Of a stretch of 64,000 bases of DNA, positions 1 through 64,000 are shown one piece after another. The stretch is from Dysidea avara (taxonomy: Eukaryota > Porifera > Demospongiae > Dictyoceratida > Dysideidae). Position 1 is the first letter of the stretch, and every line of letters starts with the position of its first letter. The position numbers and the translations under genes are program-made. A model generated the notes under the pieces. That model was not told the origin of the DNA. It made no database searches and saw nothing but the letters and a program-made list of their open reading frames with translations. The stretch covers positions 29,737,525 to 29,801,524 of the forward strand of contig NC_089279.1 of assembly GCF_963678975.1 (NCBI RefSeq), written 5' to 3'.

Positions 1-175
1 ATCATATAGTTTACTGTTCCAGTAGCTAGTGGATTTAATGATCCCTTGTGGCGAAACCAACTTTTGTGAATACTTAGCAGCACTCATGCAACTTGTGATG
101 CAGTAACTAATCCCAATTGCTTTAATAAAGGCATCACATTCTAATGAATCATTAATTAAATACCATTGTATATAG
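1..175. other. Left edge, noncoding or intron
   Basis: No coding signal is visible here. The stretch ends in TATATAG directly before an open exon at 176, so it is most likely an intron of the decayed gene that follows, whose earlier exons would lie outside the window. Confidence 0.4.
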
Positions 176-2560
176 GAAATGAAGATTTCAATCCAGATCT
201 GGAGCATTTGCTAGGCATTGATGCGATTCGTCAAAAGAAAGCCAGCGCCCTTTATTTGTTGAAATTAAAAGAAAACCATCGTTTGTCTCAGACAGCGATC
301 GATGATGTTATGGAAGGGTCAAAGACTGTTTTTTCCCACACAGTGCAAATTCTTCACAGTGGTATTCGTGCTAAGCTTGCTTCACTTGGAATAGATGATA
401 CACAAATTGACAGTGTGTTTAAAGACTTAGCCGATCCTTTTGTTGGCTTGGAAACAAGATATAAACAAGAGAAGTGTTTTGTAGAAGATCTTGGCTTAGT
501 GGTAAGTTTGAACTAGTACATAATACTCTGTTGAAGCAGTAACTAAGATTACTATGGTAAATGCATCAATGCAAGTATTTTGGTAAATTCACTTATAAAC
601 ATAAAGTTTTAAGGACGGTGAATGAACGTACACCAATCTGTTATTTTACTATAGGAACCAGAGGAGATTTTAGTTGGTGAACCTTTTTATGCTGCAAGGT
701 TTTCAGGAACTAAGAGATCGCTAGTAGAACAACGCGACTCTTTTCAATATATTCCTATTTTTAAGACGCTTGAAAGACTACTGGGAGGTTCCAGTCTGTT
801 GGAATTCATTGATAATCCTCACAGGAGATCAGATGATAAACTTGAAGATTTTTGTGATGGAGAATTAGCTTGCAATCACCCATTATTTTCAAATGATCCA
901 CTTGCACTTCAAGTAATTGCCTACTTTGATGAGCTTGAAGTTTGTAACCCCCTAGGCACACATACCAAGAAACATAAATTTGGCATCATTTTATTCACTC
1001 TCGGTAACATTCCACCTAAATTTCGATCTACATTAAGGAGCATTAATTTAGTTGCTTGTGCAACACATCCTGTAATTCAGAAATATGGTATTGACACTAT
1101 TCTTGAACCATTTATAAAAGATTTGAATACGTTAACTACGCATGGTATTAATGTTAACATCAGTGGCCATCAGCGCAACTTTAAAGGAGGTTTGATGTGT
1201 TTTCTGGCTGATAATCTAGCTAGTAATCTTTTGGGAGGATTCAAGGAGTCTTTTTCTTTTTCACAGATTTTGTCGTACTTGTATGGTCAAAACTACATCA
1301 TATAAGGACAAGTTTTTGTCAAGTGATTTTTGTCAACGAACTGCTGAAATACACAAGAGACAATGTGATGAGTTGGATGCAGCTGAAGGAGATCTAAAAG
1401 ATCATTACTCTAAAACATACGGAATCAATCGTCGTAGTAAGTTGATGTGTGCAAAAAATTTTTCCATGTTTGATGGTGGTTTACCACATGGTGCTATGCA
1501 TGATATCCTAGAAGGTGTTGCTCAACTTGAGGTCAAGCTACTGGTTAAACATTGTGTGAATGAGAAATATATTACTGTAGCTGAATATAATCACCGTATT
1601 GAGAATTTTGATTATGGCAAAAATGAGATGGACAGGCCAGGAATAATAACTAGAGAATTGCTGGGCTCTAATGATAAAAAATTTCATTTATCGGCTGCCC
1701 AAACATTACTTCTTTGTCAAATTATCCCTTTGATAATGGGAGATTGTGTTCCTGAAGGAGATGAACACTGGCAGTGTTTTCTTTTACTGCTAAAAATTTT
1801 TGATATTGTGTTTTCTCCTGTTGTACCCAAGGGATATTGTGCTGTCCTAAAACTACTGATTGCGGAGCATCATTCTCTTTTCAAGTCATTACATTCAAGT
1901 TCAATGATTACACCCAAGTTTCATTTTCTTGTTCATTATCCTGACCAAATTGTTTCACTCGGACCAATGACCAGGTATTAGACTATGCGGCATGAAGCTA
2001 AACTTAGCTTGTTTAAAAAGGCTTCTCATTTGGGGAACTTTAAGAATATTGCTTACACATTAGCAAGTCGACATCAGCGATGGATGTGTTATCAGTTGGC
2101 TTCTGATAACATGCTTCAGTCTTGCTTTGAGTGTGGTCCGGGCAGTAGCCCTAGTACAATTGGACAACAGCCACACCAACTAGGAAGCATCATCCAGCGA
2201 GCCATACCTTCAATAAGCAACGATGCCACTGTTTTCCATCCTAAGTGGGTTAAGAAAAACAGTATAAACTATTGCAATAACAATTGCTATGTTATAATAG
2301 GGACAGATGGAACTGATCCCTTGTTTGGTCATTTAATTGATGTCTACGTTGTTGGGGGTGATTTGTTACTGCTACATGTGTACCATTGTCAGACTATTTA
2401 CTTTGACGATCATTTTCATTCTTATGTCATCAGTGACACCACAAATATGTCGATTGTGTGTCTTCAAGATCTTTTAAGTCCTTTTGTACTTCATGGGCAC
2501 AAACTCTTTGATGGAAGATCTGAAACTTACATAACCATGAAACATTTGATTTTTAGTTAA
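176..2560 (+). pseudogene. Decayed transposase-like or uncharacterised gene
   Basis: Two coding blocks are joined by a clean phase-0 intron: exon 176-501 (acceptor TATATAG, donor GTAAGT) and a block from 655 (acceptor ACTATAG) to the TAA at 2558-2560. The protein has a CRTC zinc-ribbon-like motif near 1271, the run HDILEGVAQLEVKLLVKHC (about 1500-1556) and TPKFHFLVHYP (about 1912-1944), followed by MRHEAKLSLFKK. I recall this combination from large families of uncharacterised proteins in sponges and cnidarians thought to derive from DNA transposons; I cannot name the superfamily. Two lesions are visible: a one-base frame change in the T-rich stretch about 1245-1262, and an in-frame TAG at 1979-1981 where a Trp codon is expected between GPMTRY and MRHEAK. 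It is not part of the array to the right. Assembly error could mimic either lesion. Confidence 0.6.
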
Positions 2561-3125
2561 CCTAACTATCATATGAACATAACTTTTAATTTGGTTATTT
2601 TGACATTTTTGTAGTTTGTTTTAACCTATTTACACAGTCAAATGTACCTAAGTTATAAGAAGGATAAACAACCAATCTGTTTGAAAGTTATTTCTACTAA
2701 GTATGGGTTGAAATTACTCAAATAGTTAAATATATCCAACAAAGTAGATTTAACTCACTTAATGTTGCATTAACCATATATTATCTAGGTAGTTTTTACC
2801 ATTGTGGTTATTTCTACCTTGCAGTTTTTACAGTGCATTATTCTGGCAGTATACTTCATGATTTTCCAGCCATTATGTCTCAAGTATTGCTGGAGTAATT
2901 GGTACATCATATGCTCCTACCTTTCTCTGTAATAAACTCTACATAGTGTGTTTAGTTAGATCAAATGTATAATGATGTTACAGTTGCTGGTTTGTTGAAA
3001 ATCTCAATAATAAGGCCATTTTGTTTTATGGCTGCATGAATAAGGTTTTCGGTAATAGGGCCACTTCAGTAATAGGGCCACTTATCATGGGTCCCATAGG
3101 TGGCCCTATTAATGAAGTTTCACTG
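2561..3125. other. Intergenic, no gene seen
   Basis: AT-rich DNA with no convincing coding frame. It holds a short palindromic cluster: GTAATAGGGCCACTT occurs twice in direct orientation (3052-3066, 3069-3083) and once inverted (3098-3113), able to form a small hairpin; it may be the remnant of a MITE end. Confidence 0.5.
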
Positions 3126-3238
3126 TATCAGAATGATGGAATAAAATTGTTGGTGATTTTAATACCGGATTTGAGGGTAACTTAATACTAACCACAAACC
3201 ACAAATCAATCATTATGTTGTTCCTCATAACTCAACTG
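3126..3238. promoter_or_regulatory. Conserved block with tandem RUNX-type sites (orphan copy)
   Basis: About 110 bp are nearly the same as blocks found 670-840 bp upstream of every B-type gene. The core (3190-3203) reads AACCACAAACCACA, two RUNX-type sites (ACCACA) 7 bp apart. Here the block precedes an A-type gene, which suggests that the left edge of the array is a recombination junction joining B-upstream DNA to A-upstream DNA. Function as an enhancer is inferred. Confidence 0.55.
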
Positions 3239-3591
3239 CAGTGTATATACTAAGTCTGACAAGTAAATAAGATAATCTGTATACTACTAGTGTATTAGTA
3301 GAGTATGGTTTAATGCATTCAATTGTGAAATGGCTCTCTCCAGATTACGGATCTATCTACATAGCTATTTCATAAAGTTAGCATGAAAATGTATAGGAAT
3401 TAACAACTCATATACAGCAATTAGTATTATATTCCACTGCATTATGTATGTTATAACTTATTTTGTTCAGCCAAGTAGCTATATATATACACACAATCGA
3501 AAATTATCTTGTTATTGTAGATGGAAATATTCCTGAGTCCTGACTTAAGTTGGAATTGAGTGGTTAATTCATGGAATTGAAATAACACATT

Positions 3592-3814
3592 TTCCCAGAA
3601 GGAATTAATATTTAGCAACAGAGGATGTGGATACTAAAATGGTGGAATTAATAATTTTAAAAATATTATACTGATGTTTGCATTGCTGTTTAGAAAAATT
3701 CCCTTCTTGTAACATGACTGGAATGCATCCAATCATGTTTCCCACATACCAGATACCAAATTTCAACATAGTTCCGATCATGTTGCAAAATGCACAGTTG
3801 AAAGAGTATAAAAG
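3592..3814 (+). promoter_or_regulatory. Promoter module of gene A1
   Basis: A STAT/GAS-like TTCCCAGAA at 3592-3600, a forkhead-like TGTTTGC (one change from TGTTTAC), a kappaB-like rich stretch AAAATTCCCTTC, a CCAAT box and TATAAAAG at 3807-3814. Transcription should start near 3835-3845, about 55 nt before the ATG. The order and spacing are kept in all A and B genes. Confidence 0.6.
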
Positions 3815-3896
3815 AGCTACAGATGCCTGAAGATTTCAGTTGAGAGCAAATCAGTGTAACTAAAAAGATCTGTTATCAAAGAGAAGAGACCTGAAA

Positions 3897-4772
3897 ATGA
3901 TTAGGATCAATATCATTATAGGATTTATAGCTTTGGTGCTTGTGATGGGAGGTCAAGCAGTTCCTGTTAACAGTGATTCAACTGAACAGAAAACAACAAT
4001 TCCTACCTCTGACATCAGTGGACTACACAAAAATGCAGAATTGCAGGTTTTCAAAATACTGCAACAAATTACACGTCTGGAGTTGGCCAAAGTACGTAGG
4101 TAGCTACACACATCTATGTACAAACACTAGTTATAGTTTAAGGTAATACTATGACGATTATCATTGTGTTTGTATTGTTTTAAAGAATGAAACATATGAC
4201 CTATTTCACCAAATCTGCTACGAACGCTACAACACAATGTGTGAAGTTGTAAGTTGAGAATCTCTTGGGCATACATAACACCTGCATACAGTCTCAGACA
4301 TACATACATTGATACACACACGCACATGCACGCACACACACTCACCATGCACACACGCACGGCACATACATACAAGGTTACTATTCTCTTACACTTGTAG
4401 GATATCAATACCATCAGGGATGACGTCACATCACTGGCACAGCTACTCCCTGTTATTCAACATCTTGCTAACAATGAAACTGATGAATATATTATTACTA
4501 AATACAATGAAACGATCAAATTCATGGAGAATAGTATTTCAGCCCTTAACAACCTGGTAAGTTCAACACAGAGATACACTAATACTTGATCATACTTCAC
4601 CACACTTCTCCACACATTGTAGATTAGAGCATTAGACAGTAAGGATGCTGCACCAGCAACTACAACAGAAAATCAACGATATGAAAATCTTGATAACTTT
4701 GTGAAGCTGAGTATGCTCAAGTTACAAGTGGAATTGACCTTCAGAGATCTTGAACACCTTCCAATAAACTAA
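3897..4772 (+). CDS. A1: secreted four-exon helical protein, type A
   Basis: Exons 3897-4091, 4186-4248, 4401-4556 and 4623-4772 encode 187 aa; all introns are phase 0 with GT-AG ends (94, 152 and 66 nt). Residues 1-21 are a signal peptide (hydrophobic 6-17, cleavage expected after GQA). Residues about 40-65 (exon 1) form an amphipathic helix; exon 2 (66-86) is NETYDLF then a Cys-x7-Cys; exon 3 (87-138) has two helical stretches split at NNETDEY; exon 4 (139-187) has a Thr-rich linker and a long amphipathic helix (FVKLSMLKLQVEL). Asn-Glu-Thr at 66-68 and in NNETDEY are N-glycosylation sequons. The start is the only ATG before the signal peptide, 83 bp after the TATA box. ATTAAA at 4880-4885 is a candidate poly(A) signal. 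Family not recognised; the exon plan equals short-chain helical cytokines, so an extracellular signalling role is a hypothesis. Other options are a secreted effector or venom-like helical peptide. Confidence 0.8.
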
Positions 4773-5526
4773 CAGTCTTGTAGAATATGATGGGCAGTTT
4801 TAGTAGTACATAGGACAAGTTGAAATATGACATTGTAATTTTTTACTGTGTACACTTTTGGCACTTGTATCACTTATTAATTAAATTGATAATTGTTTGA
4901 GAAGAGGGCTATAGGTTGAATATTGTGGAGATAGTATCACTGTTGCATGGTATTGCCCATTTGCTTTACTAGTTGACAGTTACAATTGTCAATGACATGT
5001 ATGCATGACTACGTAAACACAAAATACTTTTTAAAATGTCTTTTGAGGAGGACTGTATCTTTTGCAAGTATGATTGACAGTGTGAATTTTTTTGTCATGG
5101 CTATCATCCTGTTAAGGACAAACTTAATCATATACAGTGTACCAGTCTGTTTAAACATAGTTATACAAGAGGTCTATGTATATTATGCAATCTATGCATA
5201 TATACGTACAAACAGAAAATGATGCCAAATCAACTAGCTGATATGAACTAAATGAATTTCAAGGTTAACCAACTGGTATTAGTTGCTGTCTCTTCTCTTG
5301 TGTCCTCATACTTTAAAATAATATTTTAAGAACTGTAAAGACAATATACAAGGTACAGCAGGAGTCCCAATTAGGCTTCAAAGAAAGCTATATATAGGAA
5401 TATAACTCTAAATAACAATTAAGATTAAATAACAGTTAAATAATAGTATAAGGTCTTAGGAGCCAACTAAACCTGTAGTTATAGAGGTAAGATCATAAAT
5501 TCAGAACTATGAATGTTATATAGTGC
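4773..5526. other. A1 3' flank, noncoding
   Basis: The first about 450 bp are the 3' UTR and flank shared by all A genes, up to the motif CTATACAAGAGG near 5160-5172. Beyond that the sequence is unlike the A-B spacers of later units, and no B gene follows. Small open frames here are not conserved in other copies. Confidence 0.6.
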
Positions 5527-5534
5527 CTCCTGAG

Positions 5535-5949
5535 TAGGCACCGGCCTATTATGCCCGAAATTTTACCTATTATGCTTTTGAGCATTGCTCAAAAATTAAG
5601 CCTATTATGCTCAAAATTATGCTTTCGAAATCAAAATTATGCTCTAGAAGTGACTGTTTTATTAGAGTATATCAACCTTTCCTGACTGCTCTATTAGAGT
5701 ATCTCGATCTTATTTCTGCAAAGTGTGAATAACCAACAAAGAAACGGTTTAATAAGTTGTATTACGTGTTTTTGATTATGAAATGTACTAATAATACTAT
5801 TGGCAGTGAATATTTGCTTTCTTTCAGGCGCGCATATTGCGCATTTAATTAATTTTTCAAATATCGTCCCTATTATGCTGGCATTATGCTTGATGCTTTT
5901 GGCCACCTATTATGCTTTAAATTATGCCGGCATAATCGGCCGGTGCCTA
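5535..5949. mobile_element. hAT-type MITE, 415 bp
   Basis: Terminal inverted repeats begin TAGGCACCGGCC and end GGCCGGTGCCTA, flanked by a perfect 8-bp target duplication CTCCTGAG (5527-5534 and 5950-5957). Eight-bp duplications and short TIRs are typical of hAT elements. The interior repeats CCTATTATGCT several times and holds no transposase. A paired CTCTAATAGAG-type motif lies inside on the reverse strand (about 5646-5708). Confidence 0.85.
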
Positions 5950-5957
5950 CTCCTGAG

Positions 5958-7596
5958 ATCACTTAATATGATGCTAGTTGGTAACTTGCCTGCACAACTA
6001 TCAATATCAGTAACTGCATATGCACAGATGATTCTTGCGCACTAATGGGGTACTACCAATATCCTTTAGGGGTTTCCCTCACAAATGACAAAAGAGGAGG
6101 GGCTCAACAGTGGGGACACTCCTCCTGGTAGGGGAAATCCAGACTAGCTTTAGGGGATTCCCTTTGGATACAACTGACCTTCATAATTAATTGACAGTTC
6201 AGATACAAAATCTGAACTGTCCCCAAGTGATCAACACAGAATGGGTAACAGTTCTTCCCTTAAAGGGGAAATCTATGAACTGCATGTACATAGCTACTGA
6301 CATTTAAACAAATTGAGCAATGCCCCAGGTGGGTAGATAACCCATCCCTGTGTGTAAAAATTATACACCCAGCCTTCACATGTATCTCTATTATCAGCAA
6401 AAACACACAGGTCAAACTATTTGGGTCCCATATGACAAAGCAAAACATTCCTCTGGAGGAGTGCACATAACATATAATTTTCAGTTCTGTTTAGCTAGTA
6501 ATGAAAAAGAAGCACATGATATGTGTGAAGATGTTAATATGACATATTTTATGAACAAGAGACTAGAAGTTGTATCAGAATCTTACATGTGACTGCCTAA
6601 TTTTGAACTAACATTTTAAAAAGACGGAACACTTTGTCCTATATAGATTGCTTTGGTACTTTTGGGTAGGTTCAGTAAGTATGAATGATTTAAAATCATG
6701 CATGTCTTCATTTCAGTGTTTGCACAGTCATATATTAGGTACCCACAACTTATTACAATGTACCAGCTATCTCATAAACAAGACCACCTCATTGTAGTGA
6801 CCACATCTAGCAGGTCCCAAACATAACAATTGACCCACACAAGTATATACATTTTTTGTTATTGTAAAAGTGACTTTTGGTATATAGAAGAAAAATGTAT
6901 CATTCCTGCTCAGTTATTAGTGAATTACTTTCATATGTGTATGCTTTGGAACCAAGAACAGGCGTCACTGGAATTAGTAAGGTGTCCAAATTTCAAGCAT
7001 TGTATTGATGTCCTTGTCATTATGTTTAAATTTATACTCTCATGTTAACAAAAAGAGTATTCTATCTGAACTACATACATCCTAAAATGCAGTTGCAAGA
7101 ATCAACTACCCTATTGAAGATCACAGATCCCAGCTGTTGTGGCTCCTCTCATGCCTAGACTGGGGATCAAGTCACCAATGGGTCTGGGATTTTTTCTGCA
7201 TTCTGCAACGTTTCAGTAACATGTTTCTGACTCCCTGTATTCACAGGCTTTAGCCTTATCAAAGGTCCCTAGTGGGATAGCATTTAATATTGTATTGTTC
7301 AGATAGTTATTAATGACTCACCTTAACTTTACAGAAATGTCAATATGAAGGCTGTAAACAAGGGAATATACCCTAAAAATTCAGTGTCTCTGCTGCAGCC
7401 CCTCCCATTTTGTAACTTGTGTGTTTTATATGGGGAATCCCTAAAAGATATTGGTGCCTGTTTTGTTCAGCAAAGTAGCTATATACACTGATGAAAATTA
7501 TTTTGTTATTGTTGATGGAAATATTCCTCCTGAGCCCTTCCTGACTTAAGTTGGAATTGAGTAGTTAATTCATGGATTTGAATTAACAAATTCATT
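5958..7596. other. A1-A2 spacer, noncoding
   Basis: From about 6260 the sequence matches the stretch that lies between the Derlin fragment and the A gene in later units, but no Derlin exon and no B gene is present. A GC-richer module with GGGGATTCCC-like palindromes (about 6055-6170) recurs, partly inverted near 7340-7470. Open frames such as 6350-6592 are not conserved as proteins between units and are judged spurious. Confidence 0.6.
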
Positions 7597-7818
7597 TTCC
7601 CAGAAGGAATTAGTATTTATCAACAGAGGATGTGGATACTAAAATGGCAGAATTAATAATTTTAAAAATATATACTGATGTTTACATTGCTGTTTAGAAA
7701 AATCCCCTTCTTGTAATAGGACTGGAATGCAGCCAATCATGCTTCCCATGTACCAGATATCAAATTTCAACACAGTTCCAATCATGTTGCAAAATGCATA
7801 GTTGAAAGAGTATAAAAG
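7597..7818 (+). promoter_or_regulatory. Promoter module of gene A2
   Basis: TTCCCAGAA at 7597-7605, forkhead-like TGTTTAC, kappaB-like GGGGATTTTT on the reverse strand, CCAAT box and TATAAAAG at 7811-7818. Confidence 0.6.
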
Positions 7819-7910
7819 AGCTGCAGATACCTGAACATTTCAGTTGAGAGCAATCAGAGTTGAGAACATCTAACTAAAAAGATCTGTTATCAAAGAGAAG
7901 AGACCTGAAA

Positions 7911-8777
7911 ATGATTAGGATCAATATCATTATAGGATTTATAATTTTGGTGCTTGTGATGGGAGGTCAAGCAGTTCCTGTTAACAGTGATTCAACTGAA
8001 CAGAAAACAATAATTCCCACCTCTGACATCAGTGGACTACGTGAAAATGCAAAATTGCAGGTTTTCAAAATGCTGCAGCAAATTACACGTCTGGAGTTGG
8101 CCAAAGTACGTATAGGTACTGTAGCTACACACATCTATGTACAAACGCTAGTTATAGTTTAAGGTAATATAAGTATGACGATTATCATTGTGTTTGTTTT
8201 ATTTTTATAGAATGAAACATATGAATTGTTTCACCAAATCTGTTATGTACGCTACAACATAATGTGTGAAGTTGTAAGTTGAGGATCTCTTGTACACACA
8301 TAACATTCTACATACAGTCACAGACATGCATGGATACACACACACACACACACGTACACCACACGCACACAAACAAGATACACAATAATGTTACTGCTCT
8401 CTTACACTTGTAGGATATTAATACCATCAGGGATGACATCACATCACTAACACAACTACTCCCTGTTATTCAACATCTTGCTAGCAATGAGACTGATGAA
8501 TATATCATTACTAAATACAGTGAAATGATCAAATTCATGGAGAGCAGTATTTCAGCCCTTAACAATCTGGTAAGTTCAACACAGAGACACACTAAAAATA
8601 TTGATCACACTTCTCCGCACACTCTAGATTAGAGCGTTGGACAGTAAGGATACTGTACCAGCAGCTACAACAGAAAATCAAAGATATGAAAGCCTTGATA
8701 AGTTTGTGAAGCTGAGTATGCTCAAGTTGCAGGTGGAATTGACCTTCAGAGATCTTGAACATCTTCCGGTCAACTAA
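7911..8777 (+). CDS. A2: secreted four-exon helical protein, type A
   Basis: Exons 7911-8105, 8210-8272, 8414-8569 and 8628-8777; 187 aa; all splice sites intact. It differs from A1 in exon 2 (NETYELFHQICYVRYNIMC, Cys-x7-Cys kept) and by several substitutions in the helices. Its exon 4 (RALDSKDTVPAATTENQRYE then SLDKF) is almost identical at DNA level to that of A7, 48 kb away, and not to those of A4-A6. Both N-glycosylation sequons present in A1 are retained at the start of exon 2; in exon 3 HLASNETDEY keeps the second. Confidence 0.8.
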
Positions 8778-8953
8778 CAGTCTTGTAGAATATAACTGGC
8801 AGCTTAGTAATATGTATTAAAATTTAACTTAATTAGTATACGACATAATAATTTTTTTCTGTGTAGCTACACTTTTGGCACTTATATCACTTATTAATTA
8901 AAAGCAGTTTATTTTAATTGATACTTGTTTGAGAAGAGGGCTATAGGTTGAAT

Positions 8954-9569
8954 CATAGGCGGTGGAAGGGGGGGGGCTCGATCTGCTGAGGGGGGGCGGC
9001 CCCCTCAGAAAGATATCACGCGAAATTATCCTACTTGCATGGAGTGGGGCTGAAAAACCGTGATCAATACTCTAATAGAGCAGTCACACTAATTATTATT
9101 ATTTTATTATTAGCGCTTTACAGTGACCAGCACTGAAGGTCTGACAGCAACATGTGCTGCAGCCTTAACCTACAAGGACTTAGACCTAGTGACTTAACTT
9201 ACTGACTGAATAAGGTGTAACAGAAAAGGGGCCAAAGTAAGGAAAAAAATCCCTCCAACCCCAGGATTCGAACTGCAGGTCACCCAATGTCTAATAAAGC
9301 AATCACAGTATTAGAGCAGTGGGTAGCGAGCTATGTAAGGATTTTATGTAGTTTATCAGTACAAATTCGTAGCTGGTGAGGTGGGCAGCTATTGTCAGCT
9401 GGTTGTGACCTTTTTTTTTTTTTTTGGTCTCACCTTACCAAACCAGAGATAATGTAGATCATTTCCATAAGTCTGGGTCAGCCCAGCCCCCACTCATATC
9501 AACTTCAGTGCTGGTCACTGTAAAGTACTGCTAATAAAAAAAAAAAAATAACTACTTCCTCCGCCCCTG
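8954..9569. mobile_element. hAT-type MITE, 616 bp, with nested SINE pieces
   Basis: TIRs CATAGGCGGTGGAAG and CTTCCTCCGCCCCTG are flanked by a perfect 8-bp duplication GGTTGAAT (8946-8953 and 9570-9577). The empty site is seen in the other A genes, where CTATAGGTTGAAT runs straight on. A shorter 312-bp relative sits at 24979-25290; the size difference is explained by two SINE-derived insertions here. Confidence 0.85.
9094..9290 (-). mobile_element. 5'-truncated tRNA-derived SINE
   Basis: Read on the - strand it has a Pol III box B (AGTTCGAATCC, complement of 9264-9274) close to the 5' end, and ends in an (AAT)n tail at 9094-9115. A 5-bp duplication CTAAT flanks it (9089-9093, 9291-9295). Box A is missing, so the copy is truncated. 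The 3' end CAGTGCTGGTCACTGTAAAG recurs in + orientation at 9505-9549 with an A-rich tail, a second much shorter copy inside the same MITE. Confidence 0.6.
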
Positions 9570-9802
9570 GGTTGAATGCTGTGGAGATAGTATCACTGTT
9601 GCATGGTATTGATCATTTGCTTTACCAGTTGACAGTTACAATTTACATGTATGCAGGAGGACAGTATCTTTATATTTGCAAGTATGATTGATACTGTGAA
9701 TTTTTTTATCATGGCTATCATCCAGTTAAGGACAAAATTACTCATGAAAACTATAGCATTATACAGTGTACCAGTCTGTTTTATATGTAGCTATACAAGA
9801 GG

Positions 9803-10512
9803 CAGTGTTTATTCTAGGATTTCTCCTTTGGGGGGAATCAGGAATTCAGGGGGTGACCAGGTGAAAATCTGTTATATAGTTGTCCAAGTTCACAACTATA
9901 TAAAAGCAGTTGAAATAGTTGCCAATCTGGTTAGGCATTTAAGGCTCATGAGTGTTGATTTTTGTAAAGCCAGTGGTAGAGCTTGATGCATGAGTGCATG
10001 GTAGTAATGACAAAATGATGTAGATGTCTTCCAAGAAATAGTTTAAAGCTTAGGGTGTTTGAAATTAAATACTAGGGCATTTTCATGGTTATGGCAAAAC
10101 AAGAAGTTTTCTTTAATATCAGGCTTTCTGATATTATATCTGGGGATAGTTGGGATGGCTGTGCATGCCATTTTGGAAGTAGAAATTTTACAAAATTATA
10201 TATACTATTTGTCAGTAAGGACAATTTTGAGAGTTAAGCATGCTTTTTTCTATACTTGAGCTCTCGGATATCGAATAGCCATCACTATAATATGTACTGA
10301 GAGCACTTTAAGGTTTGCATTTGCAATTTATAACCTGGGAAAATTTTACATATTATCCACTCTCAGATTGAATCTCAGAGCATTTTTGATAAGTTTAGTG
10401 TGTCATTTGTAAACTTAAGTATAGTGCAGTAGTCACTCACAAATTTAGGGGGTGAGCCTGAGATTTTAGGGGGGGGAAAGTTCCCCCCCTAACAGCCCTA
10501 GAATAAACACTG
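9803..10512. mobile_element. hAT-type MITE, 710 bp
   Basis: Perfect 16-bp terminal repeats CAGTGTTTATTCTAGG / CCTAGAATAAACACTG are flanked by an exact 8-bp duplication ACAAGAGG (9795-9802 and 10513-10520). The undisturbed site (CTATACAAGAGGTCTAC) is present downstream of the other A genes. No transposase is encoded; a 111-codon frame crossing the left end is not credible. Confidence 0.88.
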
Positions 10513-10520
10513 ACAAGAGG

Positions 10521-11905
10521 TCTACATGTAGTCTAATATATTTTGGGATTGTTTGCAAATCAGCAAAAAAAAATTATATTAGGTAACATTGCTCAACCTC
10601 AAAAATTTTTCTCCCTTGACATATTTAGGCTATATGCGGCACACAATGGAAGGGTAGAATCTACTGCAACTACTGTGAAGATCTTCCTGCTAAGGACAAA
10701 TCATGAAATTGTCATGTAGCAAACAAGCAGTGTTACTTATATACCATATACTAGTCTCAAAGGATCAACAGAACTACATAACAAATCGTTGAAACTATAG
10801 AGGATTCTCCTTCATTAATATGGATACTACCAATATGCTTCAGAGGTATATTCTTTCACAGAATATACAAATGACAAAAAGGGAGGGGGCTGTACAGTGG
10901 GGACACTCCTTCTTTGGTAGGGAAAACCAGTCAGTTTTAGGGGATTCCCTTTGGATACAACTGACCTCCATTAGTTACAGTTCAGACACAACAATTTTTG
11001 AAGTTCCCAAGCAACCAACATTGTAGTATGTTAACAATGACAGATGTTACCCATCTCATAGTACAACTGTATAATGTATGTATTGCAGACTATTATAGAG
11101 ACCATTGTGGGTAGAAGCATTGTCATCTTGTACTACATGTTTATAGACTAGTCAAGGCTGGATATGTAATACTCACTAACAATGAGTTTTCTATTGGGTT
11201 CTGTGAATCACAATAAAATTAAAAAGCTGACAACACTGAATGAATGATTATATGTATTAACAATCTGGACTTTAATTCTCTGCAGCTTTATCTTGTTTCT
11301 TACATGATTTACATACCACTACTGCTTTACGCATATGGTAATGGACTAACAACGAACAATTAAGATACACACCCCATATGTAAACAATATTAAAACCACA
11401 TCCCAATATTATTCTTGCATAATCAAAACAATGAGTAGTACATCAACAAGGTGCCATCTTCATGAAGAGTATACAGGCTCATGACATAATCCACATAGCC
11501 TTATACTGTAGATATGGAACAGTAATGTGAACAAAAATCCATTATACAATCGCACACTGTTCAATTCACCATTGCTTCAGTTTCACGTCTTCTTTCAATG
11601 CATTATATTACTAAGGGAATTATTTTGATGCGATATATAGAGCTACATACTCAAAGTATCCCAATCTTTTATTGTGATCTTGTTGTAGAGTTTGTAGGGC
11701 ACACCATCTAGCACAAAATCTTCCAATATTTTCATCCCTTAAATTAATATAGTCTAATGCTTTGTACTGATCGATTAGAGGAACATCATTATACTAACAT
11801 GAGATGACGCTGCACAAGTAATAGAAGTACATTTGTAGAATTATCGTACTGCTAAGCATGCGCAATCTAGTAATGGTTCAAAAATTATTAAAGTTCCTAT
11901 ACTAG
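10521..11905. other. A2-B1 spacer, noncoding
   Basis: Sequence shared with the A-B spacers of all later units. It starts with a truncated copy of the TA-flanked MITE (ending near 10640) and a GC-richer repeat module (about 10850-10960). Parts (ACACCCCATATGTAAACAAT then ATTAAAACC, 11368-11397) match the A5-B4 spacer more closely than those of A4-B3 or A6-B5. No gene seen. Confidence 0.6.
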
Positions 11906-12018
11906 TATCAGAATGATGTGATAAAATTGTTGGTGATTTTAATACCGGATTTGAGGGTAACTTGATACTAACCACAAACCACAATTTATACAAATCAACA
12001 AGTTGTTCCTCACAACTC
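11906..12018. promoter_or_regulatory. Distal conserved block, tandem RUNX-type sites, upstream of B1
   Basis: AACCACAAACCACA at 11970-11983 lies in a block that is almost unchanged in all units even where surrounding spacer has drifted. Confidence 0.5.
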
Positions 12019-12435
12019 ATCAACTACAGAGAGGATAATTTAATCACTTAAATGCTGCACTATTTTTTGCAAGTGTGTCAATTTCAACAAAACAGATATA
12101 TATATATGTGTGTGTGTGTAATACTGCAATTCAAAGCTGCACATAATATTAGCCACCTTTAGTAACATGTTTTGATTTTGCTACCTATTCTGTTTGCAAT
12201 GAAATATGAAGCAACTAAAATGAGATCCTGTAATAGTAACACATTCAGATTGTATAGAAGCTATTTCAAACAACTATAATATATTATGAAGAACATAAAC
12301 AACAGGAATACTAAAAGGTACTAATGCATTACTTGTACGATGTGCATCATATGATAAGTTAAGCTGCAATAGGGTTTAACTATTTGCTAGTCATACCATG
12401 AATTTATGCAAATACACAACAAAAGCTAATTCTCT

Positions 12436-12649
12436 CTCCCAGAAAGAATAAATATTTAGCAAGAGAGGATAAATGTTTAGTAAGAGAGGATGTTAGTTGA
12501 CATTGTGGTAGGAATTAAATTGTTTACATTGACCTTTAGAAAAATTCCCCTTCCTGTGAAATGTAACTTATTAATTTCCCCATATCATTATAGACCAGAT
12601 CCCAAATTCTAATATAGTTCTGACCATACACTGTGAAATAGTATAAAAG
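12436..12649 (+). promoter_or_regulatory. Promoter module of gene B1
   Basis: The STAT-like site is weakened here (CTCCCAGAA, 12436-12444, for TTCCCAGAA). The forkhead-like TGTTTAC, the kappaB-like GGGGAATTTT (reverse strand) and TATAAAAG (12642-12649) are kept. Confidence 0.6.
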
Positions 12650-12742
12650 TTTCAGATTTCTTAACTTGTTAGTTAAAAGCAAAATCGGCACAAGAATATC
12701 TAGCTAAAAAAATTTGTTATCAATTTCTACTGTAATATCACT

Positions 12743-13507
12743 ATGGAGATTCAGAAAATGATGATTGTTTTAGTAGTAGTAGCAGCAGTTATATTGGATA
12801 CACAAGCAGCTCCAACTGTCTCTACAGATGAACTTCAAAGATTACGATTAATTGCAGAAACACAAGTTCTCAGTTCACTTCAAGAAATCGTAGCACTAGA
12901 GAAATACACAGTGAGTACACATCTATACACTAACAATATGTAGTAATAGCTTAAATGAAGTATGATTATCTAATTAGCTATTGTTTTATTAATAGAATGA
13001 AAAATATGACTCGCCTAATGAAGATTGCTATGTACGCTTTGAACCAACCAATAATGCTGTGAGTTGTTAGATATTGATATACACACATATACGCACGTAC
13101 AGTGTACACAACAAAGTTACTATTCTCTTACGCTTGTAGGATATCAATACCATCAGGGATGATGTCATATCACTAACACAACTGCTCCCTGTTATTCAAC
13201 AACTTGCTGACAAGGAGACTGATGAATATACAATCACCAAATACAATGAAATTATCAAGTTCATGAAGACTAGTATTACAGCCCTTAACAACCTGGTAAG
13301 TTCAACACTTGTACACACTAATACATACTTGTTATCACGCTTCTCCACACATTTTAGATTAGAGCTTCAGGCAGCACAGATACTGCACTAGCAGCTACAA
13401 CAGATAACCAACAATGTGAAGAACATAACAAAGTAGTGGAAATGAGTTCCCTCAAGTTACAAATGCAATTGACTTTCCAAGATCTTCAACTTCTCCAGAT
13501 CAACTAG
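12743..13507 (+). CDS. B1: secreted four-exon helical protein, type B
   Basis: Exons 12743-12910, 12996-13058, 13140-13295 and 13358-13507 encode 178 aa with all introns phase 0 (donors GTGAGT, GTGAGT, GTAAGT). Residues 1-22/23 are a signal peptide (MMIVLVVVAAVIL, cleavage near TQA-A). Residues about 28-55 form an amphipathic helix; exon 2 (57-77) has a single Cys at 67; exon 3 (78-129) carries two helices; exon 4 (130-178) has the second Cys at 149 and a terminal helix (SSLKLQMQLTFQDLQLL). The two Cys could form one disulphide joining the exon-2 loop to the loop before the last helix. N-glycosylation sequons of type A are absent (NEKY, DKETDEY). Exon 3 is nearly the same as in type A. This copy ends in TAG and has Val where B2-B6 have Ile near residue 50. 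Function not recognised; see A1 for the cytokine-like hypothesis. Confidence 0.8.
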
Positions 13508-13969
13508 CAGTTCCATAGAATATGACATTTTAGAAGTCAACAAAATAATACGGATTTTATTTCATGTACAATTTTCGGCAATCGTATCACTTACATGTCA
13601 ATCTATTTTGTATTCATCTCATTTTTTAATTCATTTTAACAAATCACTTAATAATCAAATGTATATATGAAATGTGACAGATGAAACAAGTAAGGATTAA
13701 GGACACCTTATGACCAACTAAAGTGATCAGTTCACATGCTAAGATCAATACTAAGTGTCCAGATTATGCAGGTGTCCTCATCCTGATTAACAGGATCCAC
13801 TGTAGCCTAATCACAAACTCACATTAAGTACCATAGCTGTCATTAGGTAATTAAAAACACACACACACTAAAGAAGAAACACAGGAAAATGGCTTAGAAT
13901 TACAACAGCAAAATAATGTACCTGCTATCGTTGTTTACTTATATTGTTAAAACAAGTTACCGTATAGTC
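13508..13969. other. B1 3' flank, noncoding
   Basis: 3' UTR and flank shared by all B genes, with a short (AC)n run near 13858-13868. No gene seen. Confidence 0.6.
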
Positions 13970-14173
13970 TAAATATTTCGAGGAGCAAATTTTTTGAGGT
14001 TAAACAATGTTGCTAAAAATAAATTTTTCGTGGATTTGCAAACACTCCCAAAATGCATTAGATTATATGGAGGTCTAAATATTTCAAGGATAAAATTTTT
14101 GCTGGTAACCCTTAAAGCCACAAAATCAGCAAAAAATCCCCCCCCCCCCCCTCGAAATATTTAGGTTATATGG
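13970..14173. mobile_element. TA-flanked MITE (mariner-like)
   Basis: About 204 bp with imperfect terminal inverted repeats CCGTATAGTCTAAATATTTC / GAAATATTTAGGTTATATGG, flanked by TA on both sides, as for Tc1/mariner-derived MITEs. Copies lie at the same place in each unit (27959-28151, 36174-36380, 44292-44498, 52424-52630, 60503-60693), so insertion predates the array. Another copy is at 20547-20760. Confidence 0.7.
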
Positions 14174-14417
14174 TAGTTCATTGCCTTGGTTTTAATTTTT
14201 AAACTTGACAAAATAATAGTACGTGTATTCACACTTTAAGCACCATGTCAACTACATCAGTAAGCATAAAGTTTACATACTCTTGTTGACAAAAGGAAAT
14301 GTTTATATTATAGCCTCTGAGGATGCAAATATGACTGGTATTGTTTTAAAGGTGATGAGGAAATGTAGCAACCAATTTGTGTTTGTCAATAATAATTGTT
14401 AGCGACCAACTAAAGAT

Positions 14418-15240
14418 CAAGACACACGGTAGTGTGTCGTGCGGCCCAAGAAGCCGGCGCGCCACACCGTGAGTATATTGACAGGAAGAACGAAAACGTC
14501 ATTTGCACACCTTTGTATCTCGGTGAGCACTTATCTGATTGGAACCAAATTTGCTACACAGTTGCCCGCCAGCCAAGGGAGTCTACATTCCAAATTTGAA
14601 GGAAATCGCTCCAGCCATTTCCGAGATACGAGCTTCCAAAGTTTCGTTTTTTTTTCTTCGTTTTTTTCTTCTTCTTCGTCTTTTCGCACACTTGCAAAAA
14701 TTGCTATAACAAGCAAACGCGTACTCCGATCGCCTTGAAATTTGGCACACAGAAAGGGAGTCCAAAGGCGAATCCTAGCGTCAAATTTGGTACAAATCCG
14801 ATGAATGGTTTAGGAGTTATGACCGATTATTCGCGTAAAACAAGATCGATTTGTTGTCACGCCTACAGGGTAAACCGCTTCATGGAATGAGTTGAAAATT
14901 GCTATGTAGATGGAGTAACCATCGTAGGAGTGCCTTTTGGTGGTTTGAAAGGAATCGAGATAAAGACCACGGAGATATGATACAAAACCCAACCTGTGTC
15001 ACAATTACGCGATCGATTTTTATGAATAAAAAAGTATTAGCTTTCACGCCTACTAGGCAAACCGCTTAGAGCAATGAGCTAAAAATCGGTGTATAGCTGG
15101 AATAATCTTCATAGAAAGTCCTTGCAGTAGTACAGAAGAATCGGATTACAAACCACTAAGTTATGATTCGAAAGCCAACTCCGTGTAGCAAATGCGAGAT
15201 CGAGATACTCTAATAGAACAGTCACCCTAATAGAGCATTC
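14418..15240. repeat. GC-richer repetitive segment at the left of a 5-kb insertion
   Basis: Compared with other units, about 5.0 kb (14418-19431) are inserted between AAAGAT and ATAAATATAAC, with a possible 4-bp duplication AGAT (14414-14417, 19432-19435). This first part begins with a small palindrome (GACACACGGTAGTGTGTC, 14421-14438) and has CpG-rich composition unlike its surroundings. It contains degenerate internal repeats (CAAATTTG-type phrases followed by GGAGT) and ends in the CTCTAATAGARCAGTCAC motif. I see no gene: the open frames include an A/T-rich run coding low-complexity peptide. Confidence 0.5.
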
Positions 15241-15269
15241 GGCTAATTTATTTACTCCATTATAGAATT

Positions 15270-18200
15270 TTATTACATCACAAGTTATTCTGTAGGGAGT
15301 TCAGCTGCAAATAGTTAATCTTATAGACAGTTCAGCAAGAAGACAGTCACCATGTGGAGAGTTAAGCAAATATACCACTATAGAGATTCAGAACATTACA
15401 AGTCACACTGAAGAAAGTTCAGCTATAAACAAGTCATGCACTGTGTAGAGAATTCAGCTATAATTAAGTCACTCTCTAGAGAATTCAGTTACACAGAATT
15501 CAGCTACACACAAGTCACTGTGGAGAGAGTTCAGCTACAAACAAATTACCCTTTAGAGTGATCAGCTACAAACAAAACACTTTGCAGGGTGTTCAACTGC
15601 AACAAATCAATTACCTTTAGAGCGATCAGCAATGAACAAATCAACACAAATCTACCTGTAGAGAGATCAGCTAGAAACAAATCACCCTGTAGAGAGTTCA
15701 GCTACAAAAAATCACCCTGTAGAGACATCAACTAGAAACTAGACACAATGTAAGGAGTTCAGCTACAAGCAATCACCCTGTAGAGAGTTCAGCTAAAACA
15801 AATCAACCTGCAGAGAGATCAGCTACAAACAATTCACCTTATAGACAGTTCAGCTACAAACAAATTACCCTGTAGAGAGATCGGCTACAAACAAATCAAC
15901 CTGCAGAGAGATCAGCTACACACAAATCAACTTGTAGAGAGATCAGCTACAAACAAATCACCCTGTAGAGAGATCAGCTAGAAACTAGACACAATGTAAG
16001 GAGTTCAGCTACAAGCAAATCACCCTGTAGAGAGTTCAGCTACAAACAAACCAACCTGTAGAGCGATCAGCTAGAAACAAATCACCCTGAAGAGAGGTCA
16101 GCTACAAAAAATCACCCTGTAGAGATATCAGCTAGAAACAAATCACCCTGAACAGAGGTCAGCTACAAAAAATCATCTTGTAGAGAGATCAACTACAAAC
16201 AAAACACTTTGCAGAGAGTTCAGCTACAAACAAATCAACCTTTAGAGCGATCAGCAACAAACAAATCAACCTGTAGAGAGATCATCTAGAAACAAATCAA
16301 CCTGCAGAGAGATCAGCTACAAACAAATCAGCTTGTAGAGAGATTAGTTACACACAAATCAACCTGTAGAGAGATAAGCTAGAAACAAATCACCCTGTAG
16401 AGAGATCGGCTACAAACAAATCACCTTATAGATAGTTCAGCTACAAACAAATTACCTTGTAGAGAGATCGGCTACAAACAAATCACCCTGCAGAGAGATC
16501 AGCTACACACAAATCAACTTGTATAGAGATCAGCTACAAACAAATCACCCTGTAGAGAGATCAGCTACAAACTAGACACAATGTAAGGAGTTCAGCTACA
16601 AGCAAATTACCTTGTAGAGAGTTCATCTACAAACAAATCAACCTGTAGAGCAATCAGTTAGAAACAAATCACCCTGAAGAGAGGTCAGCTACAAAAAATC
16701 ACCCTGTAGAGAGAAACAAATCATCCTGAAGCGAGGTCAGCTACAAACAAATCAACTTTTAGAGTGATCAGCAACAAACAAACCAACTTGTAGAGAGATC
16801 AGCTACAAACAAATCAACCTGCAGAGAGATCAGCTACAAACAAATCAGCTTGTAGAGAGACCAGTTACACACAAATCAACCTGTAGAGAGATAAGCTAGA
16901 AACAAATCACCCTGCAGAGAGTTCAGCTACAAGCAAAACACCCTGTAGAGAGTTCAGCAACAAAGAAACCACCATGTAGAGAGTTCAGCTGCAAACAAAT
17001 CACCTTATAGAGAGTTAAGCTACAAACAAATTACCCTGTAGAGAGATCAGCTACAAACAAATCAACCTGTAGAGAGATCAGCTAGAAACTAGACACAATG
17101 TAAGGAGTTCAGCTACAAGTAAATCAGCCTGTAGAGAGTTCAGCTATAACAAATCAACCTGCAGAGAGATCAGCTACAAACAAATCACCTTATAGACAGT
17201 TCAGCTACAAACAAATTACCCTGTAGAGAGATCGGCTACAAATTAATCAACCTGCAGAGAGATCAGCTATACTTAAATCAACTTGTAGAGAGATTAGCTA
17301 CAAACAAATCACCCTGTAGAGAGATCAGCTAGAAACTAGACACAATGTAAGCAGTTCAGCTACAAACAAATCAACCTGCAGTGAGATCACCTACAAAAAA
17401 GCACCTTGTACAGAGTTCAGCTACAAACAAATTACCCTGTAGAGAGATCGGCTACAAACAAATCAACCTGTAGAAAGACCAGCTACACACAAATCAACTT
17501 GTAGAGAGATCAGCTACAAACAAATCACCCTGTAGAGAGATCAGCTAGAAACTAGACACAATGCAAGGAGTTCAGCTACAAGCAAATCACCCTTTAGTGA
17601 GTTCAGCTACAAACAAATCAACCTGCAGTGAGATCACCCACAAAAATGCACCTTGTACAGAGTTCAGTTACAAACAAATTACCCTGTAGAGAGATCAGGT
17701 AGACAGGTAGAAGAATTCACCTGTAGAGAGTTCAGCAACAAAGAAACCACCATGTAGAGAGTTCATCTGCAAACAAATCACCCAGTAGAAAGATCAGCTA
17801 GAAGAAGTCACCTTGTAAAGAGTTCAGCTACAAAGAAACCATCATGTACAGAGTTCGGCTACAAAGAAACCACCATGTAGAGTGTTTAGCTGCAAAAAAT
17901 CACCTGTAGAGAGTTCAGCTAGAAACAAATCACTCTGTAGAGAGATCAGCTAGAAGAGGTCACCTTGTAGAGAGTTCAGCTACAAAGAAACCACCACATA
18001 AAAAGTTCAGCTGCAAATAAATCACTTGTAGAGAGTTCAGCTACAAATAAATCCCCCTGTAGAGGGATCAGCTAGAAGAAGTCACCTTGTAGAGAGTTCA
18101 GCTACAAAGAAACCATCATGTAGAGAGTTCAGTTACAAACAAATCACCCTGTAGAGAGATCAGCTAGAAGAAGTTACCTTGTAGATAGTTCAGCTACAAA

Positions 18201-18905
18201 CAATTCACCCTGTAGAAAGATCAGCTAGAAGAAGTCACCTTGTAGAGTGTTCAGTTACAAAGAAACCATCATGTAGAGAGTTCAGCTGCAAACAAATCAC
18301 TCTGTAGAGAGTTCAGCTACAAAGAAACCGCCATGTAGAGAGTTCAGCCTCAAACAAACCACCTTGTAGAGAATTCAACTACAACAAATCACCCTGTAGA
18401 GAAGAAGTTACCTTGTAGAGAGTTCAGCTACAAAGAAACCATCATGTAGGGAGTTCAGCTACAAAGAAACCACCATGTAGAGAGTTTAGCTGCAAACAAA
18501 TCACCTGTAGATAGTTCAGCTAGAAGCAAATCACCCCGTAGAGAGATCAGCTGGACGAAGTCACCTTGTAGAGAGTTCAGCTACAAAGAAACCATCATGT
18601 AGAGAGTTCAGCTGCAAACAAATCACCCTGTAGAGAGTTCAGCTACAAAAAAATCACCCTGTAGAGAGTTCAGCTAGACGAAGTCACCTTATAGAGAGTT
18701 CAGCTACAAAGAAACCATCATTTAGAGAGTTCAGCTACAAAGAAACCACCATGTAGAGAGTTTAGCTGCAAACAAATCACCCTGTAGAGAGACCAGCTAG
18801 AAGAGGTCACCTTGTAGAGAGTTCAGCTACAAAGAAACCATCCTGTATATAGTTCAGCTAAATTGCAAGTCACTGAGTAGAGAGATCAGCTGCAAAAAAA
18901 TATCC
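15270..18905. repeat. 31-bp satellite array, about 3.6 kb
   Basis: Roughly 115 head-to-tail monomers of 31 bp. A typical monomer reads AGCTACAAACAAATCACC followed by CTGTAGAGAGTTC. Variants alternate in fixed order: the left two thirds contain a variant with CTAGACACAATGTAAGG (about 15738, 15988, 16574, 17088, 17338, 17553) spaced near multiples of 31, giving a higher-order unit of about 8 monomers; the right third (about 17700-18860) is built from AAAGAAACCATCATG and AGAAGAAGTCACCTTG variants. Edges are degenerate. It has no counterpart in other units. Confidence 0.85.
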
Positions 18906-19109
18906 TGTGGGGAATAATAGGCATGTAATAAATATATGTATATAATTTGTATAATTACTAATAAAATTAAAAATAAGTGAAGTATTACAAAATTAATCTT
19001 CTTTAAGTTCTTTTCTTCTTCCTGTGATAAAGAAAAAAACACATGGGTTAAAAAAGCCACAAAGCTAGCCATAGGCCGGCTTTGCAGTATACAAATACAA
19101 AAAGAAGTG

Positions 19110-19437
19110 ATATCTAATCAAAAACAGCCAAGCTGTAAAAAAAGGTGCGGCCCCCCAATAGGCCATGGTGAAAAAAGATGTGAAATCCAAGGTGGCGGCC
19201 AAGAAATGGCTGTGATGGTAGGTTAATGGTTAAATTTTAATAACGACATTTCAGGTGAATTTGGTGCCAAGACCAAGCGGCACAAAATTCACCTGAATTG
19301 TCGTTATTAAAATTTAACCATTAACCTACCATCACAGCCATTTCTTGGCCACCACCTTGGATTTCACATCTTTTTTCACCATGGCCTATTGGGGGGCCGC
19401 ACCTTTTTTTACAGTTTGGCTGTTTTTGATTAGATAT
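19110..19437. repeat. Foldback element with 159-bp arms
   Basis: Left arm 19110-19268 and right arm 19279-19437 are inverted copies with about four mismatches, separated by a loop of about 10 bp. A transcript would fold into a nearly perfect 150-bp hairpin. Its outer end coincides with the right edge of the 5-kb insertion. Confidence 0.8.
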
Positions 19438-20270
19438 AAATATAACAGTTAATCTTGGTAGCAAATTAAAACAATACATTTTACAGTTAATGTCCACCAA
19501 ACTGTTGTCCAGCTCCCCAATTATGTCTATTGTCATCTCCCAGACATTTGTGAGCAGTCGGCTGTGGAGCACCGAATCCTGACACTCCTCCACGACGGCT
19601 TGGAAAATATTTATACCTAGAGTAATAGAATAACACTTTATCCACAGCATACCACAAAACTGTTGATTTTGCTAAGCACAAATGTCTGATATATGATGTA
19701 TGTGAGTATTTTCTAAGTTTGTTCTTACAATATTTCAGGAGTGTGTAACAGTTCCCTTCCTCCATATTCCTCAGGGTAACGATACTTCAGGAAGTAGTAG
19801 AGATGCCCCACTAATATGCCAATCAGCTTGTTCACTCCACTGTGGACATGAAAATAGAAAATTACAGGACATCCTAAACTGCACACAATCACTACGTACA
19901 TAAACATTTAAGTAGGTCCCACAAATTAGCAATTTTCATTGTCACAAATTTTTGCATCAAGGACACCTCTGAATAAAAATTGATATATGTATGACTTATA
20001 CATGGTGGAAGGATCAGTTCTTTAATTTTACAGCAGAAAGTATGATAGAAACAAAGGGATGATTGTTATTCATGCAGAACTACATTCAGCTGTGAAGCTG
20101 ATTAGTACAGAACACAGAATAACACATGACTCCAAAAAAAATTACAAAAAAAACAACAAACAAATAAACAAAAAAAAACACCTTATACGTATGATTTTTA
20201 AAAATTGATTTAAAACTCGTGTTTCTAAAACATCCATTGTAAAGATGCAGATGTTAGTACTTAGTCTGGC

Positions 20271-20540
20271 AGCCTCTTTGCAAAAGTAAGGGTTTGGTGA
20301 AACAAAAATACCACATCACTTCAAAAGGAATCCAATTAGACAGTGTATGTAACTGCTGGGTACGTCAGCTGATTGTCCTTCAATTTGAACAAAAGAATTG
20401 CATTGCCAAGGTGATCTGTGTGTGAATGTTATTGGCACACATCAATTTGAACTACTGAATTTGAGTGTTAGAAATGATTTAGTATCTGTATTTCACCAGA
20501 CCCTTACTTTTTTGTAAAGGGGTGGGCGGTGCCACACTAG
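20271..20540. mobile_element. MITE with long TIRs inside the Derlin intron
   Basis: Ends of the type CTAGTCTGGCA and TGCCACACTAG carry inverted repeats of about 45 bp that include AAGTAAGGGTCTGGTG. The same element is in all Derlin fragments: 29239-29529 (longest TIR agreement), and internally shortened copies at 37408-37560, 45527-45679, 53658-53810 and 61754-61906. Target duplication unclear, so superfamily not assigned. Confidence 0.6.
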
Positions 20541-20546
20541 TAAGTA

Positions 20547-20760
20547 CTGTATAGCCTAAATATTTTGACGGGTGAAATTTTTTACTGATTTAGACAGTGA
20601 TTTTGGGAGTTACCATGGCTAGTGAAAATTTTATCCTTGAAATATTTAATCTCCATATAGTTTAATACATTTTGGGAGTGTTTGCAAATCTGTGAAAATT
20701 TTTTTAGCAAGATTGCTCAACCTCAAAAAATTTGCCCCTTAAAATATTTAGGCTATACGG
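20547..20760. mobile_element. TA-flanked MITE, second copy type
   Basis: Terminal repeats CTGTATAGCCTAAATATTTT / AAAATATTTAGGCTATACGG with TA at 20545-20546 and 20761-20762. It is absent from the same place in D2-D6, so it inserted only in this unit. Confidence 0.7.
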
Positions 20761-21361
20761 TACCATGGAAGAAAATTCAAGCATCTGCAAGTAGTCTCTT
20801 AACTTAACAGCTGATTAAAATAACAACAATTCCCCCACACAAATCAAGGTACTTACCCTCCTTGTAAGATGAAATCCAATCCAGCAAACACCCATGGTAA
20901 ATGCATTGCCTGAAATAGTAACCCAACATGTTAATACCGTCTTATTAAACAGTGCAGTGTTTGTATTTGTCCTACTCTTAGCCATTGAAATTTTATTTTT
21001 GAATCATATGCCTACACACAATCTATGTAAATTTTACACAGAGTAATTCTTACAATATCTCTATCCCAAACACCAACCTGATTGTATTCTTATTGGAGAA
21101 ATATCTTGATTTTAGAGATGCAAACAAATGTACAGTTGTATGCAAATGAGACACCAAATTATTGTACACAAGTATCTGATAATCAAGATGTTCCCCTTTA
21201 GGGGTTCAAGTACAGCACAACAATGTAATTATTACACAATCTCATAATACAACATTTTGCAGTACCTTAAATCTCATTCCAAACCAGAATGACACAATGA
21301 AATCAGTATTAAGTTGACACCACATATACATGACGCTCAAAATCAGCTACTCCATCAACAA

Positions 21362-21891
21362 CTACACAAACAAAATGGAAAAAATAAATTACCTTTCACT
21401 GGTTAGGGAAACACCTAAACAATGAGATCCTCTTTAGGGATTTTTCTTTGCAAAGAAAGAGAGAAGGGGCTCAGCATTGGGACACTCCTCTACTGGCAGG
21501 GAAAACCTGGGACACTGGAACCTGTCCTAATGGGTTTCCCCTATATCCACCCGGCCTTCACATGTATCTCTATTATCAGCAAAAAATCACAGGTCAAACT
21601 ACTTGGGTTCCATATGACAAGGCAAAACATTCCTCTGGAGGAGTGCACATAAAAAAATATAATAGTAATTTTCAGTTCTATTTAGCCACTAACTAAAAAG
21701 AAGCACATGAAGATGTTATGACGTATTTTATGAACAAGAGACTAGAAGTTGTATCAGAATCTTACAATTTCTTAGTACATGTGACTGCCTAATTTTGAAC
21801 TAACATTTTAAAAAGATGGAACAATTAAGTTCTTCCTGACTTAAGTTAGAATTGAGTGGTTAATTCATGGAATTGAATTAACAAATTCATT
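21362..21891. other. D1-A3 spacer, noncoding
   Basis: Shorter than the equivalent in later units (about 1.4 kb there): sequence between about 21835 and the promoter joins directly, so some 0.9 kb is missing here. Contains the GC-richer module with AGGGGCTCAGCATTGGGACA. Overlapping open frames at 21422-21696 are not preserved as protein between units. Confidence 0.55.
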
Positions 21892-22105
21892 TTCCCAGAA
21901 GGAATTAGTATTTATCAACAGAGGATGTGGATACTAAAATGACGGAATTAATAATTTAAAAAAAAATATACTGATGTTTACATTGCTGTTTAGAAAAATC
22001 CCCTTCTTGTAATAGGACTGGAATGCAACCAACCATGCTTCCCACATACTAGACATAGTCCCGATCATGTTGCAATCAAAATGCACAGTTGAAAGAGTAT
22101 AAAAG
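21892..22105 (+). promoter_or_regulatory. Promoter module of gene A3
   Basis: TTCCCAGAA at 21892-21900, TGTTTAC, a kappaB-like GGGGATTTTT on the reverse strand and TATAAAAG at 22098-22105 are all kept, although the gene itself is damaged. A short deletion lies between the CCAAT-like region and the TATA box. Confidence 0.55.
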
Positions 22106-22202
22106 AACTGCAGATAGCTACCTGAACATTTCAGTTGAAAGCAAATCAGAGTTGAGAACATCTAACTGAAAAGATCTGTTATCAAACAGAAGAGACCTGA
22201 AA

Positions 22203-23030
22203 ATGATTAGGATCAATATCATTATAGGATTTGTAGCTTCGGTGCTTGTGATGGGAGGTCAAGCAGTTCCTGATTCAACTGAACAGAAAACAATTCCTAC
22301 CTCTGACATCAGTGGACTACGTGAAAATGCAAAACTGCAGGTTTACAAAATACTGCAACAAATCACACGTCTGGAGTTGGTCAAAGTATGTAGGTATCTA
22401 CACACATCTACGTACAAACACTAGTTATAGTTTAAGGTAATAATTATAAGTATATTATCATTGTGTTTGTATTGTTTTTGTAGAATGAAACATATGACTT
22501 ATTTCACCAAATCTGCTACATACGCTACAACACAATGTGTGGAGTTGTAAGTTAAAAATCTCTTGTACACACATAACATCTACATACAGTCACAGACATG
22601 CATGAACACACACACACAAACAAGATACACAATAATGTTGCTGTTCTCTTACACTTGTGGGATATCAATACCATCAGGGATGATGTCACATCACTAACAC
22701 AACTACTCCCTGTTATTCAACGTCTTGCTAACAATGAGACTGATGAATATATCATTACTAAATACAGTGAAATGATTAAATTCATGGAGAGCAGTATTTC
22801 AGCCCTTAACAATCTGGTAAGTTCAACACAGAGACACACTAAAAATATTGATCACACTTCTCCACACACTCTAGATTAGAGCATTGGATAGAAAGGATAC
22901 TGCACCAGCAGCTACAACAGAAAATCAACTATATGAAAACCTTGATAAATTTGTGAAGCTGAGTATGCTCAAGTTGCAAGTGGAATTGACCTTCAGAGAT
23001 CTTTTTTCCAATCAACTAACAGTCTTGTAG
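22203..23030 (+). pseudogene. A3: type A gene with a lost splice acceptor
   Basis: Exon-equivalents 22203-22385 (61 codons, lacking the four residues VNSD and the like), 22484-22546, 22661-22816 and 22875-23030. The acceptor before exon 3 reads CTTGTGG in place of CTTGTAG in every other copy, so the AG is gone. The next AG downstream (in ACCATCAG) would give an immediate stop. Exon 4 has a small deletion near its end that changes the last residues and moves the stop from TAA to a TAG at 23028-23030. Because every intron is phase 0, skipping exon 3 would keep the frame and give a protein without its two central helices. Probably a pseudogene; a truncated product cannot be excluded. Confidence 0.7.
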
Positions 23031-23997
23031 AATATAACTGGCAGCTCAGTAATACCAAGAGTATATGACATTTTAATTTGTTTCTGTGTAGCTACACTTT
23101 TGGCACTTATTAATTAAAGGCAGTTTATTTTAATCGATAATTGTTTGAGAAGAGGGCTATAGGTTGAGTATTGTGGAGATAGTATCACTGTTGTATGGTA
23201 TTGATCATTTGCTTTACCAGTTGACAGTTACAATTTACATGTATACATGACTACATAAACACAATATACTTTTAAAAATGTCTTTGGAGGAGGACTGTAT
23301 CTTTTGCAAGCATGATTGATACTGTGAATTTTTTTATCATGGCTATCATCCTGTTAAGGACAAAATTACTCATGAAAACTATAGCATTATACAGTGTACC
23401 AGTCTGTTTTATATGTAGCTATACAAGAGGTCTACATAGTCTAATATATGTTTGCAAATCAGCAAAAAAAATTCAAATTAGGTAACATCGCTCAACCTCA
23501 AAAAATTTTTTTTCCCTCGGATATAATTATGGTGTCATTACCACACAATGGAAGGACAGAATCTACTGCAACTACTGTGACGATCTTCCTGTTAAGAACA
23601 AATCATAAATCGCCATGTAGCAAACAAGCAGTGTTACATTTTATAGCATATACTAATCTCAAAGGATCAACAGAACTACATAATAAATCATTGAAACTAT
23701 AGAGGATTCTCCTTCATTAATAGGGATACTACCAATATGCTTCAGAGGTATATTCTTTCACAGAATATACAAATGACAAAAAGGGAGGGGCTGTACAGTG
23801 GGGGCACTCCTTCTTTGGTAGGGAAAACCAGACCAGTCAGTTTTAGGGGATTCTCTTTGGATACAACAGACCTCCATTAGTTACAGTTCAGACACAACAA
23901 TTTTTGAAGTTCCCAAGCAACCAACATTGTAGTATGTTAACAATGACAGATGTTACCCATCTCATAGTACAACTGTATAATGTATGTATTGCAGAAT
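23031..23997. other. A3 3' flank and spacer, noncoding
   Basis: Matches the A-B spacer of the other units, including the truncated TA-MITE remnant (about 23430-23540) and the GC-richer module (about 23755-23880). Frames such as 23448-23702 lie in repeat remnants. Confidence 0.6.
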
Positions 23998-24004
23998 ATT
24001 ATAG

Positions 24005-24943
24005 TAGGCATTCCAGTATCCGAGATTTTTTAATAAAAAAATTCTCCCTATATTCCCCAATAGAACCCTTGCACAAAATGACAACTCGTGTTGAACTTGG
24101 GATTGCTCCGTCGTCCGAGCTCCAATGAGGGTGAAAATCGCTGTGGGGTTTGTCCACACGCTGATCATCATGAAAATCTTAGTTTTATCGTGCGCGTTAC
24201 ATATAAGTAAGTTTTGTGTTGTTTTGTAATCTTTTCAAGCCTTGTAATGTATGTAGAATACTTTAAAACTTAAAAAACGTACGGTCGGGTGGAAGGTAGT
24301 CACTGGTGCTTTCTTTAAAGTGCGTAGTTACTTCTCTCGGGTTAGCGATTTTCAGCTCCAGAGCAATTTTCTGATGGTTGTGTCATCAGCTCAAAAGTAT
24401 AAACCACTTCAAAGTCGGCATAACAATGCCATAATTGAAACCACAACTCCACCTTAAGTATTGTTGCATCATTGTGGCACCTCCACTTTAGTTGTTTACC
24501 TTTATAAGTTGTTAACTTGATGTTTTCACCAACTTGAGATAGCCACTTGCCTATGGGCATACACCATTGTATTGAGAAGTGTGCAGTAGGTGAAACATAT
24601 TTGCTCACCACAAAGCATACAAAGATCGCTGAGATCCAATAAGACCTGAAGTTACTCTCATTACATGTACAAACTTGGAGCTAGAAGCAACTGCAGTTTC
24701 AAGATAGTCCAGATTGCTAAATGGCTTCCTGATTCAATTGTGCCATCTTCCCCTGTAAAATGTATGGGGAGCCCTGGAGAAAAAATGTACCTTTTTTCAG
24801 TTTTTAAGCACTGTGCATGCCAAAGTAGCTAATTCCAACCCAACAAACTATATGTTTCTGAGATCGGCAATCAATACTCTATCTATTGAGCATATAAAAA
24901 GCCCGTTTTTCCAAAATTTTAAAAAATCAGTCTGGAATGCCTA
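24005..24943. mobile_element. 939-bp insertion with TIRs, probably hAT-like
   Basis: Ends TAGGCATTCCAG and CTGGAATGCCTA are perfect inverted repeats. A 7-bp duplication ATTATAG flanks them (23998-24004, 24944-24950); an eighth base may have mutated. The empty site (GACTATTATAGAGACC) is seen in the other units. A - strand frame of 89 codons (24342-24611) has no motif I recognise. Confidence 0.75.
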
Positions 24944-24978
24944 ATTATAGAGACCATTGTGGGTAGGAGCATTGCCAT

Positions 24979-25290
24979 CATAGGCGGCGGAAAGGGGGGG
25001 CCTCAGAATGATATCACACTGAAATTATCTTTCTTGGAGTGGGGCTGAAAACCGTGATAAAGATCGAGATATTCTAATAGAGCAGTCACTCTAATAAAGT
25101 AGTCAGTGTGTAGCGAGCTATGAAAGGATTTTTATGTAGTTTATCAGCTAGAAATGGTAGCTGGTGAGGTGGAAAGCTCTTGTCAGTTGGTTGCGACCTT
25201 TTTTTTTTGTTTGGTCTCACCTTACTAAACTATAGAAATAAGTCTGGGTCAGCCCAGCCCCCCTCATATCAACTACTTCCTCCACCGCTG
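24979..25290. mobile_element. hAT-type MITE, 312 bp, relative of 8954-9569
   Basis: TIRs CATAGGCGGCGGAAAG and CTTCCTCCACCGCTG with perfect 8-bp duplication ATTGCCAT (24971-24978, 25291-25298). This copy lacks the SINE insertions of its relative and so shows the element's basic form. It contains CTCTAATAGAGCAGTCAC-type repeats (about 25069-25105). Confidence 0.85.
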
Positions 25291-25298
25291 ATTGCCAT

Positions 25299-26058
25299 CT
25301 TGTACTACATGTTTATAGACTAGTCAAGGATATGTAATACTCGCTAATAATGAGTTTGCTACTGGGTTCTGCGAATCGCAATAAAATTAAATGCTGACAA
25401 CACTGAATGGATGATTATATGTAGTAACAATCTGGACTTTAATTCTCTACAGCTTTACTTTGTTTCTTACATGCTTTACATACCACTAACTGCTTTACAC
25501 ATAATTATGGTAATGGGCTAACAATGATCAATTGAGATCATAGATTGTACACACCCCATATGTAAACAATACTACAACCACATCCCAATATTATTCTTAC
25601 ATAATCAAAACAATGAGTAGTATACAGGCTCCAAACATGAAGATCTATATAGCCTGATACTGTAGTTATGGAATGTCAATGTGAACTAAAATCCATTATA
25701 CATATCGCACACAGTTCAATTCACCAGTGCTTCATTTTCACTTCTTCCTTAATGCATTATATTACTAAGGGAATTATTTTGATGCGATATATAGAGCTGC
25801 ATGCTCAAAATACCATAATCTTTTATTGTGATCTTATTGTAGAGTTTGTAGGACACATAATCTAACACAAAATCTTCCAATATTTTCATCCCTTAAATTA
25901 ATATGGTCTAATGCTTTAATTGTGCTGATTAGAGGAACATCATTATACTAACACAAGATGATGCTGCACAAGTGATAGAAGTACACTGTAGAATTATCGT
26001 ACTGCTAAGCAAGCGCAATCTAGTAATAGTTCAAAAATTATTAAAGTTCCTATACTAG
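25299..26058. other. A3-B2 spacer, right part, noncoding
   Basis: Continues the common A-B spacer after the insertions. The open frame 25668-25865 is not conserved. No gene seen. Confidence 0.6.
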
Positions 26059-26171
26059 TATCAGAATGATGTGATAAAATTGTTGGTGATTTTAATACCA
26101 GATTTGAGGGTAACTTGATACTAACCACAAACCACAATTTATACAAATCAACAAGTTGTTCCTCACAACTC
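26059..26171. promoter_or_regulatory. Distal conserved block, tandem RUNX-type sites, upstream of B2
   Basis: AACCACAAACCACA at 26123-26136. Confidence 0.5.
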
Positions 26172-26429
26172 AACTGCGTAGAGGATAATTTAATTACTTA
26201 AATGCTGCACTATTTTTTACAAGTGTGTCTTGTTAGGTCAACTATATTATTATTAATTGCTTTACAGACCATCTATGGTTTCAAGTGGTAAATTTTGACA
26301 AAACAGATATAAACCTGCAATGTGCACAATACTGCAATTCAAATCTGCACATTAGTTAAGCTGCAATGGTCTTTAACTATTTGCTAGTCATTTAATGAAT
26401 TTATGTAAATACACAAAAGCTAATTCTCT

Positions 26430-26649
26430 TTCCCGGAAGGAATAAATATTTAGCAAGAGGGGATAAATATTTAGTAAGAGAAGATGTTAGTTGACATTGT
26501 CACAGTGGTAGGAATTAAATTGTTTACATTGACCTTTAGAAATATTCCCCTTCCTGTGAAATGTAACTTATTAATTTCCCCATATCATTATAGACCAGAT
26601 CCCAAATTCTAATATAGTTCTGACCATACACTGTGAAATAGTATAAAAT
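26430..26649 (+). promoter_or_regulatory. Promoter module of gene B2
   Basis: This copy has the perfectly palindromic STAT-type site TTCCCGGAA (26430-26438), followed by TGTTTAC and TATAAAAT at 26642-26649. Confidence 0.6.
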
Positions 26650-26742
26650 CTTCAGATTTCTTAACTTGTTAGTTAAAAGCAAAATCGGCACAAGAATATC
26701 TAGCTAAAAAAAATTGTTATCAATTTCTACTGTAATATCACT

Positions 26743-27503
26743 ATGGAGATTCAGAAAATGATGATTGTTTTGGTAGTAGTAGCAGCAGTTATATTGGATA
26801 CACAAGCAGCTCCAACTGTCTCTACAGATGAACTTCAAAGATTACGATTAATTGCAGAAACACAAGTTCTCAGTTCACTTCAAGAAATCATAGCTCTAGA
26901 GAAATACACAGTGAGTACACATCTATACACTAACAATACGTAGTAATAGCTTAAATGAAGTATGATTATCTAATTAGCTATTGTTTTATTAATAGAATGA
27001 AAAATATGATTCGCCTAATAAAGATTGCTATGTACGCTTTGAGCCAACCAATAATGCTGTGAGTTGACAGATGCACACACACATATGTGCACGTACCGTG
27101 TACACAATAAGGTTACTATTCTCTTACACTTGTAGGATATCAATACCATCAGGGATGACGTCACATCACTAACACAACTACTCCCTGTCATTCAACACCT
27201 TGCTGACAAGGAGACTGATGAATATATCATCACCAAATACAATGAAATTATCAAGTTCATGAAGACTAGTATTACAGCCCTTAACAACCTGGTAAGTTCA
27301 ACACCTGTACACACTAATACATACTTGTTATCACGCTTCTCCACACATTTTAGATTAGAGCTTCAGGCAGCACAGATACTGCACTAGCAGCTACAACAGA
27401 TAACCAACAATGTGAAGAACATAACAAAGTAGTGAAAATGAGTTCCCTCAAGTTACAAATGCAATTGACTTTCCAAGATCTTCAACTTCTCCAGATCAAC
27501 TAA
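26743..27503 (+). CDS. B2: secreted four-exon helical protein, type B
   Basis: Exons 26743-26910, 26996-27058, 27136-27291 and 27354-27503; 178 aa; all splice sites intact. Compared with B1: Ile for Val in the first helix, NKDC for NEDC in exon 2, QHLADKETDEYII in exon 3 (closer to type A) and KMSS for EMSS in exon 4. The signal peptide and the first helix are identical in B2-B6 although flanking DNA has diverged, which suggests purifying selection. Confidence 0.8.
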
Positions 27504-28450
27504 CAGTCCCGTACAATGACATTTTAGAAATCGACAAAATAATACACATTATATTTCATGTACAATTTTCGGCAATCATATCACTTATAAGTTCATGTCA
27601 ATCTATTTGTATTCATCTCATTTTTAAAATTCATTTTAACAAATCACTTAATCAAATGTATATATGAAATGTGACAGATGAAACAAGTGAGGAGTAAGGA
27701 CACCTTATGACCAACCAAAGTAATCAGTTCACATGCTAAGATAATTTGGGAACAATGCTAAGTGTCCAGATTATACAGGTGTCCTCATCCTGATTAACAG
27801 GATCTACTGTAGTCTAACCACAAACTCACAATAAGTATCACAGCAATTAAAAACACACACACACTAAAGAACTACTGTAACAGGTAAATGGCTTAGAATT
27901 GCAACAGCAAAATAATGTACCTGCTATCATTGTTTACTTATATTGTTAAAACAAGGTACTGTATAGCATAAATATTTCGAGGGGCAAATTTTTTGAGGGT
28001 GAACAATGTTACTAAAAATAAAATTTCGCAGATTTGTATACACTCCCAAAATGTATTAGGAGGTCTAAATATTTCAAGGATAAAATTTTCGCCGGTAACC
28101 CTTAAAACTGCGAAATCAGCAAAAAATTCTCCCCCTTAGGGTATAATATGGTAGTTTATTGCCTTGGTTTTAAACTTAACATATCACAAAAAAAATAACA
28201 GTAGGTGTATTCACACTTTAAGCACCATGTCAACTACATCAGTAAGCATAAAGTTTACATACTCTTGTTGACAAAAGGAAATGTTTATATTATAGCCTCT
28301 GAGGATGCAAATATGAGTGGTATTGCTTTAAACATAATGAGGAAATTTTGCAACCAATTTGTGTTTGTCAATGATAATTATTGTTAGCGACCAACTAAAC
28401 TAAATATAACAGTTAATCTTGGTAGCAAATTAAAATAATACATTTTACAG
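27504..28450. other. B2-D2 spacer with TA-flanked MITE
   Basis: B 3' flank, then the mariner-like MITE at 27959-28151 (TA at both ends), then unique sequence up to the Derlin stop codon. No gene seen. Confidence 0.6.
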
Positions 28451-30075
28451 TTAATGTCCACCAAGCTGTTGTCCAGCTCCCCAATTGTGTCTATTGTCAT
28501 CTCCCGGATATCTGCGAGCGGTCGGCTGTGGAGCACCGAATCCTGACACTCCTCCACGACAGTTTGGAAAATATTTATACCTAGAATAGAATAATACTTT
28601 ATACACAGCATACCACAAATCTGTTGATATTGCTAAGCACAAATGTGTGACATATGATGCATGTGAGTATTTTCTAAGTTTATTCTTACAATATTTCAGG
28701 AGTGTGTAACAGTTCCCTTCCTCCATACTCCTCAGGGTAACAATACTTCAGAAAGTAGTAGAGATGCCCCACTAATATGCCAATCAACTCGTTCACTCCA
28801 CTGTGTACATGAAAATAGAAAATTACAGGACATCCTAAACTGCACACAACCACTACATACATAAACATTTAAGTAGGTACCAAATTAGCAATTTTCATTG
28901 TCACAAATTTTTACATCAAGGACACCTCTGAATAAAAATTGATGTATGTATGCCTTATACATGGTGGAAGGATCAGTACTTTAATTATATAGTAGAAAGT
29001 ATGATAGAAAGAAAGGGATGATTGTTATTCATGCAGAACTACATTCAGCTGTAAAGCTGATTAGTACAGAACACAGAATAACAAATGACTCTTAATTTGT
29101 ATTTAAGAGAAAAGTCTTAGCCAAACAAGGCTTGGTCTCTTTTGGTTACAAAAAAATCTTATACATATATGACTTTTAGAAATTGATTTAAAACTTGTGT
29201 TTCTAAAGCATCCGTTGTAAAGATGTAGATGTTAGTACCTAGTCTGACACCACCCGCCCCTTTGTAAAAGGTAAGGGTCTGGTGAAATACAAACACTATA
29301 TCACTTCAAAAGGAATTCAATTAGACAATGTATGTAACTACTGGGTATGTCAACTGATTGTCCTTCAACTCGATCAAACAAAAGAATTGCATTACCAAGG
29401 TGATCTGTGTGTGAACGTTATTGGCACACATCAATTTGGTACCGCTGAATTTGAACGTTATAAATTATTTAGTATTTGTATTTCACCAGACCCTTACTTC
29501 TTGCGAAGGGGCGGGCAACACCAGACTAGTAAGCACTATGGAACAACAATTCCCCCACACAAACAAATCAAGTACTTACCCTCCTTGCAAGATGAAATTC
29601 AATCCAGCAAACACCCATGGTAGATACATTGCCTGAAATAGTAACCCGACATGTTAAGACAGTCTTAATAGCCAGTGCAATGTTTGTATTTGTCCTACTC
29701 TCAGCCATTGAAAATTTATTTTTTGATCATATGCCTACACAAAATCAATGTAAATTTACAAGTAATTCTTACAATATCTCTATCCCAAACATCAACCTGA
29801 ATGTATTCTTATTGGAGAAATATCTTAATCTTAGAGATACAAACAAATGTAAATGTACAGTTTTATACAAATGGGACAACTTATTATTGTATACAAGTAT
29901 CCTGATAATCAAGATGTTCCCCTTTAGGGGTTCCAGTACAGCACAACAATGTAAGTATAATACAACATTTTTGCAGTACCTTAAATCTCATTCCAAACCA
30001 GAATGACACAATGACATCAGCATTAAGTTGACACCACACATACATGACACTCAATATCAGTGACTCCATCAACAA
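28451..30075 (-). pseudogene. DERL1-like: D2: intact-frame Derlin 3' fragment
   Basis: Exons 29980-30075, 29580-29632, 28690-28800 and 28451-28580 join in frame to 129 codons without a stop: LLMESLILSVMYVWCQLN, SFWFGMRFK, AMYLPWVFAGLNF, NELIGILVGHLYYFL, PSRRGGVSGFG, ending GAGQQLGGH. All GT-AG sites are present. As in D1, no upstream Derlin exons are seen before position 31777, so a normal Derlin cannot be made from this locus unless they lie far away; a C-terminal fragment with the p97-binding tail could in principle be made from a local promoter. The long MITE copy (29239-29529) is in its intron. Confidence 0.8.
29239..29529. mobile_element. MITE with about 48-bp TIRs in the D2 intron
   Basis: The best-preserved copy of the CTAG-ended element: CTAGTCTGACACC at one end, and CACCAGACTAG at the other, with inverted repeats extending through GGGTCTGGTGAAAT. 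No coding capacity. Confidence 0.65.
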
Positions 30076-30672
30076 CTACGAAGACAAAATTGAAAAATAA
30101 ATTCCCCTTCACTGGTTAGGGAAACACCTAAACAATAAGATCTCCTTTAGGGATTTTTCTTTGCAAAGAAAGAGAGGAGGGGCTCAGCATTGGGACACTC
30201 CTCTACTGGCAGGGGAAACCCAGGACACTGGAGCCTGTCCTAATGGATTTCCCCTTATATACACCCAGCCTTCACATGTATCTCTATTATCAGCAAAAAC
30301 GCATACATATGTCAAAACTACTTGGGTCCCATAATGACAAAGCAAACATTCCTCTGGAGGAGTGCACATAAAATATATTAATAATTTTCAGTTCTATTAA
30401 CCAATAAAGAAAGAGAAGCACATGGTATGTGTGAAGATGTTAATATGACATACTTTCTGAACAAGAGACTATAGAATTCGAAGTTGTACCAGAATCTTAT
30501 GTAATTTCTTATATATATATATATACGTAACTGACTAATTTTGAACTAGCATGAGAGTATAAATTTAAACATAATGACAAAGACATCAATACAATGCTTG
30601 AAATTTGGACACCTTATTAATTCCAGTAACGCCTGTTCTTGGTTCCAAAGTATACATATATATAAAAGTAAT

Positions 30673-30714
<42 letters not shown>

Positions 30715-31469
30715 TGTGTGTGGGTCAATTGTTATGTTTGGGACCTGCTAAGATGTGGTCACTACAATGAGGTGGTATTTTTTATGAGATAGATGATAAG
30801 TGATGGTACATTGTAATAGGTAATGGGTATACCTATTATACGACCATGCAAATGCTGATATGAAGACCTGCATGATTTTAAATCGTCAATATTTACTGAA
30901 CCTATACTATCCAAAAGTACCAAAAACAGTCTATAACAAAAAGTATTCTATCTGAGCTACGTACATCCAATTGCAAGAATCAACTACCCTATTGAAGATC
31001 ACAGATCCCAGCTGTTGTGGCTCCTCTGGCGCATGCTTAGATTGCATGTTGTGGGGGATCAAGTCACCACTGGGTCTGGGATTTTTTTCTGCATTCTGCA
31101 ACGTCTCAGTAACATGTTTCTGACTCCCTTTAGCCTTCTCACAGGTCCCTATTGGGATAGCATTTAATTGTATTGTTCAGATAATTACCTTAATTAAATT
31201 TGCAGAAATGTCAATATGAAGGCTGTAAACAAGGGAATATACCCTAAAAAAAGTCAGTGTCTCTGCTGCAGCCCCTCCCACTTTGCAGCTTGTGTGTTTT
31301 GTATGGGGAATCCCTAAAAAAATATCGGTGCATGTTGTGTTCAGCCAAGTAGCTATATAAACCGATGAAATTATCTTGTTACTGTTGATGGAAATATTCC
31401 TCCTGAGTCCTTCCTGACTTAAGTTGGAATTGAGTGGTCAATTCATGGAATTGAATTAACAAATTCATT
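30076..31469. other. D2-A4 spacer with (TG)n microsatellite
   Basis: Noncoding. Holds the GC-richer module (about 30140-30260) and a (TG)n run at 30674-30722, which replaces a shorter GT/CA stretch in other units. From about 30960 on it matches the upstream region of all A genes. The stretch 30540-30910 appears in inverted orientation compared with the equivalent region near 6690-7045: for example TTGGGACCTGCTAAGATGTG here is the reverse of a phrase near 6800. Confidence 0.55.
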
Positions 31470-31691
31470 TTCCCAGGAGGAATTAGTATTTAGCAACAGA
31501 GGATGTGGATACTAAAATGGTGGAATTAATAATTTTAAAAATATATACTGATATTTACATTGCTGTTTAGAAAAATCCCCTTCTTGTGATAGGACTGGAA
31601 TGCAGCCAATCATGTTTCCCACGTACCAGATCCCAAATTTCAACATAGTTCCGATCATGTTGCAAAATACACTATTGAAAGAGTATAAAAG
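31470..31691 (+). promoter_or_regulatory. Promoter module of gene A4
   Basis: The STAT-like site is changed to TTCCCAGGA (31470-31478) and the forkhead-like one to TATTTAC. TATAAAAG at 31684-31691 is intact. Confidence 0.55.
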
Positions 31692-31776
31692 AATGCAGAT
31701 ACCTGAACATTTCAGTTGAGAGCAAACCAGAGTTGAGAACATCTAACTAAAAAGATCTGTTATCAAGGAGCTGAAA

Positions 31777-32609
31777 ATGATTAGGATCAATATCATTATA
31801 GGATTTGTAGCTTTGGTGCTTGTGATGGGAGGTCAAGCAGTTCCTGTTAACAGTGATTCAACTGAACAGAAAACAACAATTCCTACCTCTGACATCAGTG
31901 GACTACTTGAAAATGCAAAATTGCAGGTTTACAAAATACTGCAACAAATTACACGTCTGCAGTTGGCTAAAGTACGTAGGTAGCTACACACATCTATGTA
32001 CAAACACTAGTTATAGTTTAAGGTAATAATTATGACAATTATTATTGTGTTTGTATTGTTTTTTATAGAATGAAACATATGACTTGTTTCACCAAATCTG
32101 CTACGAACGCTACAACACAATGTGTGAAGTTGTAAGTTGAGAATCTCTTGTACATAGATAACATCTACATACAGTCTCAGACATGCATGGATACACACAC
32201 ACAAACAAGATACACAATAATGTTACTGTTCTCTTACACTTTTAGGATATCAATGCCATCAGGGATGATGTCACATCACTAACACAACTACTCCCTGTTA
32301 TTCAACATCTTGCTAACAATGAGACTGATGAATATATCATTACTAAATACAGTGAAATGATCAAATTCATGGAGAGCAGTATTTCAGCCCTTAACAATCT
32401 GGTAAGTTCAACACAGAGACACACTAAAAATATTGATCACACTTCTCCACACACTCTAGATTAGAGCATTGGACAGTAAGGATACTGTACCAGCAGCTAC
32501 AACAGAAAATCAACGATATGAAAATCTCGATAAATTTGTGAAGCTGAGTATGCTCAAGTTGCAAGTGGAATTGACCTTTAGAGATCTTGAACATCTTCCA
32601 GTCAACTAA
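31777..32609 (+). CDS. A4: secreted four-exon helical protein, type A
   Basis: Exons 31777-31971, 32069-32131, 32246-32401 and 32460-32609; 187 aa; splice sites intact. Distinctive residues: GLLENAKLQVYKILQQ in the first helix, RLQLAK at the end of exon 1 (RLELAK in A1-A2), and DINAIRDD at the start of exon 3. Confidence 0.8.
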
Positions 32610-34248
32610 CAGTCTTGTAGAATATGACTGGCATCTTAGTAATATGTATTAAAATTTAACTTAATTAGTATACAACATAATAATTTTTTCTGTGTAGCTA
32701 TACTTTTCGCACTTGTATCACTTATTAATTAAAAGCAGTTTATTTTAATCGATACTTGTTTGAGAAGAGGGCTATAGGTTGAATGTTGTGGAGATAGTAT
32801 CACTGTTGCATGGTATTGCCCATTTGCTTTACCAGTTGACAGTTACAATTTACATGTATGCAGGAGGACAGTATCTTTTGCAAGTATCATTGATACTGTG
32901 AATTTTTTTATCATGGCTATCATCCAGTTAAGGACAAAATTACTCATGAAAACTATAGCATTATACAGTGTACCAGTCTGTTTTATATGTAGCTATACAA
33001 GAGGTCTACATGTAGTCTGATATATTTTGGGATTGTTTGCAAATCAGCAAAAAATAATTTAAATTAGGTAACATTGCTCAACCGCAAAAATTTTTCTCCC
33101 TTGAAATATTTAGGCTATATACGGCACACAATGGAAGGATAGAATCTACTACAACTACTGTGAAGATCTTCCTGCTAAGGACAAATAATGAAATTGCCAT
33201 GGAGCAAACAAGCAGTGTTACTTATATACCATATACTAGTCTCAAAGGATCAACAGAACTACATAACAAATCGTTGAAACTATAGAGGATTTTCCCTCAC
33301 TAATAGGGATACTACCAATACGTTTTAGAGGTATATTCTTTCACAGAATATACAAATGACAAAAGGGGAGGGGCTGTACAGTGGGGACACTCCTTCTTTG
33401 GTAGGGAAAACCAGATCAGTTTTAGGGGATTCCCTATACAACTGACCTTCATAAGTTACAGTTCAGACACAACAATTTTTGAAGTTTCCAAATGACCAAC
33501 ACTGTAGTATGTTCTACAAAGCAAGCAATGACAGATGTTACCTGCTGTATCTCTTAGTACAACTGTATAATGTATGTATTGCAGACTATTATAGAGACCA
33601 TTGTGAATAGGAGCATTGTCATCTTTTATGTACTACATGTTTATAGACTAGTCAAGGCTGGGTATGTAATACTCGCTAACAATGAGTTTTCTATTGGGTT
33701 CTGTGAATTGCAATAAAATTAAAAAGCTGACAACACTGAATGAATGATTATATGTATTAACAATCTGGACTTTAATTCTCTACAGCTTTATCTTGTTTCT
33801 TACATGATTTACATACCACTACTGCTTTACACATATGGTAATGGACTATGGACTAACAACGTTCAATTGAGATACACACCCCATATATGTAAACAATACT
33901 ACAACCACATCCCAATATTATTCTTGCATAATCAAAACAATGAGTAGTACATCACCAAAGTGCCATCTTCATGAAGAGTATACAGGCTCTAAACATAATC
34001 TACATATATACTGTAGTTATGGAACGCCAATGTGAACAAAAATCCATTATACATATCACACACTATTCAATTCACCAGTGCTTCATTTTCACTTCTTCTT
34101 TCAATGTATTATATTACTAAGGGAATTAGTTTGATGCGATATATAGAGCTACATACTCAGAGCTGCATCTTTTAGAGCTACATTTGTAGAATTATTGTGC
34201 TGCTAAGCACTGCGCAATCTTCAAAAATTATTAAAGTTTCTATACTAG
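32610..34248. other. A4-B3 spacer, noncoding
   Basis: Common A-B spacer without transposon insertions. It shares GGACTATGGACTAACAAC (about 33842-33859) and other changes with the A6-B5 spacer but not with A5-B4. Frame 33744-33947 is present in A6-B5 only and is probably not coding. Confidence 0.6.
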
Positions 34249-34362
34249 TATCAGAATGATGTGATAAAATTGTTGGTGATTTTAATACCGGATTTGAGGG
34301 TAACTTGATACTAACCACAAACCACAATTTATACAACCAACAAGTTGTTCCTCACAACTCAA
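34249..34362. promoter_or_regulatory. Distal conserved block, tandem RUNX-type sites, upstream of B3
   Basis: AACCACAAACCACA at 34313-34326. Confidence 0.5.
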
Positions 34363-34624
34363 CTACATAGAGGATAATTAAATCACTTAAATGCTGCACT
34401 ATTTTTTATAAGTGTGTCTTGTTAGGTGTTGCAACTATATACTAATTGCTTTTCAGACCATCTATGGTTTCAAGTGGTCAATTTTGACAAAACAGATATA
34501 AACCTGCAATGTGTGCAATACTAGTACTGCAGTTCAAAGCTGCACATTAGTTAAGCTGCAATGGGCTTTAACTATTTGCTAGTCATTCCATGAACTTATG
34601 TAAATACACAAAAGCTAATTCTCT

Positions 34625-34828
34625 TTCCCAGAAGGAATAAATATTTAGCAAGAGAGGATGTTAGTTGACATTGTGGTAGGAATTAAATTGTTTACATTGA
34701 CCTTTAGAAAAATTCCCCTTCCTGTGAAATGTAACTTATTAACTTCCCCATATCATTATAGACCAGATCCCAAATTCTAATATAGTTCTGACCATATTAC
34801 AAAATATGCTGTTGAAATAGTATAAAAG
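34625..34828 (+). promoter_or_regulatory. Promoter module of gene B3
   Basis: TTCCCAGAA 34625-34633, TGTTTAC, kappaB-like GGGGAATTTT on the reverse strand, TATAAAAG 34821-34828. Alignable to the A promoters from the STAT-like site to the TATA box. Confidence 0.6.
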
Positions 34829-34922
34829 CTTAAGATTTCTTAACTTGTTAGTTAAAAGCAAAATCAGCGACAAGAATATCTAGCTTAAAAAATTTGTTAT
34901 CAATTTCTACTGTAATATCACT

Positions 34923-35706
34923 ATGGAGATTCAGAAAATGATGATTGTTTTAGTAGTAGTAGCAGCAGTTATATTGGATACACAAGCAGCTCCAACTGTC
35001 TCTACAGATGAACTTCAAAGATTACGATTGATTGCAGAAACACAAGTTCTCAGTTCACTCCAAGAAATCATAGCTCTAGAGAAATACACAGTGAGTACAC
35101 ATCTATACACTAACAATATGTAGTAATAGCTTAAATGAAGTATGATTGTCTAATTAGCTATTGTTTTATTAATAGAATGAAAAATATGACTCGTCTAATG
35201 AAGATTGCTATGTACGCTTTGAGCCAACCAATAATGCTGTGAGTTGTTAGATATTGACAGATACACACACTATACTATATGTGCACGTACACACGTACAG
35301 TGTACACAATGTTAGTTACTATTCTCTTACGCTTGTAGGATATCAATACCATTAGGGATGACGTCACATCACTAACACAACTACTCCCTGTTATTCAACA
35401 TCTTGCTGACAAGGAGACTGATGAATATACAATCACCAAATACAATGAAATTATCAAGTTCATGAAGACTAGTATTACAGCCCTTAACAACCTGGTAAGT
35501 TCAACACCTGGACACACTAATACATACTTGTCATCACGCTTCTCCACACATTTTAGATTAGAGCTTCAGGCAGCACAGATACTGCACTAGCAGCTACAAC
35601 AGATAACCAACAATGTGAAGAACATGACAATGTAGTGAAAATGAGCTCCCTAAAGTTACAAATGCAATTGACTTTCCAAGATCTTCAACTTCTCCAGATC
35701 AACTAA
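34923..35706 (+). CDS. B3: secreted four-exon helical protein, type B
   Basis: Exons 34923-35090, 35176-35238, 35339-35494 and 35557-35706; 178 aa; splice sites intact. Exon 4 has EEHDNVVKMSS where B1 has EEHNKVVEMSS. Exon 1 protein equals B2 and B4-B6. Confidence 0.8.
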
Positions 35707-36682
35707 CAGTCTCGTACAATGACATTTTAGAAATCAACAAAATAATACGGATTTTATTTCATATACAATTTTCGGCAATCATATCACTTATAAGTTCATG
35801 TCAATCTATTTTGTATTCATCTCATTTTTTAATTCATTTTAACAAATCATTTCATCAAATGTATATATGAAATGTGACAGATGAAACAAGTAAGGATTAA
35901 GGACACCTTATGACCAACCAAAGTGATCAGTTTACTTGCTAAGATAATTTTGGAACATTACCAAGTCTCCAGATTACGCAGGTGTCCTCATCCTGATTAA
36001 CAGGATCCACTGTAGTTAGTCTAACCACAAACTCACAATGTGTACCACAGCTGTTCATTAGGTAATTAAAACACACACACACTAAAGAAGAAACACAGGG
36101 AAATGGCTTAGAATTGCAACAGCAAAATAATGTACCTGCTATCATTGTTTACTTATATTGTTAAAACAAGTTACCGTATAGTCTAAATATTTCGAGGAGC
36201 AAATTTTTTGAGGTTAAACAATGTTGCTAAAAATAAATTTTTCGTGGATTTGCAAACACTCCCAAAATGTATTAGATTATATGGAGGTCTAAATATTTCA
36301 AGGATAAATTTTTGCTGTAACCCTTAAAATTGCAAAATCAGCAAAAATTGCACCTCCCTCGAAATATTTAGGTTATATGGTAGTTCATTGCTTGGTTTTA
36401 AACTTGACATATCAAAAAAAAAAATAACAGTACGTGTATTCACACTTTAAGCACCATGTAAACTACATCAGCAAGCATAAAGTTTACATACTCTTGTTGA
36501 CAAAAGGAAATGTTTAATATATTATAGCCTTTGAGGATGCAAATATGACTGGTATTGCTTTAAACATAATGAGGAAATGTTGCAACCAATTTGTGTTTGT
36601 CAATAATAATTGTTAGCAACCAACTAAAGATATAAATATAACAGTTAATCTTGGTAGCAAATTAAAATAATACACTTTACAG
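35707..36682. other. B3-D3 spacer with TA-flanked MITE
   Basis: B 3' flank, MITE at 36174-36380, then conserved noncoding sequence. No gene seen. Confidence 0.6.
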
Positions 36683-38196
36683 TTAATGTCCACCAAGCTG
36701 TTGTCCAGCTCCCCAATTGTGCCTGTTGTCATCTCCGGGACGTCGGCTGTGGAGCTGACACTCCTCCACGATGGCTTGGAAAATATTTATATCTAGAATA
36801 TTAGAATAATACTTTATACACAGCATACCACAAATCTGTTGATATTGCTAAGCACAAATGTGTGACATATGATGCATGTGAGTATTTTCTAAGTTTGTTC
36901 TTACAATATTTCAGGAGTGTGTAACAGTTCCCTTCCTCCATACTCCTCAGGGTAACGATACTTCAGGAAATAGTAGAGATGCCCCACTAATATGCCAATC
37001 AGCTCGTTCACTCCACTGTGAACATGAAAACAGAAAATTACAGGACATCCTAAACTGCACACGATCACTGCATACATAAACATTTAAGTAGGTCCCACAA
37101 ATTAGCAAATTTCATTGTCACAAATTTTTGCATCAAGGATACCTCTGAATGAAAATTGATGTATGTATGACTTATACATGGTGGAAGGATCAGTTCTTTA
37201 ATTATATATGATAGAAACAAAGGGATGATTGTTATTCATGCAGAACTACATTCACTTGTGAAGCTGATTAGTACAGAACACAGAATAACAAGTAATAAGG
37301 ACAAAAGTCTTAGCCAAAAAAAGCTTGCAAAAAAAAACTTATACGTATGACTTTTAAAAACTAATTTAAAACTGGTGTTTCCATTGTAAAGATGCAGATA
37401 TTAGTACCTAGTGTGACAGCCCCTTCGCAAAAGTAAGGGTCTAGTGAAACAAAAATACCACATCACTTCAAAAGGAATTCAATTAGACATTGTATGTAAC
37501 TGCTGGTTACGTCAGCTGATACCTTTACTTTTTGCAAAGGGGTGGGTAGTACCAGACTAGTAAGTCCTATGGATGAAATTCTCAGCAAAAAACAAAAGCT
37601 TTCATGTGTTGAAAATTCAAACATCTGCTTGTAACCAAATAGACCCTTAACAAATAATTAAAATAACAACAATTCCCCATACAAACAAATCAAGGTACTT
37701 ATCCTCCTCGTAGGATGAAATTCAATCCAGCAAACACCCATGGTAAATACATTGCCTGAAATAGTAACCCGACATGTTAAGACAGTCTTATTAACCAGTG
37801 CAATGTTTGTATTTGGCCATTGAAATTATATTTTTGAATCATACGCCTATACACAATCTATGTAAATTTTATACAGAGTAATTCTTACAATATCTCTATC
37901 CCAAACACCAACCTGATTGTATTCTTATTGGAGAAATATCTTGATTTTAGAGATACAAACAAATGTATAGTTGTATGCAAATGGGACACCAAATTATTTT
38001 ACACAAGTATCTGATAATCAAGACGTTCCCCTTTAGGGGTTCAAGTACAGCACAACAATGTAATTATTACACAATCTTACAATACAACATTTTGTAGTAC
38101 CTTAAATCTCATTCCAAACCAGAATGACACAATGACATCAGCATTAAGTTGACACCACACATACATGACACTCAAAATCAGCTACTCCATCAACAA
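36683..38196 (-). pseudogene. DERL1-like: D3: decayed Derlin 3' fragment
   Basis: Exon-equivalents 38101-38196, 37703-37755, 36905-37015 and 36683-36792. Lesions: in-frame TAG after LLME in the first; the donor after the second is AT in place of GT (forward ACTTATCC for ACTTACCC); the last exon lost 9 nt (SGFG region) and 11 nt, which shifts the frame before the p97-binding tail. The third exon (LIGILVGHLYYFLKYRYPEE) is intact. The same lesions occur in D4 and D5, so they arose before those copies were made. Confidence 0.8.
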
Positions 38197-39604
38197 CTAC
38201 ACAGACAAAATTGAAAAATAAATTCCCCTTCACTGGTTAGGGAAACACCTAGACAATAAGATCTCCTTTAGGGATTTTTCTTTGCAAAGAAAGAGAGGCG
38301 GGGCTCAGCATTGGGACACTCCTCTACTGGCAGGGAAAACCTGGGACACTGGAACCTGTCCTAATGGGTTTCCCCTTATATACACCCAACCTCCACATGT
38401 ATCTCTATTATCAGCAAAAATGCATACGTCAAAACTACTTGGGTCCCATGTGACAAAGCAAAGACATTCTTCTGGAGGAGTGCACATAACATAATTTTCA
38501 GTTCTATTAATGAAAAAGAAGCACATGATATGTGTGAAGATGTTAGTATGACATACTTTATGAACAAGAGACTAGAAGTTGTACCAGAATCTTACAATTT
38601 CTTACACATACACATGACTACCTAATTTTGAACTAACATTTTAAAGACGGAACACTTTGTCCTATATAGATTTGCTTTGGTACTTTTGTAGTAAATATGA
38701 ATGATTTAAAATAATGCATGTCTTCATATCAGTGTTTGCACGGCCATATATGTAGTAAGTAGCCATAACTTATTTCAATGTAACATCACTTATCAGCTAT
38801 CTCATAAACAAGACCACCTCATTGTAGTGACCGTATCTAGCAGATCCCAAACATAACAATTGACTCACACAAGTGTATATACACACATAAATGACATTTT
38901 TTTTGCAATTGTAAAAATGACTTTTGGTATATAGAAGAAAATTTATCATCCCTGCTCGGTCATTAGTGAATTACTTTTATATATTTATACTTTGGAACCA
39001 AGAACAAGCGTCACTGGAATTAGCAAGGTGTCCAAATTTCAAGCATTGTATTGATGTCTTTGTCATTATGTTAAAATTTATACTCTCATGCTAACAAAAA
39101 GAGTATTCTATCTGCACTACATACATCCTAAAATGCAGTTGCAAGAATCAACTACCCTATTGAAGATCACAGATCACAGCTGTTGTGGCTCTCCTGGCAC
39201 ATGCCTAGACTACATGTTGCTGGGGATCAAGTCACCACTGGGTCTGGGATTTTTTCCTGCATTCTTCAACATCTCAGTAACATGTTTCTGACTCCCTGTA
39301 TTCACAGGCTTTAGCCTTATCAAAGGTCACTAGTGGGATAGCATTTAGTTTGCAGAAATGTCGGTACGAGGCTGTAAATAAGGCTAAAAAAATTCAGTGT
39401 CTTTGCTGCAGCCCCTCCCATTTTGTAAATTGTGTGCTTTGTAAGGGGAATCCCTAAAAGGTATTGGTGCATGTTTTGTTCAGCCAAGTAGCTATATACA
39501 CCAACGAAATTATCTTGTTATTGTTGATGGAAATATTCCTCCTGAGTCCTGACTTAAGTTGGAATCGAGTGGTTAATTCATGGAATTGAATTAACAAATT
39601 CATT
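38197..39604. other. D3-A5 spacer, noncoding
   Basis: Contains the GC-richer module (about 38270-38380) and sequence shared with the A1-A2 spacer. Several overlapping open frames (38282-38567, 39088-39291) are identical in the next two units only because the DNA is nearly identical; they are not kept in D2-A4 or A1-A2, so I do not call them genes. Confidence 0.6.
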
Positions 39605-39825
39605 TTCCCAGAAGGAATTAGTATTTAGCAACAGAGGATGTGGATACTAAAATGGTGGAATTAATAATTTTAAAAACATAAACTGATGTTTACATTGCTG
39701 TTTAGAAATTCCCCTTCTTGTAACATGACTGGAATACAACCAATCATGGTTCCCATGTACTAGATCCCAAATTTCAACATAGTTCTGATCATGTTGCAAA
39801 ATGCACAGTTGAAAGAGCATAAAAG
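39605..39825 (+). promoter_or_regulatory. Promoter module of gene A5, altered TATA
   Basis: TTCCCAGAA 39605-39613, TGTTTAC 39687-39693, kappaB-like GGGGAATTTC (reverse strand, 39705-39714). The TATA box reads CATAAAAG (39818-39825), a change shared with A6 and A7. Confidence 0.6.
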
Positions 39826-39910
39826 AACTGCAGATACTTGAAAATTTCAGTTGAGAGCGAATCAGAGTTGAGACCAAAAAGATCTGTTATCAAAGAGAAG
39901 AGACCTGAAA

Positions 39911-40745
39911 ATGATTAGGATCAATATCATTATAGGATTTGTAGCTTTGGTGCTTGTGATGGGAGGTCAAGCAGTTCCTGTTAACAGTGATTCAACTGAA
40001 CAGAAAACAACAATTCCCACCTCTGACATCAGTGGACTACGTGAAAATGCAAAATTGCAGATTTTCAAAATACTGCAACAAATTACACGTCTGCAGTTGG
40101 CTAAAGTACGTAGGTAGCTACATACATCTATGTACAAACACTAGTTATAGTTTAAGGTAATACTATGACAATTATCATTGCTTTGTATTGTTTTATAGAA
40201 TGAAACATATGACATATTTCACCAAATCTGCTACGAACGCTACAACACAATGTGTGAAGTTGTAAGTTGAGAATCTCTTGTACATAGATAACATACACAG
40301 TCACAGACATGCATGGATACACACACACACACGTACACAAACAAGATACACAATAATGTTACTGTTCTCTTACACTTGTAGGATATCAATACCATCAGGG
40401 ATGATGTCACATCACTAACACAACTACTCCCTGTTATTCAACATCTTGCTAACAATGAGACTGATGAATATATCATTACTAAATACAGTGAAATGATCAA
40501 ATTCATGGAGAGCAGTATTTCAGCCCTTAACAATCTGGTAAGTTCAGCACAGAGACACACTAAAAATATTGATCACACTTCTCCACACACTCTAGATTAG
40601 AGCATTGGACAGTAAGGATACTGTACCAGCAGCTACAACAGAAAATCAACGATACGAAAATCTCGATAAATTTGTGAAGCTGAGTATGCTCAAGTTGCAG
40701 GTGGAATTGACCTTTAGAGATCTTGAACATCTCCCAGTCAACTAA
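39911..40745 (+). CDS. A5: secreted four-exon helical protein, type A
   Basis: Exons 39911-40105, 40199-40261, 40382-40537 and 40596-40745; 187 aa; splice sites intact. Exon 1 protein is identical to A6 and A7. The helix reads GLRENAKLQIFKILQQITRL. Exon 2 begins NETYDIFHQICYERYNTMC. Confidence 0.8.
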
Positions 40746-42364
40746 CAGTCTTGTAGAATATAACTGGCATCTTAGTAATATGTATTAAAATTTAACTTAA
40801 TTAGTATACGACATAATAATTTTTTCTGTGTAGCTATACTTTTGGCACTTGTATCACTTATTAATTAAAAGCAGTTTATTTTAATTGATACTTGTTTGAG
40901 AGGAGGGCTATAGGTTGAATGTTGTGGAGATAGTATCACTGTTGCATGGTATTGCCCATTTGCTTTACCAGTTGACAGTTACAATTTACATGTATGCAGG
41001 AGGACAGTATCTTTTGCAAGTATCATTGATACTGTGAATTTTTTTATCATGGCTATCATCCAGTTAAGGACAAAATTACTCATGAAAACTATAGCATTAT
41101 ACAGTGTACCAGTCTGTTTTACATGTAGCTATACAAGAGGTCTACATGTAGTCTGATATATTTTGGGATTGTTTACAAATCAGCAAAAAATAATTTAAAT
41201 TAGGTAACATTGCTCAACCGCAAAAATTTTTCTCCCTTGAAATATTTAGGTTATAATTATATGGCACACAATGGAAGGATAGAATCTACTGCAACTACTG
41301 TGAAGATCTTCCTGCTAAGGACAAATCATGAAATTGTCATGTAGCAATCAAGCAGTGTTACTGATACACCATATACTAGTCTCAAAGGATCAACAGAACT
41401 ACATAACAAATCGTTGAAACTATAGAGGATTTTCCCTCACTAATAGGGATAGTACCAATATGTTTTAGAGGTATATTCTTTCACAGAATATACAAATGAC
41501 AAAAGGGGAGGGGCTGTACAGTGGGACACTCCTTCTTTGGTAAGGAAAACCAGATCAGTTTTAGGGGATTCCCTATACAACTGACCTTCATAAGTTACAG
41601 TTCAGACACAACAATTTTTGAAGTTCCCAAATGACCAACACTGTAGTATGTTCTACAAAGCGAGCAATGACAGATGTTACCTGCCGTATCTCTTAGTACA
41701 ACTGTATAATGTATGTATTGTAGAGACCATTGTGGGTAGGAGCATTGTCATCTTGTATGTACTACATGTTTATAGACTAGTCAAGGCTGGGTATGTAATA
41801 CTCACTAACAATGAGTTTTCTATTGGGTTCTGCGAATCGCAATAAAATTAAAAAGCTGACAACACTGAATGAATGATTATATGTATTAACAATCTGGACT
41901 TTAATTCTCTGCAGCTTTATCTTGTTTCTTACATGATTTACATACCACTACTGCTTTACACATATGGTAATGGACTAACAACGATCAATTGAGATACACA
42001 CCCCATATGTAAACAATATTAAAACCACATCCCAATATTATTCTTACAAAATCAAAACAATGAGTCATCAACAAAGTGCCATCTTCATGAAGAGTATACA
42101 GGCTCTAAACATAATCTACATATATACTGTAGTTATGGAACGCCAATGTGAACAAAAATCCATTATACATATCGCACACTGTTCAATTCACCAGTGCTTC
42201 ATTTTCACTTCTTCTTTCAATGTATTATATTACTAAGGGAATTAGTTTGATGTGATATATAGAGCTACATACTCAGAGCTGCATCTTTTAGAGCTACATT
42301 TGTAGAATTATTGTGCTGCTAAGCACTGCGCAATCTTCAAAAATTATTAAAGTTCCTATACTAG
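40746..42364. other. A5-B4 spacer, noncoding
   Basis: Common spacer, but with a tract (about 41930-42030) closer to the A2-B1 spacer than to its neighbours, and without the extra CTATGGA of A4-B3 and A6-B5. The frame 41618-41845 is not conserved. Confidence 0.6.
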
Positions 42365-42478
42365 TATCAGAATGATGTGATAAAATTGTTGGTGATTTTA
42401 ATACCGGATTTGAGGGTAACTTGATACTAACCACAAACCACAATTTATACAACCAACAAGTTGTTCCTCACAACTCAA
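42365..42478. promoter_or_regulatory. Distal conserved block, tandem RUNX-type sites, upstream of B4
   Basis: AACCACAAACCACA at 42429-42442. Confidence 0.5.
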
Positions 42479-42740
42479 CTACATAGAGGATAATTAAATC
42501 ACTTAAATGCTGCACTATTTTTTATAAGTGTGTCTTGTTAGGTGTTGCAACTATATACTACTTGCTTTACAGACCATCTATGGTTTCAAGTGGTCAATTT
42601 TGACAAAACAGATATAAACCTGCAATGTGTGCAATACTAGTACTGCAGTTCAAAGCTGCACATTAGTTAAGCTGCAATGGGCTTTAACTATTTGCTAGTC
42701 ATTCCATGAACTTATGTAAATACACAAAAGCTAATTCTCT

Positions 42741-42944
42741 TTCCCAGAAGGAATAAATATTTAGCAAGAGAGGATGTTAGTTGACATTGTGGTAGGAATT
42801 AAATTGTTTACATTGACCTTTAGAAAAATTCCCCTTCCTGTGAAATGTAACTTATTAACTTCCCCATATCATTATAGACCAGATCCCAAATTCTAATATA
42901 GTTCTGACCATATTACAAAATATGCTGTTGAAATAGTATAAAAG
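42741..42944 (+). promoter_or_regulatory. Promoter module of gene B4
   Basis: TTCCCAGAA 42741-42749 and TATAAAAG 42937-42944, with TGTTTAC between them. Confidence 0.6.
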
Positions 42945-43038
42945 CTTAAGATTTCTTAACTTGTTAGTTAAAAGCAAAATCAGCGACAAGAATATCTAGC
43001 TTAAAAAATTTGTTATCAATTTCTACTGTAATATCACT

Positions 43039-43822
43039 ATGGAGATTCAGAAAATGATGATTGTTTTAGTAGTAGTAGCAGCAGTTATATTGGATACACA
43101 AGCAGCTCCAACTGTCTCTACAGATGAACTTCAAAGATTACGATTGATTGCAGAAACACAAGTTCTCAGTTCACTCCAAGAAATCATAGCTCTAGAGAAA
43201 TACACAGTGAGTACACATCTATACACTAACAATATGTAGTAATAGCTTAAATGAAGTATGATTGTCTAATTAGCTATTGTTTTATTAATAGAATGAAAAA
43301 TATGACTCGCCTAATGAAGATTGCTATGTACGCTTTGAGCCAACCAATAATGCTGTGAGTTGTTAGATATTGACAGATACACACACTATACTAAATGTGC
43401 ACGTACACACGTACAGTGTACACAATGTTAGTTACTATTCTCTTACGCTTGTAGGATATCAATACCATTAGGGATGACGTCACATCACTAACACAACTAC
43501 TCCCTGTTATTCAACATCTTGCTGACAAGGAGACTGATGAATATACAATCACCAAATACAATGAAATTATCAAGTTCATGAAGACTAGTATTACAGCCCT
43601 TAACAACCTGGTAAGTTCAACACCTGGACACACTAATACATACTTGTCATCATGCTTCTCCACACATTTTAGATTAGAGCTTCAGGCAGCACAGATACTG
43701 CACTAGCAGCTACAACAGATAACCAACAATGTGAAGAACATGACAATGTAGTGAAAATGAGCTCCCTCAAGTTACAAATGCAATTGACTTTCCAAGATCT
43801 TCAACTTCTCCAGATCAACTAA
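43039..43822 (+). CDS. B4: secreted four-exon helical protein, type B
   Basis: Exons 43039-43206, 43292-43354, 43455-43610 and 43673-43822; 178 aa; splice sites intact. Protein looks identical to B3; the DNA differs at only a few sites. Confidence 0.8.
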
Positions 43823-44801
43823 CAGTCTCGTACAATGACATTTTAGAAATCAACAAAATAATACGGATTTTATTTCATATACAATTTTCGGCAATCATAT
43901 CACTTATAAGTTCATGTCAATCTATTTTGTATTCATCTCATTTTTTAATTCATTTTAACAAATCATTTCATCAAATGTATATATGAAATGTGACAGATGT
44001 AACAAGTAAGGATTAAGGACACCTTATGACCAACCAAAGTGATCAGTTTACTTGCTAAGATAATTTTGGAACATTACCAAGTCTCCAGATTACGCAGGTG
44101 TCCTCATCCTGATTAACAGGATCCACTGTAGTTAGTCTAACCACAAACTCACAATGTGTGCCACAGCTGTTCATTAGGTAATTAAAACACACACACACAC
44201 TAAAGAAGAAACACAGGGAAATGGCTTAGAATTGCAACAGCAAAATAATGTACCTGCTATCATTGTTTACTTATATTGTTAAAACAAGTTACCGTATAGT
44301 CTAAATATTTCGAGGAGCAAATTTTTTGAGGTTAAACAATGTTGCTAAAAATAAATTTTTCGTGGATTTGCAAACACTCCCAAAATGTATTAGATTATAT
44401 GGAGGTCTAAATATTTCAAGGATAAATTTTTGCTGTAACCCTTAAAATTGCAAAATCAGCAAAAATTGCACCTCCCTCGAAATATTTAGGTTATATGGTA
44501 GTTCATTGCTTGGTTTTAAACTTGACATATCAAAAAAAAAAAATAACAGTACGTGTATTCACACTTTAAGCACCATGTAAACTACATCAGCAAGCATAAA
44601 GTTTACATACTCTTGTTGACAAAAGGAAATGTTTAATATATTATAGCCTTTGAGGATGCAAATATGACTGGTATTGCTTTAAACATAATGAGGAAATGTT
44701 GCAACCAATTTGTGTTTGTCAATAATAATTGTTAGCAACCAACTAAAGATATAAATATAACAGTTAATCTTGGTAGCAAATTAAAATAATACACTTTACA
44801 G
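43823..44801. other. B4-D4 spacer with TA-flanked MITE
   Basis: Nearly identical to B3-D3; MITE at 44292-44498. No gene seen. Confidence 0.6.
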
Positions 44802-46315
44802 TTAATGTCCACCAAGCTGTTGTCCAGCTCCCCAATTGTGCCTGTTGTCATCTCCGGGACGTCGGCTGTGGAGCTGACACTCCTCCACGATGGCTTGGAA
44901 AATATTTATATCTAGAATATTAGAATAATACTTTATACACAGCATACCACAAAACAGTTGATATTGCTAAGCACAAATGTGTGACATATGATGCATGTGA
45001 GTATTTTCTAAGTTTGTTCTTACAATATTTCAGGAGTGTGTAACAGTTCCCTTCCTCCATACTCCTCAGGGTAACGATACTTCAGGAAATAGTAGAGATG
45101 CCCCACTAATATGCCAATCAGCTCGTTCACTCCACTGTGAACATGAAAACAGAAAATTACAGGACATCCTAAACTGCACACGATCACTGCATACATAAAC
45201 ATTTAAGTAGGTCCCACAAATTAGCAAATTTCATTGTCACAAATTTTTGCATCAAGGATACCTCTGAATGAAAATTGATGTATGTATGACTTATACATGG
45301 TGGAAGGATCAGTTCTTTAATTATATATGATAGAAACAAAGGGATGATTGTTATTCATGCAGAACTACATTCACTTGTGAAGCTGATTAGTACAGAACAC
45401 AGAATAACAAGTAATAAGGACAAAAGTCTTAGCCAAAAAAAGCTTGCAAAAAAAAACTTATACGTATGACTTTTAAAAACTAATTTAAAACTGGTGTTTC
45501 CATTGTAAAGATGCAGATATTAGTACCTAGTGTGACAGCCCCTTCGCAAAAGTAAGGGTCTAGTAAAACAAAAATACCACATCACTTCAAAAGGAATTCA
45601 ATTAGACATTGTATGTAACTGCTGGTTACGTCAGCTTATACCTTTACTTTTTGCAAAGGGGTGGGTAGTACCAGACTAGTAAGTCCTATGGATGAAATTC
45701 TCAGCAAAAAACAAAAGCTTTCATGTGTTGAAAATTCAAACATCTGCTTGTAACCAAATAGACCCTTAACAAATAATTAAAATAACAACAATTCCCCATA
45801 CAAACAAATCAAGGTACTTATCCTCCTCGTAGGATGAAATTCAATCCAGCAAACACCCATGGTAAATACATTGCCTGAAATAGTAACCCGACATGTTAAG
45901 ACAGTCTTATTAACCAGTGCAATGTTTGTATTTGGCCATTGAAATTATATTTTTGAATCATACGCCTATACACAATCTATGTAAATTTTATACAGAGTAA
46001 TTCTTACAATATCTCTATCCCAAACACCAACCTGATTGTATTCTTATTGGAGAAATATCTTGATTTTAGAGATACAAACAAATGTATAGTTGTATGCAAA
46101 TGGGACACCAAATTATTTTACACAAGTATCTGATAATCAAGACGTCCCCCTTTAGGGGTTCAAGTACAGCACAACAATGTAATTATTACACAATCTTACA
46201 ATACAACATTTTGTAGTACCTTAAATCTCATTCCAAACCAGAATGACACAATGACATCAGCATTAAGTTGACACCACACATACATGACACTCAAAATCAG
46301 CTACTCCATCAACAA
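44802..46315 (-). pseudogene. DERL1-like: D4: decayed Derlin 3' fragment
   Basis: Exon-equivalents 46220-46315, 45822-45874, 45024-45134 and 44802-44911. Same stop, donor loss and last-exon deletions as D3. Confidence 0.8.
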
Positions 46316-47723
46316 CTACACAGACAAAATTGAAAAATAAATTCCCCTTCACTGGTTAGGGAAACACCTAGACAATAAGATCTCCTTTAGGGATTTTTCT
46401 TTGCAAAGAAAGAGAGGCGGGGCTCAGCATTGGGACACTCCTCTACTGGCAGGGAAAACCTGGGACACTGGAACCTGTCCTAATGGGTTTCCCCTTATAT
46501 ACACCCAACCTCCACATGTATCTCTATTATCAGCAAAAATGCATACGTCAAAACTACTTGGGTCCCATGTGACAAAGCAAAGACATTCTTCTGGAGGAGT
46601 GCACATAACATAATTTTCAGTTCTATTAATGAAAAAGAAGCACATGATATGTGTGAAGATGTTAGTATGACATACTTTATGAACAAGAGACTAGAAGTTG
46701 TACCAGAATCTTACAATTTCTTACACATACACATGACTACCTAATTTTGAACTAACATTTTAAAGACGGAACACTTTGTCCTATATAGATTTGCTTTGGT
46801 ACTTTTGTAGTAAATATGAATGATTTAAAATAATGCATGTCTTCATATCAGTGTTTGCACGGCCATATATGTAGTAAGTAGCCATAACTTATTTCAATGT
46901 AACATCACTTATCAGCTATCTCATAAACAAGACCACCTCATTGTAGTGACCGTATCTAGCAGATCCCAAACATAACAATTGACTCACACAAGTGTATATA
47001 CACACATAAATGACATTTTTTTTGCAATTGTAAAAATGACTTTTGGTATATAGAAGAAAATTTATCATCCCTGCTCGGTCATTAGTGAATTACTTTTATA
47101 TATTTATACTTTGGAACCAAGAACAAGCGTCACTGGAATTAGCAAGGTGTCCAAATTTCAAGCATTGTATTGATGTCTTTGTCATTATGTTAAAATTTAT
47201 ACTCTCATGCTAACAAAAAGAGTATTCTATCTGCACTACATACATCCTAAAATGCAGTTGCAAGAATCAACTACCCTATTGAAGATCACAGATCACAGCT
47301 GTTGTGGCTCTCCTGGCACATGCCTAGACTACATGTTGCTGGGGATCAAGTCACCACTGGGTCTGGGATTTTTTCCTGCATTCTTCAACATCTCAGTAAC
47401 ATGTTTCTGACTCCCTGTATTCACAGGCTTTAGCCTTATCAAAGGTCACTAGTGGGATAGCATTTAGTTTGCAGAAATGTCGGTACGAGGCTGTAAATAA
47501 GGCTAAAAAAATTCAGTGTCTTTGCTGCAGCCCCTCCCATTTTGTAAATTGTGTGCTTTGTAAGGGGAATCCCTAAAAGGTATTGGTGCATGTTTTGTTC
47601 AGCCAAGTAGCTATATACACCAACGAAATTATCTTGTTATTGTTGATGGAAATATTCCTCCTGAGTCCTGACTTAAGTTGGAATCGAGTGGTTAATTCAT
47701 GGAATTGAATTAACAAATTCATT
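46316..47723. other. D4-A6 spacer, noncoding
   Basis: Nearly identical to D3-A5. No gene seen. Confidence 0.6.
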
Positions 47724-47944
47724 TTCCCAGAAGGAATTAGTATTTAGCAACAGAGGATGTGGATACTAAAATGGTGGAATTAATAATTTTAAAAACATAA
47801 ACTGATGTTTACATTGCTGTTTAGAAATTCCCCTTCTTGTAACATGACTGGAATACAACCAATCATGGTTCCCATGTACTAGATCCCAAATTTCAACATA
47901 GTTCTGATCATGTTGCAAAATGCACAGTTGAAAGAGCATAAAAG
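47724..47944 (+). promoter_or_regulatory. Promoter module of gene A6, altered TATA
   Basis: TTCCCAGAA 47724-47732; CATAAAAG 47937-47944. Confidence 0.6.
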
Positions 47945-48029
47945 AACTGCAGATACTTGAAAATTTCAGTTGAGAGCGAATCAGAGTTGAGACCAAAAAG
48001 ATCTGTTATCAAAGCGAAGAGACCTGAAA

Positions 48030-48861
48030 ATGATTAGGATCAATATCATTATAGGATTTGTAGCTTTGGTGCTTGTGATGGGAGGTCAAGCAGTTCCTGT
48101 TAACAGTGATTCAACTGAACAGAAAACAACAATTCCCACCTCTGACATCAGTGGACTACGTGAAAATGCAAAATTGCAGATTTTCAAAATACTGCAACAA
48201 ATTACACGTCTGCAGTTGGCTAAAGTACGTAGGTAGCTACATACATCTATGTACAAACACTAGTTATAGTTTAAGGTAATACTATGACAATTATCATTGC
48301 TTTGTATTGTTTTATAGAATGAAACATATGACATATTTCACCAAATCTGCTACGAACGCTACAACACAATGTGTGAAGTTGTAAGTTGAGAATCTCTTGT
48401 ACATAGATAACATACACAGTCACAGACATGCATGGATACACACACACACACGTACACAAACAAGATACACAATAATGTTACTGTTCTCTTACACTTGTAG
48501 GATATCAATACCATCAGGGATGATGTCACATCACTAACACAACTACTCCCTGTTATTCAACATCTTGCTAACAATGAGACTGATGAATATATCATTACTA
48601 AATACAGTGAAATGATCAAATTCATGGAGAGCAGTGTTTCAGCCCTTAACAATCTGGTAAGTTCAACACAGAGACACACTAAAAATATTGATCACACTTC
48701 TCCACACACTCTAGATTAGAGCATTGGACAGTAAGGATACTGTACCAGCAGCTACAGAAAATCAACGATATGAAAATCTCGATAAATTTGTGAAGCTGAG
48801 TATGCTCAAGTTGCAAGTGGAATTGACCTTCAGAGATCTTGAACATCTCCCAGTCAACTAA
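48030..48861 (+). CDS. A6: secreted four-exon helical protein, type A
   Basis: Exons 48030-48224, 48318-48380, 48501-48656 and 48715-48861; 186 aa; splice sites intact. One Thr codon is deleted from the Thr-rich linker at the start of exon 4 (PAATENQRYE), and exon 3 has SSVSAL for SSISAL. Confidence 0.8.
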
Positions 48862-50505
48862 CAGTCTTGTAGAATATAACTGGCATCTTAGTAATATGTA
48901 TTAAAATTTAACTTGTTATAATTAGTATACGACATAATAATTTTTTCTGTGTAGCTATACTTTTCGCACTTGTATCACTTATTAATTAAAAGCAGTTTAT
49001 TTTAATCGATACTTGTTTGAGAAGAGGGCTATAGGTTGAATGTTGTGGAGATAGTATCACTGTTGTATGGTATTGCCCATTTGCTTTACCAGTTGACAGT
49101 TACAATTTACATGTATGCAGGAGGACAGTATCTTTTGCAAGTATCATTGATACTGTGAATTTTTTTATCATGGCTATCATCCAGTTAAGGACAAAATTAC
49201 TCATGAAAACTATAGCATTATACAGTGTACCAGTCTGTTTTATATGTAGCTATACAAGAGGTCTACATGTAGTCTGATATATTTTGGGATTGTTTGCAAA
49301 TCAGCAAAAAATAATTTAAATTAGGTAACATTGCTCAACCGCAAAAATTTTTCTCCCTTGAAATATTTAGGCTATATACGGCACACAATGGAAGGATAGA
49401 ATCTACTACAACTACTGTGAAGATCTTCCTGCTAAGGACAAATAATGAAATTGCCATGGAGCAAACAAGCAGTGTTACTTATATACCATATACTAGTCTC
49501 AAAGGATCAACAGAACTACATAACAAATCGTTGAAACTATAGAGGATTTTCCCTCACTAATAGGGATACTACCAATACGTTTTAGAGGTATATTCTTTCA
49601 CAGAATATACAAATGACAAAAGGGGAGGGGCTGTACAGTGGGGACACTCCTTCTTTGGTAGGGAAAACCAGATCAGTTTTAGGGGATTCCCTATACAACT
49701 GACCTTCATAAGTTACAGTTCAGACACAACAATTTTTGAAGTTCCCAAATGACCAACACTGTAGTATGTTCTACAAAGCAAGCAATGACAGATGTTACCT
49801 GCTGTATCTCTTAGTACAACTGTATAATGTATGTATTGCAGACTATTATAGAGACCATTGTGAATAGGAGCATTGTCATCTTTTATGTACTACATGTTTA
49901 TAGACTAGTCAAGGCTGGGTATGTAATACTCGCTAACAATGAGTTTTCTATTGGGTTCTGTGAATTGCAATAAAATTAAAAAGCTGACAACACTGAATGA
50001 ATGATTATATGTATTAACAATCTGGACTTTAATTCTCTACAGCTTTATCTTGTTTCTTACATGATTTACATACCACTACTGCTTTACACATATGGTAATG
50101 GACTATGGACTAACAACGATCAATTGAGATACACACCCCATATATGTAAACAATACTACAACCACATCCCAATATTATTCTTGCATAATCAAAACAATGA
50201 GTAGTACATCACCAAAGTGCCATCTTCATGAAGAGTATACAGGCTCTAAACATAATCTACATATATACTGTAGTTATGGAACGCCAATGTGAACAAAAAT
50301 CCATTATACATATCACACACTATTCAATTCACCAGTGCTTCATTTTCACTTCTTCTTTCAATGTATTATATTACTAAGGGAATTAGTTTGATGCGATATA
50401 TAGAGCTACATACTCAGAGCTACATCTTTTAGAGCTACATTTGTAGAATTATTGTGCTGCTAAGCACTGCGCAATCTTCAAAAATTATTAAGGTTCCTAT
50501 ACTAG
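48862..50505. other. A6-B5 spacer, noncoding
   Basis: Closest to the A4-B3 spacer (for example GACAAATAATGAAATTGCC then ATGGAGC, and GGACTATGGACTAAC), skipping over A5-B4. This pattern suggests exchange between units two apart. Confidence 0.6.
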
Positions 50506-50620
50506 TATCAGAATGATGTGATAAAATTGTTGGTGATTTTAATACCGGATTTGAGGGTAACTTGATACTAACCACAAACCACAATTTATACAACCAACAA
50601 GTTGTTCCTCACAACTCAAC
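50506..50620. promoter_or_regulatory. Distal conserved block, tandem RUNX-type sites, upstream of B5
   Basis: AACCACAAACCACA at 50570-50583. Confidence 0.5.
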
Positions 50621-50874
50621 TACATAGAGGATAATTAAATCACTTAAATGCTGCACTATTTTTTATAAGTGTGTCTTGTTAGGTGTTGCAACTATATACT
50701 ACTTGCTTTACAGACCATCTATGGTTTCAAGTGGTCAATTTTGACAAAACAGATATAAACCTGCAATATGTGTAATTCTACAATTCAAATCTGCACATTA
50801 GTTAAGCTGCAATGGGCTTTAACTATTTGTTAGTCATTCCGGAATTTATGTAAATACACAAAAGCTAATTCTCT

Positions 50875-51078
50875 TTCCCAGAAGGAATAAATATTTAGCA
50901 AGAGAGGATGTTAGTTGACATTGTGGTAGGAATTAAATTGTTTACATTGACCTTTAGAAAAATTCCCCTTCCTGTGAAATGTAACTTATTAACTTCCCCA
51001 TATCATTATAGACCAGATCCCAAATTCTAATATAGTTCTGACCATATTACAAAATATGCTGTTGAAATAGTATAAAAG
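50875..51078 (+). promoter_or_regulatory. Promoter module of gene B5
   Basis: TTCCCAGAA 50875-50883 and TATAAAAG 51071-51078. An extra palindrome ATTCCGGAAT lies just upstream (about 50837-50846), shared only with B6. Confidence 0.6.
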
Positions 51079-51172
51079 CTTAAGATTTCTTAACTTGTTA
51101 GTTAAAAGCAAAATCAGCGACAAGAATATCTAGCTTAAAAAATTTGTTATCAATTTCTACTGTAATATCACT

Positions 51173-51956
51173 ATGGAGATTCAGAAAATGATGATTGTTT
51201 TAGTAGTAGTAGCAGCAGTTATATTGGATACACAAGCAGCTCCAACTGTCTCTACAGATGAACTTCAAAGATTACGATTGATTGCAGAAACACAAGTTCT
51301 CAGTTCACTCCAAGAAATCATAGCTCTAGAGAAATACACAGTGAGTACACATCTATACACTAACAATATGTAGTAATAGCTTAAATGAAGTATGATTGTC
51401 TAATTAGCTATTGTTTTATTAATAGAATGAAAAATATGACTCGCCTAATGAAGATTGCTATGTACGCTTTGAGCCAACCAATAATGCTGTGAGTTGTTAG
51501 ATATTGACAGATACACACACTATACTATATGTGCACGTACACACGTACAGTGTACACAATGTTAGTTACTATTCTCTTACGCTTGTAGGATATCAATACC
51601 ATTAGGGATGACGTCACATCACTAACACAACTACTCCCTGTTATTCAACATCTTGCTGACAAGGAGACTGATGAATATACAATCACCAAATACAATGAAA
51701 TTATCAAGTTCATTCAGACTAGTATTACAGCCCTTAACAACCTGGTAAGTTCAACACCTGGACACACTAATACATACTTGTCATCACGCTTCTCCACACA
51801 TTTTAGATTAGAGCTTCAGGCAGCACAGATACTGCACTAGCAGCTACAACAGATAACCAACAATGTGAAGAACATGACAATGTAGTGAAAATGAGCTCCC
51901 TCAAGTTACAAATGCAATTGACTTTCCAAGATCTTCAACTTCTCCAGATCAACTAA
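51173..51956 (+). CDS. B5: secreted four-exon helical protein, type B
   Basis: Exons 51173-51340, 51426-51488, 51589-51744 and 51807-51956; 178 aa; splice sites intact. Exon 3 has KFIQTSITAL where the other B genes have KFMKTSITAL, two adjacent codons changed (ATGAAG to ATTCAG). Confidence 0.8.
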
Positions 51957-52932
51957 CAGTCTCGTACAATGACATTTTAGAAATCAACAAAATAATACGG
52001 ATTTTATTTCATATACAATTTTCGGCAATCATATCACTTATAAGTTCATGTCAATCTATTTTGTATTCATCTCATTTTTTAATTCATTTTAACAAATCAT
52101 TTCATCAAATGTATATATGAAATGTGACAGATGAAACAAGTAAGGATTAAGGACACCTTATGACCAACCAAAGTGATCAGTTTACTTGCTAAGATAATTT
52201 TGGAACATTACCAAGTCTCCAGATTATGCAGGTGTCCTCATCCTGATTAACAGGATCCACTGTAGTTAGTCTAACCACAAACTCACAATGTGTACCACAG
52301 CTGTTCATTAGGTAATTAAAACACACACACACTAAAGAAGAAACACAGGGAAATGGCTTAGAATTGCAACAGCAAAATAATGTACCTGCTATCATTGTTT
52401 ACTTATATTGTTAAAACAAGTTACCGTATAGTCTAAATATTTCGAGGAGCAAATTTTTTGAGGTTAAACAATGTTGCTAAAAATAAATTTTTCGTGGATT
52501 TGCAAACACTCCCAAAATGTATTAGATTATATGGAGGTCTAAATATTTCAAGGATAAATTTTTGCTGTAACCCTTAAAATTGCAAAATCAGCAAAAATTG
52601 CACCTCCCTCGAAATATTTAGGTTATATGGTAGTTCATTGCTTGGTTTTAAACTTGACATATCAAAAAAAAAAATAACAGTACGTGTATTCACACTTTAA
52701 GCACCATGTAAACTACATCAGCAAGCATAAAGTTTACATACTCTTGTTGACAAAAGGAAATGTTTAATATATTATAGCCTTTGAGGATGCAAATATGACT
52801 GGTATTGCTTTAAACATAATGAGGAAATGTTGCAACCAATTTGTGTTTGTCAATAATAATTGTTAGCAACCAACTAAAGATATAAATATAACAGTTAATC
52901 TTGGTAGCAAATTAAAATAATACACTTTACAG
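51957..52932. other. B5-D5 spacer with TA-flanked MITE
   Basis: Nearly identical to B3-D3; MITE at 52424-52630. No gene seen. Confidence 0.6.
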
Positions 52933-54446
52933 TTAATGTCCACCAAGCTGTTGTCCAGCTCCCCAATTGTGCCTGTTGTCATCTCCGGGACGTCGGCTGT
53001 GGAGCTGACACTCCTCCACGATGGCTTGGAAAATATTTATATCTAGAATATTAGAATAATACTTTATACACAGCATACCACAAAACAGTTGATATTGCTA
53101 AGCACAAATGTGTGACATATGATGCATGTGAGTATTTTCTAAGTTTGTTCTTACAATATTTCAGGAGTGTGTAACAGTTCCCTTCCTCCATACTCCTCAG
53201 GGTAACGATACTTCAGGAAATAGTAGAGATGCCCCACTAATATGCCAATCAGCTCGTTCACTCCACTGTGAACATGAAAACAGAAAATTACAGGACATCC
53301 TAAACTGCACACGATCACTGCATACATAAACATTTAAGTAGGTCCCACAAATTAGCAAATTTCATTGTCACAAATTTTTGCATCAAGGATACCTCTGAAT
53401 GAAAATTGATGTATGTATGACTTATACATGGTGGAAGGATCAGTTCTTTAATTATATATGATAGAAACAAAGGGATGATTGTTATTCATGCAGAACTACA
53501 TTCACTTGTGAAGCTGATTAGTACAGAACACAGAATAACAAGTAATAAGGACAAAAGTCTTAGCCAAAAAAGCTTGCAAAAAAAAAACTTATACGTATGA
53601 CTTTTAAAAACTAATTTAAAACTGGTGTTTCCATTGTAAAGATGCAGATATTAGTACCTAGTGTGACAGCCCCTTCGCAAAAGTAAGGGTCTAGTAAAAC
53701 AAAAATACCACATCACTTCAAAAGGAATTCAATTAGACATTGTATGTAACTGCTGGTTACGTCAGCTGATACCTTTACTTTTTGCAAAGGGGTGGGTAGT
53801 ACCAGACTAGTAAGTCCTATGGATGAAATTCTCAGCAAAAAACAAAAGCTTTCATGTGTTGAAAATTCAAACATCTGCTTGTAACCAAATAGACCCTTAA
53901 CAAATAATTAAAATAACAACAATTCCCCATACAAACAAATCAAGGTACTTATCCTCCTCGTAGGATGAAATTCAATCCAGCAAACACCCATGGTAAATAC
54001 ATTGCCTGAAATAGTAACCCGACATGTTAAGACAGTCTTATTAACCAGTGCAATGTTTGTATTTGGCCATTGAAATTATATTTTTGAATCATACGCCTAT
54101 ACACAATCTATGTAAATTTTATACAGAGTAATTCTTACAATATCTCTATCCCAAACACCAACCTGATTGTATTCTTATTGGAGAAATATCTTGATTTTAG
54201 AGATACAAACAAATGTATAGTTGTATGCAAATGGGACACCAAATTATTTTACACAAGTATCTGATAATCAAGACGTTCCCCTTTAGGGGTTCAAGTACAG
54301 CACAACAATGTAATTATTACACAATCTTACAATACAACATTTTGTAGTACCTTAAATCTCATTCCAAACCAGAATGACACAATGACATCAGCATTAAGTT
54401 GACACCACACATACATGACACTCAAAATCAGCTACTCCATCAACAA
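52933..54446 (-). pseudogene. DERL1-like: D5: decayed Derlin 3' fragment
   Basis: Exon-equivalents 54351-54446, 53953-54005, 53155-53265 and 52933-53042, with the same lesions as D3 and D4. Confidence 0.8.
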
Positions 54447-55854
54447 CTACACAGACAAAATTGAAAAATAAATTCCCCTTCACTGGTTAGGGAAACACCT
54501 AGACAATAAGATCTCCTTTAGGGATTTTTCTTTGCAAAGAAAGAGAGGCGGGGCTCAGCATTGGGACACTCCTCTACTGGCAGGGAAAACCTGGGACACT
54601 GGAACCTGTCCTAATGGGTTTCCCCTTATATACACCCAACCTCCACATGTATCTCTATTATCAGCAAAAATGCATACGTCAAAACTACTTGGGTCCCATG
54701 TGACAAAGCAAAGACATTCTTCTGGAGGAGTGCACATAACATAATTTTCAGTTCTATTAATGAAAAAGAAGCACATGATATGTGTGAAGATGTTAGTATG
54801 ACATACTTTATGAACAAGAGACTAGAAGTTGTACCAGAATCTTACAATTTCTTACACATACACATGACTACCTAATTTTGAACTAACATTTTAAAGACGG
54901 AACACTTTGTCCTATATAGATTTGCTTTGGTACTTTTGTAGTAAATATGAATGATTTAAAATAATGCATGTCTTCATATCAGTGTTTGCACGGCCATATA
55001 TGTAGTAAGTAGCCATAACTTATTTCAATGTAACATCACTTATCAGCTATCTCATAAACAAGACCACCTCATTGTAGTGACCGTATCTAGCAGATCCCAA
55101 ACATAACAATTGACTCACACAAGTGTATATACACACATAAATGACATTTTTTTTGCAATTGTAAAAATGACTTTTGGTATATAGAAGAAAATTTATCATC
55201 CCTGCTCGGTCATTAGTGAATTACTTTTATATATTTATACTTTGGAACCAAGAACAAGCGTCACTGGAATTAGCAAGGTGTCCAAATTTCAAGCATTGTA
55301 TTGATGTCTTTGTCATTATGTTAAAATTTATACTCTCATGCTAACAAAAAGAGTATTCTATCTGCACTACATACATCCTAAAATGCAGTTGCAAGAATCA
55401 ACTACCCTATTGAAGATCACAGATCACAGCTGTTGTGGCTCTTCTGGCACATGCCTAGACTACATGTTGCTGGGGATCAAGTCACCACTGGGTCTGGGAA
55501 TTTTTCCTGCATTCTTCAACATCTCAGTAACATGTTTCTGACTCCCTGTATTCACAGGCTTTAGCCTTATCAAAGGTCCCTAGTGGGATAGCATTTAGTT
55601 TGCAGAAATGTCGGTACGAGGCTGTAAATAAGGCTAAAAAAATTCAGTGTCTTTGCTGCAGCCCCTCCCATTTTGTAAATTGTGTGCTTTGTAAGGGGAA
55701 TCCCTAAAAGGTATTGGTGCATGTTTTGTTCAGCCAAGTAGCTATATACACCAACGAAATTATCTTGTTATTGTTGATGGAAATATTCCTCCTGAGTCCT
55801 GACTTAAGTTGGAATCGAGTGGTTAATTCATGGAATTGAATTAACAAATTCATT
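54447..55854. other. D5-A7 spacer, noncoding
   Basis: Nearly identical to D3-A5 and D4-A6. No gene seen. Confidence 0.6.
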
Positions 55855-56075
55855 TTCCCAGAAGGAATTAGTATTTAGCAACAGAGGATGTGGATACTAA
55901 AATGGTGGAATTAATAATTTTAAAAACATAAACTGATGTTTACATTGCTGTTTAGAAATTCCCCTTCTTGTAACATGACTGGAATACAACCAATCATGGT
56001 TCCCATGTACTAGATCCCAAATTTCAACATAGTTCTGATCATGTTGCAAAATGCACAGTTGAAAGAGCATAAAAG
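55855..56075 (+). promoter_or_regulatory. Promoter module of gene A7, altered TATA
   Basis: TTCCCAGAA 55855-55863; CATAAAAG 56068-56075. Confidence 0.6.
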
Positions 56076-56160
56076 AACTGCAGATACTTGAAAATTTCAG
56101 TTGAGAGCGAATCAGAGTTGAGACCAAAAAGATCTGTTATCAAAGAGAAGAGACCTGAAA

Positions 56161-57005
56161 ATGATTAGGATCAATATCATTATAGGATTTGTAGCTTTGG
56201 TGCTTGTGATGGGAGGTCAAGCAGTTCCTGTTAACAGTGATTCAACTGAACAGAAAACAACAATTCCCACCTCTGACATCAGTGGACTACGTGAAAATGC
56301 AAAATTGCAGATTTTCAAAATACTGCAACAAATTACACGTCTGCAGTTGGCTAAAGTACGTAGGTAGCTACACACATCTATGTACAAACACTAGTTATAG
56401 TCTAAGGTAATACTATGACAATTATCATTGCTTTGTATTGTTTTATAGAATGAAACATATGACATATTTCACCAAATCTGCTACGAACGCTACAACACAA
56501 TGTGTGAAGTTGTAAGTTGAGAATCTCTTGTACATAGATAACATACACAGTCACAGACATGCATGGATACACACACACACACACACACACACGTACACAA
56601 ACAAGATACACAATAATGTTACTGTTCTCTTACACTTGTAGGATATCAATACCATCAGGGATGATGTCACATCACTAACACAACTACTCCCTGTTATTCA
56701 ACATCTTGCTAACAATGAGACTGATGAATATATCATTACTAAATACAGTGAAATGATCAAATTCATGGAGAGCAGTATTTCAGCCCTTAACAATCTGGTA
56801 AGTTCAACACAGAGACACACTAAAAATATTGATCACACTTCTCCGCACACTCTAGATTAGAGCGTTGGACAGTAAGGATACTGTACCAGCAGCTACAACA
56901 GAAAATCAAAGATATGAAAGCCTTGATAAGTTTGTGAAGCTGAGTATGCTCAAGTTGCAAGTGGAATTGACCTTCAGAGATCTTGAACATCTTCCGGTCA
57001 ACTAA
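56161..57005 (+). CDS. A7: secreted four-exon helical protein, type A (mosaic)
   Basis: Exons 56161-56355, 56449-56511, 56642-56797 and 56856-57005; 187 aa; splice sites intact. Exons 1-3 follow A5/A6, but from about 56844 to the stop the DNA follows A2 (CTCCGCACACTC, AGAGCGTTGGAC, ATCAAAGATATGAAAGCC), with a single difference noticed. The (AC)n run in intron 2 is longer than in A5/A6. Confidence 0.8.
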
Positions 57006-58637
57006 CAGTCTTGTAGAATATAACTGGCATCTTAGTAATATGTATTAAAATTTAACTTAATTAGTATACAACATAATAATTTTTTCTGTGTACGTAGCTA
57101 CACTTTTGGCACTTGTATCACTTATTAATTAAAAGCAGTTTATTTTAATTGATACTTGTTTGAGAAGAGGGCTATAGGTTGAATGTTGTGGAGATAGTAT
57201 CACTGTTGCATGGTATTGCCCATTTGCTTTACCAGCTGCAGTTGACAGTTACAATTTACTTGTATGCAGGAGGACAGTATCTTTTGCAAGTATGATTGAT
57301 ACTGTGAATTTTTTTATCATGGCTATCATCCAGTTAAGGACAAAATTACTCATGAAAACTTTAACATTATACAGTGTACCAGTCTGTTTTATATGTAGCT
57401 ATACAAGAGGTCTACATGTAGTCTGATATATTTTGGGATTGTTTGCAAATCAGCAAAAAATAATTTAAATTAGGTGACATTGCTCAACCGCAAAAATTTT
57501 TCCCCCTTGAAATATTTAGGCTATATACGGCACACAATGGAAGGATAGAATCTACTGCAACTACTGTGAAGATCTTCCTGCTAAGGACAAATCATGAAAT
57601 TGTCATGTAGCAAACAAGCAGTGTTACTTATATACCATATACTAGTCTCAAAGGATCAACAGAACTACATAACAAATCGTTGAAACTATAGAGGATTTTC
57701 CCTCACTAATAGGGATACTACCAATATGCTTTAGAGGTATATTCTTTCACAGAATATACAAATGACAAAAAGGGAGGGGGCTGTACAGTGGGGGCACTCC
57801 TTCTTTGGTAGGGAAAACCAGATCAGTTTTAGGGGATTCCCTATACAACTGACCTTCATAAGTTACAGTTCAGACACAACAATTTTTGAAGTTCCCAAAT
57901 GACCAACACTGTAGTATGTTCTACAAAGTGAGCAATGACAGATGTTACCTGCCGTATCTCTTAGTACAACTGTACAATGTATGTATTGCAGACTATTATA
58001 GAGACCGTTGTGGGTAGGAGCATTGTCATCTTGTATGTACTGCATGTTTATAGACTAGTCAAGGCTGGGTATGTAATACTCACTAATAATGAGTTTGCTA
58101 TTGGGTTTTGTGAATCGCAATAAAATTAAAAAGCTGACAACACTGAATGAATTATATGACTATTGTATTAACAATCTGGACTTTAATTCTCTGCAGCTTT
58201 ATCTTGTTTCTTACATGATTTACATACCACTACTGCTTTACACATATGGTAATGGACTAACAATGATCAATTGAGATACACACCCCATATATGTAAACAA
58301 TACTACAACCACATCCCAATATTATTCTTGCATAATCAAAACAATGAGTAATACATCGACAAGGTGCCATCTTCATGAAGAATATACAGGCTCCAAACAT
58401 AATCTACATATATACTGTTATGGAATGCCAATGTGAACAAAAATCCATTATACATATCACACACTGTTCAATTCACCAGTGCTTCATTTTCACTTCTTCT
58501 TTCAATGTATTATATTACTAAGGGAATATTATTTTGATGTGATATATAGAGCTACATCTTTTAGAGCTACATTTGTAGAATTATTGTGCTGCTAAGCACT
58601 GCGCAATCTTCAAAAATTATTAAAGTTTCTATACTAG
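57006..58637. other. A7-B6 spacer, noncoding
   Basis: Common A-B spacer with its own small differences. Open frames 57863-58045 and 58089-58274 are not conserved in other units. Confidence 0.6.
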
Positions 58638-58752
58638 TATCAGAATGATGTGATAAAATTGTTGGTGATTTTAATACCGGATTTGAGGGTAACTTGATAC
58701 TAACCACAAACCACAATTTATACAACCAACAAGTTGTTCCTCACAACTCAAC
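58638..58752. promoter_or_regulatory. Distal conserved block, tandem RUNX-type sites, upstream of B6
   Basis: AACCACAAACCACA at 58702-58715. Confidence 0.5.
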
Positions 58753-59006
58753 TACATAGAGGATAATTAAATCACTTAAATGCTGCACTATTTTTTATAA
58801 GTGTGTCTTGTTAGGTGTTGCAACTATATACTACTTGCTTTACAGACCATCTATGGTTTCAAGTGGTCAATTTTGACAAAACAGATATAAACCTGCAATA
58901 TGTGTAATACTACAATTCAAATCTGCACATTAGTTAAGCTGCAATGGGCTTTAACTATTTGTTAGTCATTCCGGAATTTATGTAAATACACAAAAGCTAA
59001 TTCTCT

Positions 59007-59210
59007 TTCCCAGAAGGAATAAATATTTAGCAAGAGAGGATGTTAGTTGACATTGTGGTAGGAATTAAATTGTTTACATTGACCTTTAGAAAAATTCCCC
59101 TTCCTGTGAAATGTAACTTATTAACTTCCCCACATCATTATAGACCAGATCCCAAATTCTAATATAGTTCTGACCATATTACAAAATACGCTGTTGAAAT
59201 AGTATAAAAG
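59007..59210 (+). promoter_or_regulatory. Promoter module of gene B6
   Basis: TTCCCAGAA 59007-59015, TGTTTAC and TATAAAAG 59203-59210. Confidence 0.6.
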
Positions 59211-59304
59211 CTTAAGATTTCTTAACTTGTTAGTTAAAAGCAAAATCAGCGACAAGAATATCTAGCTTAAAAAATTTGTTATCAATTTCTACTGTAATAT
59301 CACT

Positions 59305-60087
59305 ATGGAGATTCAGAAAATGATGATTGTTTTAGTAGTAGTAGCAGCAGTTATATTGGATACACAAGCAGCTCCAACTGTCTCTACAGATGAACTTCAA
59401 AGATTACGTTTAATTGCAGAAACACAAGTTCTCAGTTCACTTCAAGAAATCATAGCTCTAGAGAAATACACAGTGAGTACACATCTATACACTAACAATA
59501 TGTAGTAATAGCTTAAATGAAGTATGATTATCTAATTATCTATTGTTTTATTAATAGAATGAAAAATATGATTCGCCTAATGAAGATTGCTATGTACGTT
59601 TTGAGCCAACCAATAATGCTGTGAGTTGTTAGATATTGACAGATACACACACTATACTATATGTGCACGTACACACATACGGTGTACACAACAAGGTTAC
59701 TATTCTCTTACACTTGTAGGATATCAATACCATTAGGGATGATGTCACATCACTAACACAACTGCTCCCTGTTATTCAACAACTTGCTGACAAGGAGACT
59801 GATGAATATACCATCACCAAATACAATGAAATTATCAAGTTCATGAAGACTAGTATTACAGCCTTTAACAACCTGGTAAGTTCAACACCTGTACACACTA
59901 ATACATACTTGTTATCACGCTTCTCCACACATTTTAGATTAGAGCTTCAGGCAGCACAGATACTGTACTAGCAGCTACAACAGATAACCAACAATGTGAA
60001 GAACATAACAAAGTAGTGAAAATGAGTTCCCTCAAGTTACAAATGCAATTGACTTTCCAAGATCTTCAACTTCTCCAGATCAACTAA
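59305..60087 (+). CDS. B6: secreted four-exon helical protein, type B
   Basis: Exons 59305-59472, 59558-59620, 59720-59875 and 59938-60087; 178 aa; splice sites intact. Exon 3 has QQLADKETDEYTI as in B1 and ends ITAFNNL (Leu to Phe). Last complete array gene in the window; an A8 is expected just beyond the right edge. Confidence 0.8.
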
Positions 60088-60993
60088 TAGTCCCGCACAA
60101 TGACATTTTAGAAATCAACAAAATAATACGGATTTTATTTCATGTACAATTTTCGGCAATCATATCACTTATAAGTTCAAGTCAATCTATTTTGTATTCA
60201 TCTCATTTTTAAATTCATTTTAACAAATCACTTAATCAAATGTATATATGAAATGTGACAGATGAAACAAGTAAGGATTAAGGACACCTTATGACCAACC
60301 AGTGATCAGTTCACATGCTAAGATAATTTGAGAACAATACCAAACGCAGATGTCCCCATCCTGATTAACAGGATCTACTGTAGTCTAATCACAGACTCAC
60401 AATAAGTACCACAGCTGTTCATTAGGTAATTAAAAACACACACACTAAAGAACTACAGGGTAATGGCTTAGAATCACAACAGCAAAATAATGTACCTGTG
60501 TACTATATAACATAAATATTTCGAGGGGCAAATTTTTCGAGTTGAACCATGTAATTTTTCACGAATTTGCAGACACTCCCAAGATTATGTGGAGGTCTAA
60601 ATATTTCAAGGATAAAATTTTCGCTGGTGACCCTTAAAACTGCAAAATCAGCAAAATTTCCAATCCCCCCTTCGAAATATTAAGGTTATATGGTAGGTCC
60701 TTGGTTTTAATTTTTAAACTTGACATACCACAAAAAAATAACAGTACGTGTATTCACACTTTAAGCACCATGTCAACTACATCAGTAAGCATAAAGTTTA
60801 CATACTCTTGTTGACAAAAGGAAATGTTTATATTATAGCCTTTGAGGATGCAAATATGAGTGGTATTGCTTTAAACATAATGAGGAAATGTTGCAACCAA
60901 TTTGTGTTTGTCAATAATAATTGTTAGCGATCAACTAAAGATATAAATATAACAGTTGATCTTGGTAGCAAATTAAAACAAAACATTTTACAG
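60088..60993. other. B6-D6 spacer with TA-flanked MITE
   Basis: More diverged than the B3-B5 equivalents; degenerate MITE at 60503-60693. No gene seen. Confidence 0.6.
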
Positions 60994-62498
60994 TTAATGT
61001 CCACCAAGCTGTTGTCCAGTTCCCCAATCGTATCTATTGTCATCTCCGGGACGTCTGCGAGCAGTCGGCTGTGGAGCACCGAATCCTGACACTCCTCCAC
61101 GACGGCTTGGAAAATATTTATACCTAGAGTAATAGAATAACACTTTGTACACAGCATACCACAAAACAGTTGATATTGCTAAGCACAAATGTGTGACATA
61201 TGATGCATGTGAGTATTTTCTAAGTTTGTTCTTACAATATTTCAGGAGTGTGCAACAGTTCCCTTCCTCCATACTCCTCAGGGTAACGATACTTCAGAAA
61301 GTAGTATAGATGCCCCACTAATATGCCAATCAGCTCGTTCACTCCACTGTGAACATGAAAATAGAAAATTACAGGACATCCTAAACTGCACACAACCACT
61401 ACATACATAAACATTTAAGTAGGTCCCACAAATTAGCAATTTTCATTGTCACAAATTTTTGCATCAAGGACACCTCTGAATAAAAATTGATGTGTGTATG
61501 CCTTATACATGGTGGAAGGATCAGTACTTTAATTATATATGATAGAAAGAAAGGGATGATTGCTATTCAAGCAGAACTACATTCAGCTGTGAAGCTGATT
61601 AGTACAGAACACAGAATAACAAACGACTCTTTGTAATAAGGACAAAAGTCTTAGCCAAAAAAGCTTGCAAAAAAACAACAAAAAACTTATACGTATGACT
61701 TTTAAAAACTGGTGTTTCTAAAACATCTATTGTAAAGATATAGATGTTAGTACCTAGTCTGGTAGCCCCTTCGCAAAAGTAAGGGTCTGGTGAAACAAAA
61801 ATACCACATCACTTCAAAAGGAATTCAATTAGACATTGTATGTAACTGCTGGTTACATCAGCTGATACCCTTACTTTTCACGAAAGGGTGGGTGGCACCA
61901 GACTAGTAAGTCCTATGGATGAAATTCTGTGCAAAAAAACAATAAGCTTTCAAGTGCTGAAAATTCAAGCATCTGCTTGTAACCAAATAGTCCCTTAACA
62001 AATAATTAACGATTCCCCTATACAAACAAATCAAGGTACTTACCCTCCTCGTAAGACGAAATTCAATCCAGCAAACACCCATGGTAGATACATTGCCTGA
62101 AATAGTAACCCGACATGTTAAGACAGTCTTATTAACCAGTGCAATGTTTGTATTTGGCCATTGAAATTTTATTTTTGAACTATCTATGTAAATTTTACAC
62201 AGAGTAATTCTTACAATATCTCTATCCCAAACACCAACCTGATTGTATTCTTGTTGGAGAAATATCTTAATTTTAGAGATACAAACAAATGTACAGACAA
62301 ATGGGACACCTTATTATTGTACACAGTGATTATCAAGATGTTCCCCTTTAGGGGTCAAGTACAGCACAACAATGTAATTATAATACAACATTTTTGCAGT
62401 ACCTTAAATCTCATTCCAAACCAGAATGACACAATGACATCAGCATTAAGTTGACACCACACATACATGACACTCAAAATCAGCGACTCCATCAACAA
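60994..62498 (-). pseudogene. DERL1-like: D6: intact-frame Derlin 3' fragment
   Basis: Exons 62403-62498, 62044-62096, 61236-61346 and 60994-61123 join in frame, all GT-AG, with no stop. It reads LLMESLILSVMYVWCQLN, AMYLPWVFAGLNFVLRGG, NELIGILVGHLYYFL, PSRRGGVSGFG and NRYDWGTGQQLGGH. The lesions of D3-D5 are absent. No N-terminal exons are seen before the end of the window. Confidence 0.8.
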
Positions 62499-62718
62499 CT
62501 ACACAGACAAAATTGAAAAATAAATCCCCCTTCACTGGTTAGGGAAACACCTAAACAATAAGATCTCCTTTAGGGATTTTTCTTTGCAAAGAAAGAGAGG
62601 AGGGGCTCAGCATTGGGACACTCCTCTACTGGCAGGGAAAACCCAGGATACTGGAACCTGTCCTATTGGGTTTCCCCTTATATATATACCCAGCCTCTTC
62701 ACATGTATCTCTATTACT

Positions 62719-62866
62719 ATAGGTAATCACACACATTTGAGTGCAATTAGGGAATAATTGTATGAGTAACAGTCAAAATTGCACGAGGTGAAGCCGAGTG
62801 CAATTTTGGCTGTTACAAGTACAATTATTCCTTAATTGCACGAAAATGCGTGTGATTGCCTACTAA
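62719..62866. repeat. Hairpin repeat with about 63-bp arms
   Basis: Left arm starts GGTAATCACACACATTTGAG and the right arm ends CGTGTGATTGCC; both run inward through GTGCAATTA...GAATAATTGTA...TAACAG...AAAATTGCAC to a loop GAGGTGAAGCCGA. It looks like part of a foldback element inserted between CTCTATTA and TTATCAGCAAAAAC, which are adjacent in other units; the whole insertion runs to about 63690. Confidence 0.7.
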
Positions 62867-62929
62867 TCACATAGTGACCACCCTTCATGGTTTGTAATAC
62901 ACATCTATCCAGTTCTATGTAGTGTTCCA

Positions 62930-63379
62930 CCGATAATCGGATCGGTATCGTATCGGAGCCGATATTGGGCTTTTCGTATTGATCGGTATCGGTTATTCAG
63001 GTATTCCGATACCGATTAATAGCCACTCGCGCCAATCGTCATAACCATAACTATCATCATAAATCCGATGCTAGCAAAACGTGAGGTATAACTAGTTGGA
63101 AATAGTGTTGAGTATTATTCTAGCATAAAAGGTGCAGGAATTGCTTTGCTAAACATCAAGCAACTGCTACTTACTATGTTTGCATGAAAAAGATCGAAAT
63201 ACTCTAATAGAACAGTCACTGCACAATAACATATTCTACTAGAACAGTCACACATAGCCAGCTTGAGATGATTGTAAATTGTATAGCAATTATCGGTATC
63301 GGTATCTGTATCGGTGAAAATTTGCTTCTAGGTATCGGTATCGGATCGGTAGTTATTTTTCTGTATCGGTGGAACCCTA
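62930..63379. mobile_element. hAT-type MITE, 450 bp
   Basis: TIRs TAGTGTTCCACCGATA and TATCGGTGGAACCCTA with a perfect 8-bp duplication GTTCTATG (62922-62929, 63380-63387). Subterminal regions repeat ATCGGTATCGG many times. It sits inside the foldback-type insertion. Holds the CTCTAATAGAACAGTCAC motif at about 63202-63250. Confidence 0.9.
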
Positions 63380-63387
63380 GTTCTATG

Positions 63388-64000
63388 TGGCCATTAACTT
63401 CTACCAGGTGATTGCATCATCCTTCTTTGTATTGTATCATTTGTTGTTACACTTAAAAGGCTTCACACATCAGCAATTCTGATTGGCTACTCAAAATGTC
63501 TACATATGTTGCACTTAAAAAGGCTTCTATTGTCAGCTCATTTGATTGGCTATTCATTATATCACTTTCTTGTTGCACTTAAGCTATTGTATTGGCTACT
63601 TTACAGTGCAATCACAGAAACAAGACCATGGATTTGGGATTAATTACACTTCTACTATTGAGACTAATGTATGGCAAATTAAATCACTATGTGATTATCA
63701 GCAAAAACATACAGGTCAAACTACTTGGGTCCCATATGACAATGCTAAACATTCTTCTGGAGAGTGCACATAAAATATAATAGTAATTTTCAGTTCTATT
63801 TAGCCAATAACGAAAAAGCACATGATATGTGTGAAGATGTTAATATGACATACTTCATGAACAAGAGACTAGAAGTTGTACCAGAATCTTACATAATTTC
63901 TTATACGTGACTGACTAAATTTTGAACTAACATTTTTAAAAGACCGAACACTTTGTCTTATATAGACTGTTTTGGTACTTTTAGATACTGGGTTCAGTAA
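63388..64000. other. Right edge, noncoding
   Basis: To about 63690 this is the remainder of the inserted repeat, with near-repeats of ATTGGCTA and TTGCACTTAA. After that, sequence typical of the D-A spacer resumes (TCAGCAAAAACATACAGGTC onward), pointing to a further A gene beyond 64000. Confidence 0.6.

Follow-up and report, generated by a model that had tools for sequence, protein, structure and literature searches.

A tandem array of 13 small secreted-protein genes with an IL-4-like exon plan in the sponge Dysidea avara

An array of 13 tandem gene copies in Dysidea avara is, in a judgement that we hold with even confidence, an undescribed and apparently lineage-restricted multigene family of small secreted factors that act in a cytokine-like manner, with a mature protein of about 155-165 aa. 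The copies lie on the + strand between positions 3897 and 60087 of the window, the 64,000-nt stretch that was analysed (NC_089279.1, 29,737,525-29,801,524; all positions are window positions), and gene modelling resolved seven copies of type A and six of type B. The family and its signal peptides, which a preliminary description had announced, were borne out by these models, in all 13 of which the N-terminus is hydrophobic and signal-peptide-like as judged by inspection only. The modelled exons are:

3897-4091, 4186-4248, 4401-4556, 4623-4772, + strand: gene A1, 187 aa
7911-8105, 8211-8273, 8414-8569, 8628-8777, + strand: gene A2, 187 aa
12743-12910, 12996-13058, 13140-13295, 13358-13507, + strand: gene B1, 178 aa
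22203-22385, 22484-22546, (22661-22816), 22875-23030, + strand: gene A3, a probable pseudogene
26743-26910, 26996-27058, 27136-27291, 27354-27503, + strand: gene B2
31777-31971, 32069-32131, 32246-32401, 32460-32609, + strand: gene A4
34923-35090, 35176-35238, 35339-35494, 35557-35706, + strand: gene B3
39911-40105, 40199-40261, 40382-40537, 40596-40745, + strand: gene A5, matching protein record P0002
43039-43206, 43292-43354, 43455-43610, 43673-43822, + strand: gene B4
48030-48224, 48318-48380, 48501-48656, 48715-48861, + strand: gene A6, 186 aa
51173-51340, 51426-51488, 51589-51744, 51807-51956, + strand: gene B5
56161-56355, 56449-56511, 56642-56797, 56856-57005, + strand: gene A7
59305-59472, 59558-59620, 59720-59875, 59938-60087, + strand: gene B6
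31777-60087, + strand: four A+B pairs with a period of ~8.1 kb (A starts 31777, 39911, 48030 and 56161; B starts 34923, 43039, 51173 and 59305)

Exon 1 measures 195 nt in A and 168 nt in B, followed by exons of 63, 156 and 150 nt (exon 4 is 147 nt in A6 and 156 nt in A3), and all three introns are GT-AG and in phase 0 in 12 of the 13 genes, so that the plan of four exons, phase-0 introns and fixed exon sizes proposed earlier holds for every copy except A3. That copy had been set apart for its exon 4, which is indeed altered with loss or change of the native C-terminus, but its exon 1 also deviates (183 nt) and its exon-3 acceptor reads GTGG instead of GTAG, for which reason A3 is probably a pseudogene. 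Types A and B descend from one common ancestor, and because the copies are therefore not independent, their 13 exon plans amount to essentially one observation of one inheritance.

The family is under purifying selection. Pooled dN/dS is 0.026/0.106 (~0.25) for the six A genes other than A3 and 0.012/0.061 (0.20) for the six B genes, values that put the genes themselves beyond chance. Part by part and gaps aside, A5-A7 and B3-B5 are 93-100% identical. Between A5 and B4, dN falls from 0.66 in exon 1 to 0.07 in exon 3, and as identity is also raised in intron 3 (78%, versus 58% in intron 1 and 63% in intron 2), gene conversion is indicated; A1/B1 and A2/B2 show less of a contrast (69% and 73% in intron 2 versus 77% and 78% in intron 3).

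Over its last 171 residues the spliced product of A5 matches P0002 at 100% identity. P0002 is an "uncharacterized protein [Dysidea avara]" in a cluster of eight D. avara records; it starts at the second Met and thus lacks most of the signal peptide. For D. avara, RNA-seq after exposure to a microbial consortium exists for 1, 3 and 5 h (PMC11229196). A second record, P0003 (annotated as 'isoform X2'), equals the A1 protein minus exactly its 21 exon-2 residues and retains the full signal-peptide-like start. Protein database searches also recovered diverged relatives with the exon-3 core on other contigs (P0006-P0016); in one of them, P0011, intron 3 is read through and followed by a similar exon 4. 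These word-sampled, length-limited searches gave 3, 5 and 14 matches, none of them a B-type protein, so B may be unannotated, fused into longer models or untranslated. The same absence would fit the idea that working secreted proteins come from the A genes only and that the B copies, decaying or non-coding, simply travel with the array; we consider this very improbable in view of the B pooled dN/dS of 0.20 and the splice sites and frames that are intact in all six B genes, although recent copying could have carried such frames along.

Pfam scans gave no significant match and no cytokine family among the matches at E<=10, and no PDB sequence matched at E<=10, in agreement with the earlier statement that no sequence homologue could be recognised; according to the accessible part of one study (PMC2654155), sequence searches often miss such cytokines. 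Serine_rich (PF08824, a protein interaction domain) appeared in 4 of 6 sequences (best E 0.0026) and was rejected, the 16.5 bits of P0002 lying below the Pfam gathering cut-off of 26.9.

Predicted structure gave no confident fold for or against the proposed bundle, as the mean pLDDT of the two AlphaFold2 models was 52.7 and 52.6, with 50 and 48 of 171 residues at pLDDT 70-90 and none higher. Only ten-residue blocks within residues 71-120 average above 70, those of the exon-3 region reaching 72-82, and pLDDT outside that region is below 50. Helices are drawn in exons 1, 3 and 4 (the last at pLDDT of about 35-45), with a fifth in exon 2. No cytokine rose above the background in the structure searches. 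Foldseek with the first model returned 160 matches at E<=10 and none at E<=0.001; the 50 listed include two prolactin chains (3ncb, E 1.9; 3n06, E 3.2) and one from an IL-27 complex (8d85, E 3.0), mixed with many unrelated helical chains. VIA with the second model had no cytokine among the 50 matches listed, which mostly cover residues 67-171 and fall within the tool's noise for helical models. As the Pfam, PDB sequence and structure searches gave no clear match to a known non-cytokine family either, nothing refutes a cytokine identity.

Amphipathicity was scored in A5 and B4 as the hydrophobic moment relative to shuffled sequences. The preliminary description had placed amphipathic helices in exon 1 (one), exon 3 (two) and exon 4 (one), which was only partly upheld. 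The two exon-3 segments leaned amphipathic (share of shuffles scoring as well, 0.08 and 0.07 for A5, 0.09 and 0.02 for B4), while exon 1 (0.21 and 0.77) and exon 4 (0.68 and 0.94) did not. At 100 degrees, 69% (A5), 95% (B4) and 63% (P0011) of shuffles equalled the exon-4 segment, whereas for 170-degree alternation the fractions were 0.046, 0.041 and 0.30, i.e., a strand-like alternation in A5 and B4. Putative helix D, which a bundle requires, is the weakest part as far as sequence can tell.

The proteins could instead be secreted defence effectors or matrix glycoproteins that act directly on microbes or tissue, with a coincidental exon plan. This reading, somewhat unlikely in our estimate, would fit the near-identical tandem arrays with fast-changing N-terminal halves, the lack of significant similarity to signalling proteins and the long acidic S/T-rich exon-4 stretches of P0009 and P0014, but inspection showed no antimicrobial signature of the cysteine-rich or strongly cationic sort, and hydrophobic moments are not amphipathic except in exon 3. 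Families of secreted immune genes that are taxonomically restricted and stand in tandem arrays are a known general kind. The sponge genes resemble them in their tandem copies, purifying selection with local homogenisation and lack of an outside homologue found, and differ from them by a cassette exon and by an exon plan like that of IL-4.

IL-2 and GM-CSF are grouped with IL-4 and IL-13 as short-chain four-helix cytokines, and a four-exon phase-0 plan is typical of, though not strictly defining for, the class-I short-chain type. The gene plan that the earlier description had given for such cytokines agrees with print for IL-4 and IL-13, whose four coding exons are separated by three phase-0 introns (PMC4905449, PMC5440397), with the signal peptide and first helix in exon 1 and a short exon 2 (PMC4905449), all as in the sponge genes, whose 156-nt exon 3 lies inside the 126-177 bp of tetrapod IL-4 (PMC4905449). 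Likewise, IL-4delta2 is a natural, inhibitory isoform of IL-4 that skips exon 2 (PMC8416054), as does P0003. A genuine class-I-like short-chain four-helix cytokine family in a sponge would account for these likenesses. In it, exon 1 would supply helix A, exon 2 the A-B loop, exon 3 helices B and C, and exon 4 the C-D loop together with helix D; the protein would signal via JAK-STAT by way of a paired-FN3 receptor, and the exon-2-skipped form would be its antagonist. The model helix borders roughly fit that layout, since H72-94 and H99-127 leave a B-C turn of 4 residues and the connection from A to B is long, and the cysteines of the B genes, one each in exons 2 and 4, could bridge the A-B and C-D loops, P0011 also having an exon-4 Cys; A differs, with both in exon 2. 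Against it stand models too weak to show a bundle, the absence of a cytokine above noise among the Foldseek and VIA matches listed, an exon-4 segment that is not amphipathic and shows strand-like alternation in A5 and B4, the predicted exon-2 helix and a helix C that runs past the exon 3/4 border. Cutting genes at random also gives such exon sizes in about 0.8-0.9% of cases, phase not counted, and small secreted genes are numerous in a genome. The sponge family further departs from IL-4/IL-13 in its lack of a sequence or confident fold match, its doubtful helix D and its 13-copy tandem array. We regard this identity as unlikely; the chance that it is correct is small but real.

The IFN-lambda/IL-10 family offers a precedent, having been recognised partly via exon structure and a helix-fold score, and its members are similarly secreted and divergent with phase-0 introns (the first in IFNL2/3 excepted), although the same source, as far as accessible, warns of many false positives among novel helical cytokine calls from such evidence (PMC2654155). 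Those genes differ from the sponge family in having five conserved exons. Membership there was confirmed through receptors and function.

Upstream of the genes lies a conserved site that we take, by its consensus, to be STAT-like:

3592-3600, + strand: conserved promoter site of A1, TTCCCAGAA, STAT-like

It is exact in 10 of 13 promoters at -298 to -314, B2 having TTCCCGGAA and A4 and B1 being altered. The site speaks for the four-helix cytokine identity. In the accessible portions of the sources, JAK and STAT are reported in Porifera by one paper (PMC13203501), but JAK is placed only in Bilateria by another (PMC6797617), IL6R is traced only to molluscs and CRLF3 was not found in Porifera (PMC13203501, PMC6797617), and these portions name no ligand or receptor for sponge JAK/STAT. 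The full combination of a sponge four-helix family, IL-4-type plan, exon-2-skipped antagonist and STAT-responsive promoters is distinctly unlikely; if true, it would take the ligand side of cytokine/JAK-STAT signalling back to the base of animals, or else amount to a striking case of convergence toward that plan. The exon plan, the IL-4delta2-like isoform and the conserved site together make a concrete candidate ligand for sponge JAK/STAT. Should the cytokine identity fail, the array would still show cleanly how a young tandem family is homogenised around one exon, and would caution against identifying cytokines from the exon plan by itself.

Under our preferred reading of cytokine-like-acting secreted factors, the proteins would be soluble, largely helical and N-glycosylated (NET sequons occur in A exons 2 and 3), and, once released into the sponge body, would work by binding another protein. 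A common core may be formed by the exon-3 hairpin, which is conserved, and specificity may be conferred by exons 1 and 2, which change faster; exon-2 skipping may yield a variant or antagonist form, while array expansion with homogenisation around exon 3 would raise dose and keep the core. The family would belong with immune or communication factors of cytokine-like kind and not with enzymes; descent from vertebrate cytokines is not claimed.

No AATAAA occurs within 400 nt past the stop in any of the 13 genes. A TATA box of the pattern TATAWAAG lies 90-105 nt upstream of the ATG in 9 of 13 genes and is absent there from A5-A7 (A5: CATAAAAG) and B2 (TATAAAAT):

3807-3814, + strand: TATA box of A1, TATAAAAG

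A promoter block, like the TATA box, is common to A and B.

The A and B genes (A1–A7 and B1–B6), thirteen tandem copies for small secreted proteins on the plus strand, are real genes and constitute a real, undescribed family that is apparently lineage-restricted and whose products are most likely soluble binding factors for immunity or communication. Sequence searches returned no known family for these proteins. Gene models were built with the 156-nt exon 3 as an anchor, from which the remaining exons were placed through splice signals and then joined, and every modelled copy (13/13) gave a single open frame. The preliminary description had assigned the same plan to every gene: four coding exons separated by three introns in phase 0, exon 2 being 63 nt and exon 3 being 156 nt long. 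This holds for 12 of the 13 copies, in which all introns are GT-AG and in phase 0, but not for A3, which has no AG preceding exon 3 and an altered C-terminus. As the copies are related by descent, the exon plan common to them amounts to one inherited plan. Their common ancestry likewise makes the pooled dN/dS values of gene pairs descriptive only (0.026/0.106 for the six intact A genes and 0.012/0.061 for the six B genes).

The final four A+B pairs recur with a period of ~8.1 kb. Between A5 and B4, exon DNA identity is 53% in exon 1, 59% in exon 2, 90% in exon 3, and 73% in exon 4, and intron identity is 58%, 63%, and 78% in introns 1, 2, and 3, respectively. The greater likeness of intron 3 compared with introns 1 and 2 suggests that gene conversion in the region of exon 3 acted in addition to selection. 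The contrast to intron 2 is weaker for the pairs A1/B1 and A2/B2 (intron 2 identity of 69% and 73%). The local homogenisation in A5/B4 spans exon 3 to intron 3, e.g., 40382–40595 in A5 and 43455–43672 in B4, with the 5′ half at ~53–63%.

Several protein records correspond to the modelled genes. The last 171 residues of spliced A5 are identical to P0002, an NCBI “uncharacterized protein [Dysidea avara]” whose cluster at the 90% level has 8 members; this record begins at the second Met and therefore lacks most of the signal peptide. P0003, “isoform X2” in its source, equals A1 minus its 21 exon-2 residues, so that exon-2 skipping in A1 has an annotated counterpart and is more than an inference. 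P0005, an open reading frame (ORF) of the window, is listed with a 737,768-base contig. P0004, an A-like exon 1 that matches none of the 13 copies, is listed with a contig of equal length, so a further family copy probably lies beyond the window. A chromosome-level genome of D. avara has been published (PMC12909245).

Exon-3 frames served as seeds for a third protein search, which matched 14 proteins; three of these (P0002, P0003, and P0005) were already known. The others, P0006–P0016, are diverged relatives on contigs of 536 to 766,472 bases, in which a core patterned as S-x-x-Q-L-L-P-V-I...E-T-D...S-I-x-A-L-N-N-L is kept, with exceptions. In P0011 the frame continues across intron 3 to an exon 4 resembling that of the A/B genes, so P0011 has the exon 3/4 border in common with them. 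The exon-4 stretches of P0009 and P0014 are long, acidic, and S/T-rich, and may end at an extra splice donor; the four-exon plan would then not hold for these two relatives.

The exon plan closely parallels that of certain cytokine genes. The published IL-4 and IL-13 genes (PMC4905449, PMC5440397) consist of four coding exons divided by three introns, all in phase 0. In order, the exons carry helix A, the A-B loop, helices B and C, and the C-D loop plus helix D, in agreement with the cytokine layout recounted in the preliminary description. The likeness extends to exon-2 skipping in A1, since IL-4delta2, described in PMC8416054 as an inhibitor of IL-4, arises when exon 2 is skipped. Random cutting of a gene of this size gives such exon sizes in 0.8–0.9% of cases, within size ranges that we chose ourselves, and the chance that all introns are in phase 0 is ~4–22%, varying with the assumed phase-0 share. 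A genome holds, by our estimate, many small secreted genes, and with these chances multiplied over so many genes a single IL-4-like exon plan among them is not surprising. Evidence from fold and exons is also noted to yield many false positives in the IFN-lambda paper (PMC2654155). That the A/B proteins are sponge four-helix cytokines seems to us unlikely.

The sponge JAK-STAT pathway itself is disputed, as two sources disagree on JAK in Porifera: PMC13203501 reports both JAK and STAT there, with IL6R from molluscs on only, whereas PMC6797617 confines JAK and cytokine receptors to Bilateria and did not find CRLF3 in Porifera.

In the promoters, TATAWAAG lies 90–105 nt upstream of the ATG in 9/13 genes. 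The sequence TTCCCAGAA, which we take to be a STAT-type consensus, is found exactly at −298 to −314 in 10/13 genes, inside a block that is conserved across the two gene types; because the promoters are homologous, this conservation is a lead rather than a test.

Other elements lie in and around the array:

160–2560, plus strand: long ORFs 5′ of the array, a possible DNA transposon
15500–18908: minisatellite, units of about 31 bp, some 90-plus copies
19728–19907, minus strand: Derlin exon copy within the array
28689–28868, minus strand: Derlin exon copy within the array
36904–37083, minus strand: Derlin exon copy within the array
45023–45202, minus strand: Derlin exon copy within the array
53154–53333, minus strand: Derlin exon copy within the array
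61235–61414, minus strand: Derlin exon copy within the array
20258–20422, plus strand: frame reading KSKGLVKQKYHITSKGIQLD
37417–37557, plus strand: frame reading KSKGLVKQKYHITSKGIQLD
61766–61903, plus strand: frame reading KSKGLVKQKYHITSKGIQLD

Among the upstream ORFs, that at 655–1302 has a sub-threshold Transposase_21 match (E 0.0007; the score is 19.3 bits and the cut-off 28.6), and three others within 160–2560 gave no match. The sole Derlin exon copy scanned (36904–37083) matched DER1 (PF04511, E 1.4e-10). A tblastn search with human Derlin-1 matched the C-terminal half (about residues 120–249) and found no convincing N-terminal exons, so the six copies are probably 5′-truncated passengers. 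The KSKGLVKQKYHITSKGIQLD frame contains stops in some copies and has a low dN/dS in several units.
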